From contig NC_134850.1 in assembly GCF_965363235.1 (NCBI RefSeq), forward strand, positions 34,569,102 through 34,633,101: a DNA stretch of 64,000 bases. The letters are read 5' to 3'. The position numbers were made by a program, and so were the translations under genes. Of this stretch, positions 1 to 64,000 are shown piece by piece. Position 1 is the first letter of the stretch, and each line of letters begins with the position of its first letter. The notes beneath the pieces were generated by a model that was given only the letters and a program-made list of their open reading frames with translations, was not told the DNA's origin and ran no database searches. Origin of the DNA: Mytilus galloprovincialis. Its lineage: Eukaryota > Mollusca > Bivalvia > Mytilida > Mytilidae.

Positions 1-1647
1 CCCCCTTCCCATATTCTCCCGGATTTATTTTAGCTTTACCAAGCTAAGCAAGAGTTGTGTCCCTTGTTCTGTCAAACTTCCGGTTTTCGTTTGAGTCAAA
101 CTACGTGTATCTCGAAATATTTCTCTGGTCCGGCTGACTTCGAGATAACGAGAGTCGACTGTATATTGCAACCGGAACATGTTTCACTATGCTAAGATAA
201 TACTAGATGATTTTACATAATGACGATCGTTTACCTTTATGTTTATGGTCCCCATACAGGTAGACAATTGCATTTGGTTGAATTCCTAAGGCATGTGTGA
301 TTTTCTGATTTTCTCGTGGTGGCATTTGTTCACTAAAATTAAATATAAAGTATCTCTTTTAACCGTATATAGAATACAAAAGAAATTATTATTTATTGTG
401 CAAAAATCCGATAGAAAAACATGGCAGAGTCATATATGCCTTTTTTTCTATGAAAAAAAACCATGGCAAATGTTTAGAATTTGCTAATGCTACATTATAT
501 CTGTTAAGAAAACCCTTTTGCTAACAGTCTGTGTTATGCTTTAAGCATTTATATATACGAAGTAAATGGCCGATAAATTGCTACATAAGGAGATGTTGAG
601 AAAAAACAAAAGAAAGGGAATCTCTAAAATGTCCTTTCAGACTATAATATGTTTATAAAAGTTTCACTGGTAAACATTATTTTTAATGTTGCCAGCTGAA
701 GATTACAAACACATTATTTAAAGAAACTAGTAATATATTTTAACTTAATGTTCTGCAATAAACATGTTCTCTTATTAGATATTTCACCACTAGGTGACTA
801 TTTTGTAAAAAAACTAAGTAAATCAAAAGGATACCACAGATACAGTTAAGTTTGTCTAACAAAAAGTTACAAAAATATCGAACGCTAAGGAAAGTTCATA
901 TCGGAGAGTCCCTTTTCAAATGGCAGAATCAAAAGCTCAAACAGATAAAACGAACATAAAGCAGTAGTCATAATTCATATATCTGACTAGGTTTAGCCAT
1001 GCTTTATACATTGTGAATTAAACCTAGTTGTATAACTAGCTAAAGCTCTCACTAAATAGGAGAGTTGAATAAATGTTCAATTTCAGGAAAAGGTGTAGGA
1101 ATTCAGACAGCTGGAGAAAACATCATAGAAAATGGGAATAAATTAACCGTTACACAATATCAACCAGGAAAACAAAAAGAAAACATCGGACTGGGTACAG
1201 TCATGATCTAAAGAGATATAGAATTATCGCTTAAATCTTGTTTCATGACTAGCGCATATTCAACTTGTTTATAGATTCGTTATATTGGCAAATGAAGTTG
1301 AGCTATTCAAACAGATTATATGTTAATCAATGTTAAATAATAATAAGTGTGCCCCATTTGTATACACATACAGGTAAACAACATTACTGAGATCAAAATT
1401 CACACAATATTTGCGTACTACGATCAACAGAACTGATAAAACTAGTTCAGCCTTTATAAACACATAGAATTACAAAAAAAAAGAAATGGTAAGACTCGTG
1501 TGGCTGTATGTGTTTTTTGCCATTGGTTATTTGTTTGCCCTTCTTTTGCTGGCAAATGGCTTTGTTGCAATTTGTTTCCGTTTCTATTTCCGACTTATCG
1601 TAGTTTGATGTTTTCTTTCTTCTTTTTTTTTTGTTTTTAACAAATAC
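1..1647. other. 3' flank of the MIB-ZZ gene, no gene seen
   Basis: AT-rich DNA downstream of the stop codon on the minus strand, probably partly 3' UTR. A fragment of an interspersed family (see 885-1035) is present. The small plus-strand frame at 293-487 has no recognisable content. Confidence 0.5.
885..1035 (+). repeat. Interspersed repeat family C copy
   Basis: Carries the family wording around CAAATGGCAGAATCAAAAGC followed by an ATATCTGACTAGG segment. Related copies, recognised by eye, are at 8325-8490, 17905-18075 and 48935-49090, with an inverted copy at 60165-60270. Probably a short non-autonomous element. Confidence 0.6.
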
Positions 1648-1883
1648 CTACTTTTTTTCATATTCAAATGTGTATGCTATCGTGTATAAGTTCGGGATAT
1701 TATCAACTAACCCTTTTGAATCAGTACTGAGAATTCTTTTGAATATATGTGAACGATCATGCTCATTGTTCATGTAGCAGTCGGTACAAAGATCATAATC
1801 CCCACAGATTTTACACTTCCATCTAATTCCTCGTAAAGGGTACACGTCGCATCCATCGCATTTGACATAGGGATGAATGACAC
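1648..1883 (-). CDS. ZZ zinc-finger terminal exon (E18)
   Basis: 236 bp including the TAG stop at 1648-1650, acceptor AATATAG, entered after one base. It begins VIHPYVKCDGCDVYPLRGIR, continues WKCKICGDYDLCTDCYMNNE and then HDRSH. All ligands of a ZZ finger are present: CxxC, CxxC, CxxC and H-x3-H. GIRWKC and YDLCTxCY are typical of the Mind bomb ZZ. About 35 residues of unassigned tail follow, ending in two lysines. No RING follows. I see no AATAAA on this strand between 398 and 1647; the nearest is at 392-397, so the 3' UTR may be over 1.2 kb or use a variant signal. Confidence 0.93.
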
Positions 1884-4800
1884 CTATATTGAATAATAAT
1901 TACATTAGATGTATGTTTCATTGTTATACGTTACTCTGATTGACTACACTGCAATCTCGCGTTATTCCTTAGTCAATTGCATTACACAACAACATCAATC
2001 ATTCATGATGACACGAGGTCTCACGATAAAGTGCACAGTTAACTTAATAAAAAAACTTGATAAATGAATGATCCTAGTTAAAAAAAATATAATTATAAGT
2101 ATTGCAAGCTTCTTTTTGTAACTTCATAGGGTTGTAAAAGCGTTGACTGTACGCACATTTTTAGAATAAAGCCCTTCCGCGCTTCATATAAAATGTACTT
2201 CGGTCAACGCTTTTACACCCCAATAAAGTTACAAAAAGAAACCTCATTACGTGTAAATTTATCACAAATCAAAACAAGGTTATAATCATGTTTAAGTTGT
2301 TTGGAATTTAGCAGCATTTATTATGTGCTCACAAGTGTTATCAGAAAACGGTCTGTATTCCGTTCGTGTTTGTCATTTTCAAAAATATTCAATAAATAGA
2401 GAAACTGAGGAAAACATACTTACTATATAAGTTCGAATAAGCTTGTTATGAATATAATCCAAATCACGTCGTTTTTTTCACGTCGTCAAGAAAATGTGTT
2501 GTTCCATGCATACTTTTTTGTTTGTTTTACTTTTGATTAGTTAAAACAATACTTACTCCTAAGGGGAAATATAAAACGCTTATAACGATTAGTAGGTTTA
2601 ACTAACGTGAAATAGAATTTATTATAAAAGCGTTTTGCACAAATGAACTTGTTAAACAATTGTATACAGAGTTTCAGAATATAAATGGAATAGTAAAATT
2701 GAGAATGGAAATGGGGAATGAGCCAAAGAGACAACAACCCGACCATAGAGCAGACAACAGCAGAAGGTCACCAACAGGTCTTCAATGCAACGAAGTGTAT
2801 ATTTTCAGGAACTACTAAAGCAGATCTGAAGAAATAAAAGTATAGCTTTTTATATTAGGATGAGAAAAAAATAAAGAATCTAACAGATAACGATCAAAGT
2901 TCATATTGCACAGACTATTTGAAAAGTCGTTGTAATTCTAAATGGTTTATATCGCGTATGACCACATCTTGCATTAAAACAACAGTCAACCTACGACCAC
3001 TTATACAATTTTAAAGCAGATACGTTACTGTGGAATGTTATTCCACCAAAGCAGCTCGTAGCTGGTCGAATGGCTCTGGTGGATGGCTGATAACCTCTGC
3101 GTACACGTTTGTCATGTTCATCCCATGAATGCGTCAATGGTTGATAGATCTGGCAATAAAGCTGGGCATGATAAAATGTCAATGTTATTCTGACCACAAT
3201 AGTGAATGCATAAACATTCAACGTGGCTCCAAACATTGTCCTTATGAACAATATACAAGTGTCTCTGTCTTGCGATAAATGTTTTGACAATTGGTAGGAT
3301 TATCTCGGCACAATATCGAAACGTAAAAAGACATCCGTTGATACGTCCTGTCATTTCGTCATTAATCGATTACATTAAAGTAAGCATGATTCTGCATTTC
3401 GTTCATCTTTGCGTATTAAACTCTCATTCTGCCATCACATATCCTTAACCGAAATCTCGACTCATGACTAAATATGACGTTTGCATCAACACAGTTATAC
3501 TGCCAATATGCGTTTGTCCAACGCAGAGATGCAGTAACATGGCGTCCTGAACGCTTATCAGCCTCTCGAAGCTTATAACAAACAATTTAGTGGATATTCT
3601 TGGACTATATTTCCCAGGTGGTTGTCTTAAAAGTGGAAATTGTAGGTGATAAAAATCGATCCATGAGATGAGTCAATATTTTTCGACGGCCTTGACGTAA
3701 CGTCGTTTATCATGGACAGCCACTTCGACCGCGTTCGTTAGATGACCAAGTCTTTCTCAAACTGTCCATTAGTCGTGTTGTTGTAATAGTTACCAAAGGT
3801 ACCAGGATTATAATTTAGTAAGTTTGGCATCACCAGAAGATAATGTAAACCTGTTAGTAGTTCTATCTCGCTCATTTTGATATAGACGAGGTTTTGTTTT
3901 CACTTGTGTATCATTCATTAACCTTTCGTTTGCCTATTTTTATCAAATATATTAACACTATCCTAAATCTTAAACCAGTTTTTCGAACAATATGAATTTA
4001 TTTCCGCTTAAAATTTAAAAAAAACGCACTGCGTTTTATGGTATAACAAAAACAAAGGTGAAGAAACAAATGCAGACTAATGACTGTTTTTGAACATTCA
4101 GCTAGTGGAAAAAAATGTTTTCTAATTCAAGCTATTATTTAAAAAGATTGTGTATCGTTTTAATTTTTGACAAAACGCGTCCATTGCTGTTCCTGACAAT
4201 ATCTAAATGACGTGTTTTAAATTTAAAATTAATCTTGCGAATAATGCAAATGACGTTGGTGTGAAATTATTGTAATTTAAATCACATCGATTGAGATAAC
4301 AATTGAACGTCAATTTTCAATGTTATTCAAAGGAAATGGTTTCAGACATTTGCAATAATTGCTATCAACCTTTAATACGAAATCTTACATAAATTACATA
4401 AATCATTAGATTAGTAGTTGTTGCAGTTTTTCACAAGCAAATTTATTTTTTTGCGATAAAAACAAAACCCAACCTCCATTCAGAAAAAAAATGTAACCTT
4501 ATTACCATGCGGCCCTCGAACTGATTGTTTTTTTTTTCTCCGATGATCAACATTGAACTATCTACTAAATTTGTTTTATAAATTTGTATTCTGAATGTGA
4601 ATGATAAATTAACCATTGACAAGTGTAACAAAGCAGATAGTAATCAATTCAAAAATAAGTAGGAATTGTATACAGTAATTGTAATCATAAACATGAAATA
4701 TTATTTTCATACCTATTTGTGCATTATCATATAAAAGCAAATCAAACTGGTTATTGTCTCCCTTCTTAAATTCATCATTTCCGCCTGTGTCCCATTGAAC

Positions 4801-7800
4801 TTTTACCATGCCTGATTCAGTTAAATGCACTATAGTTCCAATTGCTTTGCTATTTTCAAACTTATTATCATTTTCAGATTCCGAGCTTGGTGGTCTCACA
4901 ACTCGAAGTCCAACTTTGATTTTTTCTGAAAAATGAATTAGTATAAGAGTGAAGAAGGACATGTCATCATATATTGTACTGTTATCATGTAATTCGACCA
5001 GTTAGTTTCACAAGGATATGATTCCGTTTTAGACATTATCACGCAATAATAACATTGATACAGTTTACCTGTCCTTGTCAATATTGATTGCTCACACAAA
5101 CTACAACGATCTTAACATTGTTAATATTACAGTTTAAATATGATGCGTGCATTCATCCTAAGTATCAAAATTGTTCTAAACGTAATTAAATGTTAAAAAT
5201 GAACAACGATCACAAAAACATGTCTATTACGTACGCAACAACAAATACTATTGTTTTTAGTATTTTCCCTTTTAAGCGTCTAATCTAAATAAGCAATGTC
5301 ACTAATGGGAGACTTTTAAAACATAATTTTCAGTACTTTTTTTAATTTTCGCAAAATGATTCGACTTAAATTAATTGAAATAAACAAAAATGAAAAGAAT
5401 GTCATGAAATACGTTATTTTTCAAAGATAACTTTTGTAAAGAATATTATTTTCAAACGTTTTTATAACGTAACATTAAATGTGTATTGACAAGACATGTA
5501 AAAGTATACACACAATCTGAAGTAATTTGAAGAATGAAAATGAGCATTACAGAACCATTACAAATCGAAAAACAAGCAAGTGCAAACATGTGCTTTTTTT
5601 CTATATAAATCGATACATACATTTACATATATGTATAAACTACATATTAGACATTATAACATTCTTAGAATGTACAATGTACTTTTCTATACAATTTCCA
5701 TACCTCCAGCATATGCCTTGTGAACGTCGTAACCATGGAAGGTCGAATACACTGACAATTTTTCATCTATTCGCGGATTGTGCTGAATTTCCTGTTGTTA
5801 ATATACATATATATTTCATTTTACAGCATAAAAAACATGAGTTGAAGTAAAAATCAGGAATATATTAAATAATATATATGACTAATAAAACCGATTGTAA
5901 GTCCAGTATGATGTAATGACTTGATTTGTAATATTTGGATTTGCAATATTACTGAATTATTCGGAGAACAACAGTCCATAAGACAATACTCGACTTAGAC
6001 TACCTCAACCGTTTAACTTAAACCTGTGCTCACGCAATCAATGTACTGCAGTTTCGGGAATAATGGAGAAGGAATATTCGATACGATCTTACTGTCTTAA
6101 TCAAAACGGTTGCATAATTGCTTTTAGTTACGCACAACTAATGGCACTAATGATTTCAGTAGTTACTGTAGAAGTTATCATTAATGGAGGAAAGCGAGAG
6201 CGCTTATCAAAGTAAGCCTAAATACGACTTGAAAACTCACAATGGTCAATTAAGATTGGAGTATGTTGCACCTGACACGTGGGGGTTAGAACAAACACAC
6301 TCAGCTGCTGGTAAAGTAGATAGACAAGTTTACTCATTCGAACGTTGAGGTCCTTTCGACACAATCGAAAAAAGTGTAATTAGCGTACTCTGTTTCATAG
6401 ACATTTTTAAAGCAAACGAATGAGAAATTGTACGTGTTTATTAGGCCTTACTCATTCATTTTAACAGCATTTATCGTTCTGCACTTTTTTCTATACAAAC
6501 ATGAATTCCGCTGATTAAAGCTATACTAAATTGTTAGTGTTGTCTTCTTTATCTATAATACTAAAATTACGAGGTCCAATTTGTCAGCCGTCATCACGTA
6601 AAAACGACGAATCAAAGAATTCAACTTTATACATAACTAATATAGTACAAAGGTGTAGATTAAAAATTACACCACTCCAGACCCTTTTGTTTTCCACGTA
6701 ATTAATATTGCCAATAATTAAGAAGTTCCGGATCGAGTACGATACCGATACCAATAGTATATTCACCTGTTACCTATTACCTTATCTGTACGTTCCGCAT
6801 CTGACAGGCGCACCACCAAACGGTGTATTCAGAAGTAATATGCTATATACACGGGTCATAATCACAGGGTTGACACTACTAAATTGTCAAATTGTTACCT
6901 ATTGTAGTATTTTAATCAGTAAGACTTTCTAAGATAACAATACGAATACTAAAAATCTGTGACTAAAAATAAGGCGTATAGGTACAGTTTTCAATTTGTT
7001 AGCGGGCATGACGTAAAACACCGAATTGAAGAATTCAACTTTATTTATAACTGATATAGGACTATGCTGTTGATTAAAAGATACTCCATTCCAGGACCTT
7101 TTGTTTTCCAAATAATTAATATTACCAATAATTGATAAGTTCCAGTTCAACGGGTTCAAACAGAAAGATTTGAAAGAAAAGAAAACTGTGTATCTTATAA
7201 TTGATAAATTCCAGTTCGACGAGTTCAAACAGAAAGATTTGAAAGAAAAGAAAACTGTGTCTCTTATAATCGGCATGACTTTATCAGATGACAATACTAA
7301 TTACTAAAATAAGGCTTGCGCATAGTTATATATACCGTCTTTAATTCAGTCATGGACCCGCGATATCACGGGTGTGTTCTAGTAAAGTATAAGTACATTC
7401 CCTTTGTAGTGCATTCCCTTTGTAGTACATTCCCTTTGTAGTGCATTCCCTTTGTAGTAAATTACCTTTGTAGTAAATTACCTTTGTAGTAAATTCTCTT
7501 TGAACGTTGCAAAACATACAAAACTGAGAGCGAAAAAAGAGTATGGACACTGTATTAGCGTTTGTGATATGTGTCATTTAGGTATTCAGATATCTATTAT
7601 ATCACATACAAACAACCGATACAAGGCAAAGATTTTAATCAAAATATAAATCATAATTAATTTACGATATAAAAATTAAAAGTTTTCAAATTGATGTTAT
7701 ATCTAATATAGAGTATTGTTTTTCGTCTTTTATCTTTGCAATTATATTGATTTCAAAATATAGATTATCACCCAAAACATAGGGATGTGCAAATGAAATA

Positions 7801-9027
7801 CTTATAATTATTTTCTATATTGTTTTATAAATTGAAATTCGAACTAATATAACTAAAGTAGTTACTTTTTTTTTAATTAGTTAATTGTTTGAATGAAATT
7901 TATATTAATGCAAAGATGAACTTTCAATTTCACTTTGAAAAAATGTTAAGAAAGGTAAAAACAAAAGATGAAGTTGAAAAGCACTGAGGACTCAAAATTC
8001 CTAATGTGTTGTCAAATACAGCCAGGGTAATGCATGCGAGTAATTGGAGTATATTCTAGATATTTGTGTCCAAACATTTATCAGAATATAAGTTTACTCT
8101 TATTTAACACATTTAACTAATATTTATCTCTTCCACTGAATAATAACTTATGAAAACAATACATCATTCGACAGATCATTGTAAAATTAATTAACCTACT
8201 TTTTTCTGACTGTTTTCGTCGTCATCTTCATCATTCTCAGAGTCGAAAAACTTGTTCCCATGAACAGGCTGCAATATGATCACGTTTCAATTACTGGTGC
8301 ATGAGGCAACAAATAGAATCACAAAAATACTAACTCAGAGGTAAATCAAAGCGGAAAGTCCGTAATCACATGGCAAAATCAAATGACAAACACATATTCC
8401 TGACTTTGTACAGGCATTTTCAAATGTAGAAAATAGTGGATTGAACCTGGTTTTATAGCGCTAAACCTCTCACTTGTACGACAGTACACATTACTTGGAG
8501 AAAACTGATATTTGATAAAATATATCGGATTTCCAGTTAAACATATTTCATACGCGTACTTCACATAATGATATACTCAATGTTTTTCGTGTATTAAAAA
8601 CACCAAATCGTAATGAAATATAAACAAAAATGATGTCTATAAAAGAGAATGCACACCTTTCAAATATTATGTTATTATATATGAACTTAAGGCTTTAATT
8701 GAATCAAAAAGTCTGTAGGTCAAGATCACAATAAGACTTATATCTAGAAACATGAATGCCTTAACATTATATGTCAAACATTTATTCGATCTGCGTTGCT
8801 TTTTTCAAACTATATAAGTTTACATCTGTATTCTCTTGTTTAAACAATTGAACAAATACTGTACAGTGCTCTGGAACCATTGGTTCAGAATTATATAATT
8901 TATCTTAGTCTGATTATGTGCAATTTACGTCTTTTCATCCTATTTAACACTGCACCTTATTAAACAAAGTTGTTTATCTTTACCTTCAAATCAAATGAAC
9001 ATCCAGGAAGGTCCGTTGCCATATTGT
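1648..9027 (-). CDS. MIB_HERC2 and ZZ zinc-finger coding block (4 exons); separate gene or C-terminal tail of the TRPM gene
   Basis: Overall span of four minus-strand exons with continuous phase: 8984-9027, 8196-8268, 4713-4925 and 1648-1883. The product has a short acidic N-terminal segment, one MIB_HERC2 domain and one ZZ finger, then about 35 residues to the stop. These two domains sit side by side in Mind bomb ubiquitin ligases, where they bind substrate tails, but the ankyrin repeats and RING fingers that make Mind bomb an E3 are absent. If translation starts at the ATG in the first exon (A at -3, G at +4), the protein has 186 residues. That exon is also open upstream of the ATG and in the phase of the E14 donor, so the block may instead be the C-terminus of the channel. 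Confidence 0.85.
2109..2242. mobile_element. Short hairpin element (MITE-like) with about 38-bp inverted ends
   Basis: The left arm starts TTCTTTTTGTAAC and runs to GTAAAAGCGTTGAC. The right arm runs from GTCAACGCTTTTAC to GTTACAAAAAGAA and is its reverse complement with a few mismatches. About 55 bp of spacer lies between the arms. It sits in the intron before the ZZ exon. No coding content. Confidence 0.75.
2699..2795 (-). repeat. Fragment of repeat family D (same family as the direct repeats at 57.2 and 58.8 kb)
   Basis: Reads AAAGAGACAACAACCCGACC and then the CAACAGCAGAAGGTCACCAA segment, the reverse complement of the end of the 57201-57600 repeat. Truncated. Confidence 0.65.
2990..3790 (-). 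pseudogene. Dead Tc1/mariner-type transposase
   Basis: On the minus strand, broken frames resemble Tc1-like transposase in the expected order. Near 3700 is a DNA-binding remnant (SG-PxK-TTLRQ). Near 3430-3500 is a catalytic-core remnant in which the usual SDESRF reads SHESRF. At 3118-3354 the frame contains KDNVWSH, PALLPDLSTID, and, after a frameshift near 3125, HSWDEHDKRVRRGYQ. Several stops and at least two frameshifts are present and the first catalytic Asp is replaced by His, so it is inactive. It lies inside the last intron of the MIB-ZZ block. Confidence 0.8.
3785..3818 (+). repeat. 5' fragment of repeat family A
   Basis: Matches the opening of family A (TAGTTACCAAAGGTACCAGG, then ATTATAATTTAGTA), as at 26968 and 31521, and then diverges. 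Confidence 0.6.
4713..4925 (-). CDS. MIB_HERC2 domain exon (E17)
   Basis: 213 bp, enters after one base and leaves one base, acceptor TTTTTCAG, donor GTATGA. It encodes KIKVGLRVVRPP, a variable loop, GTIVHLTESGMVKVQWDTGG, and QFDLLLYDNAQIG. This is the MIB_HERC2 fold: the opening G-x-RVVRGP, the central GTV and VQWD strands, and the closing YDL-x(3)-DNAQIG. The loop that is normally DW-x-WG-x-QDGG is replaced by a Ser/Glu/Asn-rich stretch, so the domain is divergent. In Mind bomb this domain contacts peptide motifs in the Notch ligand tail. Confidence 0.92.
6582..7145. repeat. Pair of about 147-bp direct repeats
   Basis: 6582-6728 and 6998-7143 share GAATTCAACTTTAT, CCTTTTGTTTTCCA and TTAATATT-CCAATAATT in the same order, with about 20 percent differences by eye. 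The pair lies within the intron between the MIB and acidic exons. Confidence 0.75.
7131..7270. repeat. Tandem duplication of a 70-bp unit
   Basis: Two units, about 7131-7200 and 7201-7268, nearly identical across TTCAAACAGAAAGATTTGAA and AGAAAAGAAAACTGTGT. It is attached to the end of the second 147-bp repeat. Confidence 0.85.
7388..7502. repeat. Minisatellite, about seven units of 16 bp
   Basis: The unit is ATTCCCTTTGTAGTGC with variants ATTACCTTTGTAGTAA. The first units are nearly perfect and the last degrade toward 7500. Confidence 0.9.
7968..8040 (+). repeat. Family A internal fragment
   Basis: Carries AAGTTGAAAAGCACTGAGGA, then AATACAGCCAGGGTAAT, corresponding to the middle of the family A copies at 13361 and 31521. 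Confidence 0.6.
8196..8268 (-). CDS. Acidic linker exon of the MIB-ZZ block (E16)
   Basis: 73 bp, acceptor ATTGCAG, phase 0 in and one base out. It encodes PVHGNKFFDSENDEDDDENS, then QKKV. Two donors overlap: AAAAAA|GTAGGT would end in phase 0 and put the MIB exon out of frame, whereas GTAG|GTTAAT ends in phase 1 and keeps it in frame, so I chose the latter. Its composition resembles the acidic end of E14. Confidence 0.72.
8325..8490 (+). repeat. Interspersed repeat family C copy
   Basis: Contains AACTCAGAGGTAAATCAAAG, ATCACATGGCAAAATCAAAT and TTCCTGACTTTGTACAGGCA. One of the fuller copies of this family. It lies in the intron between E15 and E16. Confidence 0.65.
8984..9027 (-). CDS. First exon of the MIB-ZZ block (E15 if fused), contains a possible start codon
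   Basis: 44 bp, acceptor TATTTCAG, donor GTAAAG, ending in phase 0. It reads two bases, an Asn codon, then MATDLPGCSFDLK. The ATG at 9020-9022 has a reasonable start context. The two leading bases (AC) complete an AAC codon when joined to the single A left by E14. The clear acceptor shows that something is spliced onto it, either a 5' untranslated exon or E14. It has no recognisable domain. Confidence 0.7.
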
Positions 9028-12000
9028 CTGAAATACAAAAATCGAAGTTTTACCTTATATTATACATTATATTTAAGAACACATATTCTCATCTGAACAC
9101 ACTTATTAATTCGCTTCTTTTGCACCGTTGAAAATATTGTCAGACGAGTTTTGTGTGTTGTATAAAAGAGGTTATTGCATATTTACATGTTTGGCGATTC
9201 TAAACTTATACCTTGTATTCTATTAACTAAAAGTGTTAAGCTTAGATTAGCAAAACATCGGCTTATGAAAACACATTATATAAAACAATGTCCTAGTCAC
9301 AGGCCTACAAAACTATAAAAAGCATCACATCACAGAAATAGTGAAAATAACGGACAATACCAATAATGTTCATTACCACCCTGATCTATAAATGACTTCG
9401 TACGAGAACCTTCAATTGCCACTGTTGGGATCATTTTGTTGTGTGTTTTGACGCAACTTTTAAGGCTATCTAGTTGCGGTCAGTTTTTATTGATGGAGGA
9501 AACCGGAGTGTTCGGAGACAAGATACCTATTCACTATTGTTGTATGTGTTGGATTTACTTTATCAAACATATACTTGTGAAAGATGATCTACATGATAAA
9601 TCATTGATAATCCGTACATCATCCGTACATCATGTACTTTATTTAACCCTAAATTATTCTTGAAACCAATGCGGAAAGATATTACCAGACTATTGCTATG
9701 ATTTTAACAACTTATTTTTGTTCATACATTCGAGTTGCGTAAGTTATCGAGGTGGGTAGATAGTATATTCAGAGTGGGCACGATGTCGTAGAAGCATGGG
9801 TTCATCTTTGCAAATCCAACAGTGTTGTGCTTAGTATAAATTTGGGAAGAATTCTTTTTCAACCTCACAAATAAACATGTTTTACTATAAGGACAGTGGA
9901 GTAAGACAACAACATAAATAAAACTGTAAAAGCACGTTATCACTTCACTTAGCTCAACAAAACATAAAACAACGTATACTTAAACAATCAACCCAAAGCA
10001 AATGCATAATAATAAGATATTACTCAACATTAGGTCAAAGCCAATAACAACTAAAAATTAAAGTGTGTTATCTTAGAACATACTATCAATGAGTACACGA
10101 TCTTAGAAGGAGTTCTACTGCAGTTCACAATTTTTTATTAAAAAATCGGGCGAAATTCAAATATAAAGCTTCACATTCAACGAGTGTCGACCACGTACAA
10201 TATTAATATATGGTCAATTATTGTTAAACTTATTGATGCAGCGTGAACTTCAATGTCTTGCTACAAATGTAACGCATAGTGGTGTATGATGTCAGAGAAA
10301 GAACATGAATATTTTTGAAATTTTAAGTTTTTATGTTCAGAGACAGAGGGAATTTTATTGCTGCAAGTGTCATACCTTCGACATGTTAGGTTATCTATAC
10401 GTATCTATTTCACTGTTAATCTTATGTCTATAAAAAATATTAGGATATAACATAAAACAAACCTTTGTTAACGTTCACATTGAAGACTATGTAAATGTCT
10501 AATTATAACAAGGGTATATTATAGACCTTCGGGATGTACATAAATGTACATGGTAATGTCATCATGTATTTGTTTCATCAAAATTGATGAAAATCAATAT
10601 GCATTATATGGCTTTAATATAACGAATGATAAGTCACTAGTTTTTTCTATGTGCAAAAAAATGGGAGTAAGAAACATGAATAAAGTCAACTAAACTTAAG
10701 AAAGAGAAAGTTATTTTTACTAAAATGGCTACTTACTACATCTATTTCCCTATCGTCAGGCAAAATAAAATAGTTTAAATAAATCGCGCTAGTGTTAATA
10801 ATTTTCTCAGAAAACAGACGGAAATCCAAAAATCTATAATCTAAATACGATGTTATCGGTCTTCTAGAACTGAGATTTGAAGATTGTTTAAAGTAGGTTT
10901 AAAAATAACATAATCAATGCTATTCTAGAAATTGTATTTAAATGAATTAAAGATTAAAAAAAAAGTTACTAAAGAGACATTGAAACTCAAAAGTGGAAAA
11001 ATAAAATGACAACGTCATGGGAAAAATTGAAGAGGCAAAAAAACAAAAGAGCATACAAAAATTACAGAAAATATAACTGAAAACTCAACCATCAAAACTA
11101 CAATGTTATCAGTCATTTGGGCTATGAGAACAGTTGACATTGGATCAGTTAATATCTCTTACAGTAACGATAGCAACGCATATTCATTTTTTTCTCAGTT
11201 GAAGCTCACTGTGGTGTAACATGGACTAGATGTTTGTATTTTTATTTATAAGAATATATCAATACTTTCTTGATTATTTATCAATATTTAAGATCTCTGA
11301 AGAATGTTACGAGATATATAACGAGTCCTTTAATAAATAAATAAATAAATAAAAAAGCTGTGTTGCCATCAGCTACATGTATTCATTAACAATGCAGATA
11401 TGCTATTGCTATCAGACATATCGTTATGTTGCACATTGGTCGAAAGCAATATTCTGAAGTCATGAAAATATCTTTATGAGATTCTGGATGGGGTTTTCAG
11501 AATTTAGAAAAAAAGTCGCAAAAAAAGCCAAATAAATACTGAAATAAAACATTGAAAAGACACCTATAAATAGGTAAAAAAAAGTGGGGTGCTAAAATGT
11601 GAAGAATTGGACAAAAATAGGTTACATCAATTAACGAAAGAATGGTGGTGGTGGTGGTGGTTGGATGGGGGGGGGGGGGTCCATAAAAACGTAAAACCCC
11701 AATTCTTGACTTTCCTTAATTATGTTAATTGCAAAATTAAAAAATTAAAAAAAACTGAGGAAATTGTTCTGAAGAAATGAATAACTACATTCAGACCCTC
11801 CTCAATTGTAAACAAGTTAATACCAACAATAGGTAGAAAAATCGTTTATTATTTGTTCACTATGTAAACGAATAATGAATGTTCTAGACATAGTAAGATG
11901 AAAAGTAAAGATAATTATCAAATTAAAACTACATTTTGCACTACGGCCATGTACTGCAGTGAAAATATTATACTTTAATATATACAAAGCGTTCTACAAT

Positions 12001-12740
12001 GACGTTTGTCAATTTTAAAAGTTCAAGTGTCACTTAATTTTTTATTGATATTAATCTCAAATTTCATGAAGGAGGAAGGATATTTGAGTGGTCTATTATT
12101 AGTTATACTACAAACAATCCCACGCAAAAACCTTCTTTATGTGCGCGTAAAAAATGAATCAATTGCTATCCGTATAAACCCTTTATTTATTGATTTCTTT
12201 TAAAACATTTGTATTAATTTTGATATTTGAGACTATAAAGCCTGTGCCAAAAAAAAATGCCATGATTCCTTTTAACCTATAATTCGTCTTATCATGTATT
12301 GTTTTTTTTTAATATGGTGTTGTTTATATGTGTTAAAACTGTATGAATGGAGCATTTTAATTTACAAATTAACACTGCAGGACACAAACACAAGTCGTTG
12401 CTGCACTCATATGGGATGTCATTGCCTAATATATTCAAGTATAAGTTACGTACATAATCACTCAAATATTGGGCAGTAGGGTAAGAGGGAAAGAATACAA
12501 AAATACCGATAATTTTTAATACTTGATATTTTTTGGGCTGATTTAAGCCAGGTAAAGGTAATATTATAATTCGGTTAGGTAATTGAAAGACCGTTTGTGG
12601 TATGAATAGAGAATATCACATCCGTATCAACCGGAGACATCAGTCTCATCCAAAGAGCTCTTTCTGAGAGATTATATTGGTTAAGGCTGATACGATGTCT
12701 GAAATTGAAACAAACCTTATCATATACATACTAGTATACA
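9028..12740. other. Intron or intergenic DNA, nothing coding seen
   Basis: AT-rich sequence with no exon that I can support on either strand. It holds an AAAT/AATA microsatellite at about 11333-11354, and a GGT run passing into a G-run at about 11643-11680. Confidence 0.5.
11641..11682. repeat. GGT microsatellite and poly-G tract
   Basis: A run of TGG/GGT triplets is followed by about 13 consecutive G bases. The plus-strand frame over it is low-complexity tryptophan and glycine and is not a gene. Confidence 0.9.
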
Positions 12741-12747
12741 TATTTGA

Positions 12748-12862
12748 TTAGGGACAAGCCGAAGCACACCTCCATATGCGGGAGTTTCTGGCTGCATTGA
12801 ACATCCACTGTTGGCCTTTAGTGGTTGTCTGTCTTTCAGTCGGATCATTTCCATTCTCAATT
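12748..12862 (+). repeat. Repeat family D fragment
   Basis: Contains GAACATCCACTGTTGGCCTT and ends TTTCCATTCTCAATTTT, matching the right part of the 57201-57600 repeat. Confidence 0.6.
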
Positions 12863-13360
12863 TTATTTATTATATACATATACCTTGCAAAGATGTTTTT
12901 CTATGTGAACTGACGTCATACATATAAGGCAATTGGAAATGACGTCATACAGATTATAGGTACATGTATAACATGACAATATACAGATTAGGGGTTTGAT
13001 ATAACCTTCCCAACAGTGACTGCAATCAATGACAAACATAGTTTTCTAACGTAATGGTGTTGACAATCTTTAACAATATTTTACTTTCTTTTGAAACTGT
13101 TCGTTCAGTATAATAAAACAACTATGGTCAATTGAGTAGGTGATAATCCAAAATTGTCAACCCGAGTATTACTAAGAGTTATTCCTCTTATTGTTATGTC
13201 TGATCTAAATTCAACTATTTGTGACAACGGGGATACCATTTTGTTGTTCCTGTATGAATTGTTTTATACTTGTCATTTTTTGGCCAAGCTTCCGGGTTGA
13301 AGGTCGTAATTTTACCTATAAGGATTAACTTTTTTATACATTGCGACTAAGATGGAATAA

Positions 13361-13690
13361 ACTCATCATAGATACCAGGACTAAATTTTGTATATACGCA
13401 AGACGCGCGTTTCGTCTACAGAAGACTCATCAGTGACGCTCGAATCCAAAAAAGTTACAAAGGTCAATTAAAGTACGAAGTTGAAGAGCATTGAGGACCA
13501 AATTTCCTAAAAGTTTTGCCAAATTTAGCTAAGGTAATCTATGCCTGAGTTAGAAAAGCCTAAGTATTTCAAAAATTCAATATTTTGTAAACAGTTAATT
13601 TATAAATGTAACCATATCAATGATAGTTCATGTCAGCACTTTTGTGCTGACTACTAGGCTGGTGGTACCCTCGGAAAGTTGTCTCATTAG
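13361..13690 (+). repeat. Repeat family A copy, nearly full length
   Basis: Runs from AGATACCAGGACTAAATTTT through AGACGCGCGTTTCGTC, AGACTCATCAGTGACGCTCG, and GAAGAGCATTGAGGACC to the tail TGCTGACTACTAGGCTGGTG and TACCCTCGG. Mussel interspersed repeat with no coding content. Other copies are listed separately. Confidence 0.8.
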
Positions 13691-13699
13691 CACTCAATC

Positions 13700-15514
13700 C
13701 ACATATTTTTATTTCTATATATTATATTTCATTATTTAATTTCTTTGACAAATATCTTCCAGCATACAATGTATTTATGTTGATGCACGCTCTTTTTTGT
13801 AAGAGTAACATAATTTTCTTAAAGCAACGCAGATTCATTAGTATATGTACGTGTATGACGTGATTTTTGTTGTTGTAGATTGAGCAAATGACATAGTGAT
13901 CTTACAAATGTTGCTTAAATGTGCATTTGCAATATTTATCCTTATAATAATGAGTAATTAATGCGCACGCATGTCTTTCAAACTTTGTAGTCGAAACCAA
14001 ATCACAACGGTATGGCAACAACAACATGAACAAGGAAACAATAACGAAATTTAAACAACAGTCGACAAAACACAACATCGAAAAAAGAAGGCATGAATAA
14101 TATGTGGTACCTGTAGTGTTGCTTGTGTCATTACATCGGTAACACTGGTCATGCAGCTAATTCACTTCGCGCGGAAAAAAGGAAAGGATGGCAGTAACTA
14201 CAAATTATACGTCATCATCTGTGTAATAGCAGTGTGTAAATTCCATAACAGTGTGATAACGTTCTTATAATTTTCGAAGAGATGATGTCACCATAGTCAC
14301 TCGGTATTCATTATTCAATAGTAACCCCCTGTCATTTAGAAATTAAGCAAAACATATTTTTATAATTCATATCATGTTACAATGTAGTATAAAATAACAT
14401 CTTTCATCAAGTTGCAATAAACATTATTGCAAACAAATTAAATTTATTATGGTATAGGTTTAGATTTCAGTTCAATAATATGATATCACTATTTTTTTTT
14501 ATTGTGTGTTTTGCTTTTAAATGTATATGTATGTAATTGTTAATGTATAATTGTTATTCTCTTGTAGCACCGTTTGCATAAGATGTGGTAAATTGTTTTG
14601 TCGTGTCTTGTCAATGGAATCATGATAGTAAATGTAAGCTTTAGACTATATAATCATATCGGTGATACATGTATATAACCTTATGCAAGGGATGCAGATA
14701 TATTACTACATAGAAAGTTCACAATGAGTTGTCATGGGATGTTACGACACATAAACATCTTCCTGTCGAAACTATTGCAATACATTATTCAATGATGTGG
14801 ATTGCTGACTTCCATCACTCACACTGAGCGTGTTGTGTAATCATTCAAATCACTCATAACATTGCTCTCAGTTACAATTCATCATTAATGTCTAAGATGA
14901 AAAAAAAATATATAGGTATTCAGCATATATATTTTTCAAGACGGCAACTGATCAACCAAACGCTAATTGTTATAATTTCAGTCATTCGGCAATGTCAAAT
15001 ATATACAGATCACAGTGTGTTCAATCCATGTAGTTTCTTTTGTCAACATCTGAAAATATACAACACATATGAGTGAGGGTAGGTCTTTACAGCTCAACTC
15101 ATGCAATGAATAAATCACACAAACTGTCAACTTTCTTTCATGTCTCAACATTTCAAAAATATAAAGAGAAATTAAGTATATGTATGCTCAAGCATGCAAA
15201 ACATATAAACGCATCACACATTAAATGATTATCTTTTAAATGTATATAATTTACATATAACTTAAACCTTCATAACACTTGTAGCAATGCCATTTCTCAG
15301 TTGATTTATAGGCATATGCCACTATTAGCATGATTATATGTTTTAGCTAGAAGGAATAACATTTATTTATAAAAAATAATGCCATTTTATCAGTGTGGCG
15401 AAGAAACAACAAATCACAAAAGGTAAATGTTTTTTTTATAATAATGAAGTGAATATTTTTACAGATAATGTTTTTTTTTTCTACTTAAAGCATCATCATT
15501 GCAAAGCACATAGA
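13700..15514. other. Intron or intergenic DNA, nothing coding seen
   Basis: AT-rich. I found no motif, no exon with matching splice sites and no strong repeat. Confidence 0.45.
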
Positions 15515-15515
15515 A

Positions 15516-15745
15516 TTCAGAATGGAAATTGGAAATGTGTTTATAAGACAACGATTCGACCAAAGACATCAGCCGAAAGCCATCGTTGAGTTTTAAATGA
15601 AGCAAAAAACTCCCGCTTCAGATGGTAACTGGATAAAATGGTTCAGTGATAAAAGAAACTAAATTTTAAATGCATTCAAGACTAATAAAGGCAATAGGCT
15701 CCTGACTTGGAAAAGGCGCAAAAATGCAGCGGGGTTAAGTATTTT
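15516..15745 (-). repeat. Repeat family D copy, inverted
   Basis: Reads TTCAGAATGGAAATTGGAAA, AGACAACGATTCGACCAAAG, then AGGCTCCTGACTTGGAAAAG and AAAATGCAGCGGGGTTAAG. This is the reverse complement of the 57201-57600 type repeat, degraded. Confidence 0.7.
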
Positions 15746-17904
15746 TTTTTTTGAGATATCAACACTTTGGCTATACATGCTATACCTCCAGCCATAATTC
15801 ATTTGAAAACGTCTTCCCGATTCATCTGGACGTACACAGAGACATGTGCTTTGCTAAGCCTAACAGAACCATATACAGCAGATGATCAGAAAGAAGCATA
15901 GTTGGGAAGACAAATCAACACAGTTAGAAACAAAGAGGATATGAAGGACAGTTTGAAATTGGAATTCCTGCACATGGCAAATTGTCTGTTAGCACGTTGC
16001 TGCAACCAACGTTGTATTGCGTAATCGAGACATATTTATTATCTTTAAAGTACTAAAAAAAATCAAAGTTACTTTACTAACTGCTAAAAAAATTGTTATA
16101 AAAAAATAAATTAAATTTTATGTAATGAGCATTTAAATGACATATAGTTTACAAATGTGAACAAATCTTGTGTACAGGTAATTAAACCAGGTGTATAGGT
16201 GTGAACAAATAGAATGTGAAACCAGCGTTCATTACATTAAACTAATGGTTAACATGTTTACTGTACATATAATTTAGTGTGAACGCAGTCATATACTCAA
16301 TATACTGGTGCTTAACGTATAATGGCAACAATCGCATGCATGTTAAAAGTATTAAAAAAAACCAGAACAAACACTATGAAGATTCTGCTATATTGGGTCT
16401 ACCATGATAATATTTGGGATACCACTAGCAAAAACAAAGATGAAAGACAAGATTAAAGATGTTTTTACACTTTTTTATATACTCCATTTATTCGACATAT
16501 AAAATGTTAAGGAACTTAACTGAAGATATTGTGAATTAATTATCACTTATTTATTTCCCCTTGTTGAACTCTTTAAATTTTTCTGATTTACTTTTCAAGG
16601 TAAGGTATTTGTGTAAATAATTTTAAAAGATCTTTTATTTTGCGTTGGTTAAAACTTTTTCTATGACATGTTATTTAAACAAAATTTATTACTATTATTT
16701 TAAAAAATGTTGCAATTAAAAAATAACTTTTATATTGAGCAATGTTTATAGAGTCAAGCAAATATTTATAGAACAAATGAATCATGCGTCAAAGCATAGA
16801 GTCAGATTATATTCAGATAAGGTTGTTACGTTAACTAACGAAAAATAATTCATAATATGTAATAAATTACTTTTACATACAAAAACGTAATACGTGAACA
16901 TCATTATATTTTTTAGTTTGATGATATTTTATGACAAACGTTTTATTTACAAACATTTGTACTTAGGCAATTTCATGTCCAAATACTAGACTTTTTTTTT
17001 TGTAACCCTTAACGATTGTCATTCATTTAAGTCAAGTGTTTAAACACTTATATTAGCACTAAAACTTAAAGAAAGATTTTGGTTTTGATTCCAACCTCGT
17101 AAAACGTGTATACATATTTCAAGCATTTACAAATGGACCCATTTATATATATATATATATATATGAAGGCCGTACAGTTGACCTATGATAGTTTACTTTT
17201 ATAAATTGTTATTTGGATGGAAAGTTGCCTCATTGGCACTCACTAATTTTTGTTTTTGAAAATAAAATAATTACTTAATAGAGTTATTTTAAATTTCAAT
17301 AAAACATAGACTAAATGTAGCTTTGATGAGTTTTTACATAATTTCATATCATAAAATTAAGAATTTATTATATTTGAAAGGATAATAGAGAGGAAGGGTT
17401 ACTTTAAAGTTATGACAAAAATATTACTCGAATAAGTTATTTGATACATTTTTAATAAAATTAGTATTAAAACTTGTTTTAAGGAACATGTGTACTTTGT
17501 TTGGGTTACAAATTATAAATAATCAATTCACAAGTATCTATCTATTTATATCAGTCTACCTTCAAGATTTTGGAGGAAAATCAAAATTTAAATGTCCCAA
17601 GATACCAATCTTTGACCAAGAAGCGTCGGTATGAAAGATAAGTGCGTCAGAAATTTAATGAGTGTTTAAGAAGGATTAGATTTAATATGTCAGGGGGAAA
17701 ATAACCAGATGACTGTGAAAAATTGTTAAACCTAGTAAAATCTGTATTATTGGACACCTATAAAAATAATATTCAGAAAAGTTATTAATAAGTAATATTT
17801 AAAATAGCCTCGTTTTCAACATTACTTGAATAGGTAATTTTAATTGTAATTTGTTTAAGTAATGCCCCTGACTAATATATCTAACCCAGGAAAAGTAATA
17901 AAAA
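15746..17904. other. Intron or intergenic DNA
   Basis: AT-rich, with an (AT)n run at about 17143-17164, followed by a short interspersed fragment (GGAAAGTTGCCTCATTGGCA at about 17219) that also appears near 13672. No coding sequence seen. Confidence 0.45.
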
Positions 17905-18075
17905 AATACCAAACTCAGAGGATATTTCAGAACTGAAAGTCTGTATTCAAATGGCAAAATAAAAATCCCAAATACATCAAATGAACGGATAACAACTGTC
18001 ATATTTCTGACCTAGGACAGGCATTTGCTTATACAGAAAATTGTTGAGTAAGCGTGGCGTTATAGAAAACATTTT
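17905..18075 (+). repeat. Interspersed repeat family C copy
   Basis: Contains AACTCAGAGGATATTTCAG, TCAAATGGCAAAATAAAAAT and TCTGACCTAGGACAGGCATT, in the same order as at 8325 and 48935. Confidence 0.65.
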
Positions 18076-21000
18076 ACTTATATTATGAATAAGTATTAGA
18101 TACAGAAGAAAAGTTACAATAAAATAGCACAGTATCAACCATTGTCGTTACGTTTTCTGCATGAATAATCACTTTAATGTCAGTAGCGATATACATGTAC
18201 CTCGTAAAAAATCTATACGAACGGTTGTAACCAATTCGTTTGTTTTGATAACTTTATGATTTTTTGTGACTTGTTTGAAGTTTTTTATTAGTTTATTTAG
18301 AAAGTTCAACATTTTGCATATGAAGATGAACCATAGTCAAAAAGATCAAACACAGTAATATTTTTATACCAGTATATGTAATGTTATATGATGTTTAGGG
18401 ATAATTCGTATCTATCAAAACGGTCTTCTTATTTCTGTAATATATGTAAGCCGTGTCCGAGAAGTTAACAGCAAAACAAAATCTTTTCTGGTAAACTATA
18501 TATAGTCTGATAGTCCAGAAGATAGTGAATGACCTCTTTACAAAACATATACTAGTTTTTAGAATATTTTTGAAAATGCCAGTACATGTTTGCTTTGGGC
18601 GAAACGTACTTTGGTTTTCCCCGCCCTTATTTGTGAATCAGAGTGGGAATTGCCGTTCTGTCACAGCACCTTTGCCGCTACAAATGTATAACCCTCATCT
18701 CAAAGGGTTTAAACTAGACAGACATACGCACAAACAAAAGAAAGCAAGCGACAAAACATTAACGACAACAAAATGAATAACACATTTAATATAAAGAAAT
18801 AAAGAAATTGAGGTATGCTAATAAACAAGGAAATGGAAATCAGACAATCGTAAACATAAATGATGAAATGTTATAAAACTTTGAAAAAAAACTTGTTCTT
18901 TTGATTCATCTGGAGTACAAAATATTTAATGAAAAATAATTAATGTCTCATTTTGAAAGTTTGAATCCACTTATTTGGAAAATATAATGTTTCAGTGCGT
19001 ATTGGAGTTCATACTTTAGATATTCGGTTTGACCCACTGATTGACCACGTGACACAAGATCTTTCCATATAGCAATCCAAGATATCAAATGAGCGATCAT
19101 AGTCCATTTGACGCTGAGACTAATTTTGTGCTATAACAAATCAATTTCAACAAATTCATTGACAAGGAAGTCAAAATAGGCAATTTTCCGGACATCCAAA
19201 TTTTATTAACTCGGAAGATTCCTTTTTTCTTCTACAACATAAACCAAGACAAAAATTGTCCATGGACATGTTCAATGGATACAGTCACCTTGGCAGTCAG
19301 TTTATTCTGAGATCTTTTTTTTTCATTTATCAATTTTGGAACATTTTTCTTTTAATTTAATTCATAAAAAAAAAAACAGTAATTTGGGCCCTGTCTGTAG
19401 GTTAAATTGCCTGTCAACTCACTAAATTCATGAGTGACTCTATGACCACAAATTGTCTTGGCTAGGTGTCAAAGTCGAGCAAAGTGTTTAATTACACGTT
19501 TGATTTACATTCATGACGACTCTATGGTGTATCGATCACTAAATATACAGTAGTTAACCTAACAACATGTTAATAATAGTTGACTGTCCCTTTGGTATCT
19601 TTCGCCCCTCTATTCTAAGTACAAAAGTGATGCCTATGTTATATACTAAACACGGCTTATGTTCGCTTTTTTACACACTTTTTTTATTCGCTCGAATGTA
19701 CATATTTCTTCGTCAAACATAGTCAGAACAAAAGGTATGTGACCAAACAAATAGTGATTGTGTAAGGCATTGATGGTCAGAAACGAGTTTTAAATTACGA
19801 AATCGACCGAGTTATCAAATTCATAATGTAGAACGGCAGTCTAACTTAATGTCTGCATTTCACGTATTTATAAAAAAAAACAGTTAGAAGATCACATTAA
19901 GCTTACAAAAACTACTAAATGAATATCAAAAAATAATTTTAACCTTTTATTTTCTGCACAATACAGATGCGGATCAGAAATTTATATAATTACAAACCTT
20001 AACTGAAACTTAATATTAACGACTTGCATCAGTTAATATCTTTGCTTCATTTTTATAGAAGATCCGGAATGTAAAATGCAGTGACCTAGTGGCAGTTACA
20101 GGTCGGAGACATTAAATGATTTATTATATTGTAATAACGGTTGTAACCGTACGATAGTTGTAAATAAATTTTGCTTTATTGTAAATTGAAACAAAACAGG
20201 CAAAGCAGTTATTGTAACTACATCTTGTACTTAGTGTAATACTTGTCTCTTGTTTCCTCATTTTCTTATATGATACAGATACTTTCATTTATTGTATTCG
20301 TATATCATTAATCAGGAAACGAATGAGAAATGTCAAGTTAGATGATATACATTTACGGATGTTTACCCATCAAAAGAGGAGCTACACTCATAAATAGCAC
20401 ATCATGCGCCCTGCCAATGCCAATACATAGCAATTAAAATGAAAACCTGCAAAATAGTTACATTAAACTGTGTTGGAATGTATCGTTAAATAATCTTTTA
20501 TCAAAGTGGGACACATTATTTATAAAGGTTTTAATGAGTTAGTGTTATAGAACAACTAATGTCTATAAATGACTTGATTGTTTTAATTAACAAAGAATAA
20601 CATGTGCATTTATATATTCCTTTTCCGATTGTTGGATACTGAATAAAGAGACCAAGAATGATTCTTGGTTAAACGTGTTTTGTATACGAACAAGATATTC
20701 TAAATTTAACACTCACGATTGCATTAAATAATTGGTTTATTGATAGATTAATGGTTGATTTCTTTTCATACATGGCCCACACTATAAGGGAATCAAGTGT
20801 CCTCATCGCGCTAGGACTTTCAAATATAAGAGCGAATAATATATAGTTGGTTAATGATGGGTTTGGTTTTCTGCAACACAAACGATAAAAATTAAATATT
20901 AAAAAATATAAAAGCCCTGCATTGCATAATTGATAGTTTTCTTTTAGTTTTATTAAAAATGTTTTAAACAGTGTTGATTGGTATTATATAGATGATTACG

Positions 21001-21815
21001 CTATAATATTATAATAATGGTGTTTTGCTAGTTATATTCTTATGTCATTATTGCTTATAATCAAACTTGTTTTACATATGTTTAAGTCGATTATGAGTAA
21101 TGTACATACTTTGATAGCTCACCTGATCATTGCAGAAGTAGATTTTAGGTTCGTAGCGGGAATATATATTTAATAATATGCATATAAGTGTTTGACGTTT
21201 TTTTTTATTTTCTGCATATAATGTGTATTTTTCACGTGTAGTATTGCCACTTGACGTTAGGCAACCAACAATCAATCAATCACGTCTAGTATTGAATTAA
21301 GAACGCAAACTAAATCAACAAGTAGGTGTTTTATTGATCATAACAATCATTGTTATTACTTTCATTTTGCAAGTTATAATCTGATAAAAATAATAGCATT
21401 TACAATGTATTTATTATTATTTCTTACATTGATATTTTCAAAAAAAACTATAATAATGCATGTGTTTTTATTGGTTAATTCATCTTTTAAATAAAATTTT
21501 ATGTTGTTCCCATCTTGATTTCAAAAAAGACAAGTATAAACAAAGTTATTTCTGTGCAGTATTTTTTCAACAACAATTTACTTTTATACTTGTATGTATA
21601 TAATTGCCTTTCTAGCTGATTTATATATTTTTATTAAGGACTATCAGTATAAGAAGCATTTTGTATATCTACTAATTTTTATTCTTGTTTTTTTAACAAT
21701 TTGTTTAAATCCTATATTCATAATTAAAATTTAATACAATTACCATAAATATGAAATTATTTTATACATTATAAACAGGTTTCTCTACATATATGTAGTT
21801 TTCAAAGGCTTATAA
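18076..21815. other. Intron or intergenic DNA, nothing coding seen
   Basis: AT-rich without recognised motifs. The 83-codon plus-strand frame at 18525-18776 has no domain and no splice context. Confidence 0.45.
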
Positions 21816-21945
21816 CTTAGTACGCCAGACACTCGTTTCGTCTAAATAAGACTCATCAGTGACGCTCATATCAAAATATTTATAAATCAAAACAGGTACA
21901 AAGATGAAGAGCATTGAGGATCCATCCATTAAACAAAACTTGTAA
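21816..21945 (+). repeat. Repeat family A fragment
   Basis: Contains TTAGTACGCCAGACACTCGT, AGACTCATCAGTGACGCTCA and GAAGAGCATTGAGGATCC. Confidence 0.75.
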
Positions 21946-22384
21946 TTGTTGCATAAACACCAACTACATCTATAGTTTGTCACTTGCTGGTCAAACTGAG
22001 TTGAATATCTCAACAGTTAGAGATTCGTGAAAGTTTGTAAAAGCTGTAAACTTATCCAACAAATTGTAACCAAACACTTGTATCACAAAAGTGAGTACAC
22101 ATTCACAAACAGCAACAGCTAATTACAGAAATTGTCCTTATTTGGACATACAATGGAAAAATATCGCAGTTTTAAAAAGTTTCAAATCCAACTTTTTTCT
22201 TATTCATATACTTTCTTGCAGTTATTATAACTGACCCTGTAAAACGTGTATTGCGCGTTTGATTTTGCCAATTGATTAGTACGAAAGCGTCTGAGGGCCA
22301 TCCTTTTTATTATTATTTTTTTTGATTTGTCGACTTCAATTTTTCAACAGAACCTTGGACTTATCAACTTTTATACGGACCCTA

Positions 22385-22515
22385 TCTACTTTAATTTTAT
22401 CTTGAAAGAATCAACTTGAATCTGAGAAATATTTATCTTGGAATTGTCAACTTTAATCTTGGAATTATCAAATTTAATTTTGGAATCATTAACATTAAAC
22501 TTTGAGATTCCAACT
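22385..22515. repeat. Degenerate 21-bp minisatellite
   Basis: Units like CTTGGAATTATCAAATTTAA recur about six times with point changes. Because the period is a multiple of three, the minus strand reads as a heptapeptide repeat (DNSKIKV), which I regard as a by-product. Confidence 0.75.
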
Positions 22516-23979
22516 TTCTTCTTCCGACCCTTATGATTGCGACACTGTATTTTCCGACTTAAATTAACCAAGTGAAACTCAGAATGGAAACATAGTGTTT
22601 TTTCTGGCTCAATGGACTCTCGCCTCGGTCAAAAGTGCACGTCAGTCTGATGGTAATTGCGATTGCAGTTATCGATGCACATCCATTGTTTCAGCACTAA
22701 TAAATAATTTAAGAACCATAATCTCGAACAAAATGCCGCAAAATAAATAATTTTGTTGTAAGGTATACTATGAAAGCGCATGTGGTACATCCCTTTTAAA
22801 GTTTTTTTGTTGCAAATTAATCGGAATTATTAAGTCACCAAAACGGACTTTTGGAGACTTTATGTTTTTGTCCCGTTTCTTATTATTATTCTTATTTTTC
22901 TTTTTCTCCCCCATTAAACTGTCCTACCGAAACTTTATATTTTTCTTGGTATGGGTCTGCATCATGAGGGGTGCAGAATCATATTTGCACAATACCAGGG
23001 TGGCATTTTGGCATAGTGACTAAAAGATGGGTGGGGTAAAAAAAAATTTTACATTTCTTAAGTTTGCTATTGTATGAAGAGTAGATGGAATTATGATTAC
23101 TTCTATGAATTTTAAGAGACACATGACAGTAGTATAAAGAAATAAGTTGAAAAAAGTGTAACTCGTCAGATGGACAAAAATACAGGTTGAGTATATTCTC
23201 GTTTGGTTATTAACGGGCCGGACCATACAAGTATTTGGTACATATAGGTATATTTTTAATATGCATTAGAAACGTTTAATAATATCAAAAGAAAAATGGA
23301 TACATTAAAATGTACTAATCTTATAACTCAAAGGGCCTTAGGCTGCATAAACATCAAATATAGATGCCACAGTAAGTTGGTCTTAGTTTTCATCCCATTA
23401 TTGTAGCCTTGCACTTATGCTTATGATGACATTTACTTCCTCATGGTACCATAATTTTTCTTCATTTGTACGTCTTGGTTGTGCACGAACCTTAATTTTC
23501 ATTAATACCTATTGTTTGCGAGTGACAAGCTAGCATTCTTTGTAGTTCCTGTGAAATAGGGGTCGTTCCGATGTGTCTACGATGTGTTTGAGAAGTTCTA
23601 GATGTCTAATATCGTAACATGACTGCAGTACACCATATTCACATAAAAAATAATAAAGTATGGTCCTTGTCGGTGAATTCATCTGCTTTACACAATAAAC
23701 TTGACGGTAAATCACCGACGCCCTGTCAACCACCGGTATACGTGATATTTCAATACTTCGATTTACAATATCAGCATATGATTTTGACATCTTTTATTAT
23801 ACTTTCAAATAGTGAGTAAAACTTACTGTGTGAAATTGCTTATTTGTATTAAACTAATCTCTTTTTATTATTAGAATATAATATAATGACCTGTTTAATG
23901 ACGTGACAACTAGAAGGGTCATACCTTTTGAAGAGTTTAAAAGCATTTAAATTAAAAGTGTTAATAGCCCCGACAATAT

Positions 23980-24042
23980 GAGTATATACCCATATGGTCA
24001 TGACCATACGCGTATGGTACAAATACTTATATGGTCCGGAAC
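23980..24042. repeat. Palindromic ATGGTC cluster
   Basis: Contains the perfect palindrome TATGGTCATGACCATA with further CATATGG, ATACGCGTAT and TATGGTCCGG pieces on both sides, so several overlapping short dyads fall in about 60 bp. Confidence 0.7.
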
Positions 24043-24639
24043 ATACACACACCACTCACGCCGTTTGTTTTTCTTAGTTTTCAAACAGAAGCAGTATCAT
24101 AATAAATTCGTGGATTCCACGGAAACCTCTATCTCGCATAAGATTGTTGTTGTCAGTGTAAAATTGTAATGTTGACTTTAAAAAGTTCACTTTTTCTGTA
24201 ACATACAAAATTTGAATAAAAGTTTTTTCTTCAGCTGCTTTATCTTGATCTAGAAAATTGACGCCTATACAGGTTTCATAACAATTCATGGAGGTGTATA
24301 CTTGTTAGGATAAAACAGGTTTTCTTACTTCAAATAAAACCTTTCCTGTTCTTAGCTAGTCTCTATGTAGAATCATGTACGAAGTGTACGGGAAGGAATC
24401 CACTAGCTAAAGACAAATAGGAAAGGGGACACAATCTTTACCGCAGATAGTACGGAATCGGAAATGACATGTAAAACAACTCAACGTAAAACCTAACGAG
24501 TTTAATACAATTTTGAGGAATTAATAAATGACTTTGTTTTATTCATTTGATGATTACCTATAAAATGTTGTGTTTGAAAATCAAGATTGTTGTTTTAACT
24601 TACTTAATATAGTATATAAATACTGCATGTACTTAGCTT

Positions 24640-24910
24640 GGTATGAGTAAACAATACACTAACCAAGTTATGATTAAGATTTATTCAATACAAAACAATG
24701 CTGATTAATGTAACTTTATTTTTGAAACAATAAAAAAAAGTTACTTATATCTATATACTACCCAAAAATAATTACTGAGATTTATTTAACAAAATCCAAA
24801 GTCAGAATCTTACTTTATTTTGAAACAATGGAAAAAACGTATATCAATACGTTCACTTACCAAAACATGGTTACGATTTATTTATAACTCAATTACAAAA
24901 TTATTTAACA
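24640..24910. repeat. Imperfect tandem repeat with a roughly 90 to 110-bp unit
   Basis: Phrases recur in order: ACCAAGTTATGATTAAGATT or CCAAAACATGGTTACGATTT; TTATTTTTGAAACAATAAAA or TTATTTTGAAACAATGGAAA. Two to three diverged units. Confidence 0.5.
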
Positions 24911-26600
24911 CAAAACGTCTTACTATACAAATCCGTGTCAGAACGGGTGCAAACAAGAAGAACGCGAACAGACTTTGGGTGGAACGAGATGGGCTAGAAC
25001 GTGTTTTTCGGAGAATGTACACGGATTCGACTTCGGACAGACGCAAAAATAAGATACCAGCTCCCCCTATAACTCTAGCCAATGTATCATAAAGATACAC
25101 TTAGTAATACGCACAGACAAAAATAGTTTAAAAGAAGTCCGAGTCCGATGTCAGAATAGTTAACAAGGGTAACTTATAAGCAAGATGACAATGATACATA
25201 CATTAACAAATGATACGTATGTATGTATCACGTCAACATTGAACGGACTCTAATTTGAATAAAGTGGGATATAAAACTACGTCTTTTTTGGTAGAAAATG
25301 CAACCAAAATTATAGCCATTATACGAAATTGAAATATATGATATCTTTAAGATTGAAACAATATGTATGTCTCGAGATAAAACTACGATAAAACACATTT
25401 AAAACCAGTTAGAAAGTTTGGACACTGCACTTTCCAAATTTTTAGCAGTTTCAAATAGCTGTGGATTCGAATCACAGACAAAAACAGCTTTATACTGATT
25501 GATGATGGATGATAAATGTAATTATAGTGCTAAAACAGTTAAACAGTTAATACTATTTATATATAAGACAATAACAATCAAAACCAAGGAGTAAACAAAG
25601 ACTCAAAAAACAAAAGTCTCCAAAAAATATCCTCAGCCAAGATTTTAATTATACAAAACATGAAACGGTGCTAAATTTAACAGTAGACAGCCTTCAGAGA
25701 AAATAGTGCGACGAGAGTTACCTTCATGAGCACGAGTACTAAATATATTAAATAATTATATATAAATATACTAAATAAATAAATGATTTGGAAAATACGT
25801 TGAAGGTATAAAAAGTTATGACAATTCCGAATGCAATTAGGTTCTATCCGGGCACTCTGGTTCGAAACCTTGGTTCCATCTAGTTTTTTTTTGGTTCTGA
25901 ACCTTGGTTTTATCCGGGTTATGTGGTTTGATACCATGGTAACTGGTTCAATATCTGGGTTGTTTGGTTATAGCAACCTAACTGCTTGGTTCCATCTACG
26001 TTCTTTTCTAGATATTTCTAATGTTGCCGTTGAACTTGGAAAGGATAACCGTAACATGCGTAAGTATCCGAATAAAAAGATAAAGTAGGTCAAAGACGCT
26101 AAAATTGTTTTATAACATTAAACATTTCAGCATCGACGGTAAAGGAAGCTGTAAGGTATCTATCTTCTCATTTTGAATATTTTGATTAGACAACTAGATA
26201 CAAAATAAAGCATCGTATCTTGATTTTAAAAATAAACCGAAATATACAGTATATCGAACATCCTTTTATCTAATTCAGTTGTTCTGTTTTTATTTATTTT
26301 CCTAACTCATCCCTTATTTCCGTTAATATTTCTAGAAGTTTTAAAACCCCCCAATTAAGACATGTCGTTCAATTGGCCAGCGATATGTGTATTTAAACCA
26401 TTGTGGTGACGTCAGCCTATTCATTTACCGTGGATTCTTTTATTAGAATCAACGCTTCAAAACCTGTCGCTGAAATGGGCTCACCATATTAGATTATTTT
26501 GGTTCTTTTGTGTGCCTAATTTCATTAAGTTTGAATTGACTAATTAACTGATTTCTGTTCTCGAATGGAATTGTTTGAAAAACTTACCTTTAATTTTTGT
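24911..26600. other. Intron or intergenic DNA with a GC-richer patch
   Basis: About 24930-25090 is richer in G+C than its surroundings and is open on both strands, but neither reading has a recognisable domain or convincing splice sites. About 25840-25995 repeats the phrase TGGTTCCATCT or TGGTTTTATCCGGG several times and is probably a degenerate tandem repeat. Confidence 0.4.
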
Positions 26601-26612
26601 GATTTCGATATG

Positions 26613-26705
26613 CCTTCACTGGGATTCGAACCCGTCCATGAATTTTGATACGTGTTACTAATATCAACATATCGACAAAACCTCTTAGCTATCAATCGGT
26701 TGCGA
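26613..26705 (-). repeat. tRNA-like sequence (probable SINE head)
   Basis: On the minus strand an A-box-like TAGCTAAGAGG (26681-26691) is followed about 50 bases later by a perfect B-box GGTTCGAATCC (26621-26631). I cannot fold a convincing full cloverleaf with an anticodon arm, so a tRNA-derived SINE or a decayed tRNA is more likely than a working tRNA gene. Confidence 0.45.
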
Positions 26706-26817
26706 TTTAAAAGTCTATCTTATATATAGAAATGAATATATGATATACATCGGTACAAAAGATACACAGGGCTTCTACCTTTATATACACATAATAGGCA
26801 AACGAATAGTATGAATT

Positions 26818-26895
26818 GGTAGCCACGAGGTTTCATGGTTAAGATAAATGAGTTTAAGGTACGGACTTGTATTTTTAGGTTCGAATCCCTGAATT
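26818..26895 (+). repeat. Second tRNA-like sequence, opposite orientation
   Basis: A perfect B-box GGTTCGAATCC at about 26878-26888, preceded by a one-mismatch A-box (TAGCCACGAGG, about 26819-26829). Lies within 200 bp of the inverted tRNA-like sequence. Confidence 0.4.
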
Positions 26896-26967
26896 CTCTT
26901 TGTTGTCCCTATTCTCTACTTTTCCAGTTTTTGTTCTTGTTTTGAATGTTATTGTGGATATTTTGTG

Positions 26968-27158
26968 TAATAATAGTTATCAAAGGTACCAGGATTATAA
27001 TTTAGTACGCCAGACGCGCTTTTCGTATACATGAGACTCATCAGTGACGCTCAAATCAAAATATTTATAAAGCCAAACAAGTAAAAAGTTGAAGGGCATT
27101 GAGCATCCAAAATTCCAAAAAGTTGTGCCAAATACGGCTAAGGTAATCTATTCTCATG
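26968..27158 (+). repeat. Repeat family A copy
   Basis: From AATAGTTATCAAAGGTACCA through GCCAGACGCGCTTTTCGT, AGACTCATCAGTGACGCTCA and AAGGGCATTGAGCATCC to AATACGGCTAAGGTAATCT. Very similar to 31521-31700. Confidence 0.85.
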
Positions 27159-27290
27159 ATTTGTCCATTTTTGTTTTATAAATTAATATAATATGATTTC
27201 ATCTGTTTAACTACATAATTTTATAACTGTGAATTCGTTAATTCCTATGCTAGAAAATCGTGATGTGCTTAGAAAAAAGCTATTTGTTAG

Positions 27291-29270
27291 AAAGGAGTAG
27301 GTCCGGTAAGAACCGATTTTGGCCTCAAATTTCAGGTTCATCTGAAGAAAGATTTTCACCACTTTTTAAACATTTAAGTGTCTATTTCATTTGAATCAAT
27401 TAGTTTATGTTAAAGATTTTAACTGATTTAGTCATTAAAAACGACCCGAGTCAAGCTCAAATATGAAAAATCTACCAAATAAGCCAAAAAAAGTAACTTT
27501 TCAGATGTTTTTTGTCAAAAATGAAAGTGGCCGCATCCGTGTTCATCCTCAACCTTTATATATGTTCTGTATTATCATAAAATACAACTTACATTTTAAT
27601 ATTAAGAATGAACACGAATGCGGCCACTTTCGTTTTAAACGAAAACCGTCTAAAATTTAACTAAAATGCTAGAATTGTGCAGATTTCAGTAATTAAGCAT
27701 GACTTTATGGTGCTAGTACCCGATATATGTGCATTGTATTGTCAAAAACAGCCCATATTTATGTAGCAGAATCCTGCTTCTGTCCAATAAATAACTAAAA
27801 GTTTACATTTTGCAGTGAGTTGCTTATAGGTGTTACTGTAAAACTTTACCTATAGCTCAACCTGTTTTTAAAATTGACAATACAATAGGGACATTTAAAT
27901 TGACAAGTTGGTCTTGTTAGATTTAAATCTACCTTGATACTACCTGTAAAAAATTTTATTCACCTAACCCAAAGTTTCAGCATGCTTTTTTCCTGAACTT
28001 TTTCTTACCTAGGATTATTCTATTGAGAGATTTTTATTTTACTGTCATTCAAAATATTAGGAGTTATCAAGCCAAACAAGAATGACTATATCATATATGT
28101 TTTTTTCTTGCAGTTTATTTAAAATTGCATGGCCTAAAATGCACTACATTTCATCTTAATGTTTGCATAGCCACTACTAGCAGTGTTTAATACCCTAAAT
28201 AATCCAGTCGTAATATTTCACTCACTTTATGAAACATCAAAATCATATTTGAATAAACAATTTCATTTATTTTTTTACACTGATATTTGACATCTCATCC
28301 AGAATTCCAAAGTTTTTAAAGAATTCCCAATTTTATTCATTTTTCACTACTTCACTAGATTTTTTTCTTAAACCATAGTATAAATTCTGATTAACTTCCA
28401 ATGATATACATCCTAATTTAACAGGTGCAGAATCTATACATAATTCAGAATCTTGTAAAAAAAAATTATCATTTCCATTACTATATTCCAAATAGTTATC
28501 CTCACTTTACAAATATTTTGTAATATTTTATTTATATTTTTACTATATATCACTTGATTTTTCTATATCCACAGTAAACAAAATTGCTATAAAAAATCTA
28601 AGAAGTGAATTCAAATAAAATAAATTCAATATTGTATGCACAATGACACCAAAAGATTTCAAACATTGCAAATAATAATCCAAAATGAGAATCTTGAAGG
28701 GACATGTGAAGAAATGAACAACATATCCCTCTGAAAATTTAAACTGTAACACCTGAACAGCTATTTCTTGTTTCACTGGCAGCTGGACAATACTATATAT
28801 AAGGGTTAGAATTTTAAAGAAGCATTTAGTGTGTAAAAACAGTTTAATTTTCAAACATAGTAATACATATTTAATTTAATCTTTTACTGATTTAGAATTT
28901 TAGGTAAAAAATAGATAAATTATATATATCAGGGATTTAAAACAATGAAAACCAAAACTATTTTCTTCCCTATCAATTTTTTGTTAGAATAATCCTAGGT
29001 AAGAAAAGGTTCAGGAAAAAAGCATGCTGAAACTTTGGGTTAGGTGAATAAAAATCTTTACAGGTAGCATCATGGTAGATTTAAATCTAGCAATACCAAC
29101 TGGTCAATTTAAATGTCCCTATTGTGTTGTCAATTTTAAAAACAGGTTGAGCTATAGGTAAAGTTTTACAGTAACACCTATAAGCAACTCACTGTAACAA
29201 TTTTGTAAAACTGCTATATTTTGGGGCCAAAAGGGGGTCTTACTGGACCTACTGCTTTCGAAAACATACT
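27291..29270. mobile_element. Foldback element, about 2 kb, with long inverted arms
   Basis: Ends are inverted: left AGTAGGTCCGGTAAGA at about 27297, right TCTTACTGGACCTACTG at about 29235-29255. Inside, 27815-28025 and 28982-29195 are about 200-bp inverted arms sharing TTCAGCATGCTTTTTTCCTG and CACCTAACCCAAAGTTTC. The left side carries an extra segment of about 470 bp (27345-27810) missing from the right, and this segment holds its own hairpin. No transposase frame is visible, so it is non-autonomous. Confidence 0.75.
27521..27634. repeat. Inner hairpin within the foldback element
   Basis: Arms ATGAAAGTGGCCGCATCCGT (27521-27540, continuing GTTCATCC) and GAACACGAATGCGGCCACTT (about 27609-27628) are inverted copies about 27 bp long with one mismatch, separated by about 60 bp. 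Confidence 0.85.
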
Positions 29271-29463
29271 TATTATATGCACTATATATATGTTCTTTGT
29301 CGGGTTGTATCCCCTCAACACATTCTCCATTTCCATTTTCAATTTTTATAGAAATAAGTTGAAATATATCCTATTTTGTAAAAACAGACAATATTAAGAT
29401 GCCAGATAGTATGAAGATCTTTAAGGAAAGACGTGTTGTGTTATGATATATTTGTATTTTATG

Positions 29464-29640
29464 TTTTAACCATTTAATTGTGATTTTCAATTTATTGTTA
29501 TGAATCGTTTGACACGATTAAATGGTTATTTAAAATAGGCGTTAATTTTTGAATGACATAAACACAATAGTTTAAGTTATAAATACAATGGATAAGCGTT
29601 GATCATGAATCAACGCTTATACATTGTATCTATATCACAG
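29464..29640. repeat. Two nested hairpins
   Basis: 29583-29629 is a 21-bp inverted repeat with one mismatch (ATACAATGGATAAGCGTTGA and TCAACGCTTATACATTGTAT) around a 5-base loop. 29466-29535 contains TAACCATTTAATTGTG and CACGATTAAATGGTTA as a second inverted pair. Confidence 0.85.
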
Positions 29641-30099
29641 AGCCACTTGACCAGTTGACGACATACGTATATTATATTTGATTGCACATTTATTTTCAAG
29701 TTCGACTGAATTTTATTTAATTGACAATTTGTAATAATGTCAGATTTGATAGAAATTCATGTGAAGTATATGTAACACATCGTTTTGTTCAAAACAGAAT
29801 GTTTAAAGGCATATAAAAAGAAATTGAAGATCAATTTAATTTTGTAAGCTTTAAATAGTGGAAAAATTAGCTACAAAATATTACAAAAATGTGCAATGCA
29901 TTTGTCAAATTGATACCCCTTGTGAAGGGCATGCATATAATCATTCGGCCAAAAATAAAGAAATCAAAATTACGATTGAATATTTTTATAATAAAATTGT
30001 GTGTGTGTTAATGACAGTGCTAGTGGGATGAGTATCACCAACACAATAATCAGAACTTCTGTGTTGGCGCCATAGTTGAGGGGCATAAAGTGTTAGCTA

Positions 30100-30645
30100 A
30101 GTCCGTCCGTCCCGAACGTCCCGAACAAATGGGTTCCGTTCTCTTAACTTTAGTTTGCCTCAACCAAATACTACAACACTTATACAAAATATTAAGAAGA
30201 AGATGTGTCATGAGTGCCAATGAGAAATATCAACAAGACCAGATGATAAAGAAATCAACAACTATAGGTCACTGACTTGGGACAGGCACATTCATACAGA
30301 ATAAGGCGGGGTTAAACATGTTAGCGAGATCCCCACCTTCCACCTAATGTGGCATGAGTGTCAATGAGAACTCTCCACAAGAGACCAGATGACACAGAAA
30401 TCAACAACTATAGGTCACCACACGGCCTTCAACAATGAACCGCAGTCAGCTATAAAAGGCACCGAAATGACAATGTAAAACAATTCTAACGAGAAAAGAA
30501 ACGGACAAATTGATGTACAAAAAATGAGCGAAAAACAAATATGTAACACATAAACAAACGACACCACTGAATTGCAGGTTCCTGACTTGCGACAGGCACA
30601 TACATACCGATAAGGCTTGTGGTTGAACATGTTAACACCCCCCTA
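30100..30645 (-). repeat. Interspersed repeat family F, tandem-like copies
   Basis: Phrases such as TGAGTGCCAATGAGAAATAT or TGAGTGTCAATGAGAACTCT, AACAACTATAGGTCAC, and ACTTGGGACAGGCACATTCA or ACTTGCGACAGGCACATACA each occur twice in the same order, about 150 to 300 bp apart. Related to 45170-45480. Small frames here are incidental. Confidence 0.65.
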
Positions 30646-31520
30646 ACGTTTGACAACGCTTATTACCACAAAAAACAAAATTAAATTTGAAATTTGTCAG
30701 CGTGACTTTTACCGTTCATGAGTTATCATGTCCCTTTAAAAACATTGATAAATGCTGAATTTTTCGTTTCTGTTCTCTTAAATAAGTTTGACTCAATCAA
30801 ATGTTATAAAACTAATACGCAATGCGTATTACCCCAACACACAGATTTGTCAAGTTCGATTATGGATGGCATCACTGTTCATGAGTTATTGGATGTAAAA
30901 AGAAGTGGTACGAGTACCACTGATACAAATGTCAACACGGAGCCTTAATTTGGAACTTATGCTCAATGCTTATTTTCACGAAATGGTCAAAATTACGTGA
31001 ATTTGCATCTATATTGGAAAGTGTTCTCATGGGTTTTTTTCAAAAGCAATCTTTGGCTCATAGACATATTCAACATTTATTTAAGCAAACAGCTTATTTA
31101 CTTTTATGGAATTCTACGTCTAATAGAATTAGCTTACATATTTTTTTTCAGGATATCGGTGCAGTTTGGCAACAGACAGTGAGATTTCAAGTTACATGTT
31201 ACCAGCATAACAAAGTGTTTCACTAGATTGAGCTCTCTGTCTAAGTGTACTTTAAAGGTTCTTTGCACTGAGTTCGGTTTATTGATATGCGTATACCTTC
31301 TGTGTGAATTTTAAAGATGTAGAAACAGACTATTTATATCTGCATGTCAATGAAATGAAATTTAAGGTAAAACGATTGAAACATTTTACATTATCTAATT
31401 ATTTATCACAACTGATAGGACATGGTACTACTGAAGCAGTAAATATTCTGTCTAATTTTTCATGGAAATTAAAGGATTTAATTTTCATTTGAACCAATTA
31501 TTCTTAGAAATTGAGAATGG

Positions 31521-32043
31521 AATAGTTATCAAAGGTACCAGGGTTATAATTTGATACGTCAGACGCGCTTTTCGTGTACATAAGACTCATCAGTGACGCT
31601 CAGATCAAAATAGTTATAAAGCCAAACAAGTACAAAGTTGAAGAGGATTGAGGACCCAAAATTCAAAAAAAATGTGCCAAATACGGCTAAGGCAATCTAT
31701 ATCTGTGATAAAAAAATCCTAAGTATTTCGAAAAATTCAAAGTTTTGTGAACAGGAAATTTATAAATAAAGGCAACAGTAGTATACCACTGTTCAAACTC
31801 ATAAATCCATGGACAAAAAACAAAATCGGGATAACGAACTAAAACTGAGGGAAACGCATTAAGTATTAGAGGAGAACAACGACACACCACTACAATGTAA
31901 CACACACAGAAACGGACCAAGCATCAGACAAAATCCCACGAGAATAAGAAATATAACATCAAAACCAAATATATAAAAATGACCATATAATTGATATTCA
32001 TGTCAACACCGAAGTCCTGACTACTGGGCTGGTGATACCCTCG
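31521..32043 (+). repeat. Repeat family A, longest copy
   Basis: Starts AATAGTTATCAAAGGTACCA, includes AGACTCATCAGTGACGCTCA and GAAGAGGATTGAGGACC, then runs through about 300 bp of further family sequence to the tail ACTACTGGGCTGGTGATACC and CTCGGGACG. The best reference copy in the window. Confidence 0.85.
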
Positions 32044-32044
32044 G

Positions 32045-32250
32045 GACGAAATGTGGAATGTGCAAAAGAGACAGTAACATGGCTAAAAAACAGAAAGCAA
32101 TCGAAGGTCACCAATGGGTCTTCAACAAAGCGAGAAAATCCATCACCCGGAGGTGGGCTTCAGATGGCCCCTAAACAAAATACGCGTACGTATTAGTTAA
32201 ATTTAAAAACATATAAGACTAACAAAAACCAGAGACTCCTGACTAAACGT
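32045..32250 (-). repeat. Repeat family D fragment, inverted
   Basis: Contains GCAAAAGAGACAGTAACATG, AGGTCACCAATGGGTCTTCA and CAGATGGCCCCTAAACAAAA, the reverse complement of the end of the 57.2/58.8-kb repeats. Confidence 0.65.
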
Positions 32251-33373
32251 CAAGGTAATCATACCATGAGACACACCAAATATGCATAGTTCAAGAGTAA
32301 AAAAATCATAATCTGGTCAAGAGTTCCTTGTAAACAAAAAGCACAAAGCAAATTTTATTGAAAGGGTCATTGCGATACACAAAAAAAAACATATATATAT
32401 TTATACAAAGATATAAGAAAATGTAGTAAGAGTGTCAATCAGACAATTCTCCATTTAATTCATACAAAATATGCAAGTTGTACATTGGGGGCAAAGGTCA
32501 AGCTCACATGAAGTATTCCTGCCACTAGACTCACCATCTTTTGGCAATATATCTTAATACCACATATTCAGAAGCAAGGTAAATTGAAATTTATATTTTG
32601 ATGTAAAAGTAATATACCAAGGAACACACTTTATTGCAAAGCAATATAATTTATATTTCTAACAGAAAGAACCAAAAGTTAACGTGCAATAATTCATGAC
32701 GTCATCAACGACAAAATCTTAGTTTAAACCAATTTTTACTTTCAAATATTATATTGCTATACAATAAAAGAGTTATTGCATGAATATTTGGGAATATTGT
32801 CTCTCGTAGAACATATGTTGCACTCAAAGTGCCTCATGGTACACGTAACAATGTATTATGTTTTGATGCACTACACATGCCAAATAAAGAAAACCTAGGT
32901 CAGAGACAGACATACAACAAAACTCAATGGAACGGTACTTGTATTGCAGGTCACTACAATTGCTTTCAACATAGAACATGAACTCTCGAAACACTGCAAA
33001 GTTAAAACCGTCTTTCACAAAAGTTTGAGCAGGATTCTTTGCAACGATTATCTTACCATTGTTTATTGAGAATCGAGTAGTGCAGTTATGTCAATAAATT
33101 AAAACGGTAAAATTAGACATTAAAACACTTAAAACTAGGGTTTTCCATTAATTTCTAACCTAATGAGAAAGTCATGAAATTGAATATTTGCAATAGTACG
33201 ACCAGAACAATACAAATGAAAGTAATGATACAAAGTAACATACAGATTTTAAAATCACAATGCACAAACAAGGAACGGTACCGTAGTTTTCATTCAATTC
33301 ATTCATCTAAAATGTACGCTTGCGTTAAACAATGGAAAATAACACTGTATATTTATATAAACGATCAATCTTG

Positions 33374-33404
<31 letters not shown>

Positions 33405-34165
33405 GCGTTATTTAAAATCTACAAGGTATACAAACAGAGACAAAAGAAGCTCTAATGAGCTTTACACACCTGACTATGACCATATAATATGTATATATAG
33501 GAACGCCATGTTGTTCTCATATATATCATGAATATCAACTACTAGTACTTTCGTAATGTTTTAAGTTTTCTCTCATAAAATAGAAGAATGAAGATATCAA
33601 AGAATATTAAATGCAAAGCAGACAGATTTGAAAATAGCTGCTACATAAAGGTTTGTACAAATAACAGTTGTTTGTTAACACCAGATGTTTAATTTGAGCA
33701 AATATTTTCCTCATTAAAAGTCACCTGCGAGGACCGCTATATACTCAATTAGATGAGAAAAGGAACGAGAAGATGTTTTTCCATTACACCAATAATATTA
33801 ACATTTATCTCCAAGTTCCAAATCATCCATAGTCTAGACGCGTTGTAAATGAATTCTACAAACACTTACCAATATCTTTTTAAGACAGGATGTCAAGGAA
33901 AATTTAAACTTACACTCTTGAAAAAGAAACTTACACGAGCTTGGCAGAAAAGGAATGATCTTTCGTTATAAGAGATGTTTTTCTTCTTTTTTTTTGGCAT
34001 CCTAATAGAGCGGATCATATTGAAATTACAAATGATTTTCATTTACTATCGATAACCATCTGTAATTAATATAACATAATGTCAGTACTAAACATATAAG
34101 AAAGATATAATACTAGATGTTCACAATATATTTTGTTAAGTTTGTTCGAAACTAGATGTGTCGAA
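32251..34165. other. Intron or intergenic DNA, nothing coding seen
   Basis: AT-rich, with an AATA microsatellite at about 33375-33404. I found no motif or exon. Confidence 0.45.
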
Positions 34166-34169
34166 TTGA

Positions 34170-34730
34170 CACGAATGGCCTCGTCTAAAAAGTTCTGCAA
34201 TTTCAATGACACATGTGGACACAAACATGATGGTAGTCTCACATATCAACAATCAGCTTAAAATCTAAAGGTGTATAGAAAAAAAGTCCGTAAAACTGTG
34301 ATTTTCAACAATTTTCAAAGTCGTCAACCCTTAATTTTGGCAAAAATCAGCGACGTGGAACTAAACTTAAACTTGATCTGTAACTCATCGTGGTTACCAA
34401 CAATCAGACCAATATCTGAAGGTGTTTGGAAAAAAATCTAACTATGATTTTCAATAATAATGATCTGTAACTCATCATGGTTAACTCCCCTACCCAAAAT
34501 CAGCCCAATATCTGAAAGCGTTTAGTAAAACATGTCCGTTTAACTGTGATTTTCAACAATTTATCAAAGTCAAAAGCAATTTATTGCGACAAAAATGAGC
34601 GGAGTGTAACGAAACTTAATTGTTTTGTAACTCATCATGGTTAACTCTCATACTAGTACCAAAAATCAGCCCAATATCTGAAAGCGTTCAAAAAAAAGGT
34701 CCGTATAAATACAATTTCATAGTGAATTAG
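34170..34730. repeat. Imperfect tandem array, units of roughly 130 to 170 bp
   Basis: Recurring phrases, in order: GTAACTCATCATGGTTAACT, ATCAGCCCAATATCTGAAAG, AAGTCCGT or ATGTCCGT, AACTGTGATTTTCAACAATT, and ATCAGC or ATGAGC followed by a conserved gap and ACGAAACTTAA. Three to four units with length differences. Confidence 0.8.
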
Positions 34731-35269
34731 AGTGAAATTATTTTCTCTTGTCTTTTCCTGATTTATATTGGTGTCGTACCTATCGTGTGGTCAGTTTAAG
34801 TTCCCGCCGAAACGGGGGGTTCGGTCATTCAGCACTACAGCGCCAAAGCGATCGGTTCTCTTTTAAAATGTTTAAACACCTGGTAAATGTTAATTTATTC
34901 AATTCTAATTATTTATAAAATATATAGGATTGGTAGGACTGGAGGGTTGTTTTTCTTTTTGGTATTATATTGTGTGGAGAATATAGTTGTGTATACTATA
35001 TATATACATGTATATACATATCTGTTTATGAATGTTTATGTTTAACATATTTAATAAACATAGCACCAGCGTTGTCGTGTAGCTTTGCACTTTAATAATG
35101 AGTTTTGTATTCTTTATAATTTCACAGTAAAGGTTTTTCAAAGGTATACATTATCATGGGGTGACGTACATGAGACTAGTATTATGTAGTGAAGTTTAAT
35201 ACAGCATGAAGGTTGTTACAAGAGAACTGTGATTTTCAAAAATTTAGAAAAAAGACTCTGTATAATGGT

Positions 35270-35388
35270 TTGTTGCCGAATGACGGAATGACGGATTGAC
35301 ATATTGACGGAATGACAGAATGACGGAATAACAAAATGACGGAATGACAGAAAGAAGGAATGACAGAATGACGCAATGACGGACAAGG
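35270..35388. repeat. Minisatellite of 8 to 10-bp units
   Basis: Repeats of TGACGGAA and TGACAGAA (as in GAATGACGGAATGACAGAAT) over about 115 bp. The minus-strand frame over it reads Ser/Phe/Val-rich repeats and is not a gene. Confidence 0.9.
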
Positions 35389-35764
35389 GTTAAATTAGAT
35401 GGCGCCAACACCTTCGTTGCGGGGTCATAAAAAAAGAAATTCACTGGTGTAAACTCGTCAATATATTTAAACACAGTCTAGTTTAAAAGTTAACGCAATG
35501 TTGAGTACTTCGTGTTGTATACCTAACATATGTTATATAGTTAAGTTTGTATTGCGTATATTCATTTCACATCTTCTTAATATCTATTAAAAGTATGTAA
35601 ATAAACTGACAAAATGATTTTGAAGCATCTTTATTGAATCAAAAAAGCGGTATAAAAACTAGAGGCTCTTAAGAGCCTGTGTCACTCACCTTGGTCTATG
35701 TGCATATTAAACAAAGGACATAGACATGGCAGATGGATTCATGACAAAATTCTGTTTTGGTGAT

Positions 35765-36989
35765 GGTGATGTCAGGGTTTCCCCTGGGTCAATTATTTTT
35801 TTCGCCACCTCTTTCGCCAAAACAATATATTTTTCGTCACTTTATTATTTTTTTCGCCAAGTAACATAAATATATTTTTTGTTTAAAATTTACCTTTTAT
35901 CTACACCCCCCCCCCCCCACCTTTTCCCTTAAATAAGAAGATTTTACCCCATTGTTTTTATGACTATTCTCTCAAACTTATTTTAGAATCTACATTTTAA
36001 TGAATAAACACGTAACATTTACTTTAAAACAACAGAATGTTTTTTAACTTAAAAGGGAAAAATATTCATTGTATTTTAAACAACTTTTCTAAAGAGGGGC
36101 CCACTAAACTTTAATAATAAGGATGATATAAGTCCTGGAATATAACAAGATTAATGGGCATGTTTTGGTCATATAATACCACTATAGTTCGTAGGGAAAG
36201 TTTCTTTAAAAGAAAAATACTCATGTGCCCTTTTATACTAAGAAGTGGTTTTTACAACAAAACAAAAGCTTTTATCATATGAAATTGAGGCCTCATTTCA
36301 TTTGTAGTCATTACATTAAAGGGTTACTCTCATTCGAGGGGTTGTTCCCAACCTTTTGGATAGATTTCTTCATAACGACAGTTTTCTTTCATTGACCATC
36401 GTAATGAAAAAGTTGAGACGTAACATTATGCTTGAAACACGTGTGTCACTCAAACGACTTTAAAGTATTCTCCCTAATCAATTACGTATATTAAAGTCAA
36501 AGGATAATTAAAGTTTTAAATCAGAGATTTTTCTTGCTTTTGAACATTTTTCGTCCCACCATCTTTCTTTTCTGAACTATTTTAAGAGGAGAGGAGACGT
36601 CAAAAGTTTGCTGCAAACACGTGCGTCGCAAAGTGGTAAATAAATTCTGTATGTGACATTTAGTGGAAGCCATTTAACAATACCATTTTGTCAAACAATT
36701 CAATCAACACCTTTATTAATTAATCTTTTGTTGTCGATAACTATAAAATGCAATCAGCTGATTATTGATTTTCTGTCAAAATCTTAATGAGGTCAAGATA
36801 AATTCCGAGTATTGTCTGATCAAGTAAAGTCCGAGAAAAAAAGTAAATAAACAAGTTAGAGGAAAATGAATCGTTGTATATATTTTTATCGCCAAATTCT
36901 TTCGTAAATGACGAATTCTTATCGCCACAATTATTATTTTTTCGCAAATTGCGAAAATGGCGACCGCCAGCGGAAACCCTGGGTGATGT
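35765..36989. mobile_element. hAT-like non-autonomous transposon with 8-bp target duplication
   Basis: The element is 35773-36981 (1209 bp). The left end reads CAGGGTTTCCCCTGG and the right end CCAGCGGAAACCCTG, an inverted pair with one mismatch. Both sides are flanked by GGTGATGT (35765-35772 and 36982-36989), the 8-bp target duplication expected of hAT elements. The second copy of the host repeat has GGTGATGTGTTT uninterrupted at about 40576, an empty site. No transposase frame is present. A C-run lies at about 35907-35919. Confidence 0.93.
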
Positions 36990-37429
36990 GTTTGTAGATC
37001 TTACTTTACTGAAAATTCTTGCTTCTTACAATTATCTCAATTTATAATGAACTTGTCCCATTAGTTACAGAGGAAAATATTTTGTTAAAAATTTACTATA
37101 AAGGGCAATATATCCTTAAGGGGTCAACTGACCTTTTTGGTCATGTTGACTTGTTTGTGGATCTTACTTTGCTGAACAATATTGCTGTTTACAGTTTATC
37201 TCTATCTATAATAATATTCAAGATAGTAACCAACCAGATGCTCCAGGGCGCTGCTTTACACGACCACAGAGTTAGAACCCTGAACATTGGGGCAAGAATG
37301 GACACAACATTCAAGCTTGATACAGCTCTGAATTTGGATTGTGATTAAATAGTTGACACAGCACAGGTTTCTGACACATAATGAATGTAGTCTAGGAACT
37401 TAAACTTAAAAACTTTAAATTTTAAATTT

Positions 37430-38012
37430 GACATTACCTATTATGGTCCAATATCCAAAATCTAAATACATGGTTAGATTCAGCATACCAAAGAACCCCA
37501 AGAATTCAATTTTTGATGCAATCAAATAAATTTCAATTTTCGACCCTTTAGACCTCAATGTGGACCAATCTGATAACCAGGCCGTAACATCAAAAATCTA
37601 AATACATGGTTAGATTAAGCATATATCAAAGAACCCCATATATACAATTTTTGTAAGTACATGTTTAGATTCAGCATATCAAAAAACCAAAAGAATTCAA
37701 TTTTTGTTGAAATCACACAAAGTTTATTTTTGGACCCCAATTTGGACTAACTTGAAAACTGGACCAATAATCAAAAATCTAAGTACATGTTTAGATTCAG
37801 CATATCAAAGAACCCCAAGAATTCAATTTTTGTTAAAATTAAACTTAGTTTAAACTTAGTTTAATTTTGGACCCTTTGGACCTTAACGTAGACCAACTTG
37901 AAAGTGGGACCAAAAATTAAGAATCTACATACACAGTTAGATTCGGCATATCAAAGAACCCCAATAATTCAATTTTTGATGAATTCAAACAAATTTACTT
38001 TTGAACCCTTTG
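37430..38012. repeat. Tandem array, about 130-bp units
   Basis: Units carry TTAGATTCAGCATATCAAAG, AACCCCAAGAATTCAATTTT and TTTGGACC or TTTGGACTAAC. Four to five units with small deletions, inside the host element. Confidence 0.9.
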
Positions 38013-38014
38013 GG

Positions 38015-38470
38015 CCCTAATTCCTAAACTGTTGGCACCAAAACTCCCAAAATCAATCCCAACCTTCCTTTTATGGTCATAAACCTTGTGTTTAAATTTC
38101 ATAAATTTCTATTTACATATACTTAAGTTATTGTGCGAAAACCAAGAAAAATGCTTATTTGGGCCCCTTTTGGCCCCTAATTCCTAAACTGTTGGGACCT
38201 CAACTCCCAAAATCAATCCCTACCTTTCTTTTGTGTTCATAAACCTTGTGTTTAAATTTCATTGATTTTTGTTTACTTAAACTAAAATTTTAGTGCGAAA
38301 ACAAAGAATAATGCTTATTTGGACCCTTTTTTGGCCCTTAATTCCCAAACTGTTGGGACCAAAACTTCCAAAATCAATCCCAGCCTTCCTTTTATGGTCA
38401 TTAACCCTGTGTTTAAATTTCATAGATTTCTATTCACTTATACTTAAGTTATAGTGCGAAAACCAAAAGT
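38015..38470. repeat. Tandem array, about 170 to 180-bp units (three copies)
   Basis: Units carry CTAATTCCTAAACTGTTGG, AACTCCCAAAATCAATCCC, CTTGTGTTTAAATTTCAT and TTATTGTGCGAAAACCAAGA. Three copies follow directly after the 130-bp array. Confidence 0.92.
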
Positions 38471-39521
38471 CTTTGGACGCCGACGACGATGAGGACGACT
38501 ACGGACGACCACGACGCCAACGTGATACCAATATACGACCAAAAACATTTCAATTTCGTATAAAATCAGCAAAATTTCCTAAAAAATTTCCAATTCAGGG
38601 GCAGTAACCCAACAACCATTTGTCCGATTCATCTGAAAATTTCAGGGCAGATAGATCTTGACTATCTAATTTAACCCCATGTCTGATTTGCTCTTTATGC
38701 TTTGGTTTCAGAGTTATAAGCCAAAATCCTTATTTTACCCCTATGTTCTATTTTTAGCTATGGTGGCCATCTTGGTTGGTTGGTAGGGTCACAGCACATA
38801 TTTTTTAAACTGGATACCTCAATGATAATTATGGCCAAGTATGGTTAAATTTGGACCAGTGGTTTTAGAGAAGATTTTTGTAAAAGATAAGAAAAAATTA
38901 CAAAAAATTGGTAAAAAATGACTATATAGGGCAAAAACTCCTTAAAAAAATCAAATGACCATTTTAGTTATATTATCTTATTTGTAGATCTTACTTTGCT
39001 GAACATTATTGCTGTTTACAGTGTATCTTGATCTATAATAATATTCAAGATAATGGCAAAAAAACGGTATAATTTCCTTAATTCAGGGGCAGCAACCAAA
39101 CAACCTATTGTCCGATTCGTCTGAAAATTTCTAGGCAGTTAGATCTTTACCTGATAAACAATTTTACTCCACTTCAGATTTGCTCTAAATGCTTTGGTTT
39201 CAGAGTTATAAGCCAAAATCTACATTTTACCCCTATGTTCTATTTTTAGCCATGGCGGCCATCTTGGTTTGAATAGCCGGGTCACGCCACACATTTTTTA
39301 AACTAGATACCCCCATGATAATTGTGGTCAGGTTTGGTTTAATTTGGCCCAGTAGTTTAGGAGTAGAAGATTTTTGTAAAATCTAACGACGGACGACGAC
39401 GTACGCCGGACGCAAAGTGATGATAAAAGCTCACTTGACCCTTCGGGCCAGGTGAACTAAAAATAGTACAGTATACAAATAAAAAATGAAAAATAATAAA
39501 AATGAACATGCAATATAGAAA

Positions 39522-39612
39522 CTCATCATAGATACTAGGATACAATTTTGTATTTGCGCCAGACGCGCGCTTCGTCTCCAAAAGACTCATCAGTGACGCT
39601 CAAATCCAAAAA
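39522..39612 (+). repeat. Repeat family A fragment
   Basis: Contains CATCATAGATACTAGGATAC, CCAGACGCGCGCTTCGTCTC and AGACTCATCAGTGACGCTCA. Confidence 0.75.
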
Positions 39613-40487
39613 AGTCTAAATGTCCAAATTAATGACTGAAAATGAAATGTATCGTCCAATAATTGATTGTATTCGACACGACAAATAGATAAAGATAAAA
39701 TGATAAAATATAAATATAAATAAAATAAATTCTACCTCATATTCATTTTTGGCATACTTTTTTTGTATTTGTGGGTAACAAATCACACTTAACATTTTTA
39801 ATGTGTGTGATACATATTAATGGGTATGTTATAATCTTTTTCATTAACGTTTCAGACGCACTGCACAGAAGTATTGTTACTGCAATACATGTTGGTCACA
39901 GTATGCCTTTAAAAAGGAACAAAAACACAAAACGGACAGACTTGTAAAATATGTTTCGAAATAACAAAACGTGTTTCTACAAAATTCAAACGAGAACAAT
40001 AACGGCTTATTTATAGCAGGACCAATTATGAAAACCAAATGAGTAAGCCATAAACCATTGATATCCACTCAATTTCAATCTCCAGCCTTGGAGTTAATTA
40101 TTTTATGCCATTCCTCAAACCGCCACTTAACCAAAAATAAGAACACACTATGAAATCATTTGCAAATAAACGAATTAACTCAATAAAAAGATATAAAATA
40201 CAATCTTAACTGCTCATAATTTTATATTCAAAGCGCTATACATTTATTTTTGCTTTATTTAGAAAGAGAAAACAAAATCAAGGTTGCTTATCTCTTTAAG
40301 GTGTACAAAAACATATAAAGAAAACATAAAATATGAATATTTCTTCAAATATCAAAAATCAATCTTAGGTCAACAAATCAGTTGGAGCAGGTTATACGGA
40401 ACTTTAAACCTTCAACATCAACCACATGATTAAGTTACGAACATATGGAGTTATATTGTTTTGTAGACATGTTACAACAACATAAAA

Positions 40488-41267
40488 CTAGAGGCTCTTA
40501 AGAGCATGTGTCGCTCACCTTGGTCTATGTGCAATGGACACAGATGGATTCATGACACAATTGTATTTTGATGATGGTGATGTGTTTGAAGTTCTTACTT
40601 TACTGAACGTTCTTGCTACTTACAATTATCTCTATCTATTAAGATGTTTGCCCATTAGTAACAGAGGAAATTATTTTGTAAAAATTTACAAAAATTTACC
40701 AAATAATGAATATGTTTAAAATTGACTATCAAGGGCAATAAATCCCTAAGGGTCAACTGACCATTTTGGTCATGTTGACTAACTTGTAGATCTTACTTTG
40801 CTGAACATTATTGCTGTTTACAGTTTATCTCTATCTATAATCATGATAATTAAAAATTTCCAATTTAGGGGCAGCAACCCAACAACCATTTGTCAGATTC
40901 GTCTGAAAATTTCAGGGGCAGATAGATCTTAACCTGATTAACAATTTTACCCCACGTTAGATTTGCTCTAAATACTTTGGTTTCAGAGTTATCAACCAAA
41001 TCTACATTTTACCCAGGCCTATGTTCTATTTTCGCAATGGCGGCCATCTTGGTTGGTTGGCCGGGTCACCGGGCACATTTTTTAAACTAGATATATACCC
41101 TAATGATGATTGTAGTCAAGTTTGGTTTAATTTGGCCCAGTTGTTTCAGAGGAGAAGATTTTGGTAAAAGCTAACGACGGACGACGACGACGACGACGGA
41201 CGACGGACGACGGACGCAAAGTGATGAGAAAAGCTCACTTTGCCCTTCGAGCCAGGTGAGCTAAAAA
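40488..41267 (+). mobile_element. CTAGAGGC-type interspersed element, compact copy
   Basis: About 780 bp from CTAGAGGCTCTTAAGAGCAT to GAGCCAGGTGAGCTAAAAA. Same landmarks as 35659-39462 but without the insertion and tandem arrays. The GACGACGACG tract (about 41174-41216) is longer here. Confidence 0.88.
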
Positions 41268-43315
41268 CAAAAAAAACATATATTGGAATAACAGCTGTTA
41301 TACATAAACGCCAATTGCATACTATACAATAACTTAGTTGTATAGAATTAAACCAATGTTTCTTTTTAATCTTTATATTATTTAACCATTATTTAATGTA
41401 TTAGTAGAATGTACCAGCTTTCCCATAACGTGCCAATAACTCACAAAAAGCTCTCTTCCAACATACTCAGTGGGAACTCTTCACTTATGTGTTTATTTTA
41501 TTTCATTAATTTGAAATTAAATAATTCACAAAATGTCTTAGAATCTATTATAAAAGTCACACAATCAATATTAAGTGGTGACAGACCAACATCAAATATA
41601 ATTTCTCTGAAAAAATTTTACTAGTATATTTATCAATTATAAAATAAAGAGCATTTTGCACAAGTTTTAACAACTTGATAAAAATACAAAATTAAAACGA
41701 CCTTGTCCAACACAAACATTGACGAGCGTTTTTATTATTTTGTTAATTGCAATATTGCTCACATCATAAGTATCGTTTAGTTTGCACGAATCAAATCTTT
41801 GACGACAAAACACTATTTTTAAAAGTGTATATATGTCAAAACAGTTAATGATGTAAAGGTAAATCAAGTCTTGTTATAACGCTGATAGAATAAAAAGTAT
41901 TACAAATAGTCTTTCTGAAAAAAAAAATGATGGTATTATTAAGCTCACATCAGCAACCTGTATTATGATGCCATTGGCTTGTTAACAATTGTTACCAGTT
42001 AAACTGTACAGAAAATAACTCGTATGAATAGTATAATATAACAATCTGTAAACAAAACGTTTTACCAAAAATCACAGTGTAATAAAATTTAGATGTGTCA
42101 ACTTTATTTTCAAAACGTTTATATACTTACCCAATCTACCAAATTAAAGGATGATGTGATGATATTGATGTAATAAAGTTAACCATTCACAGTACGCCTC
42201 AAACTTTCGGGCATACAAATCCATTACTCACGAATTGCTAGATAATAAAATACTAAAAAACTTAAACCAAACCGGAACGTAGAAAAAAAATTAAGAACAC
42301 TAAATTTATTGGAAACATTCATTTAACAGTAAGATTCGCAAAAAAATTGAATTGATATAAAAAAAAATAAAGCGTGGATTATAGTATAACTCAATTAGCA
42401 TGATTCGTATACGAACATTATTATTAATTACAAAATCGTTTAACGGGAAGTTTTCTTTAGTTGAAGCAACCATCTAAAATTAACGGGAAAACGAGCAATA
42501 TTATAATGAAAATATATGTGATATAGGACTTTTATTCGTTTTTTGTTTAAGTACGTTGCTGGGATCGTAAGCATTTATTTTGGGCAAACTGTTACTATGC
42601 GTTTCTTGTAATAACAGAACAAATGTGAATCTAATTGAATCAAAATCATTGTTATCGTGAAATTCAAAGTTTTGCAAACTAAATGCAAGTATTTAAGATA
42701 TTACAATCAACAGAAAAAAGCTACCCGCTGCTCTTTTTTTAAACTTCATTGGAAAAAAGTAAGAAATACATCGAACTTACCACACAAAAATCTAATTTAT
42801 ATTCATACATTAATATACACAAATGTAAATACATAAGTGACATCAATATGGATTATTTAAGGTATAGATTCGACAATGAATCGAGTTTTATTCCGGACAT
42901 CAAGTTCACACAATATGCTATAGTACAAATGGTCATCTTGCTGTTTCAAAAAACAATTTTGGTTCAAACATTCAAACAATTTTTTTATCATCTGATTATT
43001 GCATTCTACAATCTGGATCATCTGTAAAATAAAAGAATCTTTTGTATACAGCACAAACAACATTTTCCAAAAGACTAAATGAGAGAAAAAAATATATTTT
43101 AACAAAACGCATTTGACTAGTACATCGAATAAAATGGATCTCTTTAATAATTTAATACCAAGTAGACAACAATAAACCTGCGGCAAATATATTTTACCAC
43201 AATATATAGATATATGCATGAACTGTTCGCGTTCTATGTGTAAAAGAATTTACGCATTGAACACATTCCATGTACCAATGTTAAAGCCCTAGATGCATAT
43301 TTCAAAGCCAACAGT
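41268..43315. other. Intron or intergenic DNA, nothing coding seen
   Basis: AT-rich. Overlapping frames near 42749-43219 on both strands have no recognised domain and low complexity, and look like chance. Confidence 0.45.
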
Positions 43316-43317
43316 TA

Positions 43318-43462
43318 TCACGAATACCAGGCTTGTGATGTTATACACCAGACGCGCGTTTCGTCTACGCAAGACTAATCATTGACGCAGATAAAAAAAA
43401 GTCAGAAAGCCAAAAAAGTATAAAGTTACAGAGCATTGAGGACTCAAAGTTCCTAAATATTT
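43318..43462 (+). repeat. Repeat family A fragment
   Basis: Contains CACCAGACGCGCGTTTCGTC, AGACTAATCATTGACGC and CAGAGCATTGAGGACTC. It lies just downstream of the acidic TRPM exon on the minus strand. Confidence 0.75.
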
Positions 43463-43702
43463 AAAAACCAAAATCTAATGAAAACTCTGAAACGCTGATC
43501 AAAATAGAATTCAGATGCAAAGGAACTCAAACTTTGATAATGCAAACCTAACAAAAAAGAACTATGTCACCGTTGCCGCATGCGATACAGAATGCAAATA
43601 TATCAGTCGCTTTCATAATGTCCTCATGGCTGAAATGAGTAATTAATTTGAAAAAAAATAACGATGAGTAGATGTAAGCGATATGTATACACTACTGTTT
43701 CC

Positions 43703-43774
43703 TTTATTTATCCTAATAGTGCACAATATTTAACAAAGAAGTGTTAAACTAACTATTTTTTTTTATTGTTTATT
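43703..43774 (-). terminator. Possible polyadenylation signals after the E14 read-through stop
   Basis: On the minus strand AATAAA occurs at 43769-43774, overlapping the stop codon, and again at 43703-43708. Either could end a short channel transcript. In AT-rich DNA such hexamers are common, so this is weak on its own. Confidence 0.35.
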
Positions 43775-43938
43775 CAAATGTTAGGACGATTATTCTTACT
43801 TGATGTTTCTAAATCAATAGAACTTGACAGTTCATCGGAATCCTCTTCATCTGACATTGAGGAATCACTTTTCTGTTCCTCTTCCTCTTCGTCCGAAGTG
43901 AAATCTGCATCTTGTATAATTTTGGCGGTTTTTGATAC
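43774..43938 (-). CDS. TRPM exon E14: acidic serine-rich exon, either terminal or spliced on
   Basis: Acceptor TATTATTAG, phase 0. It encodes VSKTAKIIQDADFTSDEEEE and then a Ser/Asp/Glu tract (SDSSMSDEEDSDELSSS) full of casein-kinase-2-like sites. Two ends are possible. A good donor (TCAA|GTAAGA) lets the exon stop at 43800 in phase 1, which fits the exon at 8984-9027. If that donor is ignored, eight more residues lead to a TGA at 43774-43776, overlapped by an AATAAA at 43769-43774, with another at 43703-43708. The coordinates given are for the read-through form. Confidence 0.75.
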   Translation of the reverse strand, partial: VSKTAKIIQDADFTSDEEEEEQKSDSSMSDEEDSDELSSSIDLETSSKNNRPNI

Positions 43939-46900
43939 CTAATAATACACAATAAATGTTTAATATGTTGTAATTGTTAATTGCGTTATCACTACATTTT
44001 TAGAAATAAGTATCTCAATTTAATTTACCTACTTGAAGTTATGTTTAATCATTTGTTATATATGTAGAAGAAGAAAAAATAAATATTTTCAAATCTTGAA
44101 TATGACAAGAAAAATTGACGTTATGAAACCCATTTAAATTGTTTCCGCTATTTTGCGTTGATGACCCAAAGCATTGTAACTGATAAAGAAAAATAGGCAT
44201 TTAACCAAGTGTAGTTATATGAAGGTATTCAGTTATATTACCTTTTTGTTTTGATAATTTTTTTTATAAAATAAGTCACCTTAATAAGTTTTCCCTACCG
44301 ATATATATGCATAAGAGACCATTCGATCGATTTGATTTACACGAACTACATGTATATTTTAATAAATATTTTTCAGTTACTTATTACATTATAAAAATCA
44401 ATGAAAATGCTTTAGTTTCTTTTGTCAAATCTAATTTGAGTTTTCCTGAAAATGTGTTCATGAAACACTCCTGTGTGTATCCCACAAAATAGCTTTCAAC
44501 GACTAAACATTGCTTAAATTGAACACGTAATCAATATATTGTCCATAACTGATACAACTTTGAATGTCTGCAGGTTACAGAACAGGCAATTCTATTTTGC
44601 ATGAAAATAAATGGTATCAGCACTTATTGTTAGCATATGCAATAATTAGCAAACCATTTCAATAACAAAATTTATGATAGACAGTTTTGTTTTCAGACAA
44701 CTTGAATTCATACGAAATATCGTCGGAAATGCAAAAAATCAAATCTACACATTGTACCTTAACAGACTATCATCAATAAATAAATCATTGCATGTTTTGA
44801 TATTAGACAGATCATAGAAAACATTTTTGAATATTTTGAATGAAGAATAACTCTGATTAAATGATTTTGTGTTGTATCATAGTGTTGCATCAAATAATTA
44901 TGCATATATATACAGTTAGGTTGATTTTCTAGACACTTTATATATATAGACCGTAGATCGGGATAATTTGGCGGTTTTAAGGGGGAAAATAGTACTTAAA
45001 TTTTCTTTTTGTACAAATTTTCACTTTGTGTCATTTTTTACTTATCGTAACAAGTATTGATGACTAATTAAGGCAAACGACATCAATATGAAACATAAAC
45101 CAAGATCAATTGACATTCGATATTCCGTTTATTTATGGAAATTTAGATAGATATAAAAAGATATGATAGGATTGCCAGGGACGACTCTCCATCCAAGTCA
45201 CAATTTCTAAAAGTAAAAACATTATATGTTAAGGCACTGTCTTCAACACGGAACCTTGGCTCACATCAAAAAGCAAGCTATAAAGGGCCCTATTATGACC
45301 AGTGTTAATCAATTCAAACGGGAAAACTAACGGTCTAATATATATAAAAAAAATAAAACACGAGAAACACGTATGCACTACATCAACAAACGACCACTAC
45401 TGGACATCAGGTTCCTGATTTAGGACAGGTGCAAACCAATTCAATGGGTTAAAACGTTTTAATAGATAACAACCATCAACCTGACCTGAAACAGTAGTTT
45501 TACATCACAACATACAATGACAAACTATAAAATATCAATTAAAATGACTTATATCAATTAAAAGACATACTACTACACGTGCATATATAATGAGCGAATA
45601 CATATAATATATGGCACAATATAGATACAAATTCAATAAAATGAGAAGTGAATACATATTCATTTATTTTTAAACTTACAATCAAGCCAGAAGGGTATTA
45701 ATAAAACTGCAACACCATTACTGATTTGTTTCTACTTACTTTACGATTTAAGTCATTGGTCACATGATATGTTTTGTTATGATTATGGAAATGTTTATTT
45801 CATCTTAAAGGGCAATATGTATTATCTGTGTGTTAATTTTTTGACACTTGTTTCTAAGGCACTGATAATAAAAAAAATATTTCAGTTAATATATCTCAAT
45901 TAAAGGAAGGGAAGATTGTTTGTCTTATCGCATCAAATAATCTGTAAAATAAATTAAACAAAATCGTAAGTTGGATTATGCACATAATACAACTCTAACG
46001 ACGAATGCTTAATATTACAATACAAAGTTTTATCTGGATCTTAAACTATTTGTATACAAAGATTTTAGACGCAACACATGTCGCTAGTGAATTGAAACGT
46101 GTAGACTCATAAAGACTAATAAGGGTGTCCGTCAGACTTTTGAAGTGTCGACTGTAGCTATAGTCATAGTTCTTCATTACTCGGTCTGAAATTGTTTGTG
46201 CATTAAGATACCCATATGATTGTAGTATTGGGTGAACATACACAAGTGTATTTGATTTATGGTGAAATAGATAATTAATTAGGCAATAAGGGGAAAATAT
46301 CATATCTTTTTAAAAGGTCATTATTATATCATTTAAAGGATTAAGTTACATCAATTTGATATCATAATTAACATATTTGACGTCAAAGCGACCAGCTGAT
46401 TTAAATGAATTTAGATTTCAACAGAATGCTATTTTCCGCGCCAATGGAAATCGTGAAAATTTCTGTGAATATTTTCATATGAAATGCATTGAGTCAAACG
46501 TTGACATGCATGAAGAACACAGATTAATACAAAATGTCATAGACTATGACTGATTGCATGTGTGAATGATGGATTGCAGGTAACTACTTATTTTGTTTAT
46601 AATCAAGTATACATTATTACAAACCTCCTTCTCTATTCTTCCAAAACTGCCATGCATATCTTTAAGCCTTTTCATGATCTGATATGGTAAAAACTTACAA
46701 AATTGAACAAGTTAAATTAAAGAAATAAAAATTACATCTAGTTGCGCATGTGTTTTCTTGAAGTGTTTTTTTAACTAGTATCTTTTAGAAAATAGGAACA
46801 GGAAAAATCAAATGATCGACTATAGCAAGGTTTTGTTATGAGATTCGACAGTATAATGAGTGTTGATTTAGCTCAGAAGTATTTCTTTATATCCTCAACG

Positions 46901-49900
46901 AACAATTTCCAATATTTTTACGTTCTAATAGCATATGAAAATTGCTTCATAATGTCTTACAATATTTGTTTTAATCAGTTTTTATTGGTTTGAAAACCAT
47001 ATGACACGTCTCTCTTTCAATTAAATTTAAGGTTTCATATGATAACAGAAGAACAACAAAACCTCATGTTAATACGACACAGTGAACAGTGCATCCTTGT
47101 ACAAGACTAGAAGAATTTTATTAATGTTTGATCAAATAACTGCTAGTTGCTAAATGTAACAATGGGCAGTTCTGCATTTTTATTTTAGCATACCAATCCT
47201 TTTTCTGTTTGTTTTCTGTGAATATACTGTTTATGAAATACTGAATTTTTCGAAACACTTAGGTAAAGATTGTCTAAGCTGTATATGTTTCAGGGTCAAC
47301 TTTTCGGAGATCTGATGTTTTGTTCTTTTTTTTTATTTTACATTTTAACTATTATGATGCGTATATACATGTGGTGACTACAATATGAATAACTGATTTT
47401 TACTTATACATATAACAATGATTACTAACCACTTTCTTCATCTCTCTCAAATATTTGTCCATATCTTTCTGTTTGCTCAATAACTAAAACGACAAATGCA
47501 TAAACACTTTATGGCATGATTGTCAATAAGACAACTATCAATCAGAGACCAACTGATGTAGTATCATAAACATGCGCAAATTTCTTGTAAATTATTTCAG
47601 TATGTTAAGGATCTGAAGCTTGTTCATGTTATGTTTTGGAACTAAACCAAGGGTCATATCATATAAATTGTAAATCATGTTATATATATCATCGAAGAAT
47701 ATTGTGATGAAGTAATTATCGAAAAGCTATTTAATTTTATTAGAGAGAGTGGAGCAACGGTAAATGTGTGCTCTAAGTAGTTAAAAAAAGTAGTCGAACT
47801 ATTGTACCATTAGCTATCATGTCAACATTGAGGTTGTGAGTAAGATTCCCACAAATACCAGGTGCGCTTGACACTAATCTTAATTTGTTGGGATTATTAG
47901 TTTTCCTGCCAAACTTGTTGGTTCTCTTCGATCACTCTTGCTTCTTTCAACCATATATATTTATAGGAACGAACAACTATCACTAATGTGCTGAAAGTGG
48001 CGTAAAACACATATCAATCATCAGTTATTTTATAATTTTGGATGTTTGTAACCAATCACTATAGCTATGAATTATGATTATGTTTTTTTTTATAATTTTT
48101 TCGCTTACTAACCTTTTGATTCCGTTTATCGTTTCTCTCGTTAAGTTGTTCGAGCTTTGAGCTATTTGAATCTAATTGCGTTTGAAGCTTCTGTTAAACA
48201 TAAAGTACATCAATATATCGTCAAGTACGCAATTTGTGCTGTGTTTAAGGTATGATATAAATAAGTAAATGCTAATTATGACAACAATGTTCCAAACACT
48301 TTACTGGATGGAAACAAAAGCATTGAAACAATTCAACATTTTCTAGTCAAATATCAATTCAATACGCGCCGGAAATACACGAAATAGTTCTTTTACATGA
48401 AAAACACATGCTAAAAACAAACCGAAAAAAAGAGATTTCTCCGAATTCGAACAAGCTAGTCATGCTGTTTGACTGTACGGCTGAAATGCAAAAAGCATAA
48501 ATACACATCAATCGTTGAAAAATTTGGCTTTAATGAGATACCTTAGAGACAACTATACTAGTACAATGTAGTATGCTACGTTTGTTGATTTGTGCTCATT
48601 TTTTTTTATATGTTACGCATCTCTCTCTCTTTCTCGATTTTATGTGGATTTTTTGTTAATTTATGAAAATAACACGCTACAGTTATGTTTAATTTAGTGA
48701 ATTCTGACACTATATAAATTATATATTAACACTAAGATTTACCGTAATTCTGTCAGTTTCCATGATGTCTATTTCTCTGGAATTAAAAGCAATAACTAGA
48801 TATACAGACATATAAGTTTATATAAAAGTGTACATTGAATCCGTGATTATAATAATAAAAACACACAGGAATACTTATCACATGAATTATGACAAGTTAA
48901 ATAAATAAATATGAATCTCCAAAGAAAATTCGAAAAGTCCTTTATCAAATGGCAAAATTAAAAGCTCAAACACATTAAACATGCTAAACAAATGGAAACA
49001 ACTGTCATATTACTGACTTGGTACAGTTATTTCCTGATGTAGGAAATGGTAGATTAAACAAAGTTTCAAACCCATCCACGAGGAAAACCAATGAACAAAA
49101 TATATGCAGAAGCAGTAAAGGAAACTGACTTCAAAATTAAATTTACACATTGCGGAAAAAAGTGTGTTATAAACCAAAATAACAATTAGTAAATAGAATC
49201 AGTGTCAAAATGTAACCAAAATCGATTTGAATTTAGTAGAAATTTTCGAAATAGACAAAAATAGATTTCCTGGATTTGCATGCTACCGCATTGCTACAGG
49301 TGTCAAATAATTTACTTAAATATTTTGGCCACGAGCATCACTGAAGAGACATTTATTGTCGAAATGCGCATCTGGTGCAAGAAAATTGATACCGTTAATT
49401 TTATTACTATCACTGGGTCGATGCCTCTGCTGGTGGACTATTAGTCCCCGAGGGTATCACCAGCCCAGTAGCCAGTACTTCGGTACTGGCATGAAAATAC
49501 GGATTTTTTTGTGTTATTAAAATTTGCTGTTACAAAATGATAGAAATTATTATAAATTAAGGAATGCATCTCCCTAATGCAAAGCTCTGATTCCTTTCAC
49601 GTAATTGGCTATACTTTTTGGACCTTTTGGATTATAGCTCTTCATCTTTTATATAAGCTTTAGATTTCAAATATTTTGCCACGAGCATCACTGAAGAGAC
49701 ATGTATTGTCGAAATGCGCATCTGGTGCAAGAAAATTGATACCGTTAATTGTATTACTTACAATCGCAGAGAAATGAGATCACCTAAATGAAATGACCTT
49801 CATACTAGTACTTGGTTTTATCTTGCAGAAAACATGTGCTTACTTCTTTGGTTAATATATTCAAAGTAATTAACAAAATCTTTAAATGAGTCAAATGTGG

Positions 49901-52900
49901 CAGTCTAAACTTAAAGAGTATATGTATTTCAAATATACAGTTTAAGATAAATAAGAACAGTTATGCATTTAAATTGACCTTGGCTCTTCTCCAAGACGTT
50001 ATCACATATGTTGTCAAATCAGAATCATGTAATTGAACTTGGAGCACTGAAATGTTTTAACTCACAGCACGTTTTTTTTCAAATTCTAGTGAGGCTGTAT
50101 TTTATTCGACAAGACGGTTATTAGTTGCTAATGCTTCTTTATAATATTGACATATATTTGAGTTAAATAATACGAACGAAGAAGTAATGAATTAACTAGA
50201 TTAGAACCATAAACAAATATAGCTGTAAAGATTTTACCCTTTTGCCTTCATAGCACCATTTCCTTCGGCCTCATTCGTCGATTTTAGCTTTAAATCAAAA
50301 TTTGTATTGTACAGGAACACTAAAATAAAAAATAGATAATATGTGTGTATATAAACGTAAACATACGTTCCTTATCGATTTAACTGTAATCCACATGGGT
50401 GACTAGATCTATAACCTATATACTTTGTTTCATCTTGACCTCATTTTCCTTTTGCAAAATGTGAATCCATGTTTTGGTGACAATTTAACTCTGACTAGCA
50501 AAACAGATGAAAAGGTCTATCAGGTTTGTACTGACATGAGAAACACTCGAACCAATAATGCTACATGTGAAGCAGAATCTGCCTACCCTTCCGGAACACC
50601 TGGTATCACCCCCAGTTTTTGGCGAGGTTAGTGTTGCTCAGTCTAAGTTTTCTGTGTTTTGTGTTGTGTGTTGTGTACCATTGTTTGTCTTTTGGTCTTA
50701 TGTCTTATTTAGCCAAGACGTTGTCAATTTATTTTCGACTTATACGTTTGATTATTCGTCTAGTATCTTTCGCTTCTCCTTTACAGTATTAAAAACAAAA
50801 CTTTTGTTATTCTAGTTATGCATCTTCTCTAACACCATATATAAGGTTGTAGCATTGCATCGTATGACGAATTCATAAAAGTCGCATGGATGGAATATCT
50901 TCCACATCTTGGTTGTCTTGAATATCTTTATCATCTTAACCATGAAGTTACAGCTATCGACATTGTACATCACAAACGTTCATACACAACAATATAATAG
51001 TTTTTTAGGTTTACCGATGTACACTCGAAATGAAAATACGCTAGCCATCATTACATAAAAGAATACAGACAAAGCACAAGCACTCCATTATGTGATACAC
51101 ATTCAATATTCTGCATCAGAAATGACAAGTACAGTATGTCAATCATATTTCAAAATTGATGCGTCGGTATGAGTTTTGACGTTATGATTGAATTCAGATG
51201 ATGAGTGCACCGTGTCATTTTTCTTGTTTTGAAGTTTGAATATTATATATGTTGTTCATATTAATACATCATTTTCAATATCGCACGCAGAAAATCAAAA
51301 TTAAAAAATCATGTTTTCTGAAATGAATCATTTGCTGATCATGTATACTGAAGAAAAAACTAAAAACCTTTTATTGACGCTAAAGCCTTTAAAGCGTTGT
51401 GATCTCTTGAACTATTATGAATTAAATTTGTTGAATTTCGTTAACCATGCAGTATCAATGTTATCAAAAATAAAAAAAGAACACGAAGAAGAGCACTTTG
51501 TTTTGCCTCCTCAAACTCTTACAACCGTGTAATCTACATTTTAATTTTGACAGATATGATACAATAGTACTTAGACATTATAATAGGTAAATGTTTACCT
51601 CTAACAAACATAGGACCACGATTTAGAGTTGTTCCGTCGTCAACGTCATCTTTCCGGCCATTATTAACATCTGCATCACAGCGACATATGTCATACAGTT
51701 TTCCACCAGGATAAAGACAACAAAACCATATGAAGGCATGTATGATGATCACCGGTAAAACAAGTAACTGGACATGTATTGGAAATATCGTTTTTACACT
51801 GTATTCTTCCAGAAAGTCGTTCTGTAGTTGTGACCAATAAAATTCTGCTTCTTCGTGGACTACTTTAAATGTATTACTTGAAAGAAATTCAATATACAAC
51901 TTCACAAAAATGTGTTTACGACAACAATTTACTTCTCCGCAAGTCTATTGCCATATGCAAAAACATTTATGATATAATAACAAGTACATGTATGTTATAT
52001 AACTACTTTTTAGGTTTGTTAATTGACCAAGGTAATTATCGAAGGCAGTTATGTAACAGCGACCGCTCGTGTTTATCTATCTTTTTTTAACGCTATTGTG
52101 TTTAATGAGATAGAGCAACACAATTAAATACAGCAAGAAAAATGTAATGAATATGAATAATTCCGAATCTTAACTCGTTGGGTTATACAGATATGTATCT
52201 TACTTTTTAACTGAAAGTATGTTTTTCAATGGATACGACATGTACATACATCCAGACCGACTTGTTTAGTACCAATATAAAGCAGATTTTGTTTACAAAC
52301 TTTATCCAAACAAAAAACATATCATCTTGCTTTTTTTTTTTTAATTCAAAATTTTTGGTGAATGGTTTTAACTTATATATCACAGTTAACCTGAACTTAA
52401 GGATACTATCGACATTTGGAGTATGATCTATTTATTAATATGTTTCTTGTATTTACACAGATAGATCATTTGTAAATTACAAACAAACGAGATGATTTTA
52501 GCTTTCCAGATGTAAACCTTCCATTTCTCAACATTGACATACTTTCTGTTTCATTTAACTGTGTTTGAGTATTTCAATACTGTAAACAAGGGAATTTTTG
52601 CGGCTAATTAATTTTCTCTAATTTTGCGGTAATACTTCAAACACCAAAATGAAACGACAGCGAAATTTTCAAGGAAACTCTTTTCATAACATGAAGACGA
52701 TATAAGTATTTGAATAGGATATGTAGATGACCATTGCTTAACAAGGATTTTGCAGACGACTGATCGATACCTCAAATCATAACTGTATTACTAAATGAAA
52801 AGTAATGTTAGAAATCTTGACTGAGGTAATCTTATCAGCATTAAAGACATATCAAACAAGCGGACATTACGGATATTGTTATGTAAACAACACTCGTTAC

Positions 52901-55900
52901 AAATATTTTAATGACACATGCCAATCAGTTACAAAAGTATAACCTAGTTGAATCTGCTACACATATTAAACAGATCAAACGAAAGACTAATTACCATTAA
53001 TACTGACAGCATTTAATTCACTCTTAATTAGTTTATTTCTGTTGTTGTGCATGTGTTTCTGGAAGCAGACAAGACAAAACTTTTAAAATATTTTTCCAGA
53101 AAATTAACCGAAAACAAAAGATTTCTGATTGATTTTATCACTTGATTTATCATACATGTAAAGCTGTTCACTTTGTATATCCCTTATAAACAAATATTTA
53201 TATCGGCTAAAGAGAAATCGTGAATTCAAAACGTCGCGAATTAAAAACGGCGCATATATCCCGGTTTACAGTAGATACGTAATTGGCTTGCTTGATAAAA
53301 AAAAAATCGGACGTCGTCATTAGTCGTTTGCTCTGAATGAAAGAGAAAAAAAATATAATCAACAGAGAAAAAAAACATAAATAACGTTTAACTGTTACCA
53401 TTACGAATTAGTTTGCCGAGGCAATGGACTAAACCGAATTGGTTATATCACATGACGAATTATGCAGCCTTATTCTGTGTTCGCAACTGGTTTCCATTAT
53501 TGTAGAAATGATACAAATTCAAAAGTCTCTTTTTCTTAGTATGCAATAATGACATTTTAATTCGCTAAAAATAATACATGTATATCATCCCTCAATACTG
53601 TTATCTTTTATATATAGTATTAAACGAAATGGACAAATGAAGATGCATGTTCTTCAGACTAAGTTAATGGATATGTACTAACAACTTTTTCAAGAACACT
53701 GATAATGTACGGACATTACTAAACGCTAAGCTTTATCAAGTGCTGTTGTTAATGGTTGTGGAAACTGCTACAAACTGGGCAATATACTTAAGGCAATATA
53801 ACATGCAAGGATTTGTCAGTTTTTTGTAGCAAAAAGTAGTTCGAATCTTTTTCTAAATACTGAATCAGTTGATATTCATATCGATTGAGGCACTTAATTA
53901 TATTGTTTATAGAAATCTTAACATTGGGAGAATATGTCTTGAGTATAAATTATTTTCTTAGAGTTATAAGCAATGCATATATAGGTATTTAAAACATTGT
54001 GTTGACAATTTGTAAATTTTATATTCAATCAAATCAATTTCTTAAAAAAATATTTCAGAGACCGACAGAATGTCTTGCATAGTGGCACCAAAGACTTGGA
54101 AAACAACAAAAGCATGAGATGTAGAACATATATCATAAACACAACCGCAAAATGAATACACTTTAAAGCGTTAATTCATAAACCACACACATAGACTTCA
54201 GTAGTTAAAATGTTGATACTTTGCAAGAACTCAATAAATTATTGCCAGCATAATCATAGACAATTATTAAACTAATATGTATATTGTCAAAAGCTTGAAA
54301 GAATATGTTATTAACAGATCGGAAAGTGTTATGACATGTTTCATACAAATACCTCATAGTGTTAGTAATGTCATATTTTACCTGTACATTGCTATTAGCA
54401 GGTTTAGCAATAATATTACAGCTATCAATCCATAGAAAGCTTTCAAGTAAGGCACTAGATGTAACCCAAACGTTGAGGGACATTGTTGCAAGGCCCCAGA
54501 ACTAAACAAAGCTCTGTTGAATGTACAGTCTGGTACAGTTACTGGAATTTTGTAATATAAATTTACAATGGCAAGTTGATAGACATTATTCTGTATTATA
54601 TTTGAAATACTTATGCATTATTTAGTGGTAAACATGGTAAAGTGATCGTTTATCTTGCATAAATATACACTTTTTTCATTTCTATACAATGACATATTAC
54701 TGGTAAATTCAGTTCTAGGTCAACTATTTGCAGAAACTGTATGATCTTTTTTCTATTCATTAAGACTGTTTTTATAATCCGAATGCCTTGACCTTTACCT
54801 AAGTATATATGAATTGTACTGTAGTGATTGTAATGTATTAATTACTCGGTTTTTTTGTATATAAAGTCAAACAATTATACATTCCATCAGACTACAATTC
54901 TATAATTCTATAATGCCTTATTTTCTGTTATGTTTATTATTATTATTTATACATAACATGTATTTTTTCTATGTTTAAGTCATGTACTCTAATAATTTAC
55001 TTCAATGCTTATAATTTATATAACATATACAAGTATTACGAAGAAATGAATGATAAGAGTTTCTGATCTGATGTAAAATTATAAAATTTAAAAATAATTT
55101 AATTTTTATTACATAGCAAATAAATAAAAAGAGACGTTGTGCGATGTTCTAACCACGGCCTCACAATTGAAAATGATAAGTTTAAGCTTGCACTAGAACC
55201 ATATTTGTTTACCTTTTTCCCCATCTAAATTAAGTTCACCAAATAACATCCAGTATCCATTTTTTGTAATCTTTTCCAGCTCTGACCATGTAAACTCAGA
55301 GTTAGTATATAAAAGAGCGTGAAAAGATATATTATAACACATCATAATCACTGCCATGATAGCCATAAAGGCACCTGTATCTGAAAACTGAAAAAAACGA
55401 AACCATATTTACGATGTCTAGTGATGTACATAAAACATGTTCATTTAATTCAATTCTTATGTACAGTATAGTTTAATTCCTACAATTAAAAGATTGTATA
55501 GAATATATTCATAAGGGGGTTAACATTTTGAAAATCAGCTGAACAATTTTAGCACATTCTATTAGTTAAGGTGGCTCCTGAGTACAAAAATTTCAGCAGA
55601 AATTTAAACCTTTATTTTTTCATTACAAGGTTTATTTATTACACTGCTAGTTATTACTTTATGATATGGTACAAAAATCAACCCACAAAATTGAGTCGGT
55701 TTGGCCCCAGATGACTTTTAAAATGTTTATATTATTGAAAAAGCTCCAAATTATCTCCCTTTGGTGCAAAAATGCCATTTTTTGGCATTAAATTTGAAAT
55801 ATCTTTTTTAACTTATCGGTGACCTATATTTTTTATTTTTGTTTTCAAATAAGCTGTACATAAACTAAATAATTGTAAAATTTAAGCGATTTCTGCAATT

Positions 55901-58900
55901 AGGTTATTTTTTATTTTGATATTACACCTATTTCTACTATTAGTTCAACAGAAAAAAAGGACATTAACAAAAATGTATGCTTCTTCCAGAGGCAGATTGT
56001 GAGCTTAAATGAACGGTGACCCCATCTTTTTATTTCATTTTTCTTTTTAGTATATGATAAAGTTCATTTATAAAAAAATATAGCGAAATCTTATATTAGA
56101 AAAAAAAATTGATTTATACCCAGGAGCCTTAAGAGATTAAGAGTATACCCTATTGTTTTAGCAATTGTCTTTGGTAACAGACTGAATAATAAATACATTG
56201 ACATGATAGGCATTGGTTGATCGTCTTCATACTTGTGGAAATAGCGCTTCATTTGTTTTTGTTTGCATTTTTGGTTTGAAAATTACATCTTTTCTAATTA
56301 TATAAAGTTTCTACAATAAATCTATAGAAAATAACTATGTATTGACATGGTTAATAATTTCGCCTGTATCGTTGTTGTACTGAGAGAAATACAAACGAAA
56401 TACACGTAAATTGTTACCAAATTTATACATACCATTTTGCGAATCATGACTAACTTGGGACCAAGAATCTCCGACATACAGAACAGATTTAGGATCCGTA
56501 TGCACAAAAGTATAAAAGCAAATACTAATGAGACCTTCGATGCATCTTGATAAATTCGTTTTTCGCCAAACTTCAGACACATTCCAACGGTATATACCAA
56601 TATTGAACACCAATCTAACCGATTCCACCAGTCACTAACGTAACTTTTCCATTTCCTTCGTATAATTGATACAATATGCTTAAAATATAATAAGACGGGT
56701 ATTAATCAAGAACTTGTAGATACAGTACATGCAGTAGTAACCTGTGCAAAAACATTTTAAAGCTACATGTATGTCTAATACACAATTTTCTACATAAAAA
56801 AATGGATGTACCAGGTCAGGAATATGAACATCCCTTCTTTTGATGTGTTGACCTTTTTTGTTATGCCATTTTAATAAGGAAACCTAAATGGCTCGGGATT
56901 ATTAAAACAACGTCAGGAGCCTGTAATTCATTGATTGTCATTTATTTTTTCGTTCAAAATTTTATACAAATAAGGTTATAAAGTATAACAAACTAATAAG
57001 TTAGTTTTTTTGTTTGAATTGTCTCTTGTTGACAGTTGTCTCATTTGCAATCATACTGCATCTTCTTTTTTATAGTTACAGCAACCATACAAAAATCTGC
57101 TGCAAAGGACTGGACAATGTCTGTAGGAAATCTGAGAGACATATGGCACAAATTAAGGACATCAGAAAACTAAGTATGCACAAAATGCACAGAAATTATC
57201 TGACATCGGACTCGGACTTCTCCTAAACTAAGCATTACTATGCGTATTGTTGTATGTTTGCTTTTTCTACATTGACTAGAGGTATAGGGGAGGGCTGAGA
57301 TATAAAGAAAACATGTTTAATCCCGCTGCATTTTTGCGCATGTCCGAAGTCAGGAGCCTCTGGCTTTTGTAAGTCATGTATAATTTTAATTTTAGTTTCT
57401 TTTATATATTTCGGAGTTTAGTATGACATACATTATCACTGAACTAGTATACATTTTTGCTTAAAGGCAAGCAGAAGTACTCCTCCGTGTATGTGATTTT
57501 CTCGATGCATCAAAGACCCATTGTTGGCCTTCAGCTGTTATCTGCTCTTTCGTCGGGTTGTTGTCTCTTTGACATATTCCCAATGTTCATTCTCAATTTT
57601 TTTTCCAGTCTTTGGTACAAATATTCATGACATTTATTCTGACGGTTTTGGAAATGAAATTAGTTTTTTTTGTTTTAAGAAATGAATTTCTTTGAATACA
57701 CACATATATCGTCAAGTTATTGGAATTCCAATGGGGACTAACTGTGCATCACTTATTGCGGACCTTTTTTTTATTATTATGAGTTACAATTTATGACTAA
57801 AATTCACAAAGACCCATCAAAACAATATCTGATAAAAAAAATTAAACAATACTCTTAGATATTTGGATGATATATTGGCTCTCAATAATGACGACTTCAG
57901 TATGTATACTAAAGAAATTTATTCTGTTGAACTTACTTTAAATAAAGTTTATACTAACAATGACCACTGCCCTTTCCTCGATCTTGATATCTATATCATT
58001 AACGGGAAGCTTAATACCAAAATTTATTATAAAAGAGATGATTTTTCATTTCCTATCGTTAATTATCCATTTTTAGATGGTGACGTTCCCTTGTCACCAT
58101 CTTATGGTGTTTATATATCTCAACTTGTACGATTAGCTCGTGTATGTAGCAACGTATTAGATTTTAGTGAGAGAAATTTATGTATTACTGAAAAATTATT
58201 ACACCAGGGTTTTTGATATCACAAACTGGTCAAAACATTTACTTAATTTTATCACCGGTATAAGGAAATAATTCGTAAATATAACTCAACATGCAGACAT
58301 CTTATACGTTCATGTATTTCACATCCAATCTTTTATGGTAATATTCTTTACAAAGCACAAAAATGTCAGTATTCACCTCAAAAGCTTACAAAACCTTTAA
58401 ACAGACTTATTAAGAAGGGATATAGTTACGATACTGTTGTCAGGTCATTAAAGATTGCATATTTTGACTTTAATATTGATTCACTTATAGGGTCTTTGCA
58501 TCGGAACTAAACACATTTATTTTTTTAAAAACAGTTATTGGCATGACACGGGTTCTGTTCTTCTCATATATTTTATGATAGTATGATACTAAACCCCTAA
58601 CGGGAGGGATTGTGCCTGATATTCATATGATGAAGACATAATCTTTCAATCAGTCAAATTGAGGTCTGGAGCTGGCATGTCAGTTAACTGCTAGTAGTCT
58701 GTTGTTATTTATGTATTATTGTCATTTTATTTATTTTCTTTCGTTACATCTTTTGACATCGGACTCGGACTTCTCTTGAACTGAATTTTAATGTGCGTAC
58801 TGTTATGCGTTTACTTTTCTACATTAGCTAGATGTATAGGAGGAGGGTTGGGATCTCATCAACATGTTTAACCCCGCCGCAATTTTGCTCCTGTCCCAAG

Positions 58901-61900
58901 TCAGGAGCCTCTGGCCTTTGTTAGTCTTGTATGATTTTTGATTTTAGTTTCTTGTGTATAATTCGGAGTTTAGTATGACGTCCACTATCACTGTACTAGT
59001 ATACATATTTTAGGGGCCAGCTGAAGGACACCTACGGGTGCAAGAATTCTCGCTACATCGAAGACCCATTGGTGGCCTTCGACTGTTGTCTGCTCTATGG
59101 TCGGGTTGTTGTCGTTTTGACACATTCCCCATTTCCTTTCTCAAATTAACTAATTATCAAATAAATGGTTTAAATACCTATATATGCATTGGGATTGATA
59201 TTGTGTTCGACATTTGCTCTTATAACTCATAACTCATAAAGAAAATCGTTTATGCTGAAGACATGTTCTCCCCCGTCTACGATTGCTTTTAGGAGTGTTT
59301 TTAAAATAAAGCCTATTGTATTGTTTTGTATTGTATTGTATTGCTAACCATATAATAAAGTGCATTAATCTATATGTATAACAACTGAGTCAGCATTTTA
59401 GAAAAAAATTAAGCGGTGCTACACTACTGTTAACTCCAAAAACTGAATACCTTTGCCTTTTTTATGTTGCATTATGTACAATTTGTAGAATTGTCCACAA
59501 GCATTAACCTTCACAATTGATAAAGCTTAGCGTTTAGTAATGTGCGTAAATTATTAGTGTTCTTGAAAAAGTTATTAGAACATGTCAATTTACTTAGTCA
59601 GCAGCACATGTTTGTGCATTTGTCTATTTCGTTAATCACTATAAATAAAAGATAACAGTAGTTTACGGAACGGATGATATAATATCTTCAATGTCATGAT
59701 TGCATGTCACGAAAAAGAGACTATCGAATTTTATTATTTCTAAAATAAGGGAAACAAAATGTGAAGACAGAATAATAGTGAATAATTCGTCACGTAGTAT
59801 AACCATTTCGGTTTAGTCCATATTTTAAGATTACTCAAAATTGCTGAAAATTGTTCATATTCCCGCTGAAATGACGGTGGTAAATCTATGTTTCTATATT
59901 CATAAAACAAGTAATCTATAATCTGCGTTGTTTGTCAATCCGTTGTATACACATCACAAACTAGTTGGAACATAAAAAAAGACTAATTCTCTCCATCGGG
60001 TGGACTTTATGAAAGCCTCAAATACACATACAGACATCTTATTGATTATACTTTTTGTAAATTCGGCGTTAACTCTACTTTCATATCAAAAACAAACAAG
60101 ACCAAAGATCTGCGTTTAAGGACGTACATTGACCTATAATGGTTTTTTTGTAAATGTGACTTAGATGGAGTACTTTTCGTTTTTGATGCGTTTTGTTATT
60201 TGATTTTGCCATGTGATTATGGACTTTCCCAATTGATCTTCCTCTAAGTTCAGTATTTTTGTGATTTTACTTTTTTCTTACAATTCATATCACATCTTCT
60301 TATATTTAGAAAACACAATCGTTGAGCTGTAAGGATAATTGAGTACCTGTTTGGTTTCGTCCACGAAAAAGCTCACCATCCAAGTGATTATGAAAAAGTC
60401 TGTGTGTGAAATTCCATTCACTCTGTAGTCAAATAACAGCATGTATGCATAAGCAAAAAGAAGCCACAAGAATCCAATCTGTGAAAACATATATTGAATA
60501 AAACATGAGTCATAAAAATTGATTATATTAACGTAAAGGTTAATGTTTTTATTGACAAAGCAAAACATGCTGATGTCGAAAAAAACATAACAGATTTGTA
60601 ATCAATTCATGAACTTGTTTTCTAATTCTAACACACTTATTGGTATACATTTGAAAGCACTCCCCCTTATCTGTTCGGTCTAAATGTTTATGTATAAGTA
60701 TCAAATTTATTTTGATTGACAAATGTTCAACACTTCTCTAACAAACAAACCTGATCCAATCAACACGTGTTTCTGTCAAAATCATTCCGAACAAATTAAA
60801 CGGTCATGCAACAGGTTTTAAAAAATTGTCTTAATCTATATAACGAAATATTAAGTTTTCGTAAACATGTTACACCACGACCGTTTAATATAACATAACT
60901 TACCAAATGAATGCAAACTTTCATGAATGGCAGTTTGTATTGCTTATATAACCTGAAAATATATAATTTGATGTTATGGGTTTTCTTTCATGATTTTCTT
61001 GAACAAGGTTGCTGTGTATAATTTAGCTAAATTAAGTTGTGAAATTGGATTATTACTTTCGAAAATGTTGGTTGAACGGTATGGAATCACTTATTCATAG
61101 AAGAGGGACGAAAGGTACAAGAGGAACAGTCAAACTCATAATTCAAAAAAAAAAAACTGACAACGCAAATGAAAAGGACAAACAGACATACAATAGTACA
61201 CATGACGCAACATAGAATACTAAAGAATAAGCAACACTAACCCCACCAAAACCTAGGGCTTATCTCAGGCGCTCCAGAAGCGTAAGCAGATCCTGCTCCA
61301 CATATAGCACCCGTCGTGTTGCTCATGTTATAATAAATCCGGTAAATAGCCTAATTCGGTATGTCACATTCATGAAAGAGAACGAGATTGTAGTTACGAC
61401 ATAACATGATAAGGAATAGATCCGATATCATCTGTGAAACGGTTATTCCATAACGGTCAACTAACTCGTGATGGCGTCCGTAAAATTAACGAAGGGATGA
61501 TTTCAACTTCACCATTTGTAAGTCTTGGTATAATAGCTTTCTTGTGAACAGCAACCTTCTATCAAGAAAATCATAATTGGTACTCTTAATATAATAAGAT
61601 ACAATTGTTTAGTCAATGTGTTCCAATATTTCTGTATTTGTGTTAAACAGTTCATTTCCAGCTACGAAATGTACTGTATAATGCTTACCCTTCCGGATCA
61701 CTTGATTTCACTCCCGGTTTTAAGTGGAGTTCGTGTTGTTTCTTATTTATTATTTTTAACTGTTGATGTAAATGTCCTTTGGTTTTGTGAGTCTTTGTTT
61801 ACTTCTTAGTTTTGATTGCTTTTGTCTTCGGGTGTATTTCGGTTGCAAAAACTCTTCAAAGTCGCGGTTGCTTTGCTGCCAACTATTTCAATTCGTAAAT

Positions 61901-63614
61901 AAGCGAGGAGTCTTATGCAGACGGGGCAATATGCGTTATTGTTACTCCATAGGCGGTAATGGTAACGTTTTTTTTCTGTAGCTCAGCCCATATCGTAAAC
62001 GTTTATATGTATGATGGCTTGTTTCGAAGCTGAGATATTTTTACATATGTGGTTAAATTTTCCAGGTACGAAGTTTGATTCATTTTTCCGTAAATTAGCA
62101 TACCCCGATCTTTTCGTGATGCGGCTCTTCATGGCAAAAAGTGCCTTTTTCCACACAATAATTTCTTTGAAAATTTAATACTTTGAATACATATAATAAC
62201 TGCATAGTTTTTACACATTTATTCTAAGGTCCTATACTTTCCAGATCAACACAAAAAGTTAAGCTCAGTCACTTGTTAAAGATTTAAACCTTCGTCATAT
62301 ATAACTTGGATCATCTTGCGGGCTTTGGACTTTCTAAAATTACTTAACTAGCGTCTGGCAGATTCGTGGTATATAATAACTGTTAACATTTGTACACACT
62401 AAACACCTCACATTTTGTTTTCCTCCAAAATGATATTAGTTTTTTATTCTTTTATCTAACTACTAGTAACTTACCATAGCGTCGGACGTGTTTCCATAGT
62501 TACCATCAGCAAAGGTAACAATATCATGTGACAGGCTGCGAGAACAATGTAACCAACAATCTAAAACGTTGAATAGTTATAAAATTGTTGAGCTATTGTA
62601 CCTTATTGAACAAATCGACAGACAAGGGACGAAAAACAAACATGTTGATATTAATTTTTAACAGAATAAGAACAGGTCTGTCAACAAGACAGCATCTTCT
62701 ACTCGATGTGCGTAAACGGTGTCATTAAATTGTCTGTTTTCATATTGATCCGTTTCTATTTCAAAGTACAGTTATTTCGATCAGAGTAAGCTCATTCGAG
62801 TGTCAATACAGTTGATTATAAGATTTCATTTAAGATTAATAAAAAAATATCCCTTATATAAAACCGTTAAGAACCAATTGGATAAGACGATTTGAAGTCG
62901 ATAATTTACTTTTTATGATACCCTTATTAAATAGGTAACTACCATACTATGTATATGAAATTAAAGCACTCACTACAATGTAAAAAAAAATATAAGGTAC
63001 AAAAATTTAAAACAACATTTTAACTCGGCCAGGAAAAAGGACAATCACACAATTAATTAGACATAGGTACAAATCACCTATGAACAACATTTTACACTAT
63101 ATGGAATAATGCGCATTTCTAAATATTAATACCTTTTCATAATTTGTGGAATTTAGCATATACAAAAATAAGGGGATTATAATTATAAAAATGGTAAAAC
63201 AATAAAATTATGCACAAAACGATAACTTTTAATTAGATGTTCGTTATTTAGCCTATGGTTATACGCATTGCAAAACATCATATTTTCAATATATACTTTC
63301 TTACCGTTTTTAGATCTCTGTGTTCTAATCCATACCACATTTTGTTTATGATATTCCGCACTTCTTTGTTGTCCAGAAACGTTCTGTTCTGTGTCTTTAT
63401 AGCATCTTCGATGTATCCATGATTTAGTAACAGTCTGCCGGCATGGTTGATATGTTCACCCAATTCCCTGTCCTCCTTACTATTCGACTCGACCTCTTTT
63501 CCAGTAGGGTTATTCCGCATGTTCCGCATGTTCCGTTTCTGTTTATCGTTTTCAGTTTTCTTGTCAGTCTCATATATAGACTCTAAAATGCGAGATGCCC
63601 TCTGCGTGAAGGCC
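43774..63614 (-). CDS. TRPM-family cation channel gene, C-terminal half (14 exons, 5' end outside window)
   Basis: This is the overall span of a minus-strand multi-exon gene, numbered here from the first exon in the window (E1, 63305-63614) to E14 (43774 or 43800 to 43938). TRPM proteins form tetrameric, non-selective or Ca/Mg-permeable cation channels in plasma or organelle membranes. The order seen is a pre-S1 helical repeat ending in MWYG, S1 to S6, a pore with FGEL and a cysteine pair, the S6 signature NLLIAMY, a TRP-helix region, short coiled-coil exons, and an acidic tail. Every intron has GT-AG ends and all phases join without a break, giving about 616 codons. The N-terminal LSDAT-type region expected of the family would lie beyond 64000. 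I cannot say which TRPM subtype it is: the pore FGE resembles TRPM1/3/6/7 more than the FGQ of TRPM2/4/5/8. No NUDIX or alpha-kinase domain is seen. Confidence 0.9.
45170..45485 (-). repeat. Interspersed repeat family F copy in a TRPM intron
   Basis: Contains GGCACTGTCTTCAACACGGA, AAGCTATAAAGGGCCC, CATCAACAAACGACCACTAC and TCCTGATTTAGGACAGGTGC, as in the 30100-30645 block. Confidence 0.65.
46625..46678 (-). CDS. TRPM exon E13: coiled-coil exon
   Basis: 54 bp (18 codons), phase 0 at both ends, acceptor CATATCAG, donor GTTTGT. It encodes IMKRLKDMHGSFGRIEKE, again helical and charged. With E11 and E12 it forms a run of three symmetric exons (26, 13 and 18 codons) whose inclusion could change the coiled-coil length. 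Confidence 0.72.
47430..47468 (-). CDS. TRPM exon E12: coiled-coil micro-exon
   Basis: 39 bp (13 codons), phase 0 at both ends, acceptor GCAAACAG, donor GTTAGT. It encodes KDMDKYLREMKKV, an amphipathic charged helix that continues the coiled coil of E11. Symmetric phase allows optional use. Confidence 0.72.
48113..48190 (-). CDS. TRPM exon E11: coiled-coil exon
   Basis: 78 bp (26 codons), phase 0 at both ends, acceptor TTTAACAG, donor GTTAGT. It encodes KLQTQLDSNSSKLEQLNERN and continues with charged residues, with leucines spaced in a heptad-like way. TRPM channels tetramerise through a C-terminal coiled coil at about this distance from S6. Being symmetric in phase it can be skipped without a frameshift. 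Confidence 0.78.
48743..48776 (-). CDS. TRPM exon E10: micro-exon before the coiled coil
   Basis: 34 bp, first base completes a Gly codon, ends in phase 0, acceptor AATTCCAG, donor GTAAAT. It encodes GEIDIMETDRIT. It is one of several very short exons here and is accepted because it is the only nearby piece that moves the phase from 2 to 0, as needed by the following coiled-coil exons. Confidence 0.7.
48935..49090 (+). repeat. Interspersed repeat family C copy
   Basis: Contains AAATGGCAAAATTAAAAGCT, AACAACTGTCATATTACTGA and CTTGGTACAGTTATTTCCTG. Lies in the intron between E9 and E10. Confidence 0.7.
49318..49755. repeat. Repeat family B: two direct copies around a family A tail
   Basis: 49318-49402 and 49672-49755 share CACGAGCATCACTGAAGAGA, GTCGAAATGCGCATCTGGTG and AAGAAAATTGATACCGTTAA. 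Between them, 49433-49492 reads TCCCCGAGGGTATCACCAGC and CCAGTAGCCAGTACTTCGGT, the reverse complement of the family A tail. Confidence 0.85.
50238..50319 (-). CDS. TRPM exon E9: C-terminal cytosolic linker
   Basis: 82 bp, entering after one base and leaving two (GG), acceptor TATTTTAG, donor GTAAAA. It encodes a polar segment, VFLYNTNFDLKLKSTNE, then AEGNGAMKAK, with no recognisable domain. The support is the match of splice sites and phase to E8 and E10 and the lack of stops. In TRPM channels this place holds the connection from the TRP region to the coiled coil. Confidence 0.72.
50425..50830 (+). repeat. Repeat family E copy
   Basis: Contains CTACCCTTCCGGAACACCTG, ATCACCCCCAGTTTTTGGCG, and TTGTTTGTCTTTTGG. 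Same family as 61677-61960, and inverted relative to 61085-61590. The small plus-strand frames over it are repeat-derived. Confidence 0.75.
51599..51876 (-). CDS. TRPM exon E8: TRP-helix region and post-S6 segment
   Basis: 278 bp, first base completes a Ser codon (AG|T), leaves one base, acceptor TTTCAAG, donor GTAAAC. It encodes SNTFKVVHEEAEFYWSQLQ, which aligns with the TRPM stretch NNTF-x-x-V-x-x-x-S-D/E-x-x-W-K-F-Q that forms the TRP helix. The usual KFQR is replaced by SQLQ, so the TRP box is divergent. It continues with FLEEY, the Pro-containing turn, and a second hydrophobic stretch (VQLLVLPVIIIHAFIWFCC) matching the membrane-associated helix after the TRP helix. It ends in a polar, Asp-rich tail. 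Confidence 0.92.
52578..53273. mobile_element. Small inverted-repeat transposon with TA target site
   Basis: The element 52580-53271 starts CTGTAAACAAGGGAATTTTTGCG and ends with CATATATCCCGGTTTACAG, so about 15 bp of each end are inverted copies. Both sides are flanked by TA. This is the arrangement of Tc1/mariner-type MITEs. Several GCGAATT or GCGAAATT phrases occur inside. No transposase. It lies in the intron between E7 and E8. Confidence 0.75.
53425..53776 (+). repeat. Left arm of an inverted repeat bracketing TRPM exons E5 to E7
   Basis: Starts TGGACTAAACCGAATTGGTT and ends near GGTTGTGGAAACTGCTACAA, with ACATTACTAAACGCTAAGCT inside. It pairs in inverted order with 59482-59820. The arms differ by substitutions and small gaps but keep the same order along about 340 bp. 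Confidence 0.8.
54382..54529 (-). CDS. TRPM exon E7: outer pore cysteine pair and S6
   Basis: 148 bp, entering with two bases to complete a codon and leaving two bases (AG), acceptor GTACCAG, donor GTAAAA. A second AG (CAACAG) and a third (GTTTAG) lie just downstream, but both break the frame. The exon encodes DCTFNRALFSS, then QQCPSTFG, so two cysteines bracket the outer pore as in most TRPM channels. It ends with S6 carrying LLLNLLIAMY, the family hallmark. Together with E6 it completes the ion pathway. Confidence 0.94.
55213..55387 (-). CDS. TRPM exon E6: S5 and pore helix with FGEL filter
   Basis: 175 bp, entering in phase 0 and leaving one base, donor GTAAAC. Two AG acceptors lie 7 bases apart (TTTTTTTCAG then TTTTCAG). 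Only the upstream one keeps the frame, so I chose it. S5 contains AFMAIMAVIMMCYNISF. The pore helix and filter read NGYWMLFGELNLDGEK, matching the TRPM pattern aromatic-W-x-x-F/Y-G-E/Q. The Glu after Gly and the following Asp and Glu make an acidic outer pore. A 567-bp inverted-repeat element sits just upstream in the intron. Confidence 0.93.
55566..56132. mobile_element. Small inverted-repeat element with TTAA flanks
   Basis: The left end reads TTAAGGTGGCTCCTGAGTA and the right end TACCCAGGAGCCTTAA, inverted copies apart from a two-base difference. TTAA at both edges is the target site duplicated by piggyBac-type elements, though the internal terminus is not the usual CCC. 567 bp, no coding content, in the intron between E5 and E6. 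Confidence 0.65.
56433..56678 (-). CDS. TRPM exon E5: S3, S4 and S4-S5 linker
   Basis: 246 bp (82 codons), phase 0 at both ends, acceptor TATTTTAAG, donor GTATGT. It encodes a basic stretch (RRKWK), the TRPM S3 signature SDWWNRLDWCSILVYTVG, a short loop, and S4 with the linker segment SEILGPKLVMIRKM. The last of these is the strongly conserved LGPK-MI-KM segment of TRPM channels between S4 and S5. S4 has few positive charges (one Arg in CIRIL), as expected for TRPM rather than for voltage-gated channels. The intron before it (56679-60346) carries a retroelement relic. Confidence 0.95.
57201..57600 (+). repeat. Upstream 400-bp direct repeat flanking a reverse transcriptase relic
   Basis: Starts TGACATCGGACTCGGACTTC and ends ATGTTCATTCTCAATTTT. 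It matches 58754-59145 in the same orientation, including AGTCAGGAGCCTCTGGC, TTCGGAGTTTAGTATGAC and GGGTTGTTGTC. The placement on both sides of the RT relic resembles the long direct repeats of Penelope-like elements. Confidence 0.85.
57690..58512 (+). pseudogene. Reverse transcriptase relic, Penelope-like
   Basis: The plus strand shows RT motifs in order: RQVIGIPMGTNCASLIADLF at about 57711-57770, a frameshift in a T-run, then RYLDDILALNND at about 57857-57892 (the YxDD catalytic box), then FLDLDIYIINGKLNTKIYYK and DDFSFPIVNYPF. A stop follows at about 58214, after which related sequence continues with further stops (KPLNRLIKKGYSYDTVVRSL near 58390-58450). At least two frameshifts and two stops make it inactive. 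I place it near Penelope-like elements by the GIPMGTNC and FLDL pattern and the flanking direct repeats; another non-LTR group is possible. Confidence 0.78.
58754..59145 (+). repeat. Downstream 392-bp direct repeat flanking the reverse transcriptase relic
   Basis: Starts TGACATCGGACTCGGACTTC and ends CCCCATTTCCTTTCTCAA. Partner of 57201-57600. A (TATTG)n run follows at about 59316-59343. Solo or truncated members of the same family are at 2699, 12748, 15516 and 32045. Confidence 0.85.
59482..59820 (-). repeat. Right arm of an inverted repeat bracketing TRPM exons E5 to E7
   Basis: Contains AAAGCTTAGCGTTTAGTAATG near its start and AACCATTTCGGTTTAGTCCA at its end, the reverse complement of the two ends of 53425-53776. 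It lies in the intron between E4 and E5. Confidence 0.8.
60165..60270 (-). repeat. Interspersed repeat family C, inverted copy
   Basis: Contains GATTTTGCCATGTGATTATG, GACTTTCCCAATTGATCTTC and CTCTAAGTTCAGTATTTTTG, the reverse complement of the start of the 8325 copy. Confidence 0.7.
60347..60478 (-). CDS. TRPM exon E4: S2 and start of S2-S3 linker
   Basis: 132 bp (44 codons), phase 0 at both ends, acceptor TTTCACAG, donor GTACTC. It encodes S2 (IGFLWLLFAYAYMLLFDY) followed by a short extracellular-type turn and the segment IITWMVSFFVDETKQ. This is the TRPM pattern W-x-F-x(2,3)-E-E/D-x-R/Q at the cytoplasmic end of S2/S3. Because the exon is a multiple of three, skipping it would keep the frame but remove a membrane helix. 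Confidence 0.92.
60904..60952 (-). CDS. TRPM exon E3: S1-S2 linker micro-exon
   Basis: 49 bp, acceptor TTTTCAG, donor GTAAGT. The first base completes the split Trp codon from E2 and the exon ends in phase 0. It encodes WLYKQYKLPFMKVCIHL, which corresponds to the conserved TRPM segment with an aromatic residue, then a basic residue, then Pro-Phe, leading into S2. The exon is identified by phase and motif, since it is very short. Confidence 0.85.
61085..61590 (-). repeat. Repeat family E, long inverted copy
   Basis: Contains GAGGGACGAAAGGTACAAGA, AACCCCACCAAAACCTAGGG, AGCGTAAGCAGATCCTGCTC and CAACTAACTCGTGATGGCGT. About 500 bp in the intron between E2 and E3. Its start is inverted relative to the copy at 61677. 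Confidence 0.8.
61677..61960 (+). repeat. Repeat family E copy
   Basis: Contains GCTTACCCTTCCGGATCACT and TAAGTGGAGTTCGTGTTG. It faces the 61085-61590 copy, so the two form an inverted pair in one intron. Small plus-strand frames here are repeat-derived. Confidence 0.75.
62475..62560 (-). CDS. TRPM exon E2: transmembrane helix S1
   Basis: 86 bp, acceptor TTTTAG, donor GTAAGT, entering in phase 0 and leaving two bases (TG). It encodes a hydrophobic helix containing YIVLAACHMILLPLLMV, followed by a short polar segment. The position directly after the MWYG motif of E1 and the helix length fit TRPM S1. The last codon is completed by the first G of E3 to give Trp. It is too short to stand out as an open frame on its own; the splice sites and the phase match to both neighbours are the main support. 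Confidence 0.88.
63305..63614 (-). CDS. TRPM exon E1: pre-S1 helical region (MHR4-like)
   Basis: 310 bp, acceptor TTTTTAG, donor GTAAGA, entering in phase 2 and leaving in phase 0. It encodes 103 residues. The C-terminal part, with FLDNKEVRNIINKMWYG, matches the stretch just before S1 in TRPM channels, where a helix pair ends in W-Y/W-G. The first half is a highly charged loop rich in K, E, N and R and contains a small in-frame repeat of Asn-Met-Arg, from a 9-bp duplication near 63510-63535. The charged loop looks like a species-variable insert between two helices. The preceding exon is beyond the window. Confidence 0.88.
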
Positions 63615-63929
63615 CTAAAAACAATGATTTGAAAAAAAAACATGACAAGATGAGGACATAAAATAGATAATATCGAAAATGTTGCCTGCTGTACCCAAAT
63701 TTTGACATTTTAATCTACTATGTCTGTTTGATATGCTGTCATTATTGGCAGTATAATGTAGTACCAATTAACAATTTCGCTGGCTTTATGACCAGCTGTT
63801 GTCTGCAATTTTCTACATAGAGTATTGCATGTACCAATTCAGGAATGAGACATTTGTATTATATTTGTTTGATGTGTTTTAGCTTTTGATTTAAAAAGGA
63901 CTATACAGGTGTGCTGGTGGTTTTTACCA

Positions 63930-64000
63930 CAGGGGTTGTGTATGCGTCTAGTGCAGTGGTAGAGTTAATACTCTATCACTGCCGCTGGCTAACTCACTTG
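63930..64000 (+). repeat. tRNA-like SINE head cut by the window edge
   Basis: TAGTGCAGTGGTAGAGT matches the A-box and D-arm form of tRNA genes (TAGTGCAGTGG), and the following TACTCTATCACTGCC could pair with it. The B-box would fall beyond 64000, so I cannot decide between a SINE and a tRNA. Confidence 0.35.

Follow-up and report, generated by a model that had tools for sequence, protein, structure and literature searches.

The window analysed here, a stretch of 64,000 nucleotides of Mytilus galloprovincialis DNA, very probably holds two same-strand neighbours of one expanded family: gene A, which ends at 42996, and gene B, which starts at 9022 with a Mind-bomb-like head. The sequence-only reading had proposed a single gene, a TRPM channel carrying a MIB_HERC2 and ZZ zinc-finger module at its C-terminus. 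In the best reading, this C-terminal fusion is an artefact that arises from the two neighbours: the channel of gene A would end at 42996–43021, and the MIB/ZZ exons would belong to another gene.

RESULTS

The channel exons of gene A

All 14 minus-strand TRPM exons noted earlier, which span 63614 to 43800, are present with AG/GT borders, and a fifteenth can be added. Exons A2 to A13 were placed by tblastn and splice borders, with any further evidence given on the line.

A1, 63305..63614, minus strand: pre-S1 region, first exon within the window (splice borders; tblastn 85% to P0001)
A2, 62475..62560, minus strand: TRPM exon
A3, 60904..60952, minus strand: TRPM exon
A4, 60347..60478, minus strand: S1, by TRPM anatomy
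A5, 56433..56678, minus strand: S2–S4 (also TRPM2 match)
A6, 55213..55387, minus strand: S5, pore helix, filter FGE (also string count in relatives)
A7, 54382..54541, minus strand: outer pore, S6
A8, 51599..51876, minus strand: TRP helix and following
A9, 50238..50319, minus strand: TRPM exon
A10, 48743..48776, minus strand: EIDIMETDRIT
A11, 48113..48190, minus strand: likely coiled coil, from TRPM anatomy
A12, 47430..47483, minus strand: TRPM exon
A13, 46625..46678, minus strand: TRPM exon
A14 (E14 of the earlier reading), 43800..43938, minus strand: acidic tail; donor CAA|GTAAGA, one base left over
A15, 42996..43021, minus strand: last exon, encoding NDPDCRMQ then stop TAA; likely partner of the E14 donor

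By its sequence matches, gene A is the channel half of a TRPM channel. The ORF covering S2–S4 matches the solved TRPM2 with an E value of 3.5e-11, and over 517 residues the product shares 92% identity with the M. trossulus TRPM model P0001; these two comparisons give gene A the TRPM sequence signature across S2–S6. Once the last exon is included, the product is 88% identical to M. californianus P0003 over 492 residues. Exon A6 carries NGYWMLFGEL, a string found unchanged in 22 of 86 fetched proteins, and A7–A8 carry LLNLLIAMYSNTF...FLEEY; we take the first of these motifs to be the pore filter and the second to be the TRP helix. After the acidic tail gene A stops at 42996, with no NUDT9H or kinase region at its C-terminus. 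Upstream, the gene runs on past 64000, A1 being the first exon visible, and there it would bear a MIB/ZZ head similar to that of gene B.

The end of gene A

As the earlier reading had it, one base is left over at the E14 donor, which that reading spliced to an acceptor at 9027. If this were the main transcript, the two sets of exons would form one gene encoding a TRPM channel with a C-terminal MIB_HERC2–ZZ tail. The acceptor deserves the description 'good' that it had been given: a simple model trained on the other 19 acceptors of the window scores it at 9.8, and 7 of the 1513 AGs between 43.79 and 9.03 kb equal it. The phase also fits, and the joined frame is indeed open to the ZZ stop, with 19 exons and 841 residues instead of the 18 and 804 first counted. 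Against this, exon A15 takes the same donor in the same phase as 9027, after an intron of 778 bases. The A left by E14 plus AT gives AAT (Asn), the product ends ETS-NDPDCRMQ-stop, and in the window DPDCRMQ and its TAA lie at 43021–42996, behind the acceptor TTTTATTTTACAG. The frame of the 15-exon gene is open throughout, with a single stop at its end.

The A15 acceptor has an ordinary score of 6.8, which 44 of 1569 AGs reach, so that acceptor strength alone would favour the join of E14 to 9027. We chose A15 as the end of gene A because its tail is conserved in the nearest relatives. P0002, P0003 and P0041 end in N/H-DP-D/E-CKMQ, and a C-K/R-MQ end occurs in 4 of the 85 fetched proteins, these three and P0052; more distant paralogues among the 85 have other C-terminal ends. 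It is likely that gene A ends at its own last exon, 42996–43021, with a tail common to its nearest relatives, and we regard the single gene with a C-terminal tail, on this and on the evidence of stop and domain order given below, as extremely improbable. Phase agreement at 9027 was considered as an informative sign and set aside, since the likely last exon A15 fits the same phase.

When the E14 donor is left unused, the frame stays open for 8 more residues and then meets a TGA (43776–43774); AATAAA signals lie at 43774, 43767 and 43708, near this stop. Such read-on past E14 is a possible short alternative 3΄ end, within 43708–43800. It was rejected as the main form of the gene, the tails of the relatives fitting the spliced exon instead. 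The product of gene A ends in CRMQ, and P0002, P0003, P0041 and P0052 have CKMQ in its place; going by the motif rule, this end may be a CaaX box for farnesylation.

The MIB_HERC2-like and ZZ exons of gene B

In our exon model, the MIB/ZZ exons are the start of a separate gene that continues past its supposed stop. They lie on the same strand and in the right order, as claimed; five of them, not four, lead up to and include the ZZ.

B1, 8984..9027, minus strand: ATG at 9022-9020, MATDLPGCSFDLK; strong acceptor
B2, 8200..8268, minus strand: exon model
B3, 5704..5791, minus strand: tblastn and exon model
B4, 4713..4925, minus strand: MIB_HERC2-like domain (Pfam, tblastn, exon model)
B5, 1712..1883, minus strand: ZZ zinc finger, its zinc ligands complete (eight of eight); 3' border is the donor AGG|GTTAGT
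Earlier 'ZZ stop', 1648..1650, minus strand: intronic in this model (downstream of B5) and non-coding
B6, 235..332, minus strand: with the two bases left by B5, reads GEQMPPRENQKITHALGIQPNAIVYLYGDHKHK

The frame had been taken to end at 1648–1650. In the model above the ZZ exon is instead cut at AGG|GTTAGT after 1712, and B6 (332–235) carries on in phase with EQMPPRENQKITHALGIQPNAIVYLYGDHKHK; a ZZ stop that is intronic argues against the single gene with a C-terminal tail. The M. edulis protein P0051 continues after its ZZ like gene B, with 58% identity over 225 residues. At the other end of the gene, the ATG at 9022 stands 36 residues ahead of an EIQ motif, and in P0051 the corresponding distance is 41 residues, ahead of DIQ. 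Gene B passes base 1, the left edge of the window, and beyond this edge it would run into a TRPM channel.

The pair MIB_HERC2 plus ZZ, known from the Mind bomb E3 ligase, is found in gene B with its two members at different strengths. The ZZ at 1883–1712 matches Pfam above cut-off, as expected from the earlier reading (E 4.2e-11); the ORF around 4925–4713 matches MIB_HERC2 below it (E 2.4e-5; 24.6 bits, cut-off 33.5), and SH3-C_UBE2O hits this ORF too, its 22.7 bits slightly exceeding the cut-off of 21. Our MIB_HERC2 call for gene B rests also on its relatives P0051 and P0081, where the domain is above the Pfam cut-off.

Position of the module in related mussel proteins

The combination of a TRPM channel with MIB_HERC2 and ZZ does exist in mussel protein models; the C-terminal place proposed for it does not fit them, and the module is N-terminal in most. 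A search for proteins with both parts, as the earlier reading had suggested, was carried out on 85 fetched proteins, scored with our own profiles that were built from some of these same sequences (the 'MIB' profile partly from P0083, P0036 and P0015). Module and channel part occur together in 17 of the 85, with the module first in 15 and last in 2. Four of the 17 (P0073, P0074, P0075 and P0080) are isoforms of one locus, and two were counted on fragments, P0006 on 23 residues of ZZ and P0079 on 66 of the channel, so the independent genes are fewer. The channel part is present in 76 proteins, 59 of them without the module, many of these being short models. A further search gave P0086, of 1348 residues, with a ZZ at its start and the channel at 925–1236. 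All 18 double-positive proteins are named Mytilus, from five species. Our three protein searches return relatives that share exact five-residue words, up to a limited length, and may therefore miss other architectures.

A check free of our profiles gave the same order: Pfam finds ZZ and Ion_trans in P0071, P0075, P0083, P0042 and P0086, and ZZ comes first in all five. Pfam MIB_HERC2 was not found at E up to 0.01 in P0071, P0075, P0083, P0084, P0042, P0036 and P0085, so that 'MIB' in these seven rests on our own profile. In the related mussel protein models, then, the MIB/ZZ head as annotated here precedes the TRPM channel, and the reverse order seen in 15 of 17 double-positive proteins speaks against a C-terminal tail.

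Six models hold the module alone (P0051, P0055, P0076, P0078, P0081 and P0082). These models, and the absence of a channel part of gene B from the window, would fit a gene B that encodes a small MIB/ZZ protein on its own, with no channel attached. We consider this unlikely, given that three of the six look cut short. Both P0051 and P0081 extend into the segment that lies ahead of the channel in the longer models; there the overlap of P0081 with P0058 is at 88%, and that of P0051 with P0002 at 64% (91 residues). P0055 holds a 48-residue piece of TRPM. A gene B that continues into a channel is the reading that we prefer.

Ten relatives (the seven listed above for MIB_HERC2, plus P0086, P0051 and P0081) were scanned for further domains; their domain lists contain no ankyrin or RING domain and no NUDT9H or kinase model. 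With a limit of E 0.1, LSDAT_euk, the Pfam model of the TRPM SLOG region, matched neither P0086 nor P0081, and the control P0064 gave 1.1e-74. The AlphaFold model of P0081 is middling (mean pLDDT 62.9), with an alpha/beta segment at 591–800 mostly at 73–90 by block; neither the 50 structure matches listed nor a second listing includes a TRPM entry, an absence that is not evidence. For P0016 the model is poor (mean pLDDT 54.7), and the matches listed for it are TRPM structures. NCBIfam gave a TRP match, below cut-off, in two of three proteins.

The M. edulis protein P0042, of 888 aa, has a CARD (E 1.8e-9), then a ZZ, then the TRPM channel. The CARD suggests an immune role, and P0042 could also be a merged model. 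The module is absent in all 13 oyster models compared (Saccostrea, Ostrea); their channels begin at or before residue 416, so these models may be cut short.

Two models with the module last

The two exceptions, P0001 and P0085, have a module part after the channel and count in favour of a C-terminal tail. P0001, an NCBI model from M. trossulus, is the strongest evidence for that reading. It is the closest relative of gene A, and its C-terminal fusion uses a junction other than 43800/9027: an A10-like sequence is followed directly by a MIB_HERC2-like unit that shares 67% identity with B4, and Pfam MIB_HERC2 is weakly matched after the channel. The protein has no ZZ, its tail is repetitive, and it is without the A11–A15 sequence kept by P0002, P0003 and P0041.

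In P0085, ...HNSEQEGQPASTQL is followed by seven unmatched residues and then by a match to the head of P0077 from its residue 8. P0046, which does not differ from P0085 over 123 residues, stops exactly at this STQL; PASTQL is the C-terminal end of P0071 and P0075, and PAFTQL that of P0077. On the strength of these four ends, the P0085 junction is best read as a merger of two neighbouring copies, the end of one with the head of the next. P0085 also lacks a ZZ.

These models could reflect separate genes whose transcripts sometimes read through, A exons being spliced into B exons to give a minor chimeric channel. The join of A10-like sequence to a B4-like unit in P0001, and the similar join in P0085, are what such a chimera would look like, but neither protein has a ZZ, the tail of P0001 is repetitive and misses sequence that its relatives keep, and an annotation program could make both models from same-strand neighbours. 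We judge read-through in this window to be very unlikely. P0001 itself may be a merged annotation model or a rare read-through, and it hints at a similar grouping of neighbours in M. trossulus. More generally, same-strand neighbours of this kind can mislead annotation programs and human or model readers alike, the end of one copy being fused to the next head, and P0001 and P0085 are two deposited models that appear so fused.

DISCUSSION

Gene B, in the two-gene arrangement that we favour, would have an N-terminal head of MIB_HERC2 then ZZ and, off the left edge, a TRPM channel. Counting against this arrangement are P0001 and P0085, the ordinary A15 acceptor, the 59 channel proteins without a module, the missing Pfam MIB_HERC2 match in seven relatives and the unmatched TRPM SLOG model in P0086 and P0081. 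We propose that such a head could bind a cytosolic peptide or protein N-terminus, and that its binding or release might shift the N-terminal assembly by which a TRPM channel gates its cation pore. In one relative the head is similar to the Mind bomb 1 segment that holds the Notch ligand peptide. Neither a RING nor an ankyrin domain was found in the relatives scanned, so the likelier role of the head is to read a ligand and not to attach ubiquitin. We put forward, tentatively and with more doubt than confidence, that mussels have an expanded, partly tandem TRPM-type family in which a MIB_HERC2–ZZ head, sometimes doubled and preceded by a CARD in one model, stands before the channel and lets a peptide or protein N-terminus gate it, perhaps as an innate immune receptor that lets calcium in once a target is bound. 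On this reading the interval between genes A and B would separate two such neighbours. With a ubiquitin-ligase substrate-binding head placed before a channel, it would become possible to ask directly if a TRPM pore can be gated by a protein or peptide ligand.

Known systems share parts of this arrangement. Channels of the TRPM2/TRPM3 type are alike in the transmembrane part, the FGE filter and the TRP helix, with a sequence match to the solved TRPM2/3; they differ from the mussel relatives, which have a Mind-bomb-like head before the channel and in which the Pfam model for TRPM SLOG is unmatched in P0086 and P0081. The MZM-REP part of Mind bomb 1, its substrate-binding region (PDB 4xi6/4xi7), is another of the closest systems; the mussel models differ in that no ankyrin or RING domain is listed for the ten relatives scanned and in that the longer models link the head to a cation channel. 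The ZZ fingers of HERC2 and p62 are also among the closest known systems. TRPM2, TRPM6 and TRPM7, likewise TRPM channels with an added module, carry C-terminal enzyme domains, as recorded in a scallop survey (PMC8539334). The earlier reading had drawn on these enzyme tails as an analogy. The comparison fails because the module is N-terminal in 15 of 17 double-positive proteins and in P0086: the mussel module is N-terminal and of a binding type, and theirs is a C-terminal enzyme.

In a tree of 42 hand-chosen database rows and gene A, from which P0015 was dropped for its incomplete channel, the mussel and oyster channels cluster together, set apart by a branch 2.56 changes per column long, a length to be read with long-branch caution. 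This branch parts them from Ruditapes, Amphiura and hemichordate rows that are TRPM2-like. The count of changes made with this tree was not used, because its label for an N-terminal module also covered P0001 and P0085, whose module is C-terminal. With the same caution, so long a branch may mean very fast change or a deep paralogue. For oyster, 21 TRPM2 copies, and tandem duplication among TRP genes, are given in an oyster survey (PMC8004665). Three surveys of TRP genes, one on metazoans (PMC13143021), one on scallop (PMC8539334) and the one on oyster, do not use the words 'zinc finger' or 'ubiquitin' anywhere in their main text. No description of the head-before-TRPM architecture was found in the literature searched, which leaves most subscription journals outside it. 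The mussel protein models themselves are already public as 'TRPM2', 'MIB' or 'uncharacterized'.

Other features of the window

Between B4 and B5, at 2994–3672 on the minus strand, ORFs resemble by eye a decayed transposase; Pfam gave no match for them, and weak tblastn TRPM matches there (8 of 487) are probably chance. ORFs with a YLDDI motif at 57836–58507 on the plus strand, inside an intron of gene A, look by eye like a reverse-transcriptase fragment and were likewise unmatched in Pfam. In total, Pfam found nothing for six ORFs, the transposase-like and reverse-transcriptase-like ones included, and an Rfam scan found nothing at gathering score. Between genes A and B, a tandem repeat with a 160-base unit and 2.9 copies occupies 38009–38466.
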